A stretch of 64,000 nt of DNA. Origin: Brachycybe producta (lineage: Eukaryota > Arthropoda > Diplopoda > Playtdesmida > Andrognathidae). The notes under the pieces were generated by a model. The model was given only the letters and a program-made list of their open reading frames with translations. It had not been told where the DNA came from and ran no database searches. The stretch is taken from positions 262,001-326,000 of the forward strand of contig JAUPFP010000024.1 in NCBI GenBank assembly GCA_036925085.1, in the 5' to 3' direction. Position numbers and translations under genes: made by a program. This document shows, piece after piece, positions 1 to 64,000 of the stretch. The number at the start of each line of letters is the position of its first letter. The first letter of the stretch is position 1.

Positions 1-2700
1 TTTTTCTTCCCATTTTGTCATACATGGATGAGGCTATTGAGGCTCCAAACGGAACAAATTCGACAACATAACAGCAAATTGGCGCTTATTTCAATTGGCG
101 TTTTGTTAGTTTGGCGCTTATTCAGATTTCTAAAAGTGCGGATTCCATTCGAGGTTTCAAAAGATCTTGGTTCTTTTGAGCCTCTTAGGTACAGCCTTAT
201 TGCACTGCTTCCCTGTAATGGCGCTCATGCACCGCGCACATTCCTAAACTTTACAGTTAGTTTTGGAGGCAATCTACTTAAAAATGACTAACTATTTTTT
301 AGTAGTTAAAGAACTCGAAGTGAATCTTATTAATTTATTATGGAGGTGAAAGGTTATTGAATCCATTTGGCGCCTTTTCAATGAGCGCGCCATCACGTGG
401 ATAAATTTCACGCAATAAACACTTGTTTGTGGACAATAATGACATGCGGAAAGTTCGAGAAAAAAAACACAATGTCATGAACTTATATACATATAAGCAT
501 GTGTTGTAGATGCCGTTAATTTATCTAAAACATTGTCACCAATTGGAATTCGCTAATTTCAAGTTCCTATGACTTAACATATGAGGAAGGTTCAGATGAC
601 ACTTAAGTACAATTTGTATTGTAAACTTGTAAAGTGGACAGTTTCATCTGACATGTAAATTATACAACACCAAGAGCGGGGGTGGGGGGAGGAAATATAG
701 TTTTAGGTGGGTGGACAGGAAGAGGGAATGTTAACATGCCTGAATTTTAGAAAAGATGCTCTCGTCTTAACGAGATGTGAAACTGTTGGAAATGTGAGAC
801 AACTAGGTTTAGTTTAGGGAGTTTTAAATTTGGATGGACAAACGTGGCCCCGGGGGGGAGGTTGGCATTCTATATCGTAAATAATTGTTCTTTTTTATGC
901 ATTTCTCGTGTTGTCTTTTTTTTTTTTGGAAAGGAACTTGATGCTTTCCCTTACATCCCCTTGTATGTGTGCTAAGCTGGTTCCTTGGGAGGTGGTTAGG
1001 TTAGTTCGTATTTAGTAGGGACTCCTACATGTGTGTACACAGTGAGTGAGTGGCTTTTTTAAGGGACTTGTGTGGTGATAACTGATAATAAGTTCAGGAA
1101 ATACCCCAATGAGAAGGAGGGTGTGTTTTTCTTCTTGAATAAGGGTGGACGTATTGACCTGAGTGACCTGCAGGTGGTCCTCTTCACTATTCTTCTGGTG
1201 TCATTGGAATATAATATTGGTAAAAGAACTATGTCTTGGTAGTTTACAGGGTTTTTTTTTTAAAAAAAGGTTGTTAGGGAAGGATTTAAAGAAAATTTTG
1301 GAAAAAAGTTCGAAAGGGGGGGGGGGGGGGGGGGAAAGGAGAATGGATGGTTGTAAGTTGTAACCAGTGTTTGTCCACTTGTTGCACTGTGGAAACTTTT
1401 GCAAAAGTAATAATGCCTCCGGAGAAATTGAATCCTTTTTAGTTTTTGAGATGTTTGGTAAGTTGTTAAGGGGGTTTTGAAATTGATTTTAAAAAAAGAG
1501 GGAAAAAAGGGGGGGGGACAGCTAAGAAGATGTTTCAGGGTTATTTCTTTAGTTTTTTTCTGTTTTCATTGAAGGTTTTTACACTGACGACACCCACATT
1601 GTGAGTGTCCTCAGTATATGAATGAATGAGAGGGTATTTCTTCCACTGGGGTAATTGTTTGCAATTTGAAGTATTGCTTGTCAATTTTTTCTCCAAATGT
1701 CTTCTTCTTACAATAAGTTTCAACTTGATTCTTTTTTTTTATTATTATTTGGGACCTCATATTTAAATCACCTGAATGTTATTATTGTATTAAGTTTGAC
1801 ACGTTCAAAACTAGCTTTTATACTATTTTTTAAAGAAAAGAATCTTTTCATTTTGAAACACATTCCACAGATGTTAGAGGGCGCGGCGATCTCTCAATGT
1901 GTGTTTAGAAAATTGCTAGTCAAAATGACAAGCCATACAATTGTCAACATACAAGACAAATGACAATTTTGGTCATAAGTTATACGAAATTCTGGAATTT
2001 GTGTTTTCTTCGAAATGATGATAATCACAAATTTAGAGAGAATAGGGACAATGTGTTAACAACATCCAATTGGGGGCAACATTTTAAGAGAGTAGTGGGG
2101 TACATATGTCACCTTTTTCTGTCCTCTTATTGGGAAGGGGGCCTCGGGGGCACACAATGAAGTTTTGTGTACATTTGATATCCCCTCCCCCCCCCCCAAT
2201 ATATGTACATAAAAATGGATATTTTTTTTGTTAAAAAGTAGAAGAATCAATTGTTTGCATTTTGGACATTATTATCCAATTTGTTTTCTCTCTCTTTTCC
2301 CCTTCCACCCTTTTCCTTTTTTTTTTTTGGTTCTCCTCCTTCTCCTCCTCCCTTTTTAAGGCCTTTCTCCATCCTCCATTAAATCACACTGTATAGCAAT
2401 TAAGAAATAATTTCGTTGAAATCCTTTTAAAAGGCACATTAGCACATTCCCCCCTCTCCTTTCCAACCCCTATTTCAACTCTCACATATTATTTTACTAT
2501 ATGACATTTTTGATGTTTAGAAATTGACTGGGAATTCAACTTGAACTACTGTAACCAAGTACATTTTATTATTCCTGGAAATTTTTTCTGAAGGTATGTT
2601 TCCACTTGCGAGGAAGTCTCAGTGGAAACAATGCTCTAAGATGGTGAAATGTTAAGCTAGCTGATTATTTTTTGCCTTTCACGATGAACATTTTTTTATA
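1..2700. other. Noncoding, simple sequence; no gene seen
   Basis: Purine-rich and homopolymer-rich DNA. At 80-130 and again near 53.93 and 57.45 kb there are short GGCGCTTATT/GGCGC motifs that may be scraps of one old repeat. Open frames here are under 90 codons and low-complexity. Confidence 0.6.
1316..1334 (+). repeat. Poly-G tract, 19 bases
   Basis: Uninterrupted G run preceded by CGAAA and followed by AAAGGAG. Capable of G-quadruplex formation in principle. Confidence 0.98.
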
Positions 2701-2982
2701 CAAGTGTTTTAGAAACTGGAAGGGTAGTGTTCAATCACTTAAAAAGGTATTTTCATGTTTATTATAACATTGAAAAATAAGCTTTTTGTTGAACATAAAA
2801 AATTTTCAAACTCACATAAAAAGCTTATTTTGAAAAATATCAACATGGAAATTCCTATTGAAGTTGATTAAGCTGTGCTGCTACCCTTCTAGTTTTCTAA
2901 AATAACATATTCAAGTTTGTCTTATCTCTTTTCATTTTGCTCTTTCTCGAAGAAGATAAATTCATAATCAGAGTTCGAGAAG
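2701..2982. mobile_element. Family B foldback element (2.7 kb copy)
   Basis: The left arm has GTGTTTTAGAAACTGGAAGG and the right arm has CTACCCTTCTAGTTTTCTAA. Inner arms AAAAATAAGCTTTTTG and AAAAAGCTTATTTTGAAAAA pair. The right arm continues into the family's outer segment (TTTCATTTTGCTCTTTC). I infer a non-autonomous foldback element because the same paired arms recur about ten times in the window. No transposase-like frame is present. Confidence 0.75.
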
Positions 2983-5929
2983 CGTTTTACCAATGGGTTT
3001 AAAGCGAAACCTTAACAACTGAATACAATTAGCGTGTCATTATTGTTTGACAGTTTTCTTAACTAAAATTGGGCGGAGAGGGAATTAAAGAGTGCAAGGA
3101 ACCAACAATCCTTTTTTTTTTGTGTCTAATGGATTAAGAATAAGGTTGGTTAAGAATTCGTTGAATTGAATAAACAACACACACAAATAAGGAGGAGGAA
3201 AGTGTTTTTTCAGGTAGGAGGAGGAGGAGGGACCTGACACGGGATGTTTAGTTTGTGGTGTCATCACATACAATGGCATTTTGGGAACACTTTCTGGTCA
3301 AAATCCTATTGTTAGAGTTGAATGATGGAACAGAAAATGAAATAAAAGGAGGAGAAGGAGGAGGATGGAACAAAACAACCAAAAAAAAAAAAAAAGTGGG
3401 TCTTCTTGTGTTGAAGTTTTTAAATCTCGTAACGTACAAAATACATAGAAACATCCTACTCGAAGGAAGGGTGATTTTTTTTCTTCTGCTTCAATTTCCT
3501 TTTGTCTTGAAATGTCTTACACTGAATACAATTCCATGAAATTATCTTCTTTATGTATCATTGGCAATGGATAATTTTCTTGTGGGTTCGCTTGAATAGA
3601 TTTTCCACCTTCCTCCTCCTCCTCCTCCATTTTCTTCTGGCCTCTAGGGTAGGGTTTATTCTTTGTAAGAAAAAACACAGAAAAACAGTCACGATTTAAA
3701 TCTGTTCACGCTTTTCCATCATTTGATTGGTGTTTGCAGCCAAGTTTCTTATTAAACCCCAATGTCTTTCCTATCTATTATACATGGATTTAGGGGGGGT
3801 AGGGGGACATTGGTGAAATGGGCCATTGTGACATTGACCTATTCGAAGATGGTTTTTTTTTTGGTATTCTTAAAATTTCTTCAGTTGCAAAACATGTGTG
3901 GTCAGTGGTCACTCACATTGGACAGATGAGACAATAGGGAGAGACCCCCTCCTGTAGTGTTTGTGTGTGTTTTTGGGTGGAACTTGTGAGGAAGTACCAC
4001 CAACCAAGTTGCGCATTGTCATCTTCAGTGTCCTTATGGATTAATTTAGCAGCTTAACTTTGAAAGAGAAGTTGAGTCAATTCGAAGGACGTTGTTGAAT
4101 TACACTTAGATATTTTCTTACAAAAAAAAAAATACCAGGTGACCACTGAGTTGGACCATGCGCAGAAACAAAAACAGAGAAATGATGGGGGGGCATGATA
4201 GTGTTCTTTAAAGTCTGGTTGTGTGTGTGTGTGTGTTTATCAACTTATCATTCTTGATGATAACATTGATAACAGTGATAAGTCGTCACTGCTATAAGAA
4301 GTGGCTTATTTTTTGTTTCTGAAATGGAATGACGACAACTTGGGTATGTCTATGTGATAAAAGCAGTCAACCATGACAAAGGCTAAATGGTCTCCTAATT
4401 GTCTCTTGATAATGAGTTGCACGCATATATACAAAGTATATATAGGAGAGATAGACTGAGAGAGAAAGTGGCACGGAAAGAGAAAGAGAGAGAAAGAGAT
4501 GATGGGAGGGAAATGGACTGCAAAATGGAATTCAGCACACTTTGTATAATGTTGTTAGGCTACCGTTAATTGGTTGTGATGATGATGATGATGAACCCAT
4601 TGAACGAACATTCCTTCTTCTTCTATCTCGAATTACAGAGAGATAGATAGAGAGGGGTTCTTTCAACTTATTTTGTACACTTTTTTTAAAAAAAAAATCA
4701 TATTAATATTATTATAAATAGAAATATAAAATGCAATAATATAAACTTGGAAACAGATGATTGTCAGTCAGTAATTTCCTATTGCATTTTGGGTAGATCA
4801 ATTTGTGCATAACCGATACTTTTCATGGATTCTACAAATTGCTTGGAGAAGACATTTTTCCTTGGGTAATAATATTTCTAAATAGAGAAATACATCAATT
4901 TAACCTATGGGCCAGTATGTTTTATGGGCTTCTTCATTGAGTGTGGTGGGCCTCATTGATCCGATGCACTTTTTAAAAGTCCCAAACCATGGAGTTTTTT
5001 TTGGGAGGGGGAGGGGGGCTCCTCTATAGAGTTTAGTGAAGTTGGTCCAAGTCTGAAATTTTATTTACAAAATCTAGAATCTCTACTTTGAATGCATCTT
5101 TGAACGATTTATTTTTCGTGAAAACAACCGCAATCGGATTTTCCACATCTTTTAATAAGTGGAATTCTAGATTTATGTAGGAGGGGGTGGAGGAGGGAGG
5201 GAGAGAGTCTACATACGGATTTAATTCCAATTAAGTTCCATTAGTAATAGGATTGGGAGAAGAAGAAAAAGGTAATCTAAAAGGAAAGTTCAATTGCTGC
5301 TGATAGTGAAGTTGTGTGTGTGTATTTAGCAGCAGCAACCCCCAACAACGTCTTCAATTTTCTTAAATTACGTCCAAATATATGATCGTACTTTGCCAAC
5401 TATAAAGGGGGGGGGGTGGAGGAGGAGGATGCTACTTTGTTATCTTCAACGAAAGTATCTTTCTAGCTTTTTATTGAATTAAGTTGTCAAAATTTAAAGC
5501 GAATAAAAGAGAAATGGATCACTAAAGTGGTGGTGGTTGGGGGGGGGGAGAGGCTAACTAGACTTTTCATCTTCGAGGTTTTTCGTCGTTGGTTTTCCAT
5601 TTCGCCTATCGTAAAATTTTGTTGTGGATTTGATGCGATGTTTTGAGGATGTGTGTTTTTTTACTACAGTTAACTAGGTGGTAGGTATTCGTCATCCATC
5701 CATCCATTTCAGCTGTTTTTTCATGTCATCTTATTGGCAGTCAAAATAGATAACATTTGGGCTGGTTATACGACACTACTTTAGTGTCGTCGATATTATT
5801 CTATCCTCCTACACAGGTTCCACTCTTTATTCTCCACTTTCTTCTTGCTATTTGAGAACGACGGATAATAGGGGGAGAGAGGACATAACTTCCATACTTC
5901 CAGTGCAATAAGTAGTGACGTGTATAACC
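2983..5929. other. Noncoding, simple sequence; no gene seen
   Basis: Contains GGAGG runs, a GT microsatellite near 4217 and GA-rich sequence at 4447-4500. A minus-strand 65-codon frame at 5033-5230 begins at TTG immediately after a stop and has no supporting splice sites; I do not call it. Confidence 0.6.
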
Positions 5930-6135
5930 ACAGACAGTTAGAAATCGGGGAGAACTTCGGTAGGCTTCGCCCTTGTTATGACGACCGGCAACTTCTAATT
6001 GGTTTGTTGTGTGGTTTGACGTTGAGAAGGGCGGCGCATGTGACGTCAGACGACATAACCAACCAATTAGAAGTTGCCGGTCGTCATAACAAGGGCGGAG
6101 CCAACTGAAGTTCTCCCCGATTTCTAACTGCCTGT
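5930..6135 (-). mobile_element. Family A foldback MITE, copy 1 (206 bp)
   Basis: This is a non-autonomous DNA transposon made of two inverted arms of about 75 bp around an asymmetric spacer of about 55 bp. The ends read ACAGACAGTTAG and CTAACTGCCTGT. The arms carry CTTCTAATTGG/CCAATTAGAAG and a GC-box-like segment; the spacer holds TGACGTCA at 6041-6048. Flanks gtataacc and gtgtaacc look like a degraded 8-bp target duplication with one extra base on the right. The spacer lies in the GGTTTGTTGTG...ACATAACC orientation, called minus here. An open frame of 62 codons crosses the element, but it comes from the arm sequence and recurs in other copies, so I do not regard it as a gene. Confidence 0.93.
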
Positions 6136-7284
6136 CGTGTAACCTCCCTCAATGAGAGTTATTACACGGCACGACTGATTCCGATAGATGTGTCGATATA
6201 ATTATGTTCTTCTTCGCAAACTACAAACGTAATTAATACACATATGAGAGGGAGGAGGAGGAGGTGGTTGAAATTTTCGAATTTCTATGAAGTTCATTTG
6301 TCGTCAGGTCGTATTCTAAGGCGATTGGTCACTGGTCAACACATAAATGCATTCATTTAACCTCTACGAGGTTAAATGTAAATTATAAATTAAGATAACC
6401 AATGCAGAAATTCAGATCTATAAATTTGCTTAAAAGCAATTCACTGAAAATTGATGATTCCCTCAGTCATAATTGATTTAAGCTCAATATGCCAAGGTCC
6501 ATATCTTGTTCGTCTGTCTGTCTGTCTGTGTGTGTGGCAGATCGATTACTCCTTTTGGTGGAACAGGCAAAACTTAAAGTGTTTAGACTAGATTTTTAAA
6601 GACAGATAAAACACAATTATTTGGTTCGAAGATAGTAGAATATTCAAAGAGTTTTTATGACAGATGTTCGTGGACTTCATGGTTCCAGATATTCTTTGTG
6701 GGCTGCATGGATTTTGGAATGTTTTTATTGGCTTTGTCGACCTTAATAGCTTTGTGGGTTCTCATAAAGTTTCGAGTGCGCTGAGTTTGGGCTCAGTTTT
6801 CTACAAAATGTAGAGTTAGTCCTCTTCCTCCAGTTGAGACTCTCCTTTTTCTTCCGTTGTCCATGCAGAATGTTCGTTTTTATGAGCAAGGGAGGTTTGT
6901 GGCACCCTGCAAGAAAGAGTAGGGATTTCATTTTTTCCCCTTCTATGTTAGGGTGTTGGCTCTCTTGTCGTCTGCATGATGCCAAGACCCCTGCAGAGAT
7001 ATTTGATAGATTTACGACTAAACTCTTAAGTTTTGAGCATTTCTGGTGGTGGTGGTGGTCGTTGTCGTCGTCGTGGAACTTGTTGTTATATCTTTTACTT
7101 AGAATTTCGTTTTTTTTAAGCATCACTTTTATGATGATGCTTTCCCCCCCCCCCCCCCTTCTTCTTATTCTTCTTGAGATTTCACGATTTTTTCACAGCA
7201 GAAGGTGTTTTTAGAAAATAAATAGAAAATTGGTGAATAAGGTCAATGGTCAAAATCAGTAACTGCATTGGGAGACAAATCATA
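6136..7284. other. Noncoding; overlapping open frames not credible
   Basis: Frames of 126-127 codons lie on opposite strands over 6743-7214. They arise from (GGT/GTC)n and poly-C sequence (7144-7158) and have no recognisable domain. A (GTCT)n run is near 6512. Confidence 0.55.
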
Positions 7285-7625
7285 ACATTGTGACAATCAT
7301 ATCTTATGATGTAACTAACTAATAAATTGGTTATGATCAATCAGTCCAGATCAAGCCCACCAGGATCACAAAAGTTTGTCCTAAGTTTGCCCACGAAACA
7401 TACCAGGCTCATTGGGTTTGCATCCTCCTACATTTGCCAACCCAACCCATGGAATGGAATGGGCTGGACTTTATGTAGGTCTCTCTAATGGGTACGCCAT
7501 TCAATGGCAGTCATAGAATATGATACATTTATGAAATATTCTAATGATGAAGTTTTATAAAATTTGCTCTTGTGATCTGTTATAAGGTTGTGACAATTTA
7601 CTGTCATATGTGACAGGTTCTTAAT
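7285..7625. repeat. Possible degraded family D copy
   Basis: AACATTGTGACAATCATATC at the left resembles AAATTGTTACAATCATACC of the 52-kb element. At the right, AAGGTTGTGACAATTTACTG and GTCATATGTGACAGG resemble its interior. Between them is a GCCCA-rich stretch (7350-7470) similar to other sites in the window. The assignment is tentative. Confidence 0.35.
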
Positions 7626-7993
7626 ACCTTTATATATAATATGGTTAATTAAAAGAATTTCTTGGTAAGAAGATTCTTCTTCTGTTGTCTCACTATCCTA
7701 TGAGAGACTTTTTCAGTTATTGTCACTAGTAATTTACAGTCAGAAGAGGGGGATGGGGGGGGGGGGTCAATCATCACTCCGTAATGTCCACTGTAGTGTG
7801 GTGGTGGTGGTGGTGATGATGGGGGGGGGGGGGGAGAACACATCCGAATACTTGCTACTTCATAATAATGGAAGTATAAAGAATATAATTGAAGAGAGTT
7901 AAAGTGAATAATAATATTAAGAGAGAGAAGAAGATTGACATTTTAACCTTAACGACATTACAAGACCACCACCCCATTTACAATGGTAATTAT

Positions 7994-8273
7994 CAGGGCT
8001 CGGATTTTTATGCAATACATCAATCGAATGTTTCTCAATTTGTGGCTCCATTGCTAATTGTGAAGTAATAATTTTATTTAGAGAGATCACCCAACAAATT
8101 ATGCATTTTCTAATCAAAAATACTGGTTAGAGGCTAGAACTCTCTTAGTATCCGAAAACGCCACAATTGCACAGTTTTTTTTCTTAATGATGTTAATTAC
8201 TTCACAATTGGCATTTGGGCCACAAATTGAGAAACATATGCTTTTGATGTATTGCAGAAAAATCTGAACCCTG
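7994..8273. mobile_element. Family E hAT-like foldback, copy 1 (about 280 bp)
   Basis: Ends CAGGGCTCGGATTTTTATGC and AAAAATCTGAACCCTG. The arms extend inward about 80 bp through ATGTTTCTCAATTTGTGGC and ACTTCACAATTGGCATTTGG. CAGGG/CCCTG ends are typical of hAT non-autonomous elements. The flank taatta occurs on both sides, but the full 8-bp duplication is not clear because flanking bases also pair. An interior segment ACTGGTTAGAGGCTAGAAC is shared with the 58.6-kb copy. Confidence 0.82.
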
Positions 8274-9864
8274 ATAATTACTCATAGTTTGTTAACAATG
8301 TTGAGAGGGGGGGGGGGTGGCATATTGTATGTGATTTCGACGAGTATGTTTATATCAAATTTTGGATTTTGCATATATTTTAATTTAAATTCATTTTCTG
8401 AATGCAAAATACAAGAGGAGAGAGAGTGAGAATGAGGGAAAGAGAGAAATGTCTTAGATTTCTCAATAAATAAGAAATTACAATTAATATTTTCTAATTA
8501 ATTATTCATAATAATTTCTAATAATAAGCAGACAATGGTTGAATGTATATATATTTATTATGGATAATGATAGCTGTTACAATTAAATTAAGATCGTACG
8601 TAGACCTGTGTTAATTCATATTTGTGACGTAAGTTCCTCCTCCTCCTCCTCCTATACGTTACACATTGCCTCTTTTTTTAATTAAAAAATGATTGTGATT
8701 AAAATTATTAAAGATGCTTTGTGAAGCAAAAAAATAAAATATTATATGAAATTGCTTAAATTGAAATATGGGTTGTCACATGTGTGTTGTATATTTTAAA
8801 TTGTTGGCCTACCAACCCTCCTTTACAACAAACCTGTTGCATCTAAGTAAAGGTTGGGTGGGTGGGAGGCCATTACTTGACCCCTAACACAATCAATTAT
8901 AAGGGGGGGGGGGAAGGTGTGGAGGAGAGAGAGAGAGAGAGAAAAACCTTCCCTGAAAATGGTTCTTTTCTGTACTTTATGCGCTCATCTTGTATTTTCT
9001 CTTGAGAGTCCACTCACTCACTAGGTTCAAACTCTCAAAGAGTGATGAGTTTTTTAGTCTCACATGCAACTTTTATGGTTTTTGCCCCTTAGCGTCGTCA
9101 ATTGAAAACAAAAAGCTTGTGTGAGGGTAGTGTTTGTAGGGGTGGCACTCCTCCCCTCCCCCCTCCTTACCCTCTTTTTTTTTGCACCTAACAACTGTGA
9201 AACATTTGTATGCAAACACTTTCAGGGTCTCTTTTTTTTTTTTTTTGTAAAAATCTTATGAGATTTCATTAGGATATAAAAGATTTCTTAAATAGCAACC
9301 AAAGAATCTCAAGTGCAAAAATTCATTTGTAGAAATTAACATCTGAGAAATGTCTTTTTACCACCCCCCGCCCCCAAATCCCCCCTTATGATATGATATG
9401 ATAACATTACGAATTTGCCTTCTTTTTTTTAGTGTCGCGCGTGTCCAAATAAGAAACTTAATCATCATCAGGACATTTCAATAATTATGTTTCTTTGTTG
9501 AAGAAAAGATTATTAATCCTGCTGTGATTGAATATATTTAGTAGTCACAAATACATTCCTAAATTGCCATCGAGATCATCATCACTACAGAAATCATCAT
9601 AAAATAATGTGTTTGTCATTAAATATTTTGCAAGCCATATGGAAGAAAAGAAACAGACGAAAATAACAAACAACACAATTTGACATTTGATTTTGGTTCT
9701 TCTTAGGCCGAAATTCAAGAGTGAAACAACATGATGGCACACTTGAACTTCAACTTGAATCCAGTGACCTGAATTTGCAACTTAGAAAAAAAATCTGCCT
9801 GTGTTTTTAGTGAAAGTTTGAAAAGGGTTGCTTTTTTATATATATGTCAAAATCATCGGGAGAA
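8274..9864. other. Noncoding, AT-rich with GA and poly-C tracts
   Basis: Nothing beyond (GA)n near 8925-8942, (TCC)n at 8637 and homopolymers. Confidence 0.6.
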
Positions 9865-10072
9865 AATAAGACTGTCATATGACAGTAACTTGTTATATTT
9901 AGCTCAAAACCAGTGCAACGGTCGCAAAAACAAACTGACAAAACAGCAATAACGAAGAGATTGTCGTATGTACAACATAGGTAGTGATATCATATAGAAA
10001 AAAAGTCATAAACCGATGACAATCGGTATGATTGTCATCGGTTTATGACTTTTTTCTGTAATGTTGCCCTTT
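9865..10072. mobile_element. Family D element with terminal hairpin
   Basis: Shares with 52.0-52.4 kb the segments CTGTCATATGAC, TTTAGCTCA, GTGCAACGGTCGCAAAA (CTTGCAACAGTCACAAAA there) and the end GACTTTTTTCTGTAAT...GCCC. The right end is a hairpin listed separately. The left boundary is uncertain. It is inferred to be a non-autonomous element from the repetition alone. Confidence 0.6.
9998..10056. repeat. Perfect hairpin, about 27-bp arms, 5-base loop
   Basis: GTCATAAACCGATGACAATC is followed by ggtat and then GATTGTCATCGGTTTATGAC; A and T runs extend the pairing outward. It lies at the right end of the family D element, matching the position of the hairpin in family E copy 2. On its own it could be mistaken for a small-RNA precursor or a terminator. 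Confidence 0.93.
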
Positions 10073-12719
10073 AGTCACGAAATTCAAGTTTTTTTTTTTT
10101 TGTTTTTTCATTCTTGAATTTGAGCCTTTTCTTTAGTTGTTCTTTTTGACTGCTGGGTGTGCATTGGAATGTGGTTAGCCCATAAACTGTGGTCTTCTAC
10201 TAACCAACCAACCACTCCGTCCCGTCCCACCATCCTTCTATCCATCGTCAAGGGGATTCTTAGAGAGATGGAGGAGGAGGACGGGAGGGGACGAAAGATG
10301 GCCGTTGGGGCTTTTCTTTTTGCATTCATTTTAGTGTGGAGTTTTTAGCTAAGGGAGGTTAGAAGGAGACTAGGATGGACCACCACCTCAGGGGTGTTGG
10401 AATAAGAAGAAACCAAATGTTAGTGCAATTTGTGCAAATGAATGCAATATGGCTTATACACAGAAAAGTGCATATGTTTGTGTTATTTCGGATTTTGGGG
10501 GGGGGATTGAGGTGGGCAACAATGTGAAAAGAAAACAAAGAAGGGGTGGGGTGGGGGGAAGGTTGGGCTACACTTTAATGCGTTAGTTACACTGTAAACA
10601 GTGTAAATTGAGGCTGTAGGGACACGCACGTATAAACAGAGGAATGCTTAAAGTTGCTGCTTATGTTTATTTTCTCTTGTTTCTTCTTCTTCTACCAACA
10701 ACAACAACACAAGTTCTTTTTTTTTTTTCTAACCTCTAACTAACACCCCCCCCCCCTTTTAACATTTCAACTACTAGAATTTCTTCTCCATTTTGTTTTA
10801 TTTGTTCATCAATGGGGGGGGGAGGAGGTTTTTTTTATAAAAAAAATTTTTTTTGTTTGCTTTGAGTTTTGGGAATCAAAAATTACATTTTATTGGGGAT
10901 TTTTTGTTGTTGTTGTGCGTTATCATTTTCGACTCCTCCGCCCCTTTTGTTTAACTTCGATTTCCGAATTTCATTACAATTTCTAGCAATGTTTTAATGT
11001 GGAAAATAAATCCATGATCTCCACCCCCCCCCCCCCCCTTCTTTATCTGGTGTTTCGTCCTTTTTTTAATCAAGTGATGATTATAACTTTAATTTAACCG
11101 TTGTGTTACACAATTTTTTGCTAATAAAATTATTTGGACGTTTTTTTTTGTAGCCATAATAATTAATATAATTATGTTACATATTTGACGTCACAAACAA
11201 TTTCTTTCTAAATATTCGCAAAATCACAAATTAAATGGATTTGAACAGCGTCCTGTTTCTAAAAAACAAAACAATTCTTTTTGAATTTTATGAATTTTAC
11301 GAAGCCCTGTAAGGGACACACCCATTACAAATTAACAATTTGTCATTATGAATGTTAATTCGTAATATATTAATGTGAAACAGGGCACAGATGTCTCTAC
11401 CAGTCAATCAATATATTTTAAAATAAACTTTTGTTTATTCCGAACGATGCACTTATTTTTTTCTGATTTTTTTTTGTCAGTGTAAGTAAAATGTCAGTTA
11501 CATGGTATCACTTCTTAACTAACGGTTTGTTTTTATAATTATAAATACAAATACTAAATTTTTGTAGTCCATTAATTAAATGAGCTAAAAAAAAAAGCTA
11601 AAAATTGAGGCCCAGTCTAAAAACCTTTATAGTAAGGCCATCACATACAGCCCACCAGGCCCACAAAGCCTATGTTATTTTTTTTTTTGGTGAAGTTAAT
11701 TATTCTTTTCAAGTAGCCCAAAGGGCCTATGACAGAGTGACAATTTAGTCCAGAAATGCCACATGCTAAGTAAAATGAAGTTGATAATGTGCGTTTATGA
11801 AATTTATATTATGTTTCGTGGAATTTACACGAAACCTATGAATTCCATTAATATCTTGTGGATGTTATTAATTATTGTTTTAAATTAATAATAAAACTTA
11901 ATAAAACCTTTTTTTTTTCTTATATTTTTCTAGGTAAGTCCAAAAAACATTGTTTTCGTGAGTGAATGAATTTGGTTTAATGATGATAAAAGTGAAACCT
12001 TTTTACTTTCAACACTCACTGTCTTGTGTTGTACCCGTTATTCCAATTGGTAAGATGTTTCATAATTATGTAAAGTTCTTTCTATTGTTGTTTGTGGTGG
12101 TGATATATTTCTACTTATGATCAGGGTGATAATTATGTTAAGAGGGGGGGGAGGGAGGTTGAATTGAAATAGTGGAAAATGTATTTAAGAAAAAAAGCCA
12201 CCTTCTTTTATTATTTCTCTTGTCTGCTATTATTTAAAAAAAAAACTGGCTTAAAGATATGATAATTGATACTGAGTGATAAATTGATAATATACAACTT
12301 AAGATAGAGAGAGTGAATGCTCTCTCTCTATTCTTGATGATGATGATGAACGTCCAGAAAGGGAGGGAGGGAGAGAGAGACAGGAGAATTTTTTTACTAG
12401 AAGAACTTCAGACTGAGACTGTCTGGAGCCCCATGCTGGTTGGTGGTGGTGATGAGGATGAGTCGATTAATATCTTATATTAGAAATAAGATAAAAGGCA
12501 AAACGAGGACAGTTAGTTTCAGGAGGGATGAGGAGAACTGGGGGAACTCAATCCTTGAGAGGAGGGGGGATGGAACCATCATATAAAAATGAGTTAAAAG
12601 TTAGAAAAATATGACGAATTTAACTCATTTCATGATTTTTCACGTTTATTTTGCATATTATTGTATAGTCAAGTGACCCGTAATTGCATTCTGTAGAACT
12701 CTTAAAGGTTAGACCAGGG
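10073..12719. other. Noncoding, homopolymer-rich
   Basis: Holds a T/A-run palindrome near 10829-10853, poly-C at 11024-11038 and a GCCCA-rich stretch at 11625-11665. Apart from the diverged S copy at 11711, no element or gene is seen. Confidence 0.55.
11711..11775 (-). repeat. Family S repeat, copy 5, highly diverged
   Basis: AGTAGCCCAAAGGGCCTATG, ACAGAGTGACAATTTAGTCC and GCCACATGC resemble the family core in the same order. It is the oldest-looking copy. Confidence 0.5.
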
Positions 12720-12925
12720 ACAGGCAGTTAGAAATCGGGGAGAACTTCAGTTGGCTCCGCCCTTGTTATGACGACCGGCAACTTCTAATTGGTTGGTTAT
12801 GTAGTCTGACGTCACGTTCTCCGCCCTTTTCAACATCGAACCACACAACAAACCAATTAGAAGTTGCCAGTCGTCATAAAAAGTGCGAAGCCAATTGAAG
12901 TTCTCTCCGATTTCTACCTGCCTGT
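12720..12925 (+). mobile_element. Family A foldback MITE, copy 2 (206 bp)
   Basis: Same structure as the 5.9-kb copy with the spacer in the opposite orientation (GTTATGTAGTC...ACACAAC). Ends are ACAGGCAGTTAG and CTACCTGCCTGT. TGACGTCA is at 12807-12814. Flanking octamers gaccaggg and ggccagga match at 6 of 8 positions and are probably the decayed target duplication. The right arm has drifted (AAAAAGTGCGAAGCC in place of the GC-box-like segment), so this is an older copy. Confidence 0.92.
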
Positions 12926-13644
12926 GGCCAGGAAGGGGGGGGGGGCAAAAAACAAGGGAATCCAATCCTTGCAAGGAACCATCATGTCAAACCATGGAAA
13001 AGTTAGAAAATATGAAGAATCATTTCATAATTTATCATTTGTAGTTTACAAATACAATGGTAGAGGTCTCTGTAATCGCATCTGAGGATCATATGGATCA
13101 GTCAATGTGCAATGGAAATGAACGTAGTGATATTATTGTGGCCAAGTTGATCATAAAAACCAGTCTGCTGCCTCTTTCTTCAAAAAGAGAGATAATAGTT
13201 TTTCTCTTAAAATATAAATAATGTTTTTTTCTTCATCATCATCATCATCATCTAATTCTACTTCTTCTTGTTGCTACTGGCCACATAAAAATAGAGGGAG
13301 AGTATGGAGGAGGAGAGGAGGGGTGAAATTCCAGACAAATGTTCCCTTCCTGAAAATGTTTCTTTCTTCCATGGGTGGTGGAATTCATGAACAAACATTT
13401 CATTTTGAAACTTTTTCAAAAGTTTTGATAAAACATTTTTTTTGTTTTGTCCTTGTGGCAAATGGAGTGACATCTAACGGCCAAAAACTGCATCTTGTAA
13501 GGCAAATAAAGAAGTTGATTATCCTTTTTTTTTTTTGGATGTGAGGTGGTTTTAGGAAAAGGGGGGTGGGGGAGTGATGAGGTGGCTGTCATAATCATGA
13601 CTGATGAATGAAGTTGCTGTTAGGAAATCGGCCCTTATTAAAGT

Positions 13645-13675
13645 GGGGGTGGTTAGGGTTGAGGTTAGGGTTAGG
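13645..13675 (+). repeat. Short TTAGGG-type interstitial tract
   Basis: GGTTAGGGTTGAGGTTAGGG followed by TTAGG gives imperfect TTAGGG units. The tract is too short to be a telomere, but TTAGGG is the usual metazoan telomere unit. Confidence 0.55.
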
Positions 13676-13835
13676 TGGTAATAAGGGGGGGGTGGGGAGG
13701 GGGAACCACCCCTCCCCCCCAGTAAAAAATCAACGACCTCGTCAATTTTTAATAATCATATGTTATTTCAGTTTCTAAATTCGTTACCCTTTTTATTTTA
13801 AATGATAACAAAAGTCAGCGAAAAAAAATACACTT

Positions 13836-13852
13836 CCCCCCCCCCCCCCCCC
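13836..13852 (+). repeat. Poly-C tract, 17 bases
   Basis: Uninterrupted C run between CACTT and AAACAATG. Confidence 0.98.
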
Positions 13853-14390
13853 AAACAATGCTTTAAGCAATTTTATGATTTTTTTTGTCTTTATTGATAT
13901 TTTAAGAATTTTGATGATTGTTATTTTTTTGGATGTGGGTGGTTGGGTGGATTTTGAGAAATCTATAAAATATACTGTTTTCTTTATTTGAAGAGGTTAC
14001 TAAATTATGGAGTAAGATTAAAAATAACAAAAACATTCATTATCTATTTATGAGCTTCTCATTAATTATTATTATATTTGTTAAAATTCTGTCATGTTTT
14101 ATTGACCCTTTCATGTAAAATGGTAATAAATGGTTCCTTTTGGATGTGTGTGTTTTTTCAGCTTTCTTTCTGAAGCTAAAAGTTTAAACAAGTTTTAATT
14201 TTGTTTTTATGATTGGAAAACTGTGAAAAATTATTAACTTTTGACTTTGACAGTATTTCTACACCCCTTAGTTTCAGTTGTCTCCCTCAAGGCATCCTAT
14301 CCCTCCTACAACTATTTCTATGTGTTTTTCGAAGGGGATGAGAAAAAGACTTGATAATCAGCTGACCCTCATCCGACCCCCACCCCTTTA

Positions 14391-14407
14391 CCCCCCCCCC
14401 CCCCCCC
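14391..14407 (+). repeat. Poly-C tract, 17 bases
   Basis: In a C-rich context (CCACCCCTTTA before, ACCCCCTTACCCCCC after), giving several adjacent C runs. Confidence 0.98.
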
Positions 14408-14610
14408 ACCCCCTTACCCCCCAGCTCATTTATAAACATGAAGGGGGAAGATTTCTATGTTGTTTTTTCTAGTTACACTACTGTTAAAAGCTGACATAAT
14501 ATTTCACTTTTGTGTTGTTCATTCAGAAACGTGTTTTTTGCTGATTTGTGTCGCTAGGTGGCGTCATGAATAATTACATCACTGAAGAAAAGACCTATTG
14601 GACTTTTTCA

Positions 14611-14817
14611 ACAGACATTTAGAAATCAGGACGAACACAAGTTGGCTCCGCCCTTTTTATGACGAACGGCAACTTCTAATTGGTTGGTTATGTAGTCTGA
14701 CGTCACATGCTCCGCCCTTTTCATCGTGTGAACCACACAACAAACCAATTAGAAGTTGCCGGTCGTCATAAAAAGGGCGGAGCCAACTTGTGTTAGTCCC
14801 GATTTCTAAATGTCTGT
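14611..14817 (+). mobile_element. Family A foldback MITE, copy 3 (207 bp)
   Basis: Foldback with ends ACAGACATTTAG and CTAAATGTCTGT. Both arms carry the CACAAGTTGGC subtype and the same A-for-G change in the terminal motif (ACAGACA on both sides), showing arm matching. TGACGTCA is at 14698-14705. The flanks both contain acttt, but the target duplication is not clean. Confidence 0.92.
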
Positions 14818-15858
14818 ACTTTCACTGTTATTTTCGGGCCACACTTCTAAAGATATTTGGGGGCGGGGCGGGGCTTGTTTGCCTTCTTCTATTATTGTAT
14901 TTAATTAAACCAATATGGAAAACTTCAAAAAAGTAACATTAGACGAGTGGCGACCATAATTTGCAGCGCCGCTTAGTGGTTTGAGTTGATCGCGAAGCCA
15001 AATGCCATATAAACAGCTTAATTGCAATTGCTCGGTTGCATAGATTGCCATTTATTAAGTGTAATAATGGCTGATGAATTCGGACGTGTTCACGTAGCTT
15101 TTTTTTTTTCTTCTTTCAAAACGTTTTTGCTCAAATTGTGCAAACTGATATCTTGTGCTTCTCTCTCCTCTTAAGTTGATTGGAGTCTTGATGTTCATCA
15201 GTTTGAATGGTTGTTGTTGATGTCACACCTGTGACTATTGATAATCAGGTGTCAAAAATGCAGTTTGACATTTTGGAAGACCTGACTGACTGACTGACTC
15301 TTGATACTCGAATTGAATAAGAATAAAATGGTTGGTTGGATTTAGTTTTATTTTAAAATGGAATTGTGACCAGTCAAATTATAACCAGCTGTGTGTAGAC
15401 CACCTGAGGGGAGGGGAGGGGAGGTTTTTTTTTTTGGCAACCATGGGTTCATGTAATCGTTTTTTTTTCTTCTCCATAATTTCAATTTAATGGACGTTTA
15501 AGCAGCAGTCCAACAACTACAATGTCTACAACAACATTTTAAGTCTCTCATCTCAGTCAGTCAGTCCTTGTCCTAAAAAAACTGGACGCCAAACATTTTT
15601 ACGCCCCAGTCATTTTGAGAATACCTTCTTTTTTTTTTAATCTTCTTTCATCCATTTTGGGGATGGATTTTGTTATAAAAATCATTCACACGTCACAATT
15701 CAATGGCAGTACTGTTTGTGTGACACGTGACCGTATCTTGGTTAATTTGTTCTGCTTTTGGTGCCACAAATGAAGCCCCGTTTTTTAATAAACTGTATTC
15801 CCGTGGTAAAACAAGGGGAGAGTGGTGATGCGACGAGGTGTGTTGCCTAGTCGGTTAA
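14818..15858. other. Noncoding; nothing recognised
   Basis: A GGGGCGGGGCGGGGC GC-box-like run sits at about 14858-14874, just outside family A copy 3. (CTGA)n at 15284-15299. No credible coding sequence. Confidence 0.55.
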
Positions 15859-15980
15859 TTACAATTAGTACTCTGCTAGCAGCCAAATAGGCCTATCTCA
15901 GAGGGCAGCATTAAGCATTGTCAAGCACACATACGAAAAACAAAATGAATATACAAATGTCAATCCCACAAAACAAAATT
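15859..15980 (-). repeat. Family S repeat, copy 1 (SINE- or LINE-tail-like)
   Basis: Shares ACAATTAGTACTCTGCTAGC, AGCCAAATAGGCCTAT and CAATCCCACAAAACAAAATT with the 51.7-kb copy. It lacks the segment reading ACATAAAAGTCCACAT. Read on the minus strand, the copies end in TTGTAATT-type short repeats, as some SINE and LINE 3' ends do; that orientation is inference. CTCTGC and GCAGAG in the core can pair. Confidence 0.8.
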
Positions 15981-16039
15981 ATCCCCATTCTGATTGCAAC
16001 GTTTGTCTTTGCGTTTCAGATAAGCGCAACATTACGGAG

Positions 16040-16488
16040 AAAGTGTGTTAAAAACTAGAATTGGTAACTGAGAATCACTTTATACGATTTTCATGTTGAT
16101 ATCAGTCAGAATAGAATTTTTAAAAGATAACATGAAGAGAAGAAGAAAAAACACCCTTCTAGTTTCTAAAACACGTTCAATTTCGTCTTATGACGTTTCA
16201 AAATGAAAACCTATTTTTTTTTATGGTTTCAGAATCGAAAATGTTAGAAACTAGAACGGGGCAACTTGAGTCGTTTAATAATTGTTCACGTTGATATTTT
16301 TCAAAATAAACTTTTCATAGAAAAATATCGTCTTACTTAAAATTTTGTCATTTTCAAAAATAGACATAGGCCTTTCTAGTTTCTAGTTTTTTAATAATTG
16401 TTGGAGTTTTCTCATTTTTCAAGTTTCTCTTCATTTTGCTTCTGAAAGACAAAATGAATGAGAAAAGTTCAAACTTTAAAACCACCTT
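16040..16488. mobile_element. Family B foldbacks, two units in tandem
   Basis: Two successive left/right arm pairs. The first runs from AAAACTAGAATTGGTAACTG to CCCTTCTAGTTTCTAAAACA. The second runs from TTAGAAACTAGAACGGGGCA to CCTTTCTAGTTTCTAG and on through CAAGTTTCTCTTCATTTTGC. The second keeps the inner motif GTTGATATTTTTCAAAATAA. Either one element inserted beside another or the pair arose by duplication. Confidence 0.7.
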
Positions 16489-17126
16489 GTTGATTCTTAT
16501 TGTGATGATGCAAATCACACCTGTTTTTATTTGTTCGTTAAAGGGTTGTAAGGTGGGTTATATTAGTTATAAAATTGGGGGTTGGGGGGGGTTATGAATT
16601 GTGTTTTTATGTTTTGAACAAAGTATTTAGTTGTGAACTGTATCTTTCTATATAATCAAGAGATACACTATGTAATTTATTAAAGAGGGTTATTGTGTCT
16701 TCGTGCCAAATAATGAGAAAATGCATTTTTTTTTTGGTTTTGGTGGTTGCTTTTTCAGAGTGATGATGGTTATATAGACTTATATAGTCACCTATTAAGA
16801 GAGAGAGAGAGTGACTGACTTGAGAGTGAAGCTATTTATATATAAATGGGGGGCAGTTTGAAATAGAGAGAGAGTGAGAGTGGTGGGGTGTAGGGGCGGA
16901 CGGGCAAAATGTCATTGACTTTTAGAAGAGAACAACTTCGCGATTGCAAAAACAGTGAATTTGGTTGGAATAAGAGAAGTTCCTTTTACAATTTTTGTAA
17001 AAATGCACAAGGGTTAAGGGGGTGAGGGCATTGTTTTCAAAATGAAAAAGATTTTTTTAAAAAAAAATCGACGGATTAAATAAGATTTGAATAAAAAATG
17101 CCAATGTTTATAAAAGAAGAAAACAG

Positions 17127-17324
17127 ACAGACAATTAGAAAACGGGATGAACAGAAGTTGGCTCCGTCCTTTTTATGACGACCGGCAACTTCTAATTGGT
17201 TTGTTGTGTGGTTCGACGTTGAAAAGGTCTGTGACGTCAGATTACATAAACAACCAATTAGAAGTTGCCGGTCGTCATAAAAAGGACGGAGCCAACTTCT
17301 GTTTATCCCGTTTTCTAATTGTCT
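17127..17324 (-). mobile_element. Family A foldback MITE, copy 4 (about 198 bp)
   Basis: Both arms are of a distinct subtype: AATTAGAAAACGGGAT, AACAGAAGTTGG and GGCTCCGTCC occur on both sides. The spacer is shorter and has lost the internal GGGCGGAGC, reading GAAAAGGTCTGTGACGTCAG. TGACGTCA is at 17232-17239. The right end stops at GTCT, about two bases short. Flanks agaaaacag and aagaaacag match at 8 of 9 positions. Confidence 0.9.
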
Positions 17325-17463
17325 AAGAAACAGTGAGTTAGTTTGGATTTCCCTTTTTGACTGTTGAAGTTTTAGCTAAGATCCTCCTCCTCCTCCTCCT
17401 GATATCTGATTGTTTCTTATTGTTGTGCAACTTACGAGGCAACAAGTGGCACCGAGTTGACCA

Positions 17464-17464
17464 C

Positions 17465-17500
<36 letters not shown>

Positions 17501-17503
17501 AAC
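17464..17503 (+). repeat. Compound (CT)n(CA)n microsatellite
   Basis: A CT run of about 28 bases passes directly into CA repeats. Confidence 0.97.
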
Positions 17504-17929
17504 ACACTGGTCAAGATCTGTTGTGAGAACTTGATTGTTTCTAGATTCCTTTGGTGTGGGGGGGGGGGACCACTTCTAAATTCATTTGCTGTTGCATTCG
17601 TTGAACTGCCCCTTGACCTACAATGAAATAAATTTCTTGTTTAGATTATAATAGACAATAATCATGTCTGACAAGTGTAGTAATATCCCCCCCCCCCCCT
17701 CATGTTAGTTCAGAATATTGTGAATTATTATTGGCAAAACTGTAGAGCTGAGCAAGAAAAGCTTTGCTTCCCATGTTGAACGTTTGCTAGCTAGCTAGAG
17801 CTAACTGAAGATTGTATAAATAGAGACTTAATTATGGCCGTCTGAAGCCAATTAAAGCATTAAGAGCTAGAGAACTGAGGCATATTTTTAGGTCTTTCTT
17901 TCAAAATGTAAAAAAGCTGCTGATTCACG

Positions 17930-18250
17930 ATCGGATCGGAACTGTGATGGATACATAACAGATCCAATCGCTTGCTTTTCCGATCAATCCGTTTTTTTAG
18001 CCGTTCAGGAACAAATCAGATCTGCCGGATCTCAATACGTCATTCGAATATTTTATTTGTCAGCCTGTCTCTTGTTGGCAGTAGTTGCATAGTAATTGCG
18101 CATGCTCTCTCTTGACTATAAGATCTGATGGATCTGTCCAGTATTTTGGACCAGATGTATCGGATCTCTCTGGTGCTAACTCATGGACAGGGGACGATTC
18201 AGTCCGGATCCGTCAGACCTTGTGCTATTCTGATTGGATTCAATGGATGC
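17930..18250. repeat. GGATC-rich block with nested hairpins
   Basis: Contains GATCGGATCGGAACTG, AGATCTGCCGGATCT, AGTCCGGATCCGTCAG and a hairpin at about 18121-18167 whose arms are AGATCTGATGGATCTGTCCA and TTGGACCAGATGTATCGGAT. The motif density is unlike neighbouring DNA. It is probably a degraded mobile element, but I could not define its ends. Confidence 0.45.
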
Positions 18251-18282
18251 CTTAAAACCGGGAATTCAATTATGATGTCCGT

Positions 18283-18426
18283 GATTGGTTTGTGGTGGTG
18301 TGGTTCGACGTTGAAAAGAGCGGAGCATGTGACGTCAGCACTACATAACCAACCAATTAGAAGTTGCCGGTCATCATAAAAAAGGGCGGAGCCAACTGAA
18401 GTTCTCTCCGATTTCTAACTGCATGT
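18283..18426 (-). mobile_element. Family A MITE, copy 5, left arm missing
   Basis: Only the spacer and right arm are present: ATTGGTTTGTGG at the left edge, TGACGTCA at 18330-18337, CCAATTAGAAGTTGCC, then the GC-box-like segment and terminal CTAACTGCATGT. The outer left arm is absent; the sequence upstream is a GGATC-rich block of different character. This is either a truncated copy or one broken by a later rearrangement. Confidence 0.88.
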
Positions 18427-18638
18427 TACGAGCAGTGAGTGTGTTCCTGTAAGTAAGAGGAGGGTGGAGCAAATTTCTCAAGTTTGTGTGTGAACGGAAA
18501 AATATATATTCCTAGTTAAACTTTTTTTTAAAAAAAAATTCATGCACCTGTATTCATGAAATGAGGGGAAAAAAAACCCCATCAATTGAAGCCTGAGAAA
18601 AGAAGGTTTGGTTTTTGAAGAATGGAAGATGATAATAT

Positions 18639-19056
18639 GGTGGGTCGGCAAACTACAGGCCATATCTGGCTCGCCGTTTATTGTTGTGTATGGCCCTCGA
18701 GATATTTCATTTAAATTGAAATTGAAATGGCAATTAGTACAATTACGTTTTGATAACATTTTTGGACTAAAGAGGTTTATAGAGGTCTTGGTTCACACCT
18801 TCAGGTTAATCTAGGTTAAGGTAAGATCGCTCTCCTACTGCTCATGTGCAGCAGAATATTGCATGCTGGTACTGAAGTATCATTAGTGCACACTTGAAAG
18901 CGACCTTAACCTAAATTAACCTCATTGTCTGAACACTTATTTACGTTATATATTCAATAGATGGCAAGGTAAGCATTTCTTTACCTCTCTTGGCCCGCAA
19001 AGCGTAAAATATTTGACTATCTGGCCCTTCTCAGAAAGAAAGGTTGCCAACCTCTG
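18639..19056. mobile_element. hAT-like element resembling vertebrate Charlie-type MERs
   Basis: The left end reads TGGGTCGGCAAACTACAGGC and the right end CCAACCTCTG; inside are CTGGCTCGCC and, near the right, TGGCCCGCAAAGCGTAAAAT and ATTTGACTATCTGGCCC. From memory of repeat families, this pattern (GGGTCGGCAAAC, GGCCAGATAGT, GCTTTGCGGGCCA) is characteristic of hAT non-autonomous elements known best from mammals. No 8-bp duplication is recognisable. A separate foldback sits inside it. Confidence 0.72.
18803..18922. mobile_element. Small foldback nested in the hAT-like element (120 bp)
   Basis: AGGTTAATCTAGGTTAAGGT at the left pairs with ACCTTAACCTAAATTAACCT at the right, with ATCGCT/AGCGA continuing the stem. 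The middle contains ACTGCTCATGTGCAGCAG. It interrupts the hAT-like element, which would otherwise be about 300 bp. Confidence 0.75.
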
Positions 19057-19386
19057 TAGACTTGGAAGAACAACAACCAAAAAAAAATATATATATAAAC
19101 CACTCGTTTGGTGGTGTTTTTTTGGGACGGAGGACGACGGGTGGGAAGATACCTGAGGAAGGGGGGGTGCATGGTGGTGGTGATCTGTTGTTGAGCGTGA
19201 AATTCAAATTACCACACACCTCACACACCCCTGACCAACTTATATAAGAATTTAAAAGAATTACAAAAGATGTTCTTTTAGTGAATTGAAAAAATACATA
19301 AAGAAGAAGAAATTATAAAAATGTTATTGTGTTCGTTTGCATTTTAATAAATGCTGATCTGATGGCGTTTCTTATCATCGTTTCTT

Positions 19387-19594
19387 ACAGGCAGTTAGAA
19401 ATCGGAGAGAACTTCAGTTGGCTCCGCCCTTGTTATGACGACCGGCAACTCCTAATTGGTTGGTTATGTAGTCTGACGTCACATGCTCCGCCGTTTTCAA
19501 CGTCGAACCATACAACAAACCAATTAGAAGTTGCCGGTCGTCATAAAAAAAGGGCGGAGCCACCTGAAGTTCTCTCCGATTTCTAACTGCCTGT
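19387..19594 (+). mobile_element. Family A foldback MITE, copy 6 (208 bp)
   Basis: Complete foldback with ends ACAGGCAGTTAG/CTAACTGCCTGT. Both arms carry ATCGGAGAGAACTTCAG. TGACGTCA is at 19474-19481. Open frames of 81-85 codons cross it on both strands, as expected of a palindrome; neither looks like a gene. A clear target duplication is not visible, although catcg occurs on both sides. Confidence 0.92.
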
Positions 19595-21709
19595 CCATCG
19601 TGCATCCGATGAATTATGGATATATTTTCAACCTGGAACAACAGCAACACCCAGTACACAATACAGTAGTAGTTGGTGTGTCACAGTACAGTCTATTTAA
19701 TGTAAAATTGGTTTGCATGAAATTTATGCAGAGCAGGCGGGCGGCAAGAGGCAGGCAGGCAGGCAGACAGGAGAAATATACATTTGCAAAAGTCATTATG
19801 ACTGAATGATGCAAATTTCTAAAACCCCGTCCGTGTACCCATGTTAAATAAATATAATGTGTAGTTTAGACAGTTTATTATTCATAATTACGTGGCATGT
19901 TGAAAAAAGGCAGCGCACGCACACCTCCTCCTCTTGCCATCCCACATATTTTTATATATATCTCACAGAGAATGTGGTTATCAGCGAAATCAGCTGTATT
20001 TAGCCCCGCCCCACACACATTATTAGCCTCTCTTTATAAGATAATATAGCAAAGGGTAAAAGTTTGCACAAAATGCATAATGACATAAATTAGGATACCA
20101 CACGGAGGCTAGCAATAAGTTAAATAGCTGATTTTCTCTAAATAGCTAATTTCTCTTCTCCACATATATATATATACAGTATTATGTATATAATAAGAAC
20201 CAAAGAGCCACTGTGTGTGTGCGCGCACCTTTTCTAATTGTGTAAACGGCTAAATTTTTCGTCTAATTTATGGATGGTCAGTAATAAACTAATAATAATT
20301 CGGTCAGATTATTATGACCAGTTTTTTTTTTAATGTGGCGTTACAATATGGTATTTTGTTTCCATTTGTGATGGGAGATTTATTGTTTTGCATGAAATAA
20401 CAGTAGGCGGCGCTGCATTCGCATCTATAATATTTTTTTAAAAATATGATTGCACCATTGTTTTTGTGTCTATTTTAGTTTTTTTTTCTCTCCCCATTTT
20501 CCCCTCCCCCTTTTACCTATATACATTTGTAGTCGATATATTTTGTATTTTTTTGTGTGTGTTCCTGAAGGGATTCTTAATATATTGGCCCTAATGTGTG
20601 TGTTTGTTGCGTGTTTTAATGTTAAAATGTACACATAATGACTTCCACCCCCCTCCCTTATTTTTTTTATTGTATTTATCCTCCAGAAATAATAAAATAA
20701 TAATCAATGGACGCGTTCAGGAACAATATACAAAAAAAAACAGGATAATGTACCAAAAAAAAAAGCCTATTTAAGTAAGTCTTGTAAGCGCAATGAAAAC
20801 CGTTTAACACGAAAACAGATAACAAAAAAAAATCGGATAACGAGAAAGATATGTATTTTTGGTTTCTTTAATAATTATACACTTGAGCTAAATACATTCT
20901 AGTTAATTGTGTTGATTTGAATTCTACGGAGTCCAGGTAAGGACATAAGAACATAAACTCATTCAATATACAGGTTATTTGTACAATTTGTTCTTTACGG
21001 AGCTCCGTAGAACAAGTTATAATATTTAAATGCATTTTTACTTTAGTTAGGTTTTGATTATATTTATTAGAAAATACAAAAATTTTTTTTAGACGAAAAA
21101 AAATATTCCGGCTCCTCCTATTTCGTGTTAAACAAACTAATTTTACCCAGCAGCCCAGATTAAATTTAAAACATTTTTTTTGTTTTAAATTTCATCCTAA
21201 GTTATTTTTTTTCTGTTGTTTTTCTATCCCCCTCTCCATGTTTTGATGCCAATTGTTGATTTTATCACTTTTTTCTCTCTCTCTTGTGTTCAATATTAAT
21301 GTTAATGATTGATCATTGTCAAAATAAGTCCACGGAGAGAATACATATTCTAACATGTGTATCGAATTTGATAAATGAATTTCGGAAGTGAAGAGTTATT
21401 AGAACAAGAAAGATAATTACAGGTGGGTGGCTGGCTATCTTTTTTTTTTTCGTTATGGAGGTAACTTTGGCTATAATATTAAATATTTATGTAAATATGG
21501 AATAATAATACATGGCTTTGGGTGAATATAATGTTGGAGGGGGGAAGAAAGACCTCAAAGGATTGAACAATTTTCATTTTATTTTTTAAGTTTGAATAAC
21601 GGATTTCTAAACAAAAAAATAACATGAGGAGAGGTGGTGGTGAAGAGAAGAACTTTAGTAGGAAAGGCAAGGATAGAGGGAGGGAGGGAGGGAGGGAAAG
21701 GCCATGTTC

Positions 21710-21710
<1 letters not shown>

Positions 21711-21761
<51 letters not shown>
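21711..21761 (+). repeat. (TAC)17 microsatellite
   Basis: Seventeen perfect TAC units. An overlapping open frame with a run of tyrosines is a by-product. Confidence 0.98.
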
Positions 21762-21762
<1 letters not shown>

Positions 21763-22472
21763 GTTTGTCTGGTTATGAGTCAGCAGCCTCTTTTGTAGTC
21801 GTCAACATACTTTTGATTTATGAGTTTCACACAATGTTGCCAATTTCCATATTATACACGTAATTAAAAACTTGTTAGCTTATAGGCGCCTCCCCTCTAG
21901 CTATGATAACAATACATTATATTTATATTATAACATTGTGTTGTATTGACTCAACCAGTCAGTAAGTCGCACACAACAACAACAACATTCCTATTTTAGG
22001 ACGATGTGGCAAATCACTTTTTTTTTTTTGAAAATAGAATTTCTAGTAAACTGTATTTGTAAAGTGCTCAGTTATTGCAGCAACACTTTTCAAACTCCTT
22101 TTTTTTTGTCCAATGCTAAGTGACCTTACTTAAATTGAAGTCTATACATTAAGCTCTGGTCAAGTATACGCGGTTTATGAACGGGTAGGCCAATTAGTGA
22201 AATCAAATGACCTTGAAGGAATAGAATTAGAACGGTGTTGTCCTTATCTACCATATAACATTGTGCACATCCCCTCTCATCACCTTATATTACTAATCCG
22301 TACGCAGTAAGCCGTGAAGGATTGTCCGCATATACATGACCAGAGCGCTTTAAGGAGGGAGGGAAGCTAGCCTCCTCACTGACTGACTGACTGACACCGT
22401 CGGTGGTGGTCTTCTTCTTCTTCTTGTTCCTGGAACGAAGAAAATTACAGAAAAATCCATGAATTAGGTTTG

Positions 22473-22474
<2 letters not shown>

Positions 22475-22505
<31 letters not shown>
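22475..22505 (+). repeat. (CT)n microsatellite
   Basis: About 15 CT units after TTGTCTT. Confidence 0.97.
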
Positions 22506-22507
<2 letters not shown>

Positions 22508-22742
22508 TCTGTAATAGATCTTTTTTTTAAGAAAAAAAGTTAGTAGGTTTCCATTTTAGTTTGGCAAAAGGGGGCGTGAGTGTTTGCCTCTCGGCTGTTT
22601 GTATGTATTAGGTACAGTAGTAGGCCTACTACCACTACTACCAAATAGACTTCGTCATTTAACGCTGTCAGCTCAGATGTGAAAGCAGCCAATCTTCTCT
22701 TCCGCACTTAATATGACTGCTTGTAATCTGATTGCTTTCCGG

Positions 22743-22956
22743 ACAGGCAGTTAGAAATCGGGGAGAACTTCAGTTGGCTCCGCCCTTGTTATGACGACTG
22801 GCAACTTTTAATTGGTTGGTTATGTAGTCTGACGTTGAAAAGGGCGGAGCATGTGACGTCAGACTACATAACCAACCAACCAACCAATTAGAAGTTGCCG
22901 GTCGTCATAACAAGGGCGGAGCCAACTGAAGTTCTGGCCGATTTCTAACTGCCTGT
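22743..22956 (-). mobile_element. Family A MITE, copy 7, extended palindrome (214 bp)
   Basis: Flanked by ctttccgg (22735-22742) and ttttccgg (22957-22964), a 7 of 8 match supporting an 8-bp target duplication. Unlike the others, the left half of the spacer reads GTTATGTAGTCTGACG, the reverse complement of the right half (CGTCAGACTACATAAC). The palindrome is therefore extended inward and only TTGAAAAGGGCGGAGCATGTGA is left asymmetric. TGACGTCA is at 22854-22861. The right arm has an extra CCAACCAA. Confidence 0.93.
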
Positions 22957-23691
22957 TTTTCCGGTCGTCGTCAATCGATATAAAATTATGTTGAAATAAC
23001 TTTTAAAAAAAATGCTCAAATTTAAGTGAAAGCTAGGTTTTTTTAGTTAAGTTTTAACCAAAAACACTCAAAGCTACTTTTGAGTTTTAATTTGAAATCG
23101 TCTGCACCTTTAAAAAGGTGCCATTTATTATTTATTTATATCACCACTAATCTATAATAAATATCTATAAATATATAAAATGTGTTTTTTTATAACAAAT
23201 AGTACTAGTAAGTCCATCAGGAGCCGGTTCCTTCTTAAACGGTGGTGGTGGTGGACTTGGCATTTGGCCACACGGAGGATTTTCCTTTCTCTTTCCCCTC
23301 TTTTTGTTTCTCTGCTTAAATTAAGGAGGCGAAAGTGAATTTTCATTTCTTCTTCTATAATTTCATTCCATTAAAAACAGCAATCCATCAGAATATTAGA
23401 CTAGGAGGGGAACGGAAAAAAAAAGACAACTACTTTTCTGATGCTGAAACAAAAATAAACTTATTTCTCTTCTTGAAATACATTTTGTAAAGTCTTAGTA
23501 TGAAATGGCTGTGTCCGGAAACTGGTAAAGGATAACAGAAATAAAGGACCTGTAAAAAAATACGTTTTAAAACCATTTCACATGAACCACTTTTGGTGGT
23601 CGAGTTTGTCTACAAAATGTAGTCATTGTTTGCTTGTGTGAACTTGGCGATTTCTATAGCAATTAGTCTAATGGTCGTCGTTGTCGTTTTC

Positions 23692-23886
23692 ACAGGCATC
23701 TGTAGACAGCTTCAGAATTTCTTTGGTTCCGCCCTTTTATGAGCGTCAGAACAAATATCAACCAATTAGAAATTGAAAAGGGCGGGGCATGTGACATCAG
23801 ATCCCTGTAACAAACCAATTAAAAATGGATGACGCTCATAAAAGGGCGGAGCCAAAGAAATTCTGAAGCTGTTTACAGATGCCTGT
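23692..23886 (-). mobile_element. Divergent family A subfamily, copy 8 (195 bp)
   Basis: Flanked by a perfect 8-bp duplication tcgttttc (23684-23691 and 23887-23894), the cleanest boundary in the family. Terminal ACAGGCATCTG/CAGATGCCTGT and the GC-box-like segment are kept. The sub-terminal arm differs (AGCTTCAGAATTTC) and GACGCTCATAAAAGG replaces the usual GACGACCGG region. The spacer keeps AAAAGGGCGGGGCATGTGACATCAG; the CRE is altered to TGACATCA (23792-23799). This looks like a separate subfamily mobilised by the same or a related transposase. Confidence 0.92.
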
Positions 23887-24121
23887 TCGTTTTCGGCTTC
23901 CATGTTTGCAGTGGAACTCGACCACTCAAAAAGTGGCTCGAGAAGACGTCATGTTTACAAAATGGCCTCCTCATTTGAGGTATTTGAGAAGGAAAAATAG
24001 CAAAATCCGGAAAATCAATTAGAAATTATGTTTTAAAGAAATATCAAGGAGGAAGAGGGAGTTAGGTAGGTAAGGTGTTGAAGCAGTTGCCTTTTTTCGA
24101 TTTGTTTCCGGACAAAGGTAG

Positions 24122-24243
24122 TAATGGCGCGTTTATAGTCGATATATTTGTCGATCACGTTCTCTCCCGTGTTGTGTTTATTTTCATATTGTACACAGAT
24201 TAGAAAGTAAATGGACTTCCATAAATGGCGGCGAGCGGCATTA
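24122..24243. mobile_element. Possible second Harbinger-like MITE
   Basis: The left end TAATGGCGCGTTTATAGTCG resembles the 61.5-kb element (TGCCGTGTTTATAGT). The right end GCGGCATTA pairs with TAATGGCGC with a mismatch. The inner arms pair poorly, so this is tentative. Confidence 0.4.
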
Positions 24244-25199
24244 GTTGTTAGTAGACTTTATTCAAATGAAGTTTGCTTTTCGGAGAGAGAGAGAGAGAGA
24301 GTGTTGTGTTTGTGTAGCCCACATAAGCGGAAGTCAACTTGTAAATTGTGCGCTGTTGCTCTCCCTTTTTTTCCGCAATTTCTCGAATGACCTGAGGGGA
24401 GGAGGAGGAGGGGATTTGTTGTGTTTTTTTTTTCTTTCTGTTCTACATTTGTGTGTGCGTTGTTGGTCACCCAGATTTACTGGTTTGTTTCACGCCATCC
24501 GAACCCTCCTCCTCCGTCGTCCATTCATCACCATTATACAATATCACAGTTCTCTCTCTCTTCATATAGATATTAGATATATATAATAATAATAATGAAT
24601 GTATATGCAATGTGTATTGGCAACACGAATGAATGAATGAATAAAAAACCACAAAGTTTGATGAGTTATTATAGGAAAGAGAGAGAGAGAGAGATTTAAG
24701 CCTTGGAATCGTGTCCAATCTATTTAATAATATTTGCATGCTATCAAATACACGCTCACTTGTAAAATGCACACGCAACGCTTAATGAAATTGTAATTAA
24801 TTATTTTTATGAGACTTGTATTTGTTATTTTTCTAGACGTTTTTCTTGTGTTTTCGGGGGATTTGATTCGATCTATCACCGTGTTAACGCGAGAGAGAGA
24901 CGGCTTAAACATATATTCTTCCTACGAGTGTGTTGGTGTAAATGACACAACTTATAAAAACTTTCCATTCTGTTATTATTCTATATTGTGCAGGTTATAA
25001 ATCGGCTTAAGTTTGAGAACTGAGTCGAATTGTGGTCGAAAATTGTGTCAATTGTGGCCAATCAAAACCACAAAGTAGAGATCTCGAATTATTTGCATTT
25101 GAATGGCCAACGGGGGAGGGGGGGAGGCCTTCTTTTCTACATGGTGACAGTTTTACAATAGGGTTTTATTTTGTCACTTTGTTGTTGTGGCCAACGGTT

Positions 25200-25850
25200 T
25201 AAGAGGACCAATTGACCCAACCATCCTCTTTCACACCTTGATATCGGTTATACCCATCTCAAACGACGACGAGGCTTTGGAGGTGGAGGCTAACTATTAA
25301 GGGGTTACATTCGAATACGGAATGTGCTGCAGAGTCCAAATGAACATCCTCCAGCCCCAGTTTAATTATGCTACTAGTGGAAGGAAATTGTTACTCTGGA
25401 ACTAATAACTGATCAGGGTCGGCATTTCGCCTTATAATGTGGTTCCATTATCCTTGATTTTGAGGATAATTCTCAAAATCGTTGGTAGTGGAACCAGAAA
25501 TTAGTTGGTTACTCGTAGAGATTACCGGATATAGACAGATGTACTGCACAGGCGGTTATGGCATACTCCAGCTCAGAGAGTTAGAGACACTAGTAGGGTA
25601 GAAAGCCTCAATGGATGGAAGAACACTTGGCTACCTCTTATCATGAACAAAGAACCGGAAATACAAAACAGGAAGTGGAAATACAGTAAAGTTGAAGCTA
25701 AAAATCTAGGATAATAGGATTCACAGAACCTATCCTATTCGTTGCTAACGTAACCGTAGTATTAGAGACCTAACTTATCTCCACTGCCGCCAGCACATAG
25801 AAGCATTGCTAGCCTCTACTTCCAACCCTTGATATCATTTGAAATGGAAC
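25200..25850. other. Low-repeat, balanced-composition block
   Basis: Unlike its surroundings this stretch has almost no homopolymers or microsatellites. It contains a hairpin at about 25439-25492: GGTTCCATTA with TAGTGGAACC outside, GATTTTGAG with CTCAAAATC inside. A frame of 59 codons (25535-25711) is open without a start and matches nothing I know. It may be a decayed retroelement, a noncoding RNA exon or an ancient element. Confidence 0.3.
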
Positions 25851-26069
25851 AAATCATAACACATTTGAGATCATTATACATATTATATTAGTATTGATTG
25901 ATAACATTGTATAAAGATAGCATAATATGGAGGAGGAGGAGGAGGAGGTGGAAAATGAGGTCGAGGGCTCCATATGGAATGAACAAACGGGGGTCGTCGT
26001 TGTTGTTTGTCTGCCGGGTTCGAAATGTTGACAGGTGTTAAAACATTGGTGATATGACAGTCCCATCAA

Positions 26070-27926
26070 TTAAAAACATCATTTCACTTTTATAGGTTGG
26101 ATTTATTTTGAATAATAATAAATTATTATTGTTCGATTCACTCTTTGTTTTTTAGTAAATGATTTAAAGTTTGTAAACACACTTGTGTGTGTTTTATGTG
26201 TCTCAACATCAGAATCATCAGCATGTTCAATGGAATGGCGATGGCACACATTTGTCAATATCATAAATTGCACATCGGTAATGGACTTTTTGATTAGAAT
26301 TATTATTATTATATTTAAACATCCATTGATTTATTATTATATACGTAATGAGAGAGAATTAAAACCAAAAATTGAGTTCATGTGAGGATATTAGGGGGTG
26401 GGGCTTGGTTAATTATTTATTATTTATGATGAAAGAAGGGGGGGGGGTGGATTTAAAATTATTCTAATTTTTTTTTACTTAATTTTACATCGTTTATTTT
26501 TCTGCCCACAAAAAAAAAAACACAAAAGATTTTTTCTTTTCCATAAATTATTTTTTCTTGAAGAGGAAATTTGATAAAAATGGGGGAGGGGGGGGAGAAA
26601 TAAGTTTTCAGACAAAATTCCTTCTTTCCTTTTTGTTTGTGGTTCACTTGGTTGGTTAAAGTTGGTTAACAACCACCTAGACTCCCCGTAATTGGTCTCT
26701 CTCCCTCCGTCTCAATTGTTGAACACTTATTACTTTTAGTTGATTTACGAACACAACAAACTGTCATCAAAATACTATTATTACTTTTTAAATAAAAAAA
26801 AGGGTCCTATCAATTTTAATAGGTTTACACATATTATGAGAAGAGAAACTTCTAAAAAAAAAAGCTGTGTTTGATTAGAAGATGAACGGAGAGAGAACAA
26901 CACACTGAAATATATGTATTAGAATAATAATAATAATAATGATAATGATACTATGATAGTAATAGTAGAAGAGGAAGGTGGCAGATAACATAAAACAAAT
27001 AATATAGTTTGTCCTATTCCAATATTGAATTTTTCGCGCCACGTTCGTTGGTTCTTCTTCTTGTTGGAGTCTATTGAAGTTGTTAAAATTGAAATGTTTT
27101 CCGAACCTAATATTTGTTTTGTTTTGATTGGAACCAATTTAGTAATTGGGGTCACTTTTTCTTCTTTCTGAAATATTTTCTTGAATCTTCAATTCTGATC
27201 TTTCTTTAGTTTTTATAAAATGAGAGACGATTTTTACATTTGGGGGGTGGAATGAGAGAACTGCTTTTTTTTATTGTTTATTTTGTAAAAGTCCAGACGT
27301 CCAAGGTCGAACATGGCCTAAAGTATCAGGCAAAATGGGTGTTGGAATATATATATAGGTGGAAGAAATGATGTCTTTGCTATTTGTTTCTATAGATTTA
27401 AAGATTCTTTCTAAACTTCATCATCATCCCCTCCAATTTTTTTTAGGGGTTTATTTTTTTTCTTACTCTCCCTCTGTTTTTTTTTTCAGGAATGAAGCAT
27501 TGTTTCTCTTTCCCTCTTATCAAATATTACAATTCTATTGTTCTCTGTCCTATTCCTTGGGACATTTTTGTTGGGTTGTTAGGGAGGAGGAGGTGGTTTA
27601 GTAGGTGAGACACCTATATGACAATCATATTTACAGACAGCTGTCAAAAAAATTGCAAATGTTGCAATCTCATGGAATGCAAATAATTCATCTTCTGTTG
27701 ATGATGATGAGTGATTAATATCTTTAAAAGAACGGGGGAGGGGGGGAGGGATAGTTGGATTGTCATTAAGAGAGAAAGCATTGTTTTTTTAAAATACGGG
27801 TATTATTCTTAGTGATTGTTAAGCCAAAGGTAAGTTAGTTTACTAAAACTCAAGAAGTTTCGTAGAATGTCAAAGTTGACGAGTTTAGCTTTTGACTTTT
27901 GCAATTATTAAGGATATAATATACAC
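26070..27926. other. Noncoding; simple sequence
   Basis: AT-rich with poly-G and poly-T tracts. Frames at 26459-26672 and 27359-27601 are compositional artefacts. Confidence 0.55.
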
Positions 27927-28134
27927 ACAGGCATTTAGAAATCGGGACGAACTTCAGTTGGCTCCGCCCTTTTTATGACGACCGGCAACTTCTAATTGGT
28001 TTCTTGTGTGGTTCGACGTTGAAAAGGGCGGAGAGCATGTGACGTCAGACTACATAACCAACCAATTAGAAGTTGTCGGTCGTCATGAAAAGGGCGGTGC
28101 CAACTTGTGTTCGTCCCGATATCTAATTGCCTGT
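27927..28134 (-). mobile_element. Family A MITE, copy 9, chimeric arms (208 bp)
   Basis: Left arm is GCATTTAGAAATCGGGACGAACTTCAG; the right arm is of a different subtype (CAACTTGTGTTCGTCC and CTAATTGCC). The two halves therefore come from different subtypes. TGACGTCA is at 28040-28047. The flanks atatacac and atatgcgc (offset by one) match at 6 of 8. Confidence 0.92.
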
Positions 28135-29157
28135 TATATGCGCAGTACTCATACCCTCATTGATATCAGGATTTGAGGATCTACCACCATTATTATTACC
28201 ATGGTAATAAATCTAAAAAGGTAAGAGGTATCTATCTATGCAATAAAGAAAATACGAACAAGGATACAGTAAAATGGTGAAAAATAAACAATTATAAATA
28301 TTAATAACAGCAGCTCACTTCAAAGTTCAAAATAAGCTTTTACCAAAAGCAACTTCGAATGACACAAAGATCCTTAAAACATAGATTTCCTGCACGTTAT
28401 TGACACACACTGACAATTAGTTGTAATGCACGTTGTTTGTTGTTGTACTGTTGTTATCTTACCTTACTGTAGGTTGTATTTTTTTTACCTGAGACGGCCA
28501 TTTTTTTTAATTCCTAAGTGTAATAATAGCATTAAGATTACCAACCAGAAGAACCAGAACCCCACCCTCCCTCCTCCTCCTTTCAATCACTCGTTATGTT
28601 CGCTATTTATTCACGTGTTTCTTTTAAGTTCAACCCTATTGTTAGAGGCTATTTGTTTATTATGAAGCTGCAAAACCCAATGTTTGGGTAGGGCTTTGAG
28701 TAAAGCTTGAGCAAAACCAAAAAAAAAAGAAGAAAGGTGGTGGTGGTGGTATCATTTTTGTCAAAAAAGAAGAAGAAACGTGCAAAGCCATAATTGTGGC
28801 CTCATTATTATTATTATTATTATTATATATACACACCAAAAGAAGCTGGAGAGAACACAACATTCCTGTGCCAAAATAAAGAATTGAAGGGTTTTTCTCT
28901 CTCATTTGTTTCTCAATCTACCTGAAGAAGAAAGAGGAGGAGGAGGAGGGGAGAAGTGGTTTTTTTTTTTTACGGATTCAGGTTCTTAAAAAGGCTGTCA
29001 CGACTTCAAGGTGTTGTTGGTTCAAGAAGAATCTACAGTATAATATTATAAGGGAAGGAGGAGGGATTGGTCATCCTTGAACCTTGTGCTTAATAATAAT
29101 AAGCATACTGTATATATATACATACATGAACGAACCTTGGAAATGGAAGATAGGTAG

Positions 29158-29203
<46 letters not shown>

Positions 29204-30594
29204 GTTATTATAACGTGCCAAACTGTCGTAAATCTTCCCCTGTGTAGATTTTTATCCCATTTTCAAATCACTCTTTTTTATGTATGGTTTTGGTCTTTGC
29301 AACACAATAACAGCAGCAGCAACATTTTATATTTTCATATTTAATTGTTTAAAATGAATTATTAAAATTATAGAAAAAAAAAATAATTTGGCCTTTGTTG
29401 TGTCTGTCGTCTAAATTCATTTTATATTTCTGGATTTTAGTTTTTTGCATATTTTAAGTCGTTAAATCGCTTGAAAAATGGCTTTTAAATTAAATTTCAA
29501 GAATATATATTAATTATTTCAGTTATCTGATGTGATTTAATGGTGTGGGGGTCAAGGTTAATTGAAATTAATCTCTTTTTTTTTTTGGATTCTCCTTCTT
29601 CAGTATCAGATTTCAATTAAAAAAAGGATAGACAGAGAGAAAGAGGACCGAACTAATAATTTTTACGGGTGTCGTATATTTTATTAAATTTCGTTATGAC
29701 TGACAGTTGTGATGATAAATGTGACACCTTTATTATTGTTATTATTGTTATTGTTATAATTGGCTCGTTTGTTCCTCCTCTCGTCAATATTAGAAGAGAA
29801 AAGGTGGGAAGTTTGTTCTTTCTAACCTGGTTTCTAACCCTAATTAAAGCTAGCTACCCCTTTTGTTTTTATGTTAAGTTAATTAGTGGATTGTAAAAAT
29901 ATATATACATATATACATATACATTTTTTTCAAAAGTTTTGAACATTTTAAATTAATATTATTGGCTTTCAGGTGCATAATACATTTTTGTAAATGCAGA
30001 ATTGATTTATTATTGTTTATTGACTTCTTTGTTCTTTTTTTTTTAATAATTAAATACGTATTCGGATATATATAGTTTTATTATTATTATTAACTTTAGA
30101 AGAGAAGAATCCGCGTTCATTGTTTGAAATCAGCTGATAATTACTTTTTATGATAGGTCGTAATTTATTAGATGAATTATGTCATCAGTTGTCAAAATTT
30201 CCTACAGGTGGTTGAAACAAGGGGAGTTTGGAAGAAAAGGTAGACAGGTATTTTATTTAAGGGGGGGGGGATTGGTGTACGTACATAATACAAGTAAAGG
30301 GGGAGATGCCCCCCCCCCCCCCCTCTTTCCCTTACTGACTGACTGCACCTTTTTTTTATTATTTGACAGACTTAAATATGTTTTAAGGCTGTTTATTTGC
30401 ATTTTGTTGTTACAGTTAGTTGTGACTTTTGAGACTGTGACTTTTATTTTGCATTTGGATAAGTTCAATCGCTGGAATTACTATCGTACTGTAGTTAGTA
30501 TGATTATTATCCGCCTCCTCCTCTTTTGAATGGAATAAACTTGGATCAAATTAAAGAAGAAAACTTAACTTTTGAACCCTCTGAATAATTAAGA
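28135..30594. other. Noncoding; microsatellites
   Basis: Contains (ATT)n near 28806, the (TA)n tract, (GTTATT)n near 29735 and poly-C at 30309-30323. The 116-codon frame at 30179-30529 crosses a G run and a C run and has no domain. Confidence 0.55.
29161..29203 (+). repeat. (TA)n microsatellite
   Basis: TA repeat of about 43 bases with one TG interruption; self-complementary. Confidence 0.97.
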
Positions 30595-30913
30595 TACCAA
30601 CCTATTAAACTCTTTGATTATTTTGTCTTTTAAGGAGTAAAACTTGAAAGTGTTTTAGAAACTAGAATGGTAACTTCATCACGTAATCATATTTTCATGT
30701 TGCTTAATTTCCAAACTGACCAAACGCGAATTGAATGTCTAATAAACCCAATTATTCATGTCAGTTGAATTCAACAGACATGAATTATTGGGTTTAGACG
30801 TTCAATTCAAGTGAGTTGATCAACTTAATTGACGAATGTGTTAAACCCAGCTTTAAGTGATTGAGCTACCCTTCTAGTTTCTAAAAAAAAAACACTATAA
30901 AACCACCTCAAGT
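30595..30913. mobile_element. Family B foldback with a private central hairpin
   Basis: Outer family arms are GTTTTAGAAACTAGAATGG and GAGCTACCCTTCTAGTTTCT, with ACCACCTCAAG at the far right. In place of the usual centre it holds a nearly perfect inverted repeat at 30728-30808, around TTGAATTCAA. See the separate entry for that hairpin. Confidence 0.75.
30728..30808. repeat. Near-perfect hairpin, about 40 bp per arm
   Basis: The arms begin GAATTGAATGTC and end GACGTTCAATTC. The inner part AACCCAATTATTCATGTC pairs with GACATGAATTATTGGGTT, and the centre GTTGAATTCAAC is self-complementary. Only a few bases fail to pair. Such a structure can only persist if recent or actively homogenised. Confidence 0.9.
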
Positions 30914-30939
30914 ACACTGAAAAAGGGTATTGGGAACTA

Positions 30940-31698
30940 GAGACCTTCATAAGGCCCATGGGCTTCGTTGGGCTGGGCCTGGTATAAAGTCTCATGGGCT
31001 GGGCTGGGCTGGGCTTCAATTTTTTACACAATTGTAGGTCTTTATTGGGAACGTTGAAAGAAATGTGGATTTTTGTGAGAATTCGTTTCTCTCTGATGGA
31101 AGATCTGATCTGTTTATGCTTTTTTTTTTAAACCCAATCTAGTAATCAGTCAATTAAACATTCATAGTTCTCCATTTTGTATATAATTTATATACAGGAG
31201 ATATTATGTTGAATTTCAAATAGATAGGAAGATATAATTTTAACCTAGTTAACTTTGTGTTTAATAAAAGATGTGGGGTGACGGTGGTTATAAATCAACT
31301 ATTAGAAGGGTTGGGGTTACACTTGTAGCACATGAAGGTGGCCCACACGCATTGGCGGCGGTGATGATGATTATAATGATTATAATGATGATGGTGGCCC
31401 AATTGTGGACCCCCTCAACATTATTTACAATGTTTGATGCAAACATGATGGATGGATGGATGAAGTGCATCATTTTGTTCCACTCTACCTAACTAACTAC
31501 TAACAATTTAGTAACTTATTTTTTACTAAATTCATAGAGCAAAAGAAAAATATGATTTATTTATCATAACTTTTTTTTATTACATGTTCGATCTCATAAA
31601 AGAGCACCAATTTCATTAGAAATTTGTCTAAATATCTGTAATTGTTGGTTTTTTGTTGTTGTTTTTAGGGATAATACAGGAAGTTGTGCTCTATCATT

Positions 31699-31748
<50 letters not shown>

Positions 31749-32864
31749 AAGAAATATAGGAGGATCTGGTTCAAAATTACCAGAAACTCATGAAAAGAAG
31801 AGAAACATTTTTCTATATTTTATGTTAATAATAATAATAATAATACTGGTGTATATAGTTATGTTTCTTTTGTGTTTGAAACACAGTTAAGAAGTTAGCC
31901 AGCGTATAGCCAGAGGGCGCAGTATGTCTCACATATGTGAATTAGATGATGATATTTCAGTGTGTGTGTGCGTGAATGAGAGAGAGAGAGTGAGTAGTGA
32001 GGGTGGGTTGTTCATTGTTAACGTATTTCTGTAACAAAATTAGCACAAAAGGCTTTGTAATTAGAGTTTCATTATAGAGTGAAGCGAGTCAATTACATAT
32101 GATGCTTTTTTATGTGTCTAAATATTAAATCTTTTGTGTGAATTTCTAATGATATAATGATAATAAAGAAGAAAGATGGTGGTTTGTGTTGAGGAGGAGG
32201 AGGAAGAGAAGAGAGACTATTTGTGTTTTATGTATGAACACGGCTTACTTACTTACTGAGCCTATTTTTAAGAGCTGCTGGTTTAGTGTTTGATTGACAG
32301 GTTGGGCGGAGAAAATGTAGTTGATTGTGTCAAGTAGTAAAATGGGAGGCGGAACGTTGAAGCGTCCTTGTTGGCCGCGTTTTTCTCAAAACACAAACTC
32401 AAAAACGGTCGGTTTTGGATGGGGGTTTTTTTTTTCTTCTTCCTTTCTTTCTTTCTGTGCTACTGAACTTATTATGTATACTGGTAATAGTATTATTAGT
32501 AGTACAGTTGTTGTGTAATGTGAACAAATGCTTGTTTTTCTACCTTGTAATCAAGATACCTTTTTTTTTTTACCTACCTAGACCACCGCACCGCACCGCG
32601 CTTTCTAAATCACCTTCACCATTGATTTCACCTTTTTTTTGGTATAATTTTAGAGTAATAGTAACCGACAACAAAAAAAACCAATGTTGATTTTAGGCAC
32701 AAAAAATATACTCAGGTGGAACAACAACAAGAAAATTAATTTAGCTATTATTTCTCTTGTTGATAGAGAAAAAGAAAATAGAGAGAACCGTGTTTAAAGT
32801 TGAAATAACTTGATTGGTTTTGGTGAAGTAAATATTGGTTCAGGAGTTTGATTTGATAAAAGAC
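30940..32864. other. Noncoding; GGCCCATGGGCT repeats then simple sequence
   Basis: 30945-31018 has repeated GGGCTGGGCT and GGCCCATGGGCT. Related GCCCA-rich stretches lie near 7.35, 11.63, 40.29 and 55.37 kb. The rest is AT-rich with the (CT)23 tract. Confidence 0.5.
31702..31747 (+). repeat. (CT)23 microsatellite
   Basis: Perfect CT dinucleotide run of 46 bases, the longest dinucleotide repeat in the window. Confidence 0.98.
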
Positions 32865-33280
32865 GGTTTTAAAGCGTGTGGTGGAAACGGGGCCTCTCGA
32901 ACTCTTCAATTGAATTCTGTGGTTTGAAATTTCCAATTGATAAGAAACTAGAAGGGAGTAAGCTAGCTCTCAATCCAATGACTTAAGGTTATTTTTATAC
33001 AATAACAATTAGCACTCTGCTAGCAGCCAAATAGGCCTATGGCAGAGGGACATAAAAGTCTACATGCAGCATTAAGCATTGCACATGCACATAATACATG
33101 CACATACATAAAAACAAAATAAATATAGGGATATTTATCTTTCAAAATGAGCGTTTCTAAACATAAATAAAAAATCGTTTTCTTAAGGATATCAGTTAAG
33201 TGATGGAGGTATTCTTCTAGTTTCTAAAACGCATTCCAGTTTTTTCTTCATTTTCCACACCTGAAAGACAGAATAATTAG
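32865..33280. mobile_element. Family B foldback interrupted by a family S copy
   Basis: The left arm contains GGCCTCTCGAACTCTTC and AAGAAACTAGAAGGGAG. The right arm contains TTCTTCTAGTTTCTAAAACG and CTGAAAGACAGAATAAT. Between them, at about 33001-33128, lies a family S repeat absent from other B copies, so S inserted after B. Confidence 0.75.
33001..33128 (-). repeat. Family S repeat, copy 2, nested in family B
   Basis: Contains GCACTCTGCTAGCAGCCAAA, GGCCTATGGCAGAGGGACAT and ATGCAGCATTAAGCATTGCA. The adjacent bases belong to the two arms of a family B foldback, which dates this insertion as later than B. Confidence 0.83.
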
Positions 33281-33340
33281 TTTTTGTCACATTTTGTGAC
33301 ATAAGAAAATGGCATCTTTTTGTGTCACTTAATACTTAGT

Positions 33341-33362
33341 CCCCCCCCCCCCCCCCCCCCCC
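33341..33362 (+). repeat. Poly-C tract, 22 bases
   Basis: The longest C/G homopolymer in the window, just downstream of a family B copy. Confidence 0.98.
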
Positions 33363-33504
33363 AATGTATGGTCCGAATTCAAACAAGGGAAATTCGACTA
33401 ACTTTTGAACCCTTTGAACAGAATACAATACAACTGTTGAGAGAGGATTTAAGTTTGAAGTTCAAATGCTAAGTTTCCTTCTTGAATTTCGACCCAAATG
33501 TTTG

Positions 33505-33710
33505 ACAGGCATTTAGAAATCGAGACGAACTTCAGTTGGCTCCGCCCTTTTTTATGACGACCAACAACTTCTAATTGGTTTGTTGTGTGGTTTGACGTTG
33601 AAAAGGGCGGAGCATGTGACGTCAGACTACATAACCAACCAATTAGAAGTTGGGTTCATCATAAAAAGGGCGGAGCCAACTGAAGTTCGTCTCGATTTCT
33701 AAATGCCTGT
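33505..33710 (-). mobile_element. Family A foldback MITE, copy 10 (206 bp)
   Basis: Flanked by aatgtttg (33497-33504) and aatctttg (33711-33718), 7 of 8 matching. Both arms share a private change, ATCGAGACGAAC on the left and GTTCGTCTCGAT on the right, so the arms were homogenised or copied together. TGACGTCA is at 33617-33624, with GGGCGGAGC immediately before it and CCAAT after it. Confidence 0.94.
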
Positions 33711-34374
33711 AATCTTTGAGGATAAAAGATATAAAAGTTGAATGCATTGTGGATCCTCCTGGTGATCCATTGGATGTCTTTATTACTTCTTATTGGAGGA
33801 ACATTATTACATTTGGTTGGAAGAGAAAATTCGAAATTTCAATGGAAATTATGAAAACAATTTTTTGAAGAAGAAAAGATTTTATTTTCACATTAATGTT
33901 GAATATTTAAAAAAAATCACTATAGAATCGTGTGAGATAAAATTGGATGATGATTATGTGATATCACACTGGGATTCTAGAAAACTTGGAATTAGATTTT
34001 TTTTTTGTAAATTTTAAGCGTGAAAAATTGTCTATTTTACTTGATTTCAATTGAGAGAAAAAAAAATCCAAAACGTTGAAAATAAATGTTCAAGTCATGC
34101 AATAAAGAAAGCAGGTTTCAGTCACTCAAATCTTTTATTTTTTAAAATAAAAAAATGATGCATTGTGAATTTTTCAAGATTATTATTCCCCCTTTACTTA
34201 TTTTTCACGATTTTTTTTTTGTTAGAATTAAATAAAAAAAATTGAGAGAGAAAATTCTAACCAAACAAACAACAATAATAAGAAAAAATGTGTCATTGGG
34301 GGATTCGGATTTTAACTATATTGTATTTATGACATCAGATTATTAGTTATGATGGTTTATTATGAACGAACAAT

Positions 34375-34760
34375 TGGTTATTCTGTCTTTTCAGAAGCAA
34401 ATTTAAAGAGAAACTAGGAAGTGTTTTATAAACTAGAAGGGGGTAGCACAATCACTTTAAACATTATCTTTTAAAACAATTCTTTAAGGGTATTTAAATC
34501 CGTGTTCAATATTTTTCAAAATAAACTTCTTAAAAGGACAAAAAATTAAAAAAATATCGTCTTCTTCTAAGTCGTTGAAAACGTTTATTTTGAAACATAC
34601 CAAGATGAAAATACCCTTAACTTAAATGATTGCGCCGCGCCACCATTACAGTTTCTCTAAAATACTTTTTAAGTTTTTCTTTATTTTTCACCTGAAAGAC
34701 ACACAATAATAATGAGTTTGAGAGGCAGGCCCCGTTTACACTTGAAAACTACCTGAAAGC
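34375..34760. mobile_element. Family B foldback (34.4 kb copy)
   Basis: Left: TTCTGTCTTTTCAGAAGC and TATAAACTAGAAGGGGGTAG. Inner arms: AATATTTTTCAAAATAAAC and GTTTATTTTGAAACATACC. The right side runs from CACCATTACAGTTTCTC to CACCTGAAAGACACACAATA and GAGAGGCAGGCCCCG. It is one of the longest copies and shows both outer arms. Confidence 0.75.
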
Positions 34761-37190
34761 AATTTCTGAACAGATTTATTGATTCCATTTTTATTCTTGA
34801 TAACGTGAGAGAACACTGAAGTTGCAACTGTGGCGCCACGTAGTGCTCGTCATGAAAAATATATTTTGTCTTTTTAGTCTTGTTGAACTTTTGAGGGGGA
34901 GGAGGGGGGAGAAGAAAAAAAGGTATTTAAAATAATAGAAGAAGAAAATAAAGAATTCAAGACTGATAAATATAAAAAAAAGACAATAGGGGGATTTTAG
35001 GGCGATAGATGAGGGAGGTATAGGTAAGTCGTAAAAATGTTGCACTAATAATTGCCCCATTATCTGCTGCTTACAATGCAGACTGGACCCTGGACGTTAT
35101 CCTCCAACCCAACCCCCTTATCCCCCCCCCCCCCCAAATAATAAAACGAAAAGAATTTTGTTTCAGGTGAGTTGTTGCTTCAGGTGTCGTTCAAACTAAA
35201 TGTTTGCTCACGATTTTCTTTTATCCCCTCTTTTTATTAAGGAGAAGAAGAAAAAAAATATGGGGATTAAAATCACAATTGAAAAAAATATCGAAAAACA
35301 TAGAAAATCAATTTTATTTAACCGGGGATATATTGAACCAGAGGATAATTTGTTTATTTTTTCTACAGACAGTTTTGACTATCCAGACTTGAATGTGGGT
35401 TGGGGATGTTTGGTTTTTTTTAGAAAAAAAAAACGAAAACATTGTGACGTTGTCCACTTGAGAGGGAGAGTGTGTGTGTGTGTCCAGTTTCGGTTTATTC
35501 CAACTACAACACGAAAGCCAAAGTCTTGTGTAATGATGATGACTAATGAAGAAAAAGACTGTCAAAACAAGTTTTTCACGGGTGACCCCCCCCCCCCCCC
35601 TCCTTGTTTTATTTAATAAAAGTATTGTTTTTGGTGGTGCTCCTGAATTCCATATTTTTTGGCTCTACTTTCTTATACCTAGTGCACACACACCTGATAA
35701 CTTTAATGCATTTTAAATGCAATAAACGTGTTATACAGCGCCCTCTGTGAAGGACAAACAAACAATATGTCGAATCTGAAAATATTGAGTTAATACTTAA
35801 ATATAATTATAGAAACTGTTGACATTAAAATATTGATTTAGTATTTCAATTTAAAATATTAATAATTAAAGTCAATTTTTATTTGGTGTTCATGTCCTTA
35901 ACTGGATTCCGTATAATTCACCTTATAAACACATTTAATTTGAATTCATTTAACTCATTTGTGTGTACAAGGTATTAGGCCCAAACAGGACACCTTTCAT
36001 ACTTTTATTTAGTTAAATATAACCGACATACATTATTATTACATTACCTGAAAAACTCTCCAAAAACAAAAACAAGTGTAACATTGGCGACTAGAATAGC
36101 CTTCACAAGTTGAAAACAAATTCAACTTAGTTGAAATTATTCAACTTTGAGCGATTATTTTCTGCTTTTTTACTTTTACCTTCATTTTGGTCAAATGGAA
36201 ACAGGGTCTTATGTTTTATCTAAAATCATCTTCAAAAATCTCCATTTTTCATATTTAAAAAAATAAGTTGATTGTGTGGTAAAAACAGGTAGACTTTTTT
36301 CATTTTCCTGGAAACTTAAGAAAATAATATAAAGTCCGGTTTATTCTTTTTTACCACAATCAAGTATCTTGATTGAAGTTGGTTGTCATTTTTTGGAAAT
36401 AAAAGTGACAATAGGAAAGTTAGGAAGAAGAAACCTTTTTTTTTTTACTGGAAAACTTTGAAACTTATTTTTAAAAAAAATTATGACCATGTGTAAAAGC
36501 TGTTGTAAATTTCCGGTGTTTTCTACTGGGAGTAGTAAGTTAGTTAGTTAGTGATCATAATGTGTCCTTTCTAAACCCCCTTAAAGAGGTTGGTTTAGGA
36601 AGGGGGAGTGGGGGTGTAGGGTCAAATATTTAGTATATACATTTGTGGTTATGGTTTTTGTTGGAAGTTGTCAATCAACACGCCATCTGGTGTCTGCCTG
36701 TTGTCGTCCATGTTTTTTAGACGGATTTTCTTCTTCTTCTTCATATCAGGAGTTGTCCACACATCGTTTGAGGGTGAAAACGAATGTGTCATGTAATGAA
36801 AAACGAACGAAAACGTGTGTTGGATATTGGGGGGGGGGGAGAGGGGGGATTTCAGGGTTTTTTTTTTGGAAGCGGGGTGGGGAGAATGTGGATGCATGAA
36901 GAAACAATTTTAAAGTTCGCTGACTTGGAAAGATTTATATTTTTTTTTACGGAAAAAAGTTTAAACTTTCCAGATGAAATTTGCCTATTTTTTTTAAATT
37001 TGACAGTTTATAAAAAGGGTTTGTGGATTTCTTGCAATTTTCTGGCTTTGTTGTGGGACATTGAAAATTTGATCACAAGCAACTTTTCATGCAACTCAAA
37101 TTACGATGAGACTTGCATCTGCAACTTTTTACTGAAAAGCAACCAATCAGAGAAGATAAAAAATAACGAAAATATAATTAAAATAAAATG
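34761..37190. other. Noncoding; longest open frame is not convincing
   Basis: The 138-codon frame at 35200-35616, the longest in the window, starts in a T-rich region, crosses an A run, a GT repeat and a C15 tract and has no domain, splice context or neighbour support. I treat it as chance. Confidence 0.5.
36267..36363. repeat. Foldback, about 100 bp
   Basis: TTGATTGTGTGGTAAAAAC pairs with TTTTTTACCACAATCAA, and AGACTTTTTTCATTTTC with the ATAATATAAAGTC side, with two small gaps. It is probably a short MITE, seen once here. Confidence 0.65.
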
Positions 37191-37398
37191 ACAGGCATTT
37201 AGAAATCGGGACGAACACAAGTTGGCTCCGCCCTTTTTATGACGACCGGCAACTTCTAATTGGTTGGTTATGTAGTCTGACGTCACATGCTCTCCGCCCT
37301 TTTCAACGTCGAACCACACAAGAAACCAATTAGAAGTTGCCGGTCGTCATAAAAAGGGTGGAGCCAACTTGTGTTTTTCCCGATTTCTAAATGCCTGT
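37191..37398 (+). mobile_element. Family A foldback MITE, copy 11 (208 bp)
   Basis: Flanked by a perfect 9-bp direct repeat aataaaatg (37182-37190 and 37399-37407). Ends are ACAGGCATTTAG/CTAAATGCCTGT, with CACAAGTTGG arms on both sides. TGACGTCA is at 37278-37285. The clean flanks and well-matched arms suggest a young insertion. Confidence 0.95.
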
Positions 37399-37950
37399 AA
37401 TAAAATGACATGCAAATTCGTACTTCTGATGTCATTTCTTAAAGTCACTCCTGATTGGTTGGTTATGGATATATAAGTATCATAAAAAGTCTCTTGAGAA
37501 GTTTTCAAATGTACAACTTGGTGAGCTTCACACAAGTTTCGAAGAAAGTTTCATCAAGTTGAATGTGAAAATCGCACAACAATTGCATGGAAGTTTTTAA
37601 TGGGAAGTTGATTGTGTGTGTTTAAAGTTTAAAATAAACAAATTTTAAGTTAACATTTATTAACTTAACTATAGATTGTAAGCCAAGAAGACTCAAGTTA
37701 TTTGATGACTGACTTGAGGCCCTAAGATAGTTCTTTCTGGTCTTCCCTCTTTCCCCTGGTGTAAACGCACCAAGGGAAGAAGAAATAAATAAATGAATGA
37801 TATAATCCTTTTAGGCTTAACATTTGCCCTGTATAATTAACAAGGGGGTGGAGTAATAATAGGTAGTTAAAAAAAGAGTGTAACTAACGAGGGGTTTTTT
37901 TTTTCTCTCTCTTCACATTTGACTCCAAAACTGTCGTTTTTCATTTAGGG

Positions 37951-37986
<36 letters not shown>

Positions 37987-40616
37987 GCGTATAAATTCCA
38001 CTTTACTTTTGTCACATTTAATGGGTTCCATGACCGTAGTAACCATTGATCCGAAATCAACTGGTTGACTTTTTTTTTAGATCTTTGGCAATTTCAATGT
38101 TTGTCATCTTTGATCTAAAAAAAACAGCAAGAAGAAACAACTTTCGTTGTTTTTATATTATTTTACAGTTTAGATTCACTCAATTATCGATGTTTTCACA
38201 TTTTAAAGCGGTTCGTTTATTTTTTTTCTTCAAATATATATCAGATATAAAAAACATATTGAGAAAAAAGTATTACTTTTTCGTATTTTCTTTAAATTTG
38301 ATCCTGGTTTTAGAAGATTTAAGTGAAGCAGCGCATTAAATCGTGACTATAATAAGAAAATTATGACTCTCTCTCTCTCTCGTGATTGTCATAATATCGT
38401 AACAACAATAAAAGAAGGAATTTAGAAATGAAATTAACTTGTGAAATGGGATTTTTATTATTATTAATTTATTTATATCTGAGATGAAATTGACTAAATT
38501 AAAAAGATGAAACCAAATCAGACAAATTATAATTATTTGCTTTTTTTTTGTTTCAACAATCGCTTTTTGTTTATTCAGAAGAAAAGAGAGAAAAACCCCA
38601 TTTATTTTGTGAGAAATAAACTGTTTAGGGGGGTGTCAGGAGCAGCAGCCCCTCCTCCTCCTCCGTAATCACAAGAAGATTGTTGTTGTTATTGGAGTGA
38701 TGATGTGATCCTTCATTGGATCAATTGTCCCATCAGAAGAACCATTCAAATCAATTACAATGTCTACCTGGGAGGTTTCCCACCCAACCTCAATAAACTA
38801 CCTCGAGATAAACATAATTCAGTCGAACTATAAGAGACAGTTTGAAATGTCACTGTAAACATATCAATTTAACCGGAAGTGACACAAAATCATTTAACCT
38901 CAGGGACGTTTTCTCTTTTAAATGTGGAAACACACGAAAGTGTAACACTTGTACCTTGTCTGCCGTGTTAACCTTGGTTGTAGTGGAAACGAGATATTAA
39001 CGGGCTGGAACTTGGAATACACATGAACCACTTTGAAGTCGTAGGAGGTTCGGCTGTCGTTGTGACGTATTTTCTATGGAAAACACTCAAAAGGTGGGGA
39101 CCTGCTTTGCCGATTGCATTTGTCAGTCGAAAAGTGATTAGAAGTGGTTTGTACCAAGGACCTTAGGCTAATTAAGATAATTTTGAGCACGGTTTATGAG
39201 GAGGCTTCGTTGATTAGGGCCTTTAGACAGACATGGGTCCAAATACATAGACTACTAGACGTTATTAATTGGGCCTCTAATCTAATAACTGAATTAAACA
39301 GAAAGAGAGAGAGAGAGAGAGGAACTTTTAAAATGTTTTTATTTTGTAAAATATTTTCGTTATTGTTGGTTTATTAGTGGTTTCGGGGGATGTTTCCCTT
39401 TATAATAATTTTAATAAAATTGACACACAGGACACTTACTTCCCTTCATATACATACAATATATAGTAGGCCTAAATAATAAAATGCCTGTATTATAGTT
39501 AAGTTTGTTCACAATGAGAAAATTGTTCGGGGTTTTTTTTCTCTCCTCTGGAAGGGGGCTGAACAGTAAGAATAGTGAAGTCTGACGGAAGGAAGTGTGA
39601 CCCATTTGGTCCCTTTTTTCTGTGTCTTCTTTCTTTCTCTCCAATGGAATTAGGTTTCAGTAGACGTTTTTTTAATGAATACCAACCAGTGTTATTTGTA
39701 TGTAACATTGTAAACAGTACTTTCCATTCAAAACTTTCTATAAAAAAACCCCTCTAAAATGCAGAATAGATAGAGATGATGAGGTCCCTTATTAGGTAGA
39801 CACAACTGTATTTATTATAATAAATATGAGGAGAGGACTACTATACTTGTTTAATAATAAGCCCCCTTTTAGCTATGATATATGGGGTTGGTGCTATGTA
39901 ATATTTCAATCAAAATATCCAACTATTTTTTTTAATATTAAAAGGTTATTATTACAACCATTTCTTATTTATTCATAGAAAAAATCACTCCTCATTTATT
40001 GTAGGCAATTTCAGAACAAGAAAGAGAAAATGTTCGAAAATACACAACAAACAGCGCAATACACAATGGATAGAAGAAAGAAAAAAGCCTCAAGTTTAGA
40101 AAAATGTCAATATTTTTCGATTTCTAATAAGCAAAAGTTGCATTCTTTCTGGAAGTTCTTTACATTTAGTTCTTGAGAAATGTTCAAAACTTTGTACTTT
40201 TATGAGATCAGTTGATTTTCTGTCCGGTAAAAATCTTATCGGTTGAAGGTGAACTTTTTTTTTGTAAATGCCCTTAAGCATTGTAGGCCTCATGGGCCTG
40301 AATTAGCTTTTTTACCCAATGAGCTTTGTTGGTTGGCGGCCGTCCAGCTATACCTCCTTGTAAAATTGAGTTGGGGGCTGGGTTTTTAAGTTTTTCTTTT
40401 ACGAAATGTTGGGTTCCACCAACTATTAGAAATATTTTTTTGCTAAACTTTGAATTTTTTTCGTTAGGGCCCTTTACTTTAGTTCTCACACTTCCCTGTC
40501 TTTCTTAATTAGCAATTAATTAAGCTGTTGTGTTGCTATACTTAGCAATTTTTATAACACAATTGAATCTTCTATAGATTCTAATGTTTTATAAGAAAAG
40601 TGTTTTAGTACAGTTA
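37399..40616. other. Noncoding; AT-rich
   Basis: Just (CT)15, a (CT)n near 38366 and short open frames. The 77-codon frame at 39144-39377 has a less simple first half (about 45 residues) but no recognised family. Confidence 0.5.
37954..37983 (+). repeat. (CT)15 microsatellite
   Basis: Perfect CT run after TTAGGGTTTT. Confidence 0.97.
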
Positions 40617-40800
40617 ACCCTGGGTAACTTTTACCCTATCAGGGTACGAACTTTGTTCCAATATTCTCCTCGTAAAAGGTTGTTAATTCACCATCGACAA
40701 AAACACACTCAAGTGTTGTTACACTATAGGGCTGTATAATATACCAACAAAAAAATAAGGGTAAAATTACACGTTAGGGGTGGAGTAAAGTTACCTCAGG
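40617..40800. repeat. Possible foldback element, imperfect ends
   Basis: CCCTGGGTAACTTTTACCC at the left and GAGTAAAGTTACCTCAGG at the right are inverted copies with several mismatches. AGGGTAAAATTAC recurs near the right. No reliable target duplication; the assignment is weak. Confidence 0.4.
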
Positions 40801-41360
40801 TTGAGTGTCGTGTTTTTGTACCACACCATCGGACACGCCATTATTCACATGACTAGATAAGAGTGTCAATTTGATACAACTTGTTTTTTTTAAGAAAAAG
40901 AGGGCCCTATCCATCTATCTGTCTATACTTACACAATAGACACGCATTCAAATTAGACATGGATTGTTTTCTTAGAAAAATGAAGTGTCAATCAAAGGAG
41001 GAGGACACACATGAATGACATGTGATGTTGGCAACCAAAAGACCGTGCTTCTTTTTTTTTTTTTTTGTTATTTACTCTTCTTCTTGACACGGTGGGAAAA
41101 TATACAAGAGAATAGTGTAACTAATCGAACCAAGTGTTAACTATATATATATTATTATTATTAATAGAAGGGTTCATTGTATTTTCTTTATATTTTTTGT
41201 CCATTTTAAGTTGCCTTTTTTTTCATAATAATTTTAAATAATAATATTTTATCTTGTTTTGTGTGTCCGTCCGTTCAAATCTGTTGGTTTTTTCCGTATC
41301 GGTTTCAGTATAGTACGCATAAATAACGTGGACAATAATTTTCTTTATGTGTGAATATAG

Positions 41361-41495
41361 GTAAGTCCCCATTTTGGATCCTCACGAGGTTTAAGCCAAG
41401 CTGATCTATTAGCCCGGGCTAGGGATGAGGTCGCCGCCGCCGCCTCTCTGTGCAGTGGACCTTGCTGTACACCTGATTTTGCTGCGGCATGCACC
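41361..41495 (+). CDS. Candidate internal exon, unknown product (weak)
   Basis: A GC-rich island of 135 bp in AT-rich DNA. It lies between an AG (41359-41360) and a GT (GTAAG at 41496-41500) and is open in frame for exactly 45 codons, including an Ala-rich run and a Cys-rich end. The encoded residues resemble a real coiled or helical segment (LLARARDEVAAAA), but I recognise no family. Against it, AG|GTAAGT at 41359-41366 is itself a strong donor sequence, the acceptor lacks a good pyrimidine tract, and the minus strand is open too. It could instead be a fragment of a dispersed repeat. Confidence 0.15.
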
Positions 41496-41515
41496 GTAAG
41501 AATTAACCGTAAAAC

Positions 41516-41540
41516 ATAATAATAATAATAATAATAATAA
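41516..41540 (+). repeat. (AAT)8 microsatellite
   Basis: Perfect AAT units immediately after the candidate exon region. Confidence 0.95.
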
Positions 41541-44100
41541 GCATTCCTAAGATTTCCAATTTTACTATTAAGCTTCTTCAGCAATCTTGTCATAATTCTT
41601 ACTTTTTAAATTAAAAAAGGAAGTTTATAAGAACAGCCCCGTGTTTCCATATCAGTAAGGGTTTACGGGGTTATAGTGTTTTGCTTCGGGAACCGCTTTA
41701 TAGGTTTCGTTCTTTTTATCAAACATTGGATGGGAATGTAATTTTTAGAGCTAAATTGCAAGCAAACGGAAAAAAAACCTGCTTGTAAATGGAAGAGTTT
41801 GCCCGCAAATTAGGTAGTTATTCTAGTTTTTATTAACGCTGGCCACAGACGATCCATTTTGGGTCGTCAATCCAAAAATTGACAGACGGTCAACTTTCAT
41901 TTTTCAAACTTGGGCGTGAGGAACACGTACAAATTTATTCAAATTGTAATGAAGATGCTTTCCACCAAAAAAACGAGATCTAGAAAAAAACAAATGACGA
42001 ACAAGCCGGAATTGATCGTTTGTATACCCGACCATTGAAGTGAATCTTGGCTTGAACAATCTGTTGAGCCAGAAATCCGCTTCAATCTTTTGAGTGAATT
42101 GAATACTTTGCAATGATGTGAGCATATGAGTGAGTATTCATGTTCCGCAAGTTGTGTGCTTGAGTTGAGCGTCAACAGCTTCAGCGAAAATCTTATGTTT
42201 GATTGAGCTCGAACTCATGCTTCCTTAAAAATCCTTGAGGTTAGTTTGTATTACTTTGTGGGAATCCTATTGGTTGAAAAGAGACGTGACGTCACATGAG
42301 TACACACACACATGGTTTTGGAAACCTTGCCAGAATATTACACACGCCATGAGTTGATGAGTTTTTTTTTTTTCAAAACTTGCTTAGTCCATATTTTGGC
42401 TAAACCTATTTTATTACAGTTTCACCGAAATCTATAAAAAAAATGTACGAAAGTAAAGCATATTCATATATATTAATTCAGGTTTTCTGTCTTTTTTTGA
42501 CCTATTCGGTTTTTTACTTTTCCTAAAAAAATTAAAAGTCACTGGACTTAAGAAATTTTGATGAAAAAGAAGTTTCTCAGTTGTGCTTTGTACTTTACCA
42601 CACATGCATCCAATGCTCCTCAAATCTTGAATTTTGGAGGCTTCAATGAAGCTCGCAGGAAACCCCATTTTTCAAAGACGTAAACAGTCTTTATTTTTTG
42701 ACAATCCAACATTGTCCAGCTGGACTGGATCGTGGATATCCAACCGTACAAGGAGCACTTGAGAAGGGGAAATGGAACGCAAATGAGCAATGAATTTTGG
42801 GAGGGGAGGAAACGCCCATATTAGGTTTTTCATGACCATTGCTTAACTAACATTCGTCGGACCATATTATAAGTTAATTTATGCACGCATTTACAGTAAT
42901 AAACTCATATAATGAAACAACAACGACGACACATTAGAAAAATGGGGACTTTTTTGTGTCTCAGTGGCCATTATTATTTATTATTATTATTATATCTGGG
43001 AGGGTTAATTTAATACTTTTTTTTAATTTAGTTCGTACACATTTTTTTTTCTGGGGTTTGGAACCGGGTGTTGGTGGATGGACGTCGGGAACGAATTGGA
43101 AAGATAGGAAGGAAGGAAAATAGGGCACAACACACACACACACACCAACCAACATATCTAATAATACATAATATTATTACACGACCCCAAACGGCTAAAA
43201 TGATTATCAGCTATAGGCGTCCATATAATTCTCTCTCCCATATATTATTATATATTCATATAAATAAGAAGAATTTATGGACTTGTTTGTTGTTGGTGTT
43301 GTTGGAGACTCCACCAGTTCGAACTTATTTTCATTTCCAGACTCCAATTTCAGTCTTTTTCTCTCTCTCTCTCAAATCTGGAATCCAGAAACACACACCC
43401 CCTAAGGTTGTTTTTTGGGGGGCCGTCGTACATTATAAAAATGTTTTATTTGTTTGACTAACTTATCACTTCTAACTAGAAAAAAAAAACCTCATTAAAA
43501 TTTGAATTTATGCAACACCCTTTTTTTGGTTGCAATTTGGAGAGAGAGAGAGAGAGAACCACCACCAACTGTCAAATTATACGGAAGTTGGTTGAAATGG
43601 GTCCATATTTTTCCGGTTAATTAGACAGACGTTGTTACGAGGTGTATATTATTGTACTATATGGTGGGTCATGGTGGACTCTTGATGATGATGATGATGA
43701 TTAAATCGGCGTAATAACGATCTTTAGTGTGTAGGCCTACATTATGTGTGTGGTGGTGGTCACTTTTGTTGACTTTATAGGCGGGTTTAATTGTGCGCGC
43801 TGATGTTCTGGTGGTGCTTTATGATCTTGGTGGACATTTCGACAAGTTTACATTTACCTTTTTTTGTGTGTGTGTTTTTTTTGGCTCTTTTATTTGGCTG
43901 CTGCTTCTAGTTTTTATCTAATTAACCCTTTTAGTTGGGGGGAGTTGTTACTAAAAATGTGAACTGTCCAGTTTTTTAAGTTAATATGTGTGTCCACGTC
44001 TCATGACATGAGGGTCTTAATGATTACTAAGTTCAAAGGTTGAGAAACCTATGTGAAACCCTAAAAAACTTAGCCGTACACGTACTATAGAATTTTGGGT
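41541..44100. other. Noncoding; one isolated CRE near 42.29 kb
   Basis: TGACGTCA at 42287-42294 is preceded by ATTGGTTGAAAAGAG and followed by CATG, similar to parts of the family A spacer, so it may be a relic copy. Otherwise simple sequence. Confidence 0.4.
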
Positions 44101-44240
44101 TTAAAGCTAAACTTTTACGAAAAGTTTTTAAGTTTCACTTTGGCTTATGTAACGTTTTAGAATATAACCGTTATGGTAATATTCTAAAGAGTTACTTAAG
44201 CGAAAGTAAAACTTAAAACAAAGCTAAACTTGTAAAAACA
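44101..44240. repeat. Foldback with diverged arms
   Basis: TTTTTAAGTTTCACTTTGGC, TTATGTAAC and TTTTAGAATATAAC pair with GTAATATTCTAAAG, GTTACTTAAG and CGAAAGTAAAACTTAAAA across a 10-base centre. AAAGCTAAACTT also occurs directly on both sides. The arms look over 80% identical. No known family recognised. Confidence 0.65.
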
Positions 44241-45565
44241 CCTTGGACTTACTATAGTTTTTTTCTTCTTTCTCCTTGCAATCAATGTTTAAGCTTAACT
44301 TTATTTTAAGTAATGTCTTTGAACGTAGGGTAAGTTTCGAACCGGTGTTTCAAATCATATTTTACAAGTAGTGGTTTCTTCAAAAACGATACCTAAAACA
44401 CCTTTTATTAATTAGCATCTAGATGGAAGTCATATTTTAAAACTTTACTAATTAGTTGTCTTAACTAACTTGTGCTAAATAGCCTTTAATACATTGGACA
44501 GGTGAGAGCGATAGGTGTAGGGGGAGGATGGGAGGAGTAGTTGTGGGTTTTCCATTCTTCTTTCTATTTTTCGTTATTAGAAACTAGAAAGTTTATTTTA
44601 GCTGTTGTCGCAACAATGCTAATTTCCAATAATTATGGGGCACACGTTTGGGCGTGTATGCAAAAGGGGGGGATTAGAGGGGGGAAAGTGGGGGCCCTAT
44701 TGAAAAGTAAGGATTGGGTGGAGTTGATCTATTGATATAAATGTGTACACCCCCCCCCCCCCCTTCTTCCCCCCTTATTTTTATTAATCCCCCTTCTTTT
44801 TATATTGTTTCTTCTTTTTTTCCCCCTTTTGTTCTTTTCTCTCCTTGTGTCTTTTCACGCATTGTGTGTATTCTTTCTGTCTCTGATCTTTTTTTTTTTT
44901 TACTATTGTCAAAAACGAGTCGAGCTTATTACATACAGTCGAACCGAACTATGAATGCTAATTTAGAAAATGGGGGCTGGTGGTTTTAACTATGTTACAC
45001 GATATACATGTACATATCTAAAAATGAATAAAGATACTAGAAGAGACCAAAAGACAGTCTTAGAATACACATATTAGTGTATTTTACAATATGATTGGGT
45101 TACATTGAACAGGTAAAACTGTGAAGCCACCAAATTGGGGGCCCCCCACCCCTCCCCTATTATGGTGTCTCTTTTTGTTGTTGTTGTTTTTTGGTTCTTT
45201 CATCGTTTTTTCTCTTTTAGATGAAATAATGTTTGGGAGGCCAAAATGATGACGAATAGAGAGGGGGGAGGGATTTTAATATTATTGTTTTAATTAGCCT
45301 TCTTTTTTGGGCGTCATTTTCCCCTCTTTGATCATGATTAAGAATTAAATTTTGGGGGTGGGGGGGTTTTTTTTTTTTTGACACTACATTATTTTGTCTT
45401 TTCTTTGAAATATAACCGATACTTAAGACAATGCTTTATTGTCTTTTTTTTAATGAAAAATTCAAAACAGATGCGTTTTTATTTCGAAATTTACAGTTGA
45501 TTCGAAAATAATGAAGTTTATAGGAAATAAAGATGGGTTTTTAACTTTTAAAGAGTAAAAATACC

Positions 45566-45853
45566 CCACTCGAACTCTCATTATTTTGTCTTTCTGGAAT
45601 ATAATTAATTAAGAGTAAAACTCGAATATGTTTAGAAACTAGAAGGGGCAGCTCAATCATTTATTATGTGTTTTTTGTGTGCTTTTTATTATATTGTATA
45701 AAAGTTTATAAATAAATTTATAAAACCTAAAATTACTATTAAGTGATTCAGCTACCCTTCTAGTTTCTAACACAGTTTTAGTTCTCCTCATTATTATTGG
45801 TCGTCTGAAACGCAGAAAATAACCAGAAAATTCTAAAATCAGCTGTTTATAAT
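45566..45853. mobile_element. Family B foldback (45.6 kb copy)
   Basis: The left side has CGAACTCTCATTATTTTGTC and TTAGAAACTAGAAGGGGCAG. The right side has TCAGCTACCCTTCTAGTTTC and ends AAATCAGCTGTTTATAA. That end also occurs, inverted, at the left edge of the 56.7-kb copy and directly at the right of the 60.3-kb copy, so it may be part of the element. Confidence 0.75.
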
Positions 45854-45928
45854 ATTTTTTTTATTCAAAAGATAACTAATCCCCTTAGGAGTGGAACCTT
45901 GAGGGGAAAGTGGAATTACGAGGATTGA

Positions 45929-45946
45929 GGGGGGGGGGGGGGGGGG
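45929..45946 (+). repeat. Poly-G tract, 18 bases
   Basis: Uninterrupted G run about 75 bases downstream of a family B copy. Confidence 0.98.
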
Positions 45947-46539
45947 TGGTCAATTTTGGAACTTTGACCACTGGTTATTGTTATTATTATTACATACAAA
46001 TAAGCCACAATTGACAACATTTTTATAGGCACATGTTTATTCTAATGTAATTAGATTAATGAACTGGAGTTGACTTTCAGAATTAGAGAAATTAATACAC
46101 GACGAGACCCTAAAATTGAAGCAGGTTTTTTTTAATAATAAATATTAATAGTAGGACTACATATTTATGACTTGTGCCCTCTCCCCCCTCCCTATCACTT
46201 GCAAAAAATTAAGAGGGGGGTTTGGGGTGGTGGACCGTGGAGGAGGACGACATCGAGATGATGAGGAAAATGTCCAAATTTGGTTGTTTTTTTTTTTTCT
46301 CTCACTTTCTCAATATAATTGTGACATTCCGATCATATCTTAAAACTGTTTTTTCTTCTTCATGTCATTCGCATGAATATTAAACTTCCCCCCGTTAGGA
46401 AAAAAACACAAAAAAATGTCAACTTTTTTTTAAAAAAATTGCTTCTGGATAAATTGTGTTCCTGCTAACTTCGGTGGTCGGTCGGTCGGTCAACGGCGTC
46501 TTATGTTTGTTTTCAAATGTATGATGTTGCAACGCAGCA

Positions 46540-46800
46540 GCAGCAGCTGTCTGTCTTATCAGTAAACGCCTAAAAGGCCGCCACCGTTGAATGCGACGAC
46601 GACAACGGTGATTCTTGATTAGAGATGCCGCCGCCGCAGTTCCGTGTATTGTTTATTTTTAAACGGTGGTTATGGTGGCAATGATGATTCGATTATATCA
46701 GGTGTGACTTCATTGATCTTCAGGCTGCTTTTTTTTTTGCCGCCGCCACCACCGAAGCCGCCGTCGCTAAAAGCGTGTGTTCTTCGCTTTTAAAAAAAAA
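46540..46800. other. CpG-dense patch, possible regulatory or UTR sequence
   Basis: Contains GCAGCAGCAGCTGTC, GCGACGACGACAACGGTG, GATGCCGCCGCCGCAGTTCC and TTGCCGCCGCCACCACCG within 260 bp, whereas CpG is sparse around it. No long open frame, start context or splice pair is convincing. It might mark a promoter, 5' UTR or trinucleotide-rich repeat. Confidence 0.25.
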
Positions 46801-48099
46801 GCCTCGTTCATCATGAATGAATGACCCTTTTCCATTAGGTCAAAAATAAATTTTGAAAATGAACTGCTCAATTTACTTTCACCTTTAATTTTGATCAAAC
46901 AATTGGTGAACCATATTATTGACTTGTATTTGTTTTACAGCAAAATTCCAAATTCTTGCGGTTAATGAGTTATTACAGAAAGACAGTCATAATTATCTCC
47001 ATTTTCTAACAATCTCGTATGCAAATTATTACATTTAAAACCACCAAAAAAAATCAGATAACAGGAAATATATTTCAAGTTCTTTTAACACGCACACAAA
47101 AATATTCTAGTCCCTTCTATTTTGTGTTAAACGTTTTCCGCTGTACAAAATATTACATATATTTGCTATCATATGTGTATCATATCATTATAATATAAAA
47201 TGTCATAAAATAATATTGACAATTTTGATCGGAAACATTTTTAAATCGAGAAGTGTGGTTGAACTTTTTTGGGTTTTTTTTTTTTTTTTTGCAAAACGTT
47301 CTTTTGAAAACTTGGACGCGTTTTGTTTTGTGGAAAATCTTGGATTCGAATTTTAGGATCGGAAACCCCCATTTCTTTGCAATCAATGATCATTTTTGGT
47401 TTAAATCTGATTGCATGTTAATTAGTCTGTATAATAATGAATATGAGATACAGAGCGGACGTTTGTTATTATTTCATAATATTATTTTGATAAATGGATG
47501 ATGATGTTGGTTGGTTGGTTGGTAAAAACGAGGGTCTGTTTCTCGTCGTCATCATCATGATGATGAGTCCGAAAATTATGAAGAGTGAGGGACACACATA
47601 GAATAACATACGTTCAGCATAGAGATGGCTATTTTATGATAATTAATTTGCGCAGATGGTGGTTTTAGGCTGAGAACAGAGAGAGAGAGATAGGGAGGGA
47701 TTGAGGGCGGAGGTGGGAGGTTAAGGGAGCGGCTACATTTTATTTTAATATATTTTTACCAATGGTCGCCATTACATATATAAAAAATATAAATTCAACT
47801 GTCAAGTCTGCTACTGTCATCATAATCATAGTCAGTTCGAAACGGTTTTTTGTTTTTCTCTCCCCTCTTCTCTCAGGTCACTGCTTAAATTTTATACAGT
47901 TTTTATGGCCTTTGGGGAGTTAGTTTAGGGTGGGGCTTAGGGGGGGGGGCCACGAGTAGTTTTTTTTTTATCTTTTGGTCATTATCTTGACACTCGTGGA
48001 AATAAGTTAGATGCTCACCGCTCATTTTAAATTTTCTTTAAACACTTCTTTTTCTTAAAGCATTTACTTTTGTGTCTAGATGAAGTGTATATACTTAAG

Positions 48100-48785
48100 T
48101 GTCTGTGTGTGTATACAGCACCTAGACTGGTGTCCCTAGACCAAGTTGCAGTGTCCTCAATCTAGATGCAAATCTGGTGTGAACAGGCCCAATTTAGTGT
48201 CCTAGACCACTAGCCAGTTTCCAATCGTCTGGAAATTTTTTGCAAGTGTCAACATGCAACAGCCATTACCGCCATACAATCATAACGAGCAGCAGCAGCA
48301 GCGACACAAAATACCGAATGATTATGTAGAATGACAAGTAAACAAAAACATGGACGTTTCTGAATTTCAGAATTTAATAAAGTATTATAATTTTATTAAC
48401 AAAAATTACTTTTGCTCAAATTTAAAAAACACACAGAGAAACTATTTTAAATTAGAATTTATGCAGTAAAAATTTATAGTAAAAAAGTCCACACTTCCCT
48501 ATTTCTTTGTGGATGTTTTTCTTTTATTACTACACGGGGGGGGGGGGGGGGGAGGGTCGTACCTTCGTCCATATTTACTGATTCACACCCTCAATCTAGC
48601 GGATGAACTCTAGCTGAAGCCTAGAGACATGTAGACAGATGTGACACTTTTTGTTGACACTTGGTGTCAGACACAGGTGTACGACACTGCTCTAGCCTCA
48701 AAAATTGCAGTACGTGTCGACTGTAAAGACACTGCTCTAGACACAAGTGTCGCCGCTAGGTGTCGTCATGTATGCGAGCCCTTAA
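48100..48785. repeat. CTAGAC/GTGTC-rich repetitive block
   Basis: Segments such as CAGACACAGGTGTACGACAC, TGCTCTAGACACAAGTGTCG and CCCTAGACCAAGTTGCAGTG recur in direct and inverted form. The right edge GCGAGCCCTTAA matches the left edge of the 54.77-kb foldback, and GTGTGAACAGGCCC inside is typical of an element end. A poly-G tract at 48536-48552 interrupts it. Structure unresolved. Confidence 0.45.
48536..48552 (+). repeat. Poly-G tract, 17 bases
   Basis: Lies inside the CTAGAC/GTGTC-rich block. Confidence 0.98.
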
Positions 48786-51730
48786 CATTGTCTTATACAA
48801 GTTTACAATGAAAAGCATGTTCATTTTTAGCAAATCATAACATATTTGCATGTTCAATTATTTAATAACTAGTGGGGTAACCCGTCATAAATGACGTGAG
48901 CAAAATTCACAGGCAATTGTGCGCATGCGCGTCGTTTTTTTTTTTTACTCTTCATTTTAATTTCAGTCACCCCCTCCCCCTTTTTTCCTCCCTCCACGTT
49001 TCTCTCTCCCCCCTTCCTCTACACTTTCCAACCTTTTCCCCTCTCCAATTTAATATCATGGGGTTCTTGGATGGGAAGGAATGAAGGAAGGATGACCTTG
49101 AGAAAAAAAAGCTCTTCATTTATTCAAATTTATATAAATTCCGACATGCTTCAATGGTTGTACAGCGTTACTTCAGAGACAGATAGATAGATACCCACAC
49201 AGACCTGGGATATTATATATATAATAATAAAAAACGAGAAAAAGTAATGTTTTGAAATTATAATTAATAAATCCGATTTTTTTTCCTGCTTGTGTGATCT
49301 TGCCCCAACTCTTAAATGATTTAAATAATTTAGCTAGAAATTAATTGTGTGATTATGCATTTTCTGCAAAGTTTATGTTTTTTTTTGTTGTTGCTTTTTA
49401 TTCATTTAGACATTTCAAAGCAATTTGCAATTGAAATGGGTTTTTTTTTTATTTCTTATTCTTGCAATACACATTCATAGGACGTTCTAATATTAATTGT
49501 TCTCGTTTGTTCATGTGGAGGAGGAGGAGGTGGATTCGGCATACATTCATTACCTATTGCCAAAACACAAGATTTACTCGACTGATGTTAATTTTCAGTG
49601 TAAATTTGCCGTTTTATAGAGTGACTGATACTGTAACTTAGAAGAAAAGCTTCTTTTAAAAAAAATTCCTTCTTTCGTATTTATTTTCAAAAGAAGGAAA
49701 ACATTTCTAATGAATTTGAATGAATGAAAACTGACGTTTTTTTTTGTCTTTTCTTTTGGAATTGCATTTAAATATGGGGTGTTGAAGATATAAAAGGACA
49801 AAACTATGTTTCTTCTTCATATTATTCATGTATAGGCATTTAAATTATTAGACGTATTCAACTGGTGGGCCACGTAATTCAAAATCGGCTGATACTTGCC
49901 TGCCTGCATTACAAAATAAACTAAAGTCTGTAAATTTGGCACTAGAGAAATCGGCTAAAACGTTAAAAACGCTTTCAGTTGTAAGTTTTGAATTTGAAAT
50001 TCAATAATTTACTCTGCAAACAGCCATATTGGAGGCTGCTTTTATGGCAGCGGGGTAACAGTCAGAATGTACCAGAATACTGCAAAATGGCGTTGTCAAA
50101 ACGGATTCGACTTAAGCGGCCGGTTTCTTAGATCGCAGTTGTGGTACTCCTGCTTACATTAGCAGCGTAGTAAACGCAATTAAGACTTAATGGGATTCAA
50201 CTTACGCGGTTTTTCTACTTAGGGAAGAATCACTTAAAAAATCCTGATGAATTTAACTTAGTAAGGAATTTAACAGAAGCGCCACATATCTTTAAGACTA
50301 ATTTGTTTTTTCAGTTGAATTTTTTTTCTTGCTGTGTGATCCAGCCTTATAAGATCATGCCTCAAGAATTTAAAGTTGGCCCTCAAGAAATGGAAAGTTG
50401 AACATCTTAGGTATATATAAGCCTATGATGTCCTTATGATATATCTACGTGTTCTTATAGGATGATCGAGGAGAATGGTGAAAAATGGAATCGAAAAAAG
50501 AGAAATTTAATGAAGAAAAGTTGTGTCTTTTTGTGGGGAATTAAAACGTTGATTGAGTTTTGGAAATTATGCAATTATCGAACCGTGGATTAATTCGTTC
50601 TTTATTTATTTTCTCATCCATAATATAATATCATCTTCCTTTCTCCTCGTCTCTTATTTCAAGAAAAATAACCATCTTCATCTGATGTTTCAATTGATAT
50701 TTTTATACAGAAAATGAAGATTTTTTTTAGGCGAGGTGTGTGTTTGAAAATTTAAGAATAAAATTTACAAATATCAAGTTTTTTTTATTTAAAAACAAAA
50801 TAAAAAAGATGATCTTTTTTAAAGATTAACAACAAAAAGGGTTAATGTATTTTCAATCGGATTTATTTCTTGTTTTGTTTTTTAAAAAAAAAGATTTGGT
50901 TAAATTTTTTAACAACAAAATCTAGTTTAACCCGTTGGAGAAAAAAAAGGAGGGATTTCAAGGTATTTTCTAGTTGTGTCCTATTTGAATATGTGATACA
51001 AATGAAGATGGTCTTTAAAATATGCATAGGAAAAACAGGTGAAAATAAAAAGTGGTCCTCGTCTTCATATTCACTACTCCCCCCCCCCCCCCCCAAATAG
51101 AAAACAATTGGATGTTTTAAATATTATCATCATCAAGTTGAAATGTCTCTTTGATGGCGCCCACTGTGTGATTGTCCCGACATCCAATGTTGTGTCCAGG
51201 GGGAAGGAAAAACAACCAACCCTCCTCCTTCTCCCTTGAACAAACAAGGGAGGGAGGGAGGAGGGTATTTCGCCTGCATTAAATAAACTGTGGCCTCCTT
51301 CCCCCGTAGAGGTAACATGGTTTTTTTATGTTATTTTTCCCACCCTTTCTGAATTTTTCTTATTTTAAAATTACCATCTTCTATGCATTTTATCTAAAAT
51401 ATTTCATCTATCCGCTAGAGGGAGACACACCTGTTGATCGCTTATTATTCAGGAATAGGACCAACCCCCCTCCCCCCTTTACAGGCATCCTTATTGGTTA
51501 AAACTATCTTGTTTTTATTAATTGTTGTTTTATTTTTTACATAATATTGTATAGAAATACGATTCATTTTTCACCTTTGTGACAATAAATTATAATATTA
51601 TTATTATTATATTGAAAAGATGTTAATTTTATATTTCTCTCACTTTTCAACTCTTTTATCTTTCGAAGAAATGATGATGATTGGTGATCGAAATGAGAAT
51701 TTAGTTAAGATGAGAGAGAGGAGTTCATTT
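48786..51730. other. Noncoding; AT-rich, pyrimidine-rich tracts
   Basis: A pyrimidine-rich strand at 48965-49050 and poly-C at 51079-51094. No gene or defined element. Confidence 0.55.
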
Positions 51731-51873
51731 TACAATTACAATTAGTACTCTGCTAGCAGCCAAATAGGCCTATGGCAGAGGGACATAAAAGTCCACATGC
51801 AGCATTAACATATACATGCACATATATAAAAACAAAACGAATATGCAAATGTCAATCCCACAAAACAAAATTA
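51731..51873 (-). repeat. Family S repeat, copy 3 (most complete)
   Basis: The longest copy, from TACAATTACAATTAGTACTC to CAATCCCACAAAACAAAATT, including GGCAGAGGGACATAAAAGTC and the middle TGCACATATATAAAAACAAA. Its leading TACAATTACAATTA is a short tandem repeat. Confidence 0.83.
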
Positions 51874-51972
51874 TTCCTGGCATTCACCACTTCTTCCTCG
51901 GGAAGAGTTTCATTGTCTTATATAACTCTAGGGGGAAAAAAGCCCAATAATATGAATCTGTTCTAGCGAAAA

Positions 51973-52021
51973 TCTCAAAAATTGTTTATTTTTTTTTAAA
52001 AAAAATAAACAATTTTTGAGA
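51973..52021. repeat. 49-bp near-perfect palindrome
   Basis: TCTCAAAAATTGTTTATT followed by a T run, then an A run and AATAAACAATTTTTGAGA. The T run has nine bases and the A run eight, so a single base is unpaired. It abuts the left end of the family D element and may be an extension of it. Confidence 0.93.
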
Positions 52022-52030
52022 ACAAATCGG

Positions 52031-52425
52031 GTGCCTAATTACAGAAAAAAAAAATCATAAAATTGTTACAATCATACCTTATTATAATACTCTTATCATT
52101 TTATATGACTTATCACATTATGTTGTATATCAGTCAGTGGCAGTCATAATAATGTTTTGTACAAGGTTATATGAGGTAGATATAACAATTAAATGTCATA
52201 TGACCCAGAAAAATAAATAAAAACTGTCATATCTAGCTCATAATCTTGCAACAGTCACAAAATCAAATTACAAAATATTATTATGACAAATATTGTCATA
52301 TGACTGCCGGTGACTGATGTGTACATAATAATATGACAGTCATAAAATAATAGTGCCCTAGGAGTGACATCCTTAAGGTATGACTTTTACAATTTTCTGA
52401 CTTTTTTTTGTAATTAGGCCCCAGT
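52031..52425. mobile_element. Family D element with inverted ends (about 395 bp)
   Basis: The left end GTGCCTAATTACAG, with ATAAAATTGTTACAATCATA inside it, pairs with right-end TATGACTTTTACAATTTTCT and GTAATTAGGCCCC, giving imperfect inverted ends of about 47 bp. The interior holds repeated GTCATATGAC palindromes. No coding frame and no clear target duplication. Confidence 0.72.
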
Positions 52426-54766
52426 TTTCTAAATTCAGATACAAAAACTGTGACTATTTAGCTAATATTTGTCCTTCTGTTTTTGGTATTTACTATTAGG
52501 AATGCATTAGTAAATTCCATCCATGTTTATAGAATACTAGAAACAGCCACTGCTTCCTGTTGTTTAATCTCAAGTTGCCAGTTTGTTGTATTGATGAGAA
52601 GAAGAAACCCATCTATCTATCATTATTATTATAGGATCATTTTTTTTTTCATTTCTCTCTCCTGTATCCTCCCCCCTCCCCTTTAAAGGTTCTGTTTGCA
52701 CAATGATTCCCAAAGGAACTTCATAAGTTCATTGTTAGGATATTTTCTATAGTGTCTCTTTCTCTGTGCCTACTTCTGGTTGGTCCAATTCTACTGTGCT
52801 GTGCTGTGTGGATTGCAAAAGCAGCTGTTGATGTATTCATGATGATGATGTTGTGTGGTGATGATATCATGATGGGGAAAGAATGAAAGATGATGATGAT
52901 GTTGGGGGAACAGGGACCTTATAGGAACCAATCTTTCTTTTAGTAACAATGGCAAGTCACAGACCTCTTGGGTTCAGTTTTAATCCTATGTGCTGATAGA
53001 TACGAATATTGATGTGGGCCAATCACAACACTCATTTATTTGTCACACCACCTCGATTATTTTTACCCAATAAGTACAACAGTTACACTACTAGTACCTA
53101 CCGTACTACTAAGTAGAAGTCAGGTACTGTCTTTTACAGTGCACAATGCATATTTGGGAAGATTGATGTTACAGATTTTTTTGTTTGTAAATTTATGTAA
53201 CTGGAGTCACTGTTGGAAACCGGAAATGTATGAGTGCACAAAATTTGAATTTTTACAAGAAACATTGGTGGTATTGCATCTCTTTTTGTCATTGCCCTTT
53301 CTAGTTTATATTAAGTTACCCTTTCTAGTCTACGTATTGCGTCTAATAAAACATAAATTTTGATGTTTAGTATAGTAATTAACAGATGGAATCAGTATAC
53401 AATTATTATTCCATTTTTATTAATAAAATATTTAATGTAGGCCTGTCTTTACGTACTTCTACTAAAATATACAACAAGCTGAATCAATTCAGTTGTAAAA
53501 AGCAATTAAAAACATTAATTTAGGTAATTTTTTCAACTGGTTTTCGCATTGAAACAGTCATTTGTTGTTTCTTCCATTTACTATAAAGTATAGTTGACTG
53601 TTCTGAATTTCTGAGGTCCAATTAATGAGTTTGTCCTTAATTAGACAAATTAAATCTCAAGTTTGTAGTTTTATTTGATAATTGCAAAGAAACCCAATTA
53701 AATTCATGAAAATTAATAGGTTATTTTTTATATGCGTTTATGAAATTATAAGTGTTTTATATAAAAAGCGAAAGGCAGATTTGAAAAACATCAAAACTAC
53801 ACATTTCCTAATAATAGTATTTGAATTTGAATTAATACTCTGCAAGCAGCTCAAATGGCCCATGGCAGAGGGACGACAAAGTCCAAAAACAGCATATATA
53901 GTATTGTATATTATATAATTATATTTCGGCGTTTATTCAGTTTAGCGTTTGTTCAATTTGGCGCTGAATCAGTTACCTCTTTTTCTTGTTTAAATTAGTC
54001 CTCCTCCTCAATGGTGGTGGTGGTCATTGAACAATGCACAACATTTTACAAGCTGAGGAGGTGGAGTCAGTTAGGACCAGTCATTTTGAAACAATGGCTA
54101 TTGTATAATTGCATAATATATATATTATGTAGATTTTAACTTTCGTGGTTCTGCGTGAAATAAATCGTGATTATATTATCGTGAATCGTGATGCAATTTG
54201 AAAAAAAAAAGAGGATGATATTGGATATCGAAATTGAATGTTAGAATTTTTCTTTCTTTGATTGCCACCATTCAATATTCATCATTTAGATTGTTGTTGA
54301 AAAATAATATTAAAAAGAAATAACGCTTTCTAGTCACATATGGTCCCCCCCCCCCTCTCAACCCCGTAATTGGCTTCAGGTAGCATTTAGCCTCCTCCTA
54401 AGGGAGATGGCCGTTAACATTCTTTCAACTTTTTATTTTTGCTTGTTTGGTTTTGTATTATAACAGGTTCTAGTTGTTGTTGTTCTTTTTTTTTTTGTCT
54501 CCATTTCCAACACTTCGAAAGTTACAACTTAAAAGTTTAAGTAACTACAAAAATTCAACTGAATTGAAATGGATGGGGAGACATGTTTTATTTTGTAAAA
54601 GAAGAGATAAATTTCTTTGGCTGTCGAGAGTTATTTTGAAGAGGTTGGACTTGTTTTTTTCTCTCAAGTCAAATGGTTGTTTTGTGTCTCATTTTTTTTT
54701 TCAATTTGGATTTTTATTAGAGGTGTGAGTGAGCCAGAAGCGCAATACAAGAGAGGTTTACATTAA
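52426..54766. other. Noncoding; nothing defined except one S fragment
   Basis: The 107-codon frame at 53040-53363 is hydrophobic and T-rich with no recognisable family. GTGCTGTGCTGTG and GATGATGATG runs near 52.8-52.9 kb. Confidence 0.5.
53829..53900 (-). repeat. Family S repeat, copy 4, diverged fragment
   Basis: AATTAATACTCTGCAAGCAG, GGCCCATGGCAGAGGGACGA and CAAAGTCCAAAAACAGCAT align to the core of the other copies with several differences. The remainder is missing. Confidence 0.72.
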
Positions 54767-55215
54767 GGGCTCGCTTATACCTGCCTCACAGTAAGATGAA
54801 GCTTGTGACGTCAGTCATGTTGACGTACAATTTAGGCTTGTGTCATTTAGTTTGATAGAATTGGGGTTCTTGCAATTTTTTGTTATTACCTCCCCCCTAG
54901 CCCCCTTTTTAATCGGACAAAACTAAATTTTTGACAGGCATTTAGAAATCGGGGAAAACACAAGTTGGCTCTGCCCTTTTTATGACGACTGGGAACTTCT
55001 AATTGGTTTGTTGTGTGGTTTGCCGTTGAAAAGGGCGGAGCATGTGACGTCAGACTACATAACCAACCAATTAGAAGTTGCGTTCGTCATAAAAAGGGCG
55101 GAGCCAACGTCTGTTTATCCCGTTTTCTAATTGCCTGTAAAAAATTGTGGCAACAACACTTACGTCACAAGCTTCTCATCTTACAAGTGATGCTGCGACT
55201 ATATCAGGAGTAGAC
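54767..55215. mobile_element. Older foldback split by a family A insertion
   Basis: GTAAGATGAAGCTTGTGACG at 54791-54810 pairs with CGTCACAAGCTTCTCATCTT on the far side of the family A copy. Outer CTGCCTCACA and TGATGCTGC also pair partly. The left end TTAAGGGCTCGC matches, inverted, a site at about 48.77 kb (GCGAGCCCTTAA). The left arm carries its own TGACGTCA at 54806-54813. Confidence 0.7.
54934..55138 (-). mobile_element. Family A MITE, copy 12, chimeric and nested (205 bp)
   Basis: The left arm is of the CACAAGTTGG/ATCGGGG type; the right arm is of the 17-kb copy's type (GTCTGTTTATCCCGTTTTCTAATTGCC). This makes it a second clear arm chimera. TGACGTCA is at 55045-55052. The copy sits between the two halves of another inverted repeat (54781-54810 with 55159-55196), so it inserted into a pre-existing foldback. 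Confidence 0.93.
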
Positions 55216-56708
55216 TCAACACGTTATTCTCATTATACAGACTGTGATTTATACTTGCTGCCATTTTAACTTTGGACACATCAGCACTGCTGAACTAAAG
55301 GGACCTTATATTTAAAATGTCCAGCATGCCAAACTTTATAGTGAGCTCACTTTATGAAAACCATTAAACCCACGAGACCCATAACGTCCACCTGATCATC
55401 CATGAGGTCTCTAGAAAGCCAGCTGACCTTATGAGGCTCACAATGCCGAAGGGCTTTTTTTTATATAAAATTTCCAGTTCAGCTCGGTTCCGTGGGTTTT
55501 TTATGTAGGTACAGTATATCTAAACTGAACTGAGGAAACTGATGCCAAAATCTTCACACACAAAAAATATTAGCCTATTATTGGCAATGATATTCTTGTG
55601 TGGTGGTTCAATTTTAGACAAGAAATTCTTGTTTTGAATCTTCCAAGTTTTAAAATAAGTCGAGAAGGAACAATGACTCGGGTTTTTTTTTCTTTTTTTC
55701 TAATCTTAAGATCATTTTTGGGGATTGTTTTCTGTTTTGGTCACACATTTTGTATGGAGTGTGGAATGAGGTTGCAGGAAGGGAATGAATAAAAAAGGAG
55801 GAGGAGAAATTGTGGAAGATTCCCGTTGAGATTTTCGTCCATGGAACCGATGTTTTTGTGGTGATTTTTCTGCACGGGTGTCTAGCCACAGTTGCTCTCT
55901 CTCTCTCTCTTTTTATAAAACAACAACGAACAATAATAAAAGAAACAGCTATAGCTTTTTAGTAGTTTTTTTTAGCTCTGAAAAATCAGTTCATAATAAT
56001 AATAATAATAATATTAATAATAGTAGTAATAGTAAGAATAAAAATAACTGAGTTGGAAAAAAGGGATTTCTTTGAAATTGAAGCTGAGTTGGTGGTGAGT
56101 GAGGGTGGAAGTCAAGAGTTTTGAATGGATTTTTATATAAAAATCCACTTTTTTTTTCTCGTTTCTATTAAGTTCCAATTTTATTTTTAAATCTCATGTG
56201 AACTAAGATATTTATGAAACTCATAGAAAGAGAGAAAAAGGCATTTATGATTCCAACAACAACAATAATAATAATAATAACAACAACAACAAAGAAATTG
56301 TTGAATCATCTTTGTACATTAGTCAATTTTATTGGCTGACTTCACGAAGTTTTTCGATCATCCATCCATTTTAAAAATATCTAAAAAAAAAAAAGGTTGT
56401 CTTTTGTTGTGACACTTAATAAAAAAAATAGTAGATAAGATTATTATTAACATAAGAGATAAAATGTGGAATTTATTACGTTTTAATGTGTCTTATCATA
56501 ATATTCAATTCTAAAGACAACATTTTAAAATAATTAAATTCGTCATATTATTTTTTGATTCGGATATCTTTTAAATCTGTAACATTTGTCATAAATTCTC
56601 TGAGTGTTATAACTTATAAGTTATAACAAAAAAATGGGTTAAGTTAATTATTCAGTTCTTTTATTTTAAAACGTTGCTTAAATAAAACAAAAGGTTAAAG
56701 GTTGGTTT
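55216..56708. other. Noncoding; simple repeats
   Basis: (AAT)n near 55996 and (AAC/AAT)n at 56258-56292, and a GCCCA-like stretch near 55370-55450. Confidence 0.55.
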
Positions 56709-57058
56709 ATGAACAGCTGATTCTCTAATTCTTGATTATTCTGTCTTTCATAAAAGCAACATTTAGAGAAACTAGAAAGTGTTTTAGAAACTAGAAGGGT
56801 AGCTAGCGTATTCACTTAAGATGCTATTTTCCACGTTAAATATCTTTCAAAATAGACTTTTTAAAGACAGAAATTTTAAAAAAAAACTCATTTGAAAGAT
56901 ATTTAACGTGGAAAATATCATCTTAAGTGAATGCGCTATAGCTACCCTTCTAGTTTCTAAAACACGTTCAATTGCGTTTCTCTTCATTTTGCTCGTGAAC
57001 GATACAATAATGAAGATTTCGAGAGGCCGCCGAGTTTTACACTTAACCACCACCTTTA
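56709..57058. mobile_element. Family B foldback, best preserved copy
   Basis: The inner arms TTCCACGTTAAATATCTTTC and GAAAGATATTTAACGTGGAA pair exactly. The next arm segments TTAGAAACTAGAAGGGTAGC and GCTACCCTTCTAGTTTCTAA pair exactly as well. Outer segments TTCTGTCTTTCA and CGAGAGGCCGCCGAG are family hallmarks. This copy is the best template for a consensus. Confidence 0.82.
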
Positions 57059-58631
57059 AACATAATATGATTACAGCCTGAGACAAATTGTCCGCGTTAG
57101 TTCTAGTTAGTCTCTTGTTAGTTTAGCCTTGTATTTTAAAGCTTAGTTTTGGCTTTTTAGTATAAAACGTAAAATGAACTGTGATTTGACTTTTCAACTT
57201 TTTTTTTATAAGCTCAATTAGATTCTACGATTTTCTGGATTTTAAAATTGCGGAACAAATCAAGAAATGATTCTTTTCTTGTTGAATTCGTTTCTCTCGT
57301 TTTTTTTTCTTTTCAAATTGTACAATTTTTCATCGTAAAAAAATATACAATTGAGAAAATGTGTTGAATACGAATTGTAGAAGAAGAAGAAAAAAACATG
57401 TGAGATTTTTCTCTTCATATTTTATAAACATGAAATTAATAGTTGAATTTGGTTGGCGCTAATCTGGCGCCAATTTGAACAAGGGCCAAACGGAATAACC
57501 GCGAATTAGGCCCACAATACGACTGTACATATTTGGAATTTGAATAAGCGCAAGAATTGAATAAAATGTCAAATTTTTTTATTCTTGAATTTGTGGCGCT
57601 TAAGGCGTTTAAGGTTCCAGATGAATAAATAAAAATTGTTTGATTATTTTCAGAGGAAATTTCTTCAATTTTTCATAAATATCCTTTCTAGAGCTCGATA
57701 AAAAGATCTCTGAAAACAACATCTGAAGCATAAATTCCACTTAATAAATTGAATAATTAGAATAGGCTGCCAGTGGTATGATGGAAAACTGAATCAATTT
57801 TAAAGTATTATCTAAAAACAGATAATAATATTGAAAACATTATTTCAGAAAACTCTGAAAATTGAAATAGAACTCTAAAAAAATACATATAACGGAAAAC
57901 AAGAGAAAAAGTCACAATTTGTAGCTAGATTTGGTGCTGAATTACATAAAGAGTAATTGTTCTGTTCATTGAACTAGTCTAGCAAAGGCCCTTTAGAGTA
58001 GAAAAAATATGAGCAAGAAGTTGTTTTTGTTTATCAAATTCCATATTAACGTTGAAAAAAAAAAAAGATTTATGCAAATGAGGGAGTGACAAATTTTTTT
58101 TTTTACTCTAGTTTTAAGTGAATTTGAAGAAAAAAACTTTTCTTGTCTTATGGGTTTCACTTCTTTCTTTCAAAAATGTGCAAATGAAAAATTCGTTAGT
58201 TTCGCATGTGCATTTAGAATTAATGTGTCTATTTCTAGGTAAAGTATAGACTTTGATAAGATGGTAAATTAATTAAAATTGTCAAGTATTCATGTTGGAA
58301 AGGGGGGGAGTTATAACGACGACAACGGTTCCTAGTTCGTTTGTTCTTCGCTGAGTCGGGTTTGTCGGCAAAAAGGTTTCAATTCGATCATGTGTTTCAC
58401 ATTTCATAATTGAATTAGAGATTTGCGAATTAGGAACCAGGAGGAGGAGGACGAGGAGAATCGTGTTTCGTTTCTTCTCTTTTTACTGAACTTTTTACTT
58501 GCAATGTACTTTATTACCTTATTTTTTGGTGGGTTTTGCATTGCATATATAACATAATAATAATAATGATGACGATGATGATGATACAATTTATTAGACG
58601 TTTCTTTGGTTGTTTCATATATCATCATCAT
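57059..58631. other. Noncoding; GGCGC motif cluster
   Basis: 57449-57600 has GGCGCTAATCTGGCGCC, GAATAAGCGC and GTGGCGCTTAAGGCG, similar to motifs at the window start and at 53.93 kb; possibly an old repeat. Otherwise AT-rich. Confidence 0.45.
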
Positions 58632-58973
58632 TAGGGCACGGATATTTGTATGCGGAATATCAGGCAAATGTTTTTTTCAATCTGTGGCCCAAGAGCCAAC
58701 AGTTACGATTTTTTTCTAATAAAAAAACACTGGTTAGCGACTAGAACTTTCTAGTTGACACGTGATAATAAGCAGACATCTAGCCTCTAACCAGTCTTTT
58801 TGATTCTAAAGAGCATAATTACAGTTACATTCTAATGATGATTACTTCACAATTGGCACTTCCGATCCACTCCGATTTGTATGCGGAATGTCAAACACAA
58901 ATGTTTCTCAATCTGTGGGCCACAGATTGAGAAACATTTGTGTTTGACATTCCGCATACAAATCGGAGCCCTA
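58632..58973. mobile_element. Family E hAT-like foldback, copy 2 (342 bp)
   Basis: Flanked by atcatcat at 58624-58631 and 58974-58981, an 8-bp match expected of hAT elements, although the sequence is low-complexity. Ends are TAGGGCACGGATATTTGTAT and ATACAAATCGGAGCCCTA. The interior shares CACTGGTTAGCGACTAGAAC and ATTACTTCACAATTGGCA with the 8-kb copy. The right end contains a perfect hairpin, so the terminal sequence occurs three times in the element. Confidence 0.88.
58870..58968. repeat. Perfect 48-bp-arm hairpin with 3-base loop
   Basis: 58870-58917 is the exact reverse complement of 58921-58968 by eye, separated by ggc. The outer bases are CTCCGATTTGTATGCGG and CCGCATACAAATCGGAG; the inner ones are TCTCAATCTGTG and CACAGATTGAGA. 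It forms the right terminus of the family E element. Confidence 0.95.
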
Positions 58974-60290
58974 ATCATCATCATAGGGCCTAAAGTATGT
59001 GTCTTTTGTTCTGTGCAATTTTCCCTCCCTCCCCCTCTATTTTGACTATGTTAAGTAGCATTGAAGGAGGGAGAAAGGAGGAGAGGTCCAAATGGGGGAA
59101 TGGGAACTTGCAGCTCTCTCTCTTGAGGGTCCCAAACGTAATCTCACACACTCTATGAAGCTGAAGAAAAAAACAGAATCCTTTGTCCGTCCAGTTCCAC
59201 ATTTGGAATTGAAAAACACATAATTATTGGTAAGAGAAGTAAACTAAAATAACAAGAAAGGATGTTTTTCTAACGGCTGGCAGGCGATTCTTAAGAGTTG
59301 GCGATTTTTTTGAACAATTCTGTCTTCGATGCTATTTCATGGTTAATACCGATATTAACCGAATAATCAGAAAATAACCGAACTTAGGAGAACAAAAAAG
59401 TCCATCAAACAGAAGAAGTCAAGGAACCCTGATTTTCATCTTTAGTTTCAAACTTCAATGTTTTAATGGGAAATTTTGAGTTTTTGAGTTTAGTAAAAAT
59501 CGATTTTGTTGTGATTCATCGATTAAGCGCGCTATTCCTCCCCTATACCTGAGTGTCCATTTTGGGCAATGTGGCATTGGGATATATATGTTCCTAATAG
59601 ACATATATATTACGCGTGCCCAAACGTTTGTTGTTTAATCATGTATTATATAATAAAGAGAGAAGAAAATGCCCTTTTAAATAGGAGAGGGTTCTTCTTA
59701 TTTTTGTACTTAGTCGACCTTTTCTTCTAAAATACGGCTTAATGTCGTCTGTCGGCTTTTTTGTCTTTCTTTCCTCCTGTTTTACTCGCTAATTATTGTC
59801 ACGCCGTAATCCACACAAACATAATATCGTCGTCGTACTTAGTATTTGTGGGGGTTGGGACTTAGTAAAAATTGTAACAATAATAATAATACCACCACCC
59901 AAAGTTGGTGCTTTTTTTTTCTTCTTTTCTCTCTGTTTTTCTAATGAATTACAAGAAGATTATACTTTGTTTCAATGGAGTTTTCTATAACAAGGGGGGG
60001 GGGGGGTACATTAAAGTTTGTTTCAATAATAATAATAAATACATAAAGGAGAGAGTAAAGCCACACAAGCTTTAAAATGTAATCCTTTCGACTAATAACA
60101 TTAATATATAGCATTTTCGTTTATCTTTAAACCCCTCCTCCTCCTCCTTCTTCCATTTTCCATTCGTTATTACAATTTCTCTTTATTATTAGAGAGAAGG
60201 AGGAGGACCAAGGGGCCACTTTTGATTTCGAAACTTAGATAAATATTCTTCTGCAACCAAAAAATGCTTCTTCTTCTTCTTCTGGTGATG
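58974..60290. other. Noncoding; nothing recognised
   Basis: Simple sequence, a short ATATATATGT/ACATATATAT hairpin near 59581 and a G13 tract at 59994-60006. Confidence 0.55.
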
Positions 60291-60598
60291 GCTTAAGGTG
60301 GTGGTTTTCAAGTGTAAACGCGGTCTCTCCAGCGAGCTAGTCTTTCAGAAGTGCAAAATGAAGAGAAACTTTGAATGTGTTTTAGAAACTAGACGGGCAA
60401 TTTGAACATTTTCATGTTGATGTTTCTTTTCTTTTTTTTTAAAAAAAATAAGCTTTGTATGTTTGTAAACAAACCATTTTTAAAAAAGTTTATTTTGAAA
60501 AATATCGATGTGAAAATGAGCTACTGTTCTCGTTTCTTAGTGTTGACTCCTCTGTCAACGCAGAAATAATCAGATTTTGAAAATCAGCTGTTCATAAA
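60291..60598. mobile_element. Family B foldback (60.3 kb copy)
   Basis: It starts GCTTAAGGTGGTGGTTTTCA, the reverse complement of the AAACCACCTTAAG end seen at 61.87 kb. It continues through AAAATGAAGAGAAACTTTG and TTAGAAACTAGACGGGCAA, and its centre has AAAAAGTTTATTTTGAAAAA. The right outer arm is degraded; the end is AAAATCAGCTGTTCATAAA. Confidence 0.72.
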
Positions 60599-60983
60599 AC
60601 ATGTTCAAGTAAGAAAGCTGAATAAAACAGTAATTGTTATTTCGAGAATAACTATAAAAAAATCGCCAATAGTGTTGTATTTGGAAATATATATGATGGG
60701 CCATAAAGAATAATAATGGGTCCCACTCCCTCCTTCTTAAGTCTTTCTTCTCCTCCTCCTCCCTCTTCTTGGGTTATTTTTATAAATTTGTGAATAATTT
60801 CGAATTCACTTTGTGTATATGTACTTTATATAGATAGATAGATATACAAGAGAGAGAGAGAGATGGATTCTGCATTTGATATTTCTTTCTAGAAATAGAA
60901 GAAGAAGAAAACGAAGCCACTTTTGTGGATTCAAACTGAAAATTTCATTTCGTTATTTCCGACCACTACTACTAACATATTGA

Positions 60984-60986
<3 letters not shown>

Positions 60987-61014
<28 letters not shown>
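60987..61014 (+). repeat. (AG)14 microsatellite
   Basis: Perfect AG run of 28 bases. Confidence 0.97.
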
Positions 61015-61018
<4 letters not shown>

Positions 61019-61464
61019 CATGAATATAACTTCTTCTTTTTTAAAAAAAAGAACGTAAAATAAGGAAAAGTAGAAATACTTTTTAGTGTTTTGTACCTTT
61101 GGGAAATTGATGCATGTATAATTAATTTCATTTTTGAAAAATATACATCTGGAAATTTATCATTCGTCTTACGAATTCATGATATATAGATATATATTAT
61201 GAGTTTATACTTAAAACCGCCACATACATATAGTGTATATGTATGTATGAAATAAATATAACACGTCTATAGGTCCTACAAACACACAAGAGAGAGAGAG
61301 TGAATGAGTGAAATGGCAATTTTAGGGGCCTTTTCTTCTTACATTTTTATTGAAATAACGTTTTTTTTTTTTTCTTCTTCAGTCTTGTAGACAAAACAAA
61401 AAATGAATAATATCGAATACGTGTTTTCACGATTTCTATATAAGACTGAAAAAGTAAATAATTA

Positions 61465-61560
61465 TGCCGTGTTTATAGTGAGCCAGCCATAATAATGATG
61501 TCCTCTCTTAGGTTTTTATTTAAATTCTCCACGTGATTGCCCGCAACTATAAACGCGGCA
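61465..61560. mobile_element. PIF/Harbinger-like MITE (96 bp)
   Basis: The ends TGCCGTGTTTATAGT and ACTATAAACGCGGCA pair with one mismatch, and both sides are flanked by TTA. A 3-bp TTA duplication is the hallmark of PIF/Harbinger elements; the assignment rests on that and the short length. Confidence 0.65.
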
Positions 61561-61754
61561 TTAGAAGAGAGAAAGGATTGATTGTGTGTGTGGGTGGAGA
61601 GTCGTGTTTATGGTTGGCGTTTGCCGATGAAATCCTTCCTGATTTGTGTATTAATTTGAACCACATATCCGGAAGAGAGAGAGAGAACAATATCATCGCG
61701 AAATGATGACGATAAACGTGGCATTATTGTTCAAAATTAAACCAGAAATATGAA

Positions 61755-61878
61755 TATAAAATATCAACATGAAGTGAGCTACTACTACCTCTTCTAGTTT
61801 ATAAAACACTTTCAAGTTTCTCTTTATTTTGTTCTTCTGAAAAGATAAGAAATAATCAATAGTTTAAAACCACCTTAA
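61755..61878. mobile_element. Family B fragment, right arm only
   Basis: It carries AAAATATCAACATGAAGTGA, CTTCTAGTTTATAAAACACT, AAGTTTCTCTTTATTTTG and the terminal AAAACCACCTTAAG. There is no matching left arm nearby, so the copy is truncated. Confidence 0.7.
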
Positions 61879-63012
61879 GTTTACAAAGAATAGAAAGTTT
61901 TTGTTGTTGTTGTTGTTAAAGTTTGTTGGGCCCCAACTTAATTCTTTCGGCCCCTTTCTTGCCTTCCTCTCTCCCTCCCTCCTTCAGGGCTCATCTACAG
62001 TTTTGTTGGATTTTGTATAAATTCCACTTTTGAGCAGTTTCTGCATTAAATTGATTATTAAGAAACACACTTAACTAGTAAAGGAGGAGGAGGAGGAGTG
62101 CGTTTGATGTGTTGAATGCAAATTGCAGTTGTGCAAATGAAAGCTCAAGCCATTAATTGCAATCATAGAGAAAGAAGAAGAAAAAAAAAGACTGTAAAAT
62201 AAGAAGAGAAATAATGTAGAAGAAGAACCACCTTTCCACCCACCCTTTTTTCATTTTACTACTTTTAAAAGTTCTTGAATATCGAATGAGCTCCCCATTC
62301 TATGAATACACATCTGTGTCTTTATATGTGTTGTTACTATCAAATACAAAATAATGTGGATGTATAAAATTAGAGAGATTTTCTAGAGAAGGCAGAAAAT
62401 GGAGTGGTTTTTAGTATATATTGGAGTAAGGGAGGGGGAGGTATTTGATTGCGAACTGCCAGGGTAAAAAGGGAGGGGGGCGTTCTACTCAAGTGCACTG
62501 GAGACAATGTTGCATTTGCTGTCAATCCCTCGATTAAGAAGGGGGTGGAGAGGGGGGGCATATATAGTAAGCAAATGCCAAGGCGGCAAGATCAAAGGCG
62601 AAGACCCAATCAGCTGCTTAGAAATTATGCGCAAATCATGTTTTCGCTTCGATAGTTGCCACCGTCCAATTTGATATATAACATATACTGTAAGGAAGGA
62701 CGCGATCTGGGCTTTTTTTTTTGTCTCCCCTTCCTTCTCGGGTTTTTTTAGGGGACTTTATAGTTGAGGGTCAAACCCTCTTCCTTCAGTCTTTCCCCCC
62801 CCCCCCCACCCACCCACCCTTATGTAATATATTGGGGCTTTTTTTTGTGTATTAATCAACCTTTTCACCTATTTTTTTACACCTAGTTCTGTTTTCTTGA
62901 ACTTGTTTATTTATCTATTTTAGTATTTATCTATTTTTAGAAGAAGAAAAAAATTGAATTTTAACTAATTTTTTTTAGTTCTTCTAATATGGTGGTAACA
63001 ATGGTGGCTTTA
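61879..63012. other. Noncoding; nothing recognised
   Basis: Purine-rich runs, poly-C at 62795-62807. A 68-codon frame at 62449-62655 has balanced composition but no known domain. Confidence 0.5.
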
Positions 63013-63208
63013 GGGTTGGAACACACGCACAGGCGACTTTTGAAACACTTTTCGGCAACAAAATCAAGTCGAAGGTCGCTGGACTCTTGTCGCAATGTAT
63101 TTCTTTTTAGGAAAAGACGCCAACTTGTTACGCACACACACACACACATCGAAAATACATTGCAACGACGACAAGTCTTTGAAAAGTCGCCTGTGTGACA
63201 CAAGGGCC
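63013..63208. mobile_element. Foldback element with TTA flanks (196 bp)
   Basis: CACAGGCGACTTTTGAAACA on the left pairs with CTTTGAAAAGTCGCCTGTG on the right; further in, GCAATGTATTTC pairs with GAAAATACATTGC. TTA flanks both ends, which fits PIF/Harbinger. A (CA)n run occupies part of the centre. Confidence 0.65.
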
Positions 63209-63211
63209 TTA

Positions 63212-63435
63212 AAGTGTAAAATGGCGCTCCTCGAACTCTTCCTTATTCTGTCTTTCAGGTGGCAAAAATGAAGAGAAACTTAAATGAGTTTTAGAAACTT
63301 AGAAGGAAATCACTTTATAACTTGAGTATTTTATTAATGTTGATATCTTTCAAAATGAAGCGTTTTAAAACTTTTATTTTGAAACAGATCACAGCATGTG
63401 AAAAGTGGGGATTTTTCTAAAACACTTTCTAGTAG
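63212..63435. mobile_element. Family B foldback, right arm cut short
   Basis: Left arm segments CCTCGAACTCTTCC, TTCTGTCTTTCAGG, AAAATGAAGAGAAACTT and TTAGAAACTTAGAAGG are present. The centre has GTTGATATCTTTCAAAATG. The right arm ends at TTTCTAAAACACTTTCTAG, close to the family A insertion. Confidence 0.7.
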
Positions 63436-63445
63436 CCTGAGACAG

Positions 63446-63614
63446 ACAGGCAATTAGAAATCGGGACAAACACAAGTTGTCTCTGCCCTTTTTATGACGA
63501 CCGGCAACTTCTAATTGGTTTGTTGTGTGGTTTGACGTTGAAAAGGGCGGAGCATGTGACGTCAGCACTACATAACCAACCAACTTCTGTTTGTCCCGAT
63601 TTCTAATTTCCTGT
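63446..63614 (-). mobile_element. Family A MITE, copy 13, internally deleted (169 bp)
   Basis: The left arm and spacer are intact (TGACGTCA at 63557-63564), but the right arm jumps from AACCAACCAA straight to CTTCTGTTTGTCCCG, losing the inner 40 bp or so. The flanks tagcctgag and tagcccgag (8 of 9 matching) lie a few bases out because ACAG is doubled at the left end. It split a tRNA-like stretch that continues at 63618-63648. Confidence 0.9.
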
Positions 63615-63617
63615 TAG

Positions 63618-63648
63618 CCCGAGACACTTACCACTACACCAACAAGAC
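63618..63648 (-). repeat. tRNA-like box A fragment (possible SINE head)
   Basis: On the minus strand the sequence reads GTTGGTGTAGTGGTAAGTG followed by TCTCGGGCTA, resembling the 5' half of a tRNA or tRNA-derived SINE around box A. No box B is found nearby, because family A copy 13 lies between this and its former continuation near 63434-63445. Confidence 0.35.
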
Positions 63649-64000
63649 AAGACCCAATTACATCTTGTTTTACTTTTTAGACCGTTTTTTTTTATTATTA
63701 TTATTCATAGTTTTACTTTAGTAAACATTTTAGTCCAAATCCGTAAATATACACAAATGTTGTGACTCTGGATGGGAAAGCTTTCAGTTCTTTTAAAAAG
63801 TTTTTAATAAGAAAAACTTCCAGAATTTTGTACAAAGGTTAAATTGTGTAGAAACCTAACCACTCACTCTATAATACTACTGAATTGAGACTACAACGAC
63901 GACGACATTTTGTTTGTAGGACAGTTTTTGTTAGTCCAGATTTACTGAGAAGAGAGAGAGAGCGCCACTCGTGATTCCCAAATAGGGAATTGAGAGAGAG

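What the first reader, a model, noticed from the sequence alone, without database searches (positions are those of the whole stretch)
5930..63614. A foldback MITE family that disperses CRE, CCAAT and GC-box-like motifs
Thirteen family A copies lie in 64 kb. Twelve contain exact TGACGTCA (the palindromic CREB/ATF site) in the spacer, usually in the order GGGCGGAGC-ATG-TGACGTCA-GACTACATAACC-AACCAAT. The arms add mirrored CCAAT and GGCTCCGCCC motifs. If G+C is about 35%, roughly one TGACGTCA is expected by chance here, yet at least 14 are present. Motifs are retained although other positions differ between copies. Inference: either these sites are required for the element's own mobility, or the family seeds ready-made enhancer or promoter modules in the host genome.
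Basis: partly seen in the sequence, partly recalled or inferred. Interest (0 to 1): 0.82.

Follow-up and report, generated by a model that had tools for sequence, protein, structure and literature searches.

The report
Foldback transposon family spreading promoter-like motifs
One abundant kind of small, hairpin-shaped jumping DNA explains why the same promoter-like motifs recur across this stretch; the motifs were copied along with the element, and whether the host makes any use of them is not shown.

Summary
The window holds 12 family A copies, all with exact TGACGTCA, plus one sister-subfamily copy with TGACATCA. Fifteen TGACGTCA stand against 0.5 expected.

The family belongs to a superfamily of foldback MITEs (A about 206 bp) in an unnamed 295-Mb genome. 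Ends are ACAGGCA...TGCCTGT. Of 88 distinct full copies, 37 show a 9-bp target duplication, 10 an 8-bp one, 4 a 10-bp one, 38 none, as in Mutator-like (MULE) elements. At least 5366 exact CRE modules exist.

The CRE excess is common descent. Changes private to one copy are no rarer in the CRE (5 of 569 cells against 145 of 14063; low power). Genome-wide, 79% of CRE octamers are intact against 72-73% of flanking octamers, a small but significant excess that mixes inherited and private changes. Host retention is thus not shown. Between subfamilies the ends, GC blocks and CRE-CCAAT module stay 83-100% alike while A's outer arms fall to about shuffled level, pointing to constraint on the element. 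B reads TGACATCA.

No autonomous partner was found. Four of 11 MULE-gene 5' flanks carry copies (P about 0.02), a lead for promoter-biased insertion.

The parts
5930..6135 (+). family A foldback MITE, full; CRE at 6041
   Evidence: nhmmer 239.0 bits
12720..12925 (-). family A, full; CRE at 12807
   Evidence: 236.4 bits
14611..14817 (-). family A, full; CRE at 14698
   Evidence: 235.2 bits
17127..17324 (+). family A with a small deletion just before the CRE; CRE at 17232
   Evidence: 213.7 bits; alignment
18270..18425 (+). family A, 5'-truncated; CRE at 18330
   Evidence: 137.5 bits, model 47-205
19387..19594 (-). family A, full; CRE at 19474
   Evidence: 236.9 bits
22743..22956 (+). family A, full; CRE at 22854; 8-bp target duplication 7/8
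   Evidence: 231.4 bits
23692..23886 (+). subfamily B copy; TGACATCA in place of the CRE; 8-bp target duplication 8/8
   Evidence: B model 213.3 bits; ends and duplication
27927..28134 (+). family A, full; CRE at 28040
   Evidence: 239.6 bits
33505..33710 (+). family A, full; CRE at 33617; 8-bp target duplication 7/8
   Evidence: 229.0 bits
37191..37398 (-). family A, full; CRE at 37278; perfect 9-bp target duplication
   Evidence: 241.6 bits
54934..55138 (+). family A, full; CRE at 55045
   Evidence: 233.2 bits
63446..63614 (+). family A with internal deletion in the right arm; CRE at 63557
   Evidence: 161.6 bits; 169 bp long

Best explanation
The copies are non-autonomous foldback MITEs, most likely of the Mutator-like (MULE) superfamily, moved in trans by a transposase encoded elsewhere, now or in the past. 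Each is two roughly 95-bp inverted arms with a short loop. Each arm holds the terminal heptamer ACAGGCA, a GC-box-like block and a CCAATTAG block; the right arm of A holds the module TGACGTCA-14 bp-CCAATTAG. The CRE excess is the family's copy number: the motif was in the ancestors that spread, and roughly four fifths of the copies still hold it. Blocks shared between subfamilies are probably kept because an element needs them to spread, either as subterminal transposase or host-factor sites or as what is left of a promoter in the arms of the autonomous parent. Shown: copies, arms, target duplications, motif intactness, subfamily conservation. Inferred: MULE membership, trans mobilisation, the role of the blocks.
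For: Target duplications (at most one mismatch): of 88 distinct full copies, 37 fit 9 bp, 10 fit 8 bp, 4 fit 10 bp (one copy in A-rich sequence fits both 8 and 9), 38 fit none (one search has the same table on 92 rows, four loci counted twice). An animal MULE, Muta1, makes 8- or 9-bp duplications (PMC5225508, passages); MULEs make 8-11 bp (PMC6446971, passages). The host has 21 MULE-domain hits, many in long open frames, and one MULE pair (C13/C28) also shows 9-bp duplications. 59 of 72 copies not chosen by the CRE hold it exactly; private changes are no rarer in it. A against B and C: terminal heptamer identical, GC blocks 0.83-0.88, module 0.84-0.86, outer arms 0.46-0.50 against 0.42-0.44 shuffled. 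Maize MuDR arms carry transposase-binding sites, promoters and enhancer motifs (PMC3310237, passages).
Against: No autonomous element with family A arms was found. Patterns for A ends running into another interior gave 6 and 3 places genome-wide. Five of these nine were fetched; they hold MITEs, deleted MITEs, and in one case (L143) an A end with 84 bp of other sequence and a second copy. By arithmetic such patterns catch only about 18-32% of true cases. The C13/C28 MULE has other ends (ACTAGCG). In 38 of 88 copies no target duplication was seen. CRE octamers survive better than the neighbours, which neutral decay does not predict for a CpG-bearing octamer. A 74-bp copy without the module or a complete GC block has perfect 9-bp duplications (L142); if it moved in that form, the module is not needed for movement.
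Confidence: 0.7

Rival explanations
1. The family seeds working CRE/CCAAT/GC-box promoter modules, and the host keeps a useful share of them.
For: In 150 kb of arbitrary loci 6 of 12 TGACGTCA lie in these MITEs, which cover 1.7% of the sequence. CRE octamer intactness is 78.8% against 71.6% and 73.4% for neighbours, significant. Four of 11 MULE-gene 5' flanks hold copies against 10.2% of 1-kb background windows, binomial P 0.02.
Against: Private changes inside the CRE are as frequent as elsewhere, though only 5 events were seen. Subfamily B carries TGACATCA. Inherited neighbour variants such as GACTTCAT and AACTACAT recur (listing) and lower the neighbours' intactness. No expression, chromatin or binding data.
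Confidence: 0.12
2. The outer arms were swapped by recombination or template switching, so the shared core reflects descent without constraint.
For: Hybrid elements with one arm type at each end are seen by eye (L092 4340-4532; L090 about 503-654). Long inverted repeats in nests favour exchange.
Against: The core is kept in A, B and C with the same 22-bp CRE-to-CCAAT distance, while A shares its outer arms with neither. Changes shared by three or more copies are also scarcer in the CRE (0.0105) than in the rest (0.0642) within A.
Confidence: 0.25
3. The elements belong to another superfamily with 8-9 bp duplications, such as Merlin.
For: 8-9 bp duplications alone do not settle the superfamily; no cognate transposase was found.
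Against: Mode 9 with 8- and 10-bp minorities and long arms fits MULE best (PMC6446971 and PMC5225508 passages). Merlin transposases were not searched for.
Confidence: 0.12
4. The hairpins serve mainly as sources of small RNAs.
For: Long inverted arms that could fold.
Against: No Rfam match at gathering level in the window; no RNA data.
Confidence: 0.04

Closest known systems
Tm1 Mutator/Foldback family of root-knot nematodes (PMC3169594; abstract and passages seen)
   Same: foldback arms, 9-bp target duplications, MITE-like majority class, MULE transposase in the autonomous class
   Different: an autonomous copy is known there; 39 copies counted in M. incognita against thousands here; no CRE/CCAAT module in the passages seen; sequences were not compared
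Muta1 of Aedes aegypti (PMC5225508; abstract and passages seen)
   Same: animal MULE; both 8- and 9-bp target duplications
   Different: autonomous element that encodes its transposase
Maize MuDR and plant MULEs with multiple long arms (PMC3310237; abstract and passages seen)
   Same: arms carry transposase-binding sites, promoters and enhancer motifs; tandem arms occur, compare L012 and L092
   Different: plant elements; here arms are about 95 bp and the motifs are CRE-, CCAAT- and GC-box-like
Galileo and FB of Drosophila (a passage of the Tm1 paper; an abstract start in the listing; the rest recalled)
   Same: foldback architecture
   Different: Galileo carries a P-type transposase; its duplication length was not read

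Membership tests
MITE | short (<600 bp), no coding capacity, inverted ends, target duplications, high copy number | tested here: met
   206-column consensus, arms, duplications, thousands of exact modules; no coding capacity follows from the size
Foldback element | inverted arms make up nearly the whole element | tested here: met
   arms of 86-96 bp lie 14-35 bp apart in the six longest window pairs; other copies are broken into shorter or more distant pairs
Mutator-like (MULE) superfamily | 8-11 bp target duplications, mostly 9 | tested here: met
   9 bp in 37, 8 bp in 10, 10 bp in 4, none in 38 of 88 distinct full copies; one copy counted under 8 and 9
Mutator-like (MULE) superfamily | long terminal inverted repeats | tested here: met
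   arms up to 96 bp
Mutator-like (MULE) superfamily | autonomous member with MULE transposase and the same ends | tested here: inconclusive
   MULE genes exist, but none with ACAGGCA arms of its own was recognised in the loci read
hAT or P element | target duplication of 8 bp (defining length recalled) | tested here: not met
   mode is 9 bp
CREB/ATF- or NF-Y-bound enhancer | factor binding or reporter activity | not testable with these tools
   no functional data; motif match only
Host-retained regulatory element | slower decay of the motif than of neighbouring bases after insertion | tested here: inconclusive
   private changes no rarer in the CRE, but only 5 events in 569 cells; octamer intactness genome-wide is higher for the CRE, with inherited and later changes mixed

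The most novel reading that the evidence does not exclude
A MULE-type MITE superfamily of well over ten thousand copies carries a fixed GC-box/CRE/14-bp/CCAATTAG promoter unit in its arms and lands preferentially just upstream of genes, so that about half of the genome's perfect CREs, and many of its promoters, come from one transposon family whose arms keep the unit because it drives or attracts the element's own transposition machinery.
Probability: 0.08. Interest if true: 0.72.

Novelty: new member of a known kind. Interest (0 to 1): 0.36.

Why it matters
It shows how one abundant MITE family can dominate the count of a regulatory motif in a genome by copy number alone, a trap for motif-enrichment analyses. 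It also gives a natural test set, thousands of copies in at least three subfamilies, for asking which internal blocks a foldback MULE derivative needs in order to spread. If the hint of 5'-flank bias holds, it would be a useful system for promoter rewiring by DNA transposons.

Tried and rejected
Autonomous partner: six MULE loci were fetched with both flanks and parts of others. The family copy next to the L094 MULE frame (3839-4045) is a separate insertion with its own perfect 9-bp duplication GTTATAAAA; the second L094 copy (122-330) shows none. L092 is a nest. The C13/C28 MULE pair has other ends; the stretches read of the C5 pair gave no hit to the family model. Patterns for A ends leading into other interiors gave 6 and 3 places: all three and two of the six were read, and no transposase-sized element was seen in those 740-820-bp stretches. 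Merlin and KDZ transposases were considered, not searched.

Known RNA family: no Rfam match at gathering level in the window. A Pol III promoter was considered only by eye.

Window genes: 39 stop-to-stop frames of 90 aa or more were listed; none was run against Pfam. The host was not identified.

Literature: no paper in the held library contains any of five family sequence strings. Topic searches list only the top rows of up to 4,039 papers; among the rows listed, no title or abstract start describes this family. Only PMC3169594, PMC5225508, PMC3310237 and PMC6446971 were opened, for passages.

Rows dropped before counts: in the per-site table I left out L001-L008, L010 and L012-L015, which were fetched because of the CRE, and used 72 full copies: 11 from the window, 7 from arbitrary loci and 54 from the 60 loci fetched by an outer-arm pattern. 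That pattern itself protects some arm columns. Truncated copies were left out. I lowered the main confidence from 0.72 to 0.70 and raised the host-use rival from 0.10 to 0.12 after seeing the small number of private changes and the significance of the octamer counts.
Full report
Check of the observation. TGACGTCA occurs 15 times in the window. Shuffles that keep dinucleotides expect 0.50 and never exceed 3 in 100. A profile built from eleven window copies finds 12 family A copies, one of them 5'-truncated; all 12 carry TGACGTCA. The copy at 23692-23886 belongs to a sister subfamily, B, and reads TGACATCA. Three CREs (11186, 42287, 54806) lie outside the elements.

Anatomy. The family A consensus is 206 columns with ends ACAGGCA...TGCCTGT. 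The eight longest arm pairs in the window are 63-96 bp and 85-95% complementary. Each arm holds a GC-box-like block (GGCTCCGCCC or its complement) and an AACCAATTAG block or its complement. In the consensus the exact CRE sits at the inner end of the right arm only; the left arm has the related GACGTT. Target duplications with at most one mismatch: of 88 distinct full copies 37 fit 9 bp, 10 fit 8 bp, 4 fit 10 bp (one fits both 8 and 9) and 38 fit none. One search gives the same table on 92 rows, in which four loci are counted twice. Read in the element's orientation, the 37 9-mers favour T at positions 2 and 3 (0.51 each) and A at position 7 (0.54) and avoid T at position 1 (0.05). The symmetric table counts both strands together and so cannot show a palindrome.

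Abundance. The host assembly is 295.3 Mb in 442 contigs and is unnamed. TGACGTCAGACTACATAACC occurs 5366 times, its reversed control never. The outer-arm pattern occurs 4526 times. In 15 loci taken at arbitrary places (150 kb, three of them on the window's contig, two of those adjoining it) models A, B and C find 14 copies; the window has 13 in 64 kb. Scaled up, that is roughly 27,000 copies, a rough figure from 14 observations. In the same 150 kb, 6 of 12 TGACGTCA and 17 of 26 CCAATTAG lie inside these elements, which cover 1.7% of the sequence.

Is the CRE kept? Of 72 full copies not chosen by the CRE, 59 hold it exactly. Changes seen in one copy only, most of which should have arisen after insertion, are 5 in 569 cells of the CRE and 145 in 14063 cells of all other columns (Fisher P 1.0); five events give little power. 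Changes shared by three or more copies, most of them inherited, run at 0.0105 per cell in the CRE and 0.0642 in the unnamed rest, the latter driven by a few diagnostic columns. Among 60 octamer windows with one CpG the CRE ties for tenth place in conservation. Genome-wide, with fixed flanks, the 32-mer is exact 2630 times. Freeing the CRE octamer gives 3337 (78.8% intact), freeing an upstream octamer 3674 (71.6%), and freeing the downstream octamer 3583 (73.4%). The differences are significant (Fisher P 2.6e-12 and 1.4e-7, on sets that share the exact copies, so rough). The CRE thus survives better than its neighbours in spite of its CpG. This speaks against purely neutral decay and is reported as such. 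It fits constraint on the element as well as retention by the host, because inherited neighbour variants (GACTTCAT, AACTACAT and others in the listing) count as losses. In the first 100 places, 27 are not exact; 15 of those 27 change the CpG, four of the 15 being one repeated variant.

Subfamilies. B was collected by its outer arm (747 exact arms) and C by its own (3446 exact arms); 20 loci of each were fetched. B loci hold TGACATCA in 13 of 20 and TGACGTCA in 2 of 20; C loci hold TGACGTCA in 19 of 20 and TGACATCA in 3 of 20 (some B and C loci are partial or hybrid). Fifteen of the 20 C loci share the flank GATAAA... (alignment), so most C copies travel inside a larger repeat and the C count is not an insertion count. 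Between A and B or C, with block limits set by eye, the terminal heptamer is identical, GC blocks are 0.83-0.88, the CRE-CCAAT module 0.84-0.86, and the outer arms 0.46-0.50 against 0.42-0.44 after shuffling. B and C are closer to each other (outer arms 0.70-0.73 against 0.50 shuffled). The distance from CRE-site start to CCAAT start is 22 bp in all three consensus sequences. So constraint, if any, acts on blocks and spacing and not on the exact palindrome. CCAATTAG is also a homeodomain-type core (recall), so naming NF-Y or CREB as the binder is a guess.

Which superfamily? Mostly 9-bp duplications with 8- and 10-bp minorities and long arms fit MULEs (PMC6446971 and PMC5225508 passages). The host has 21 PF10551 hits. 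Two copies of one MULE (C13, C28) agree at 98.6-100% over the compared ends and have about 70-bp arms starting ACTAGCG. Read by eye, they show 9-bp duplications (perfect in C28, 8 of 9 in C13). No transposase-sized element with A arms was found: 6 and 3 pattern places, of which five were read over 740-820 bp. Each such pattern would pass only about 18-32% of true cases by arithmetic, so a rare partner is not excluded.

Upstream flanks. Of 11 MULE-gene loci with some 5' flank read, four carry family copies there: L092 four, L146 three, L094 one, L090 one. The background is 10.2% of 1-kb windows; P for 4 or more of 11 is 0.02. Flank lengths differ (about 0.3-1.6 kb), three of the 11 loci lie on one contig (C89), three carry the same 1088-aa type of gene or a relative, and copies within a nest are not independent. 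Downstream flanks of the six fully fetched loci hold one A copy (L094) and one C copy (L091). In three of the four loci with copies (L090, L092, L094) the protein has C2H2-type finger matches at E below 0.001, some under the curated cut-off, and L089, L091 and L093 have none; L146 looks finger-like by eye. L099 also looks finger-like and has no copy in the about 340 bp read. This grouping was made after the fact and is a lead, not a result.

Conclusion. The strongest reading is a new family of MULE-like foldback MITEs whose promoter-like blocks were multiplied with the element. Maize MuDR arms are reported to hold transposase-binding sites, promoters and enhancer motifs (PMC3310237 passages), so promoter-like arms are not unexpected. 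A role of the blocks in transposition, or in expression of a lost autonomous parent, is inferred; use by the host is neither shown nor excluded.

Noticed in passing
L012:6586-7226: Three family A copies stand head to tail with the same 9-bp GTTAAGATG between them, as if repeated insertion or unequal exchange used one target duplication.
   Followed up: partly
L092:3716-4532: Nest of at least four family copies directly upstream of a 770-aa MULE frame; by eye the 9-bp ACAGAAGTT of an arm recurs at the insertion points.
   Followed up: partly
L142:37-110: 74-bp palindrome of the outer arms with a perfect 9-bp duplication (ATCGGGTAC) and no CRE, CCAAT or complete GC block; either a mobile minimal form or a deletion after insertion.
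   Followed up: partly
L143:39-359: An A end, 84 bp of other sequence and a second A copy lie between two AATTATTC (8 bp), as if a compound element with captured sequence had inserted as one.
   Followed up: partly
L089:1313-5485 and C28 (L097, L098): A MULE with an open 796-aa frame, about 70-bp arms and 9-bp duplications, nearly identical at both ends in two contigs; possibly recently active.
   Followed up: partly
L095; C2, C5 and C38 hits: Pairs of MULE frames (1088 aa; 1003, 1088 or 844 aa in some) head to head, with the same spacing on C2 and C5 and shorter on C38; on C5 the frame is followed by a long minisatellite (L096 about 1700-2700).
   Followed up: no
L121-L140: 15 of 20 C loci share the flank GATAAA..., so C has apparently been captured by a larger abundant repeat.
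   Followed up: no
C1:7270759, 7302359, 7344762, 7385738: Four copies with the same double variant TGATGGCA at about 31-42 kb spacing suggest a segmental duplication array.
   Followed up: no
window 56775-56969, 30653-30886, 45606-45796: Another inverted-repeat family with arms like TTTTAGAAACTAGAAGGGTAGCT; similar sequence by eye in L092 and L144.
   Followed up: no
window 7986-8281 and 58644-58968: Inverted repeats with related GTTTCTCAATTTGTGGCCC-type arms, a further foldback-like repeat; similar sequence by eye at the start of L141.
   Followed up: no
L018:9752-10000: 27-bp tandem array of TGTGATGTCAGAAA..., another repeat that multiplies a CRE-like octamer.
   Followed up: no
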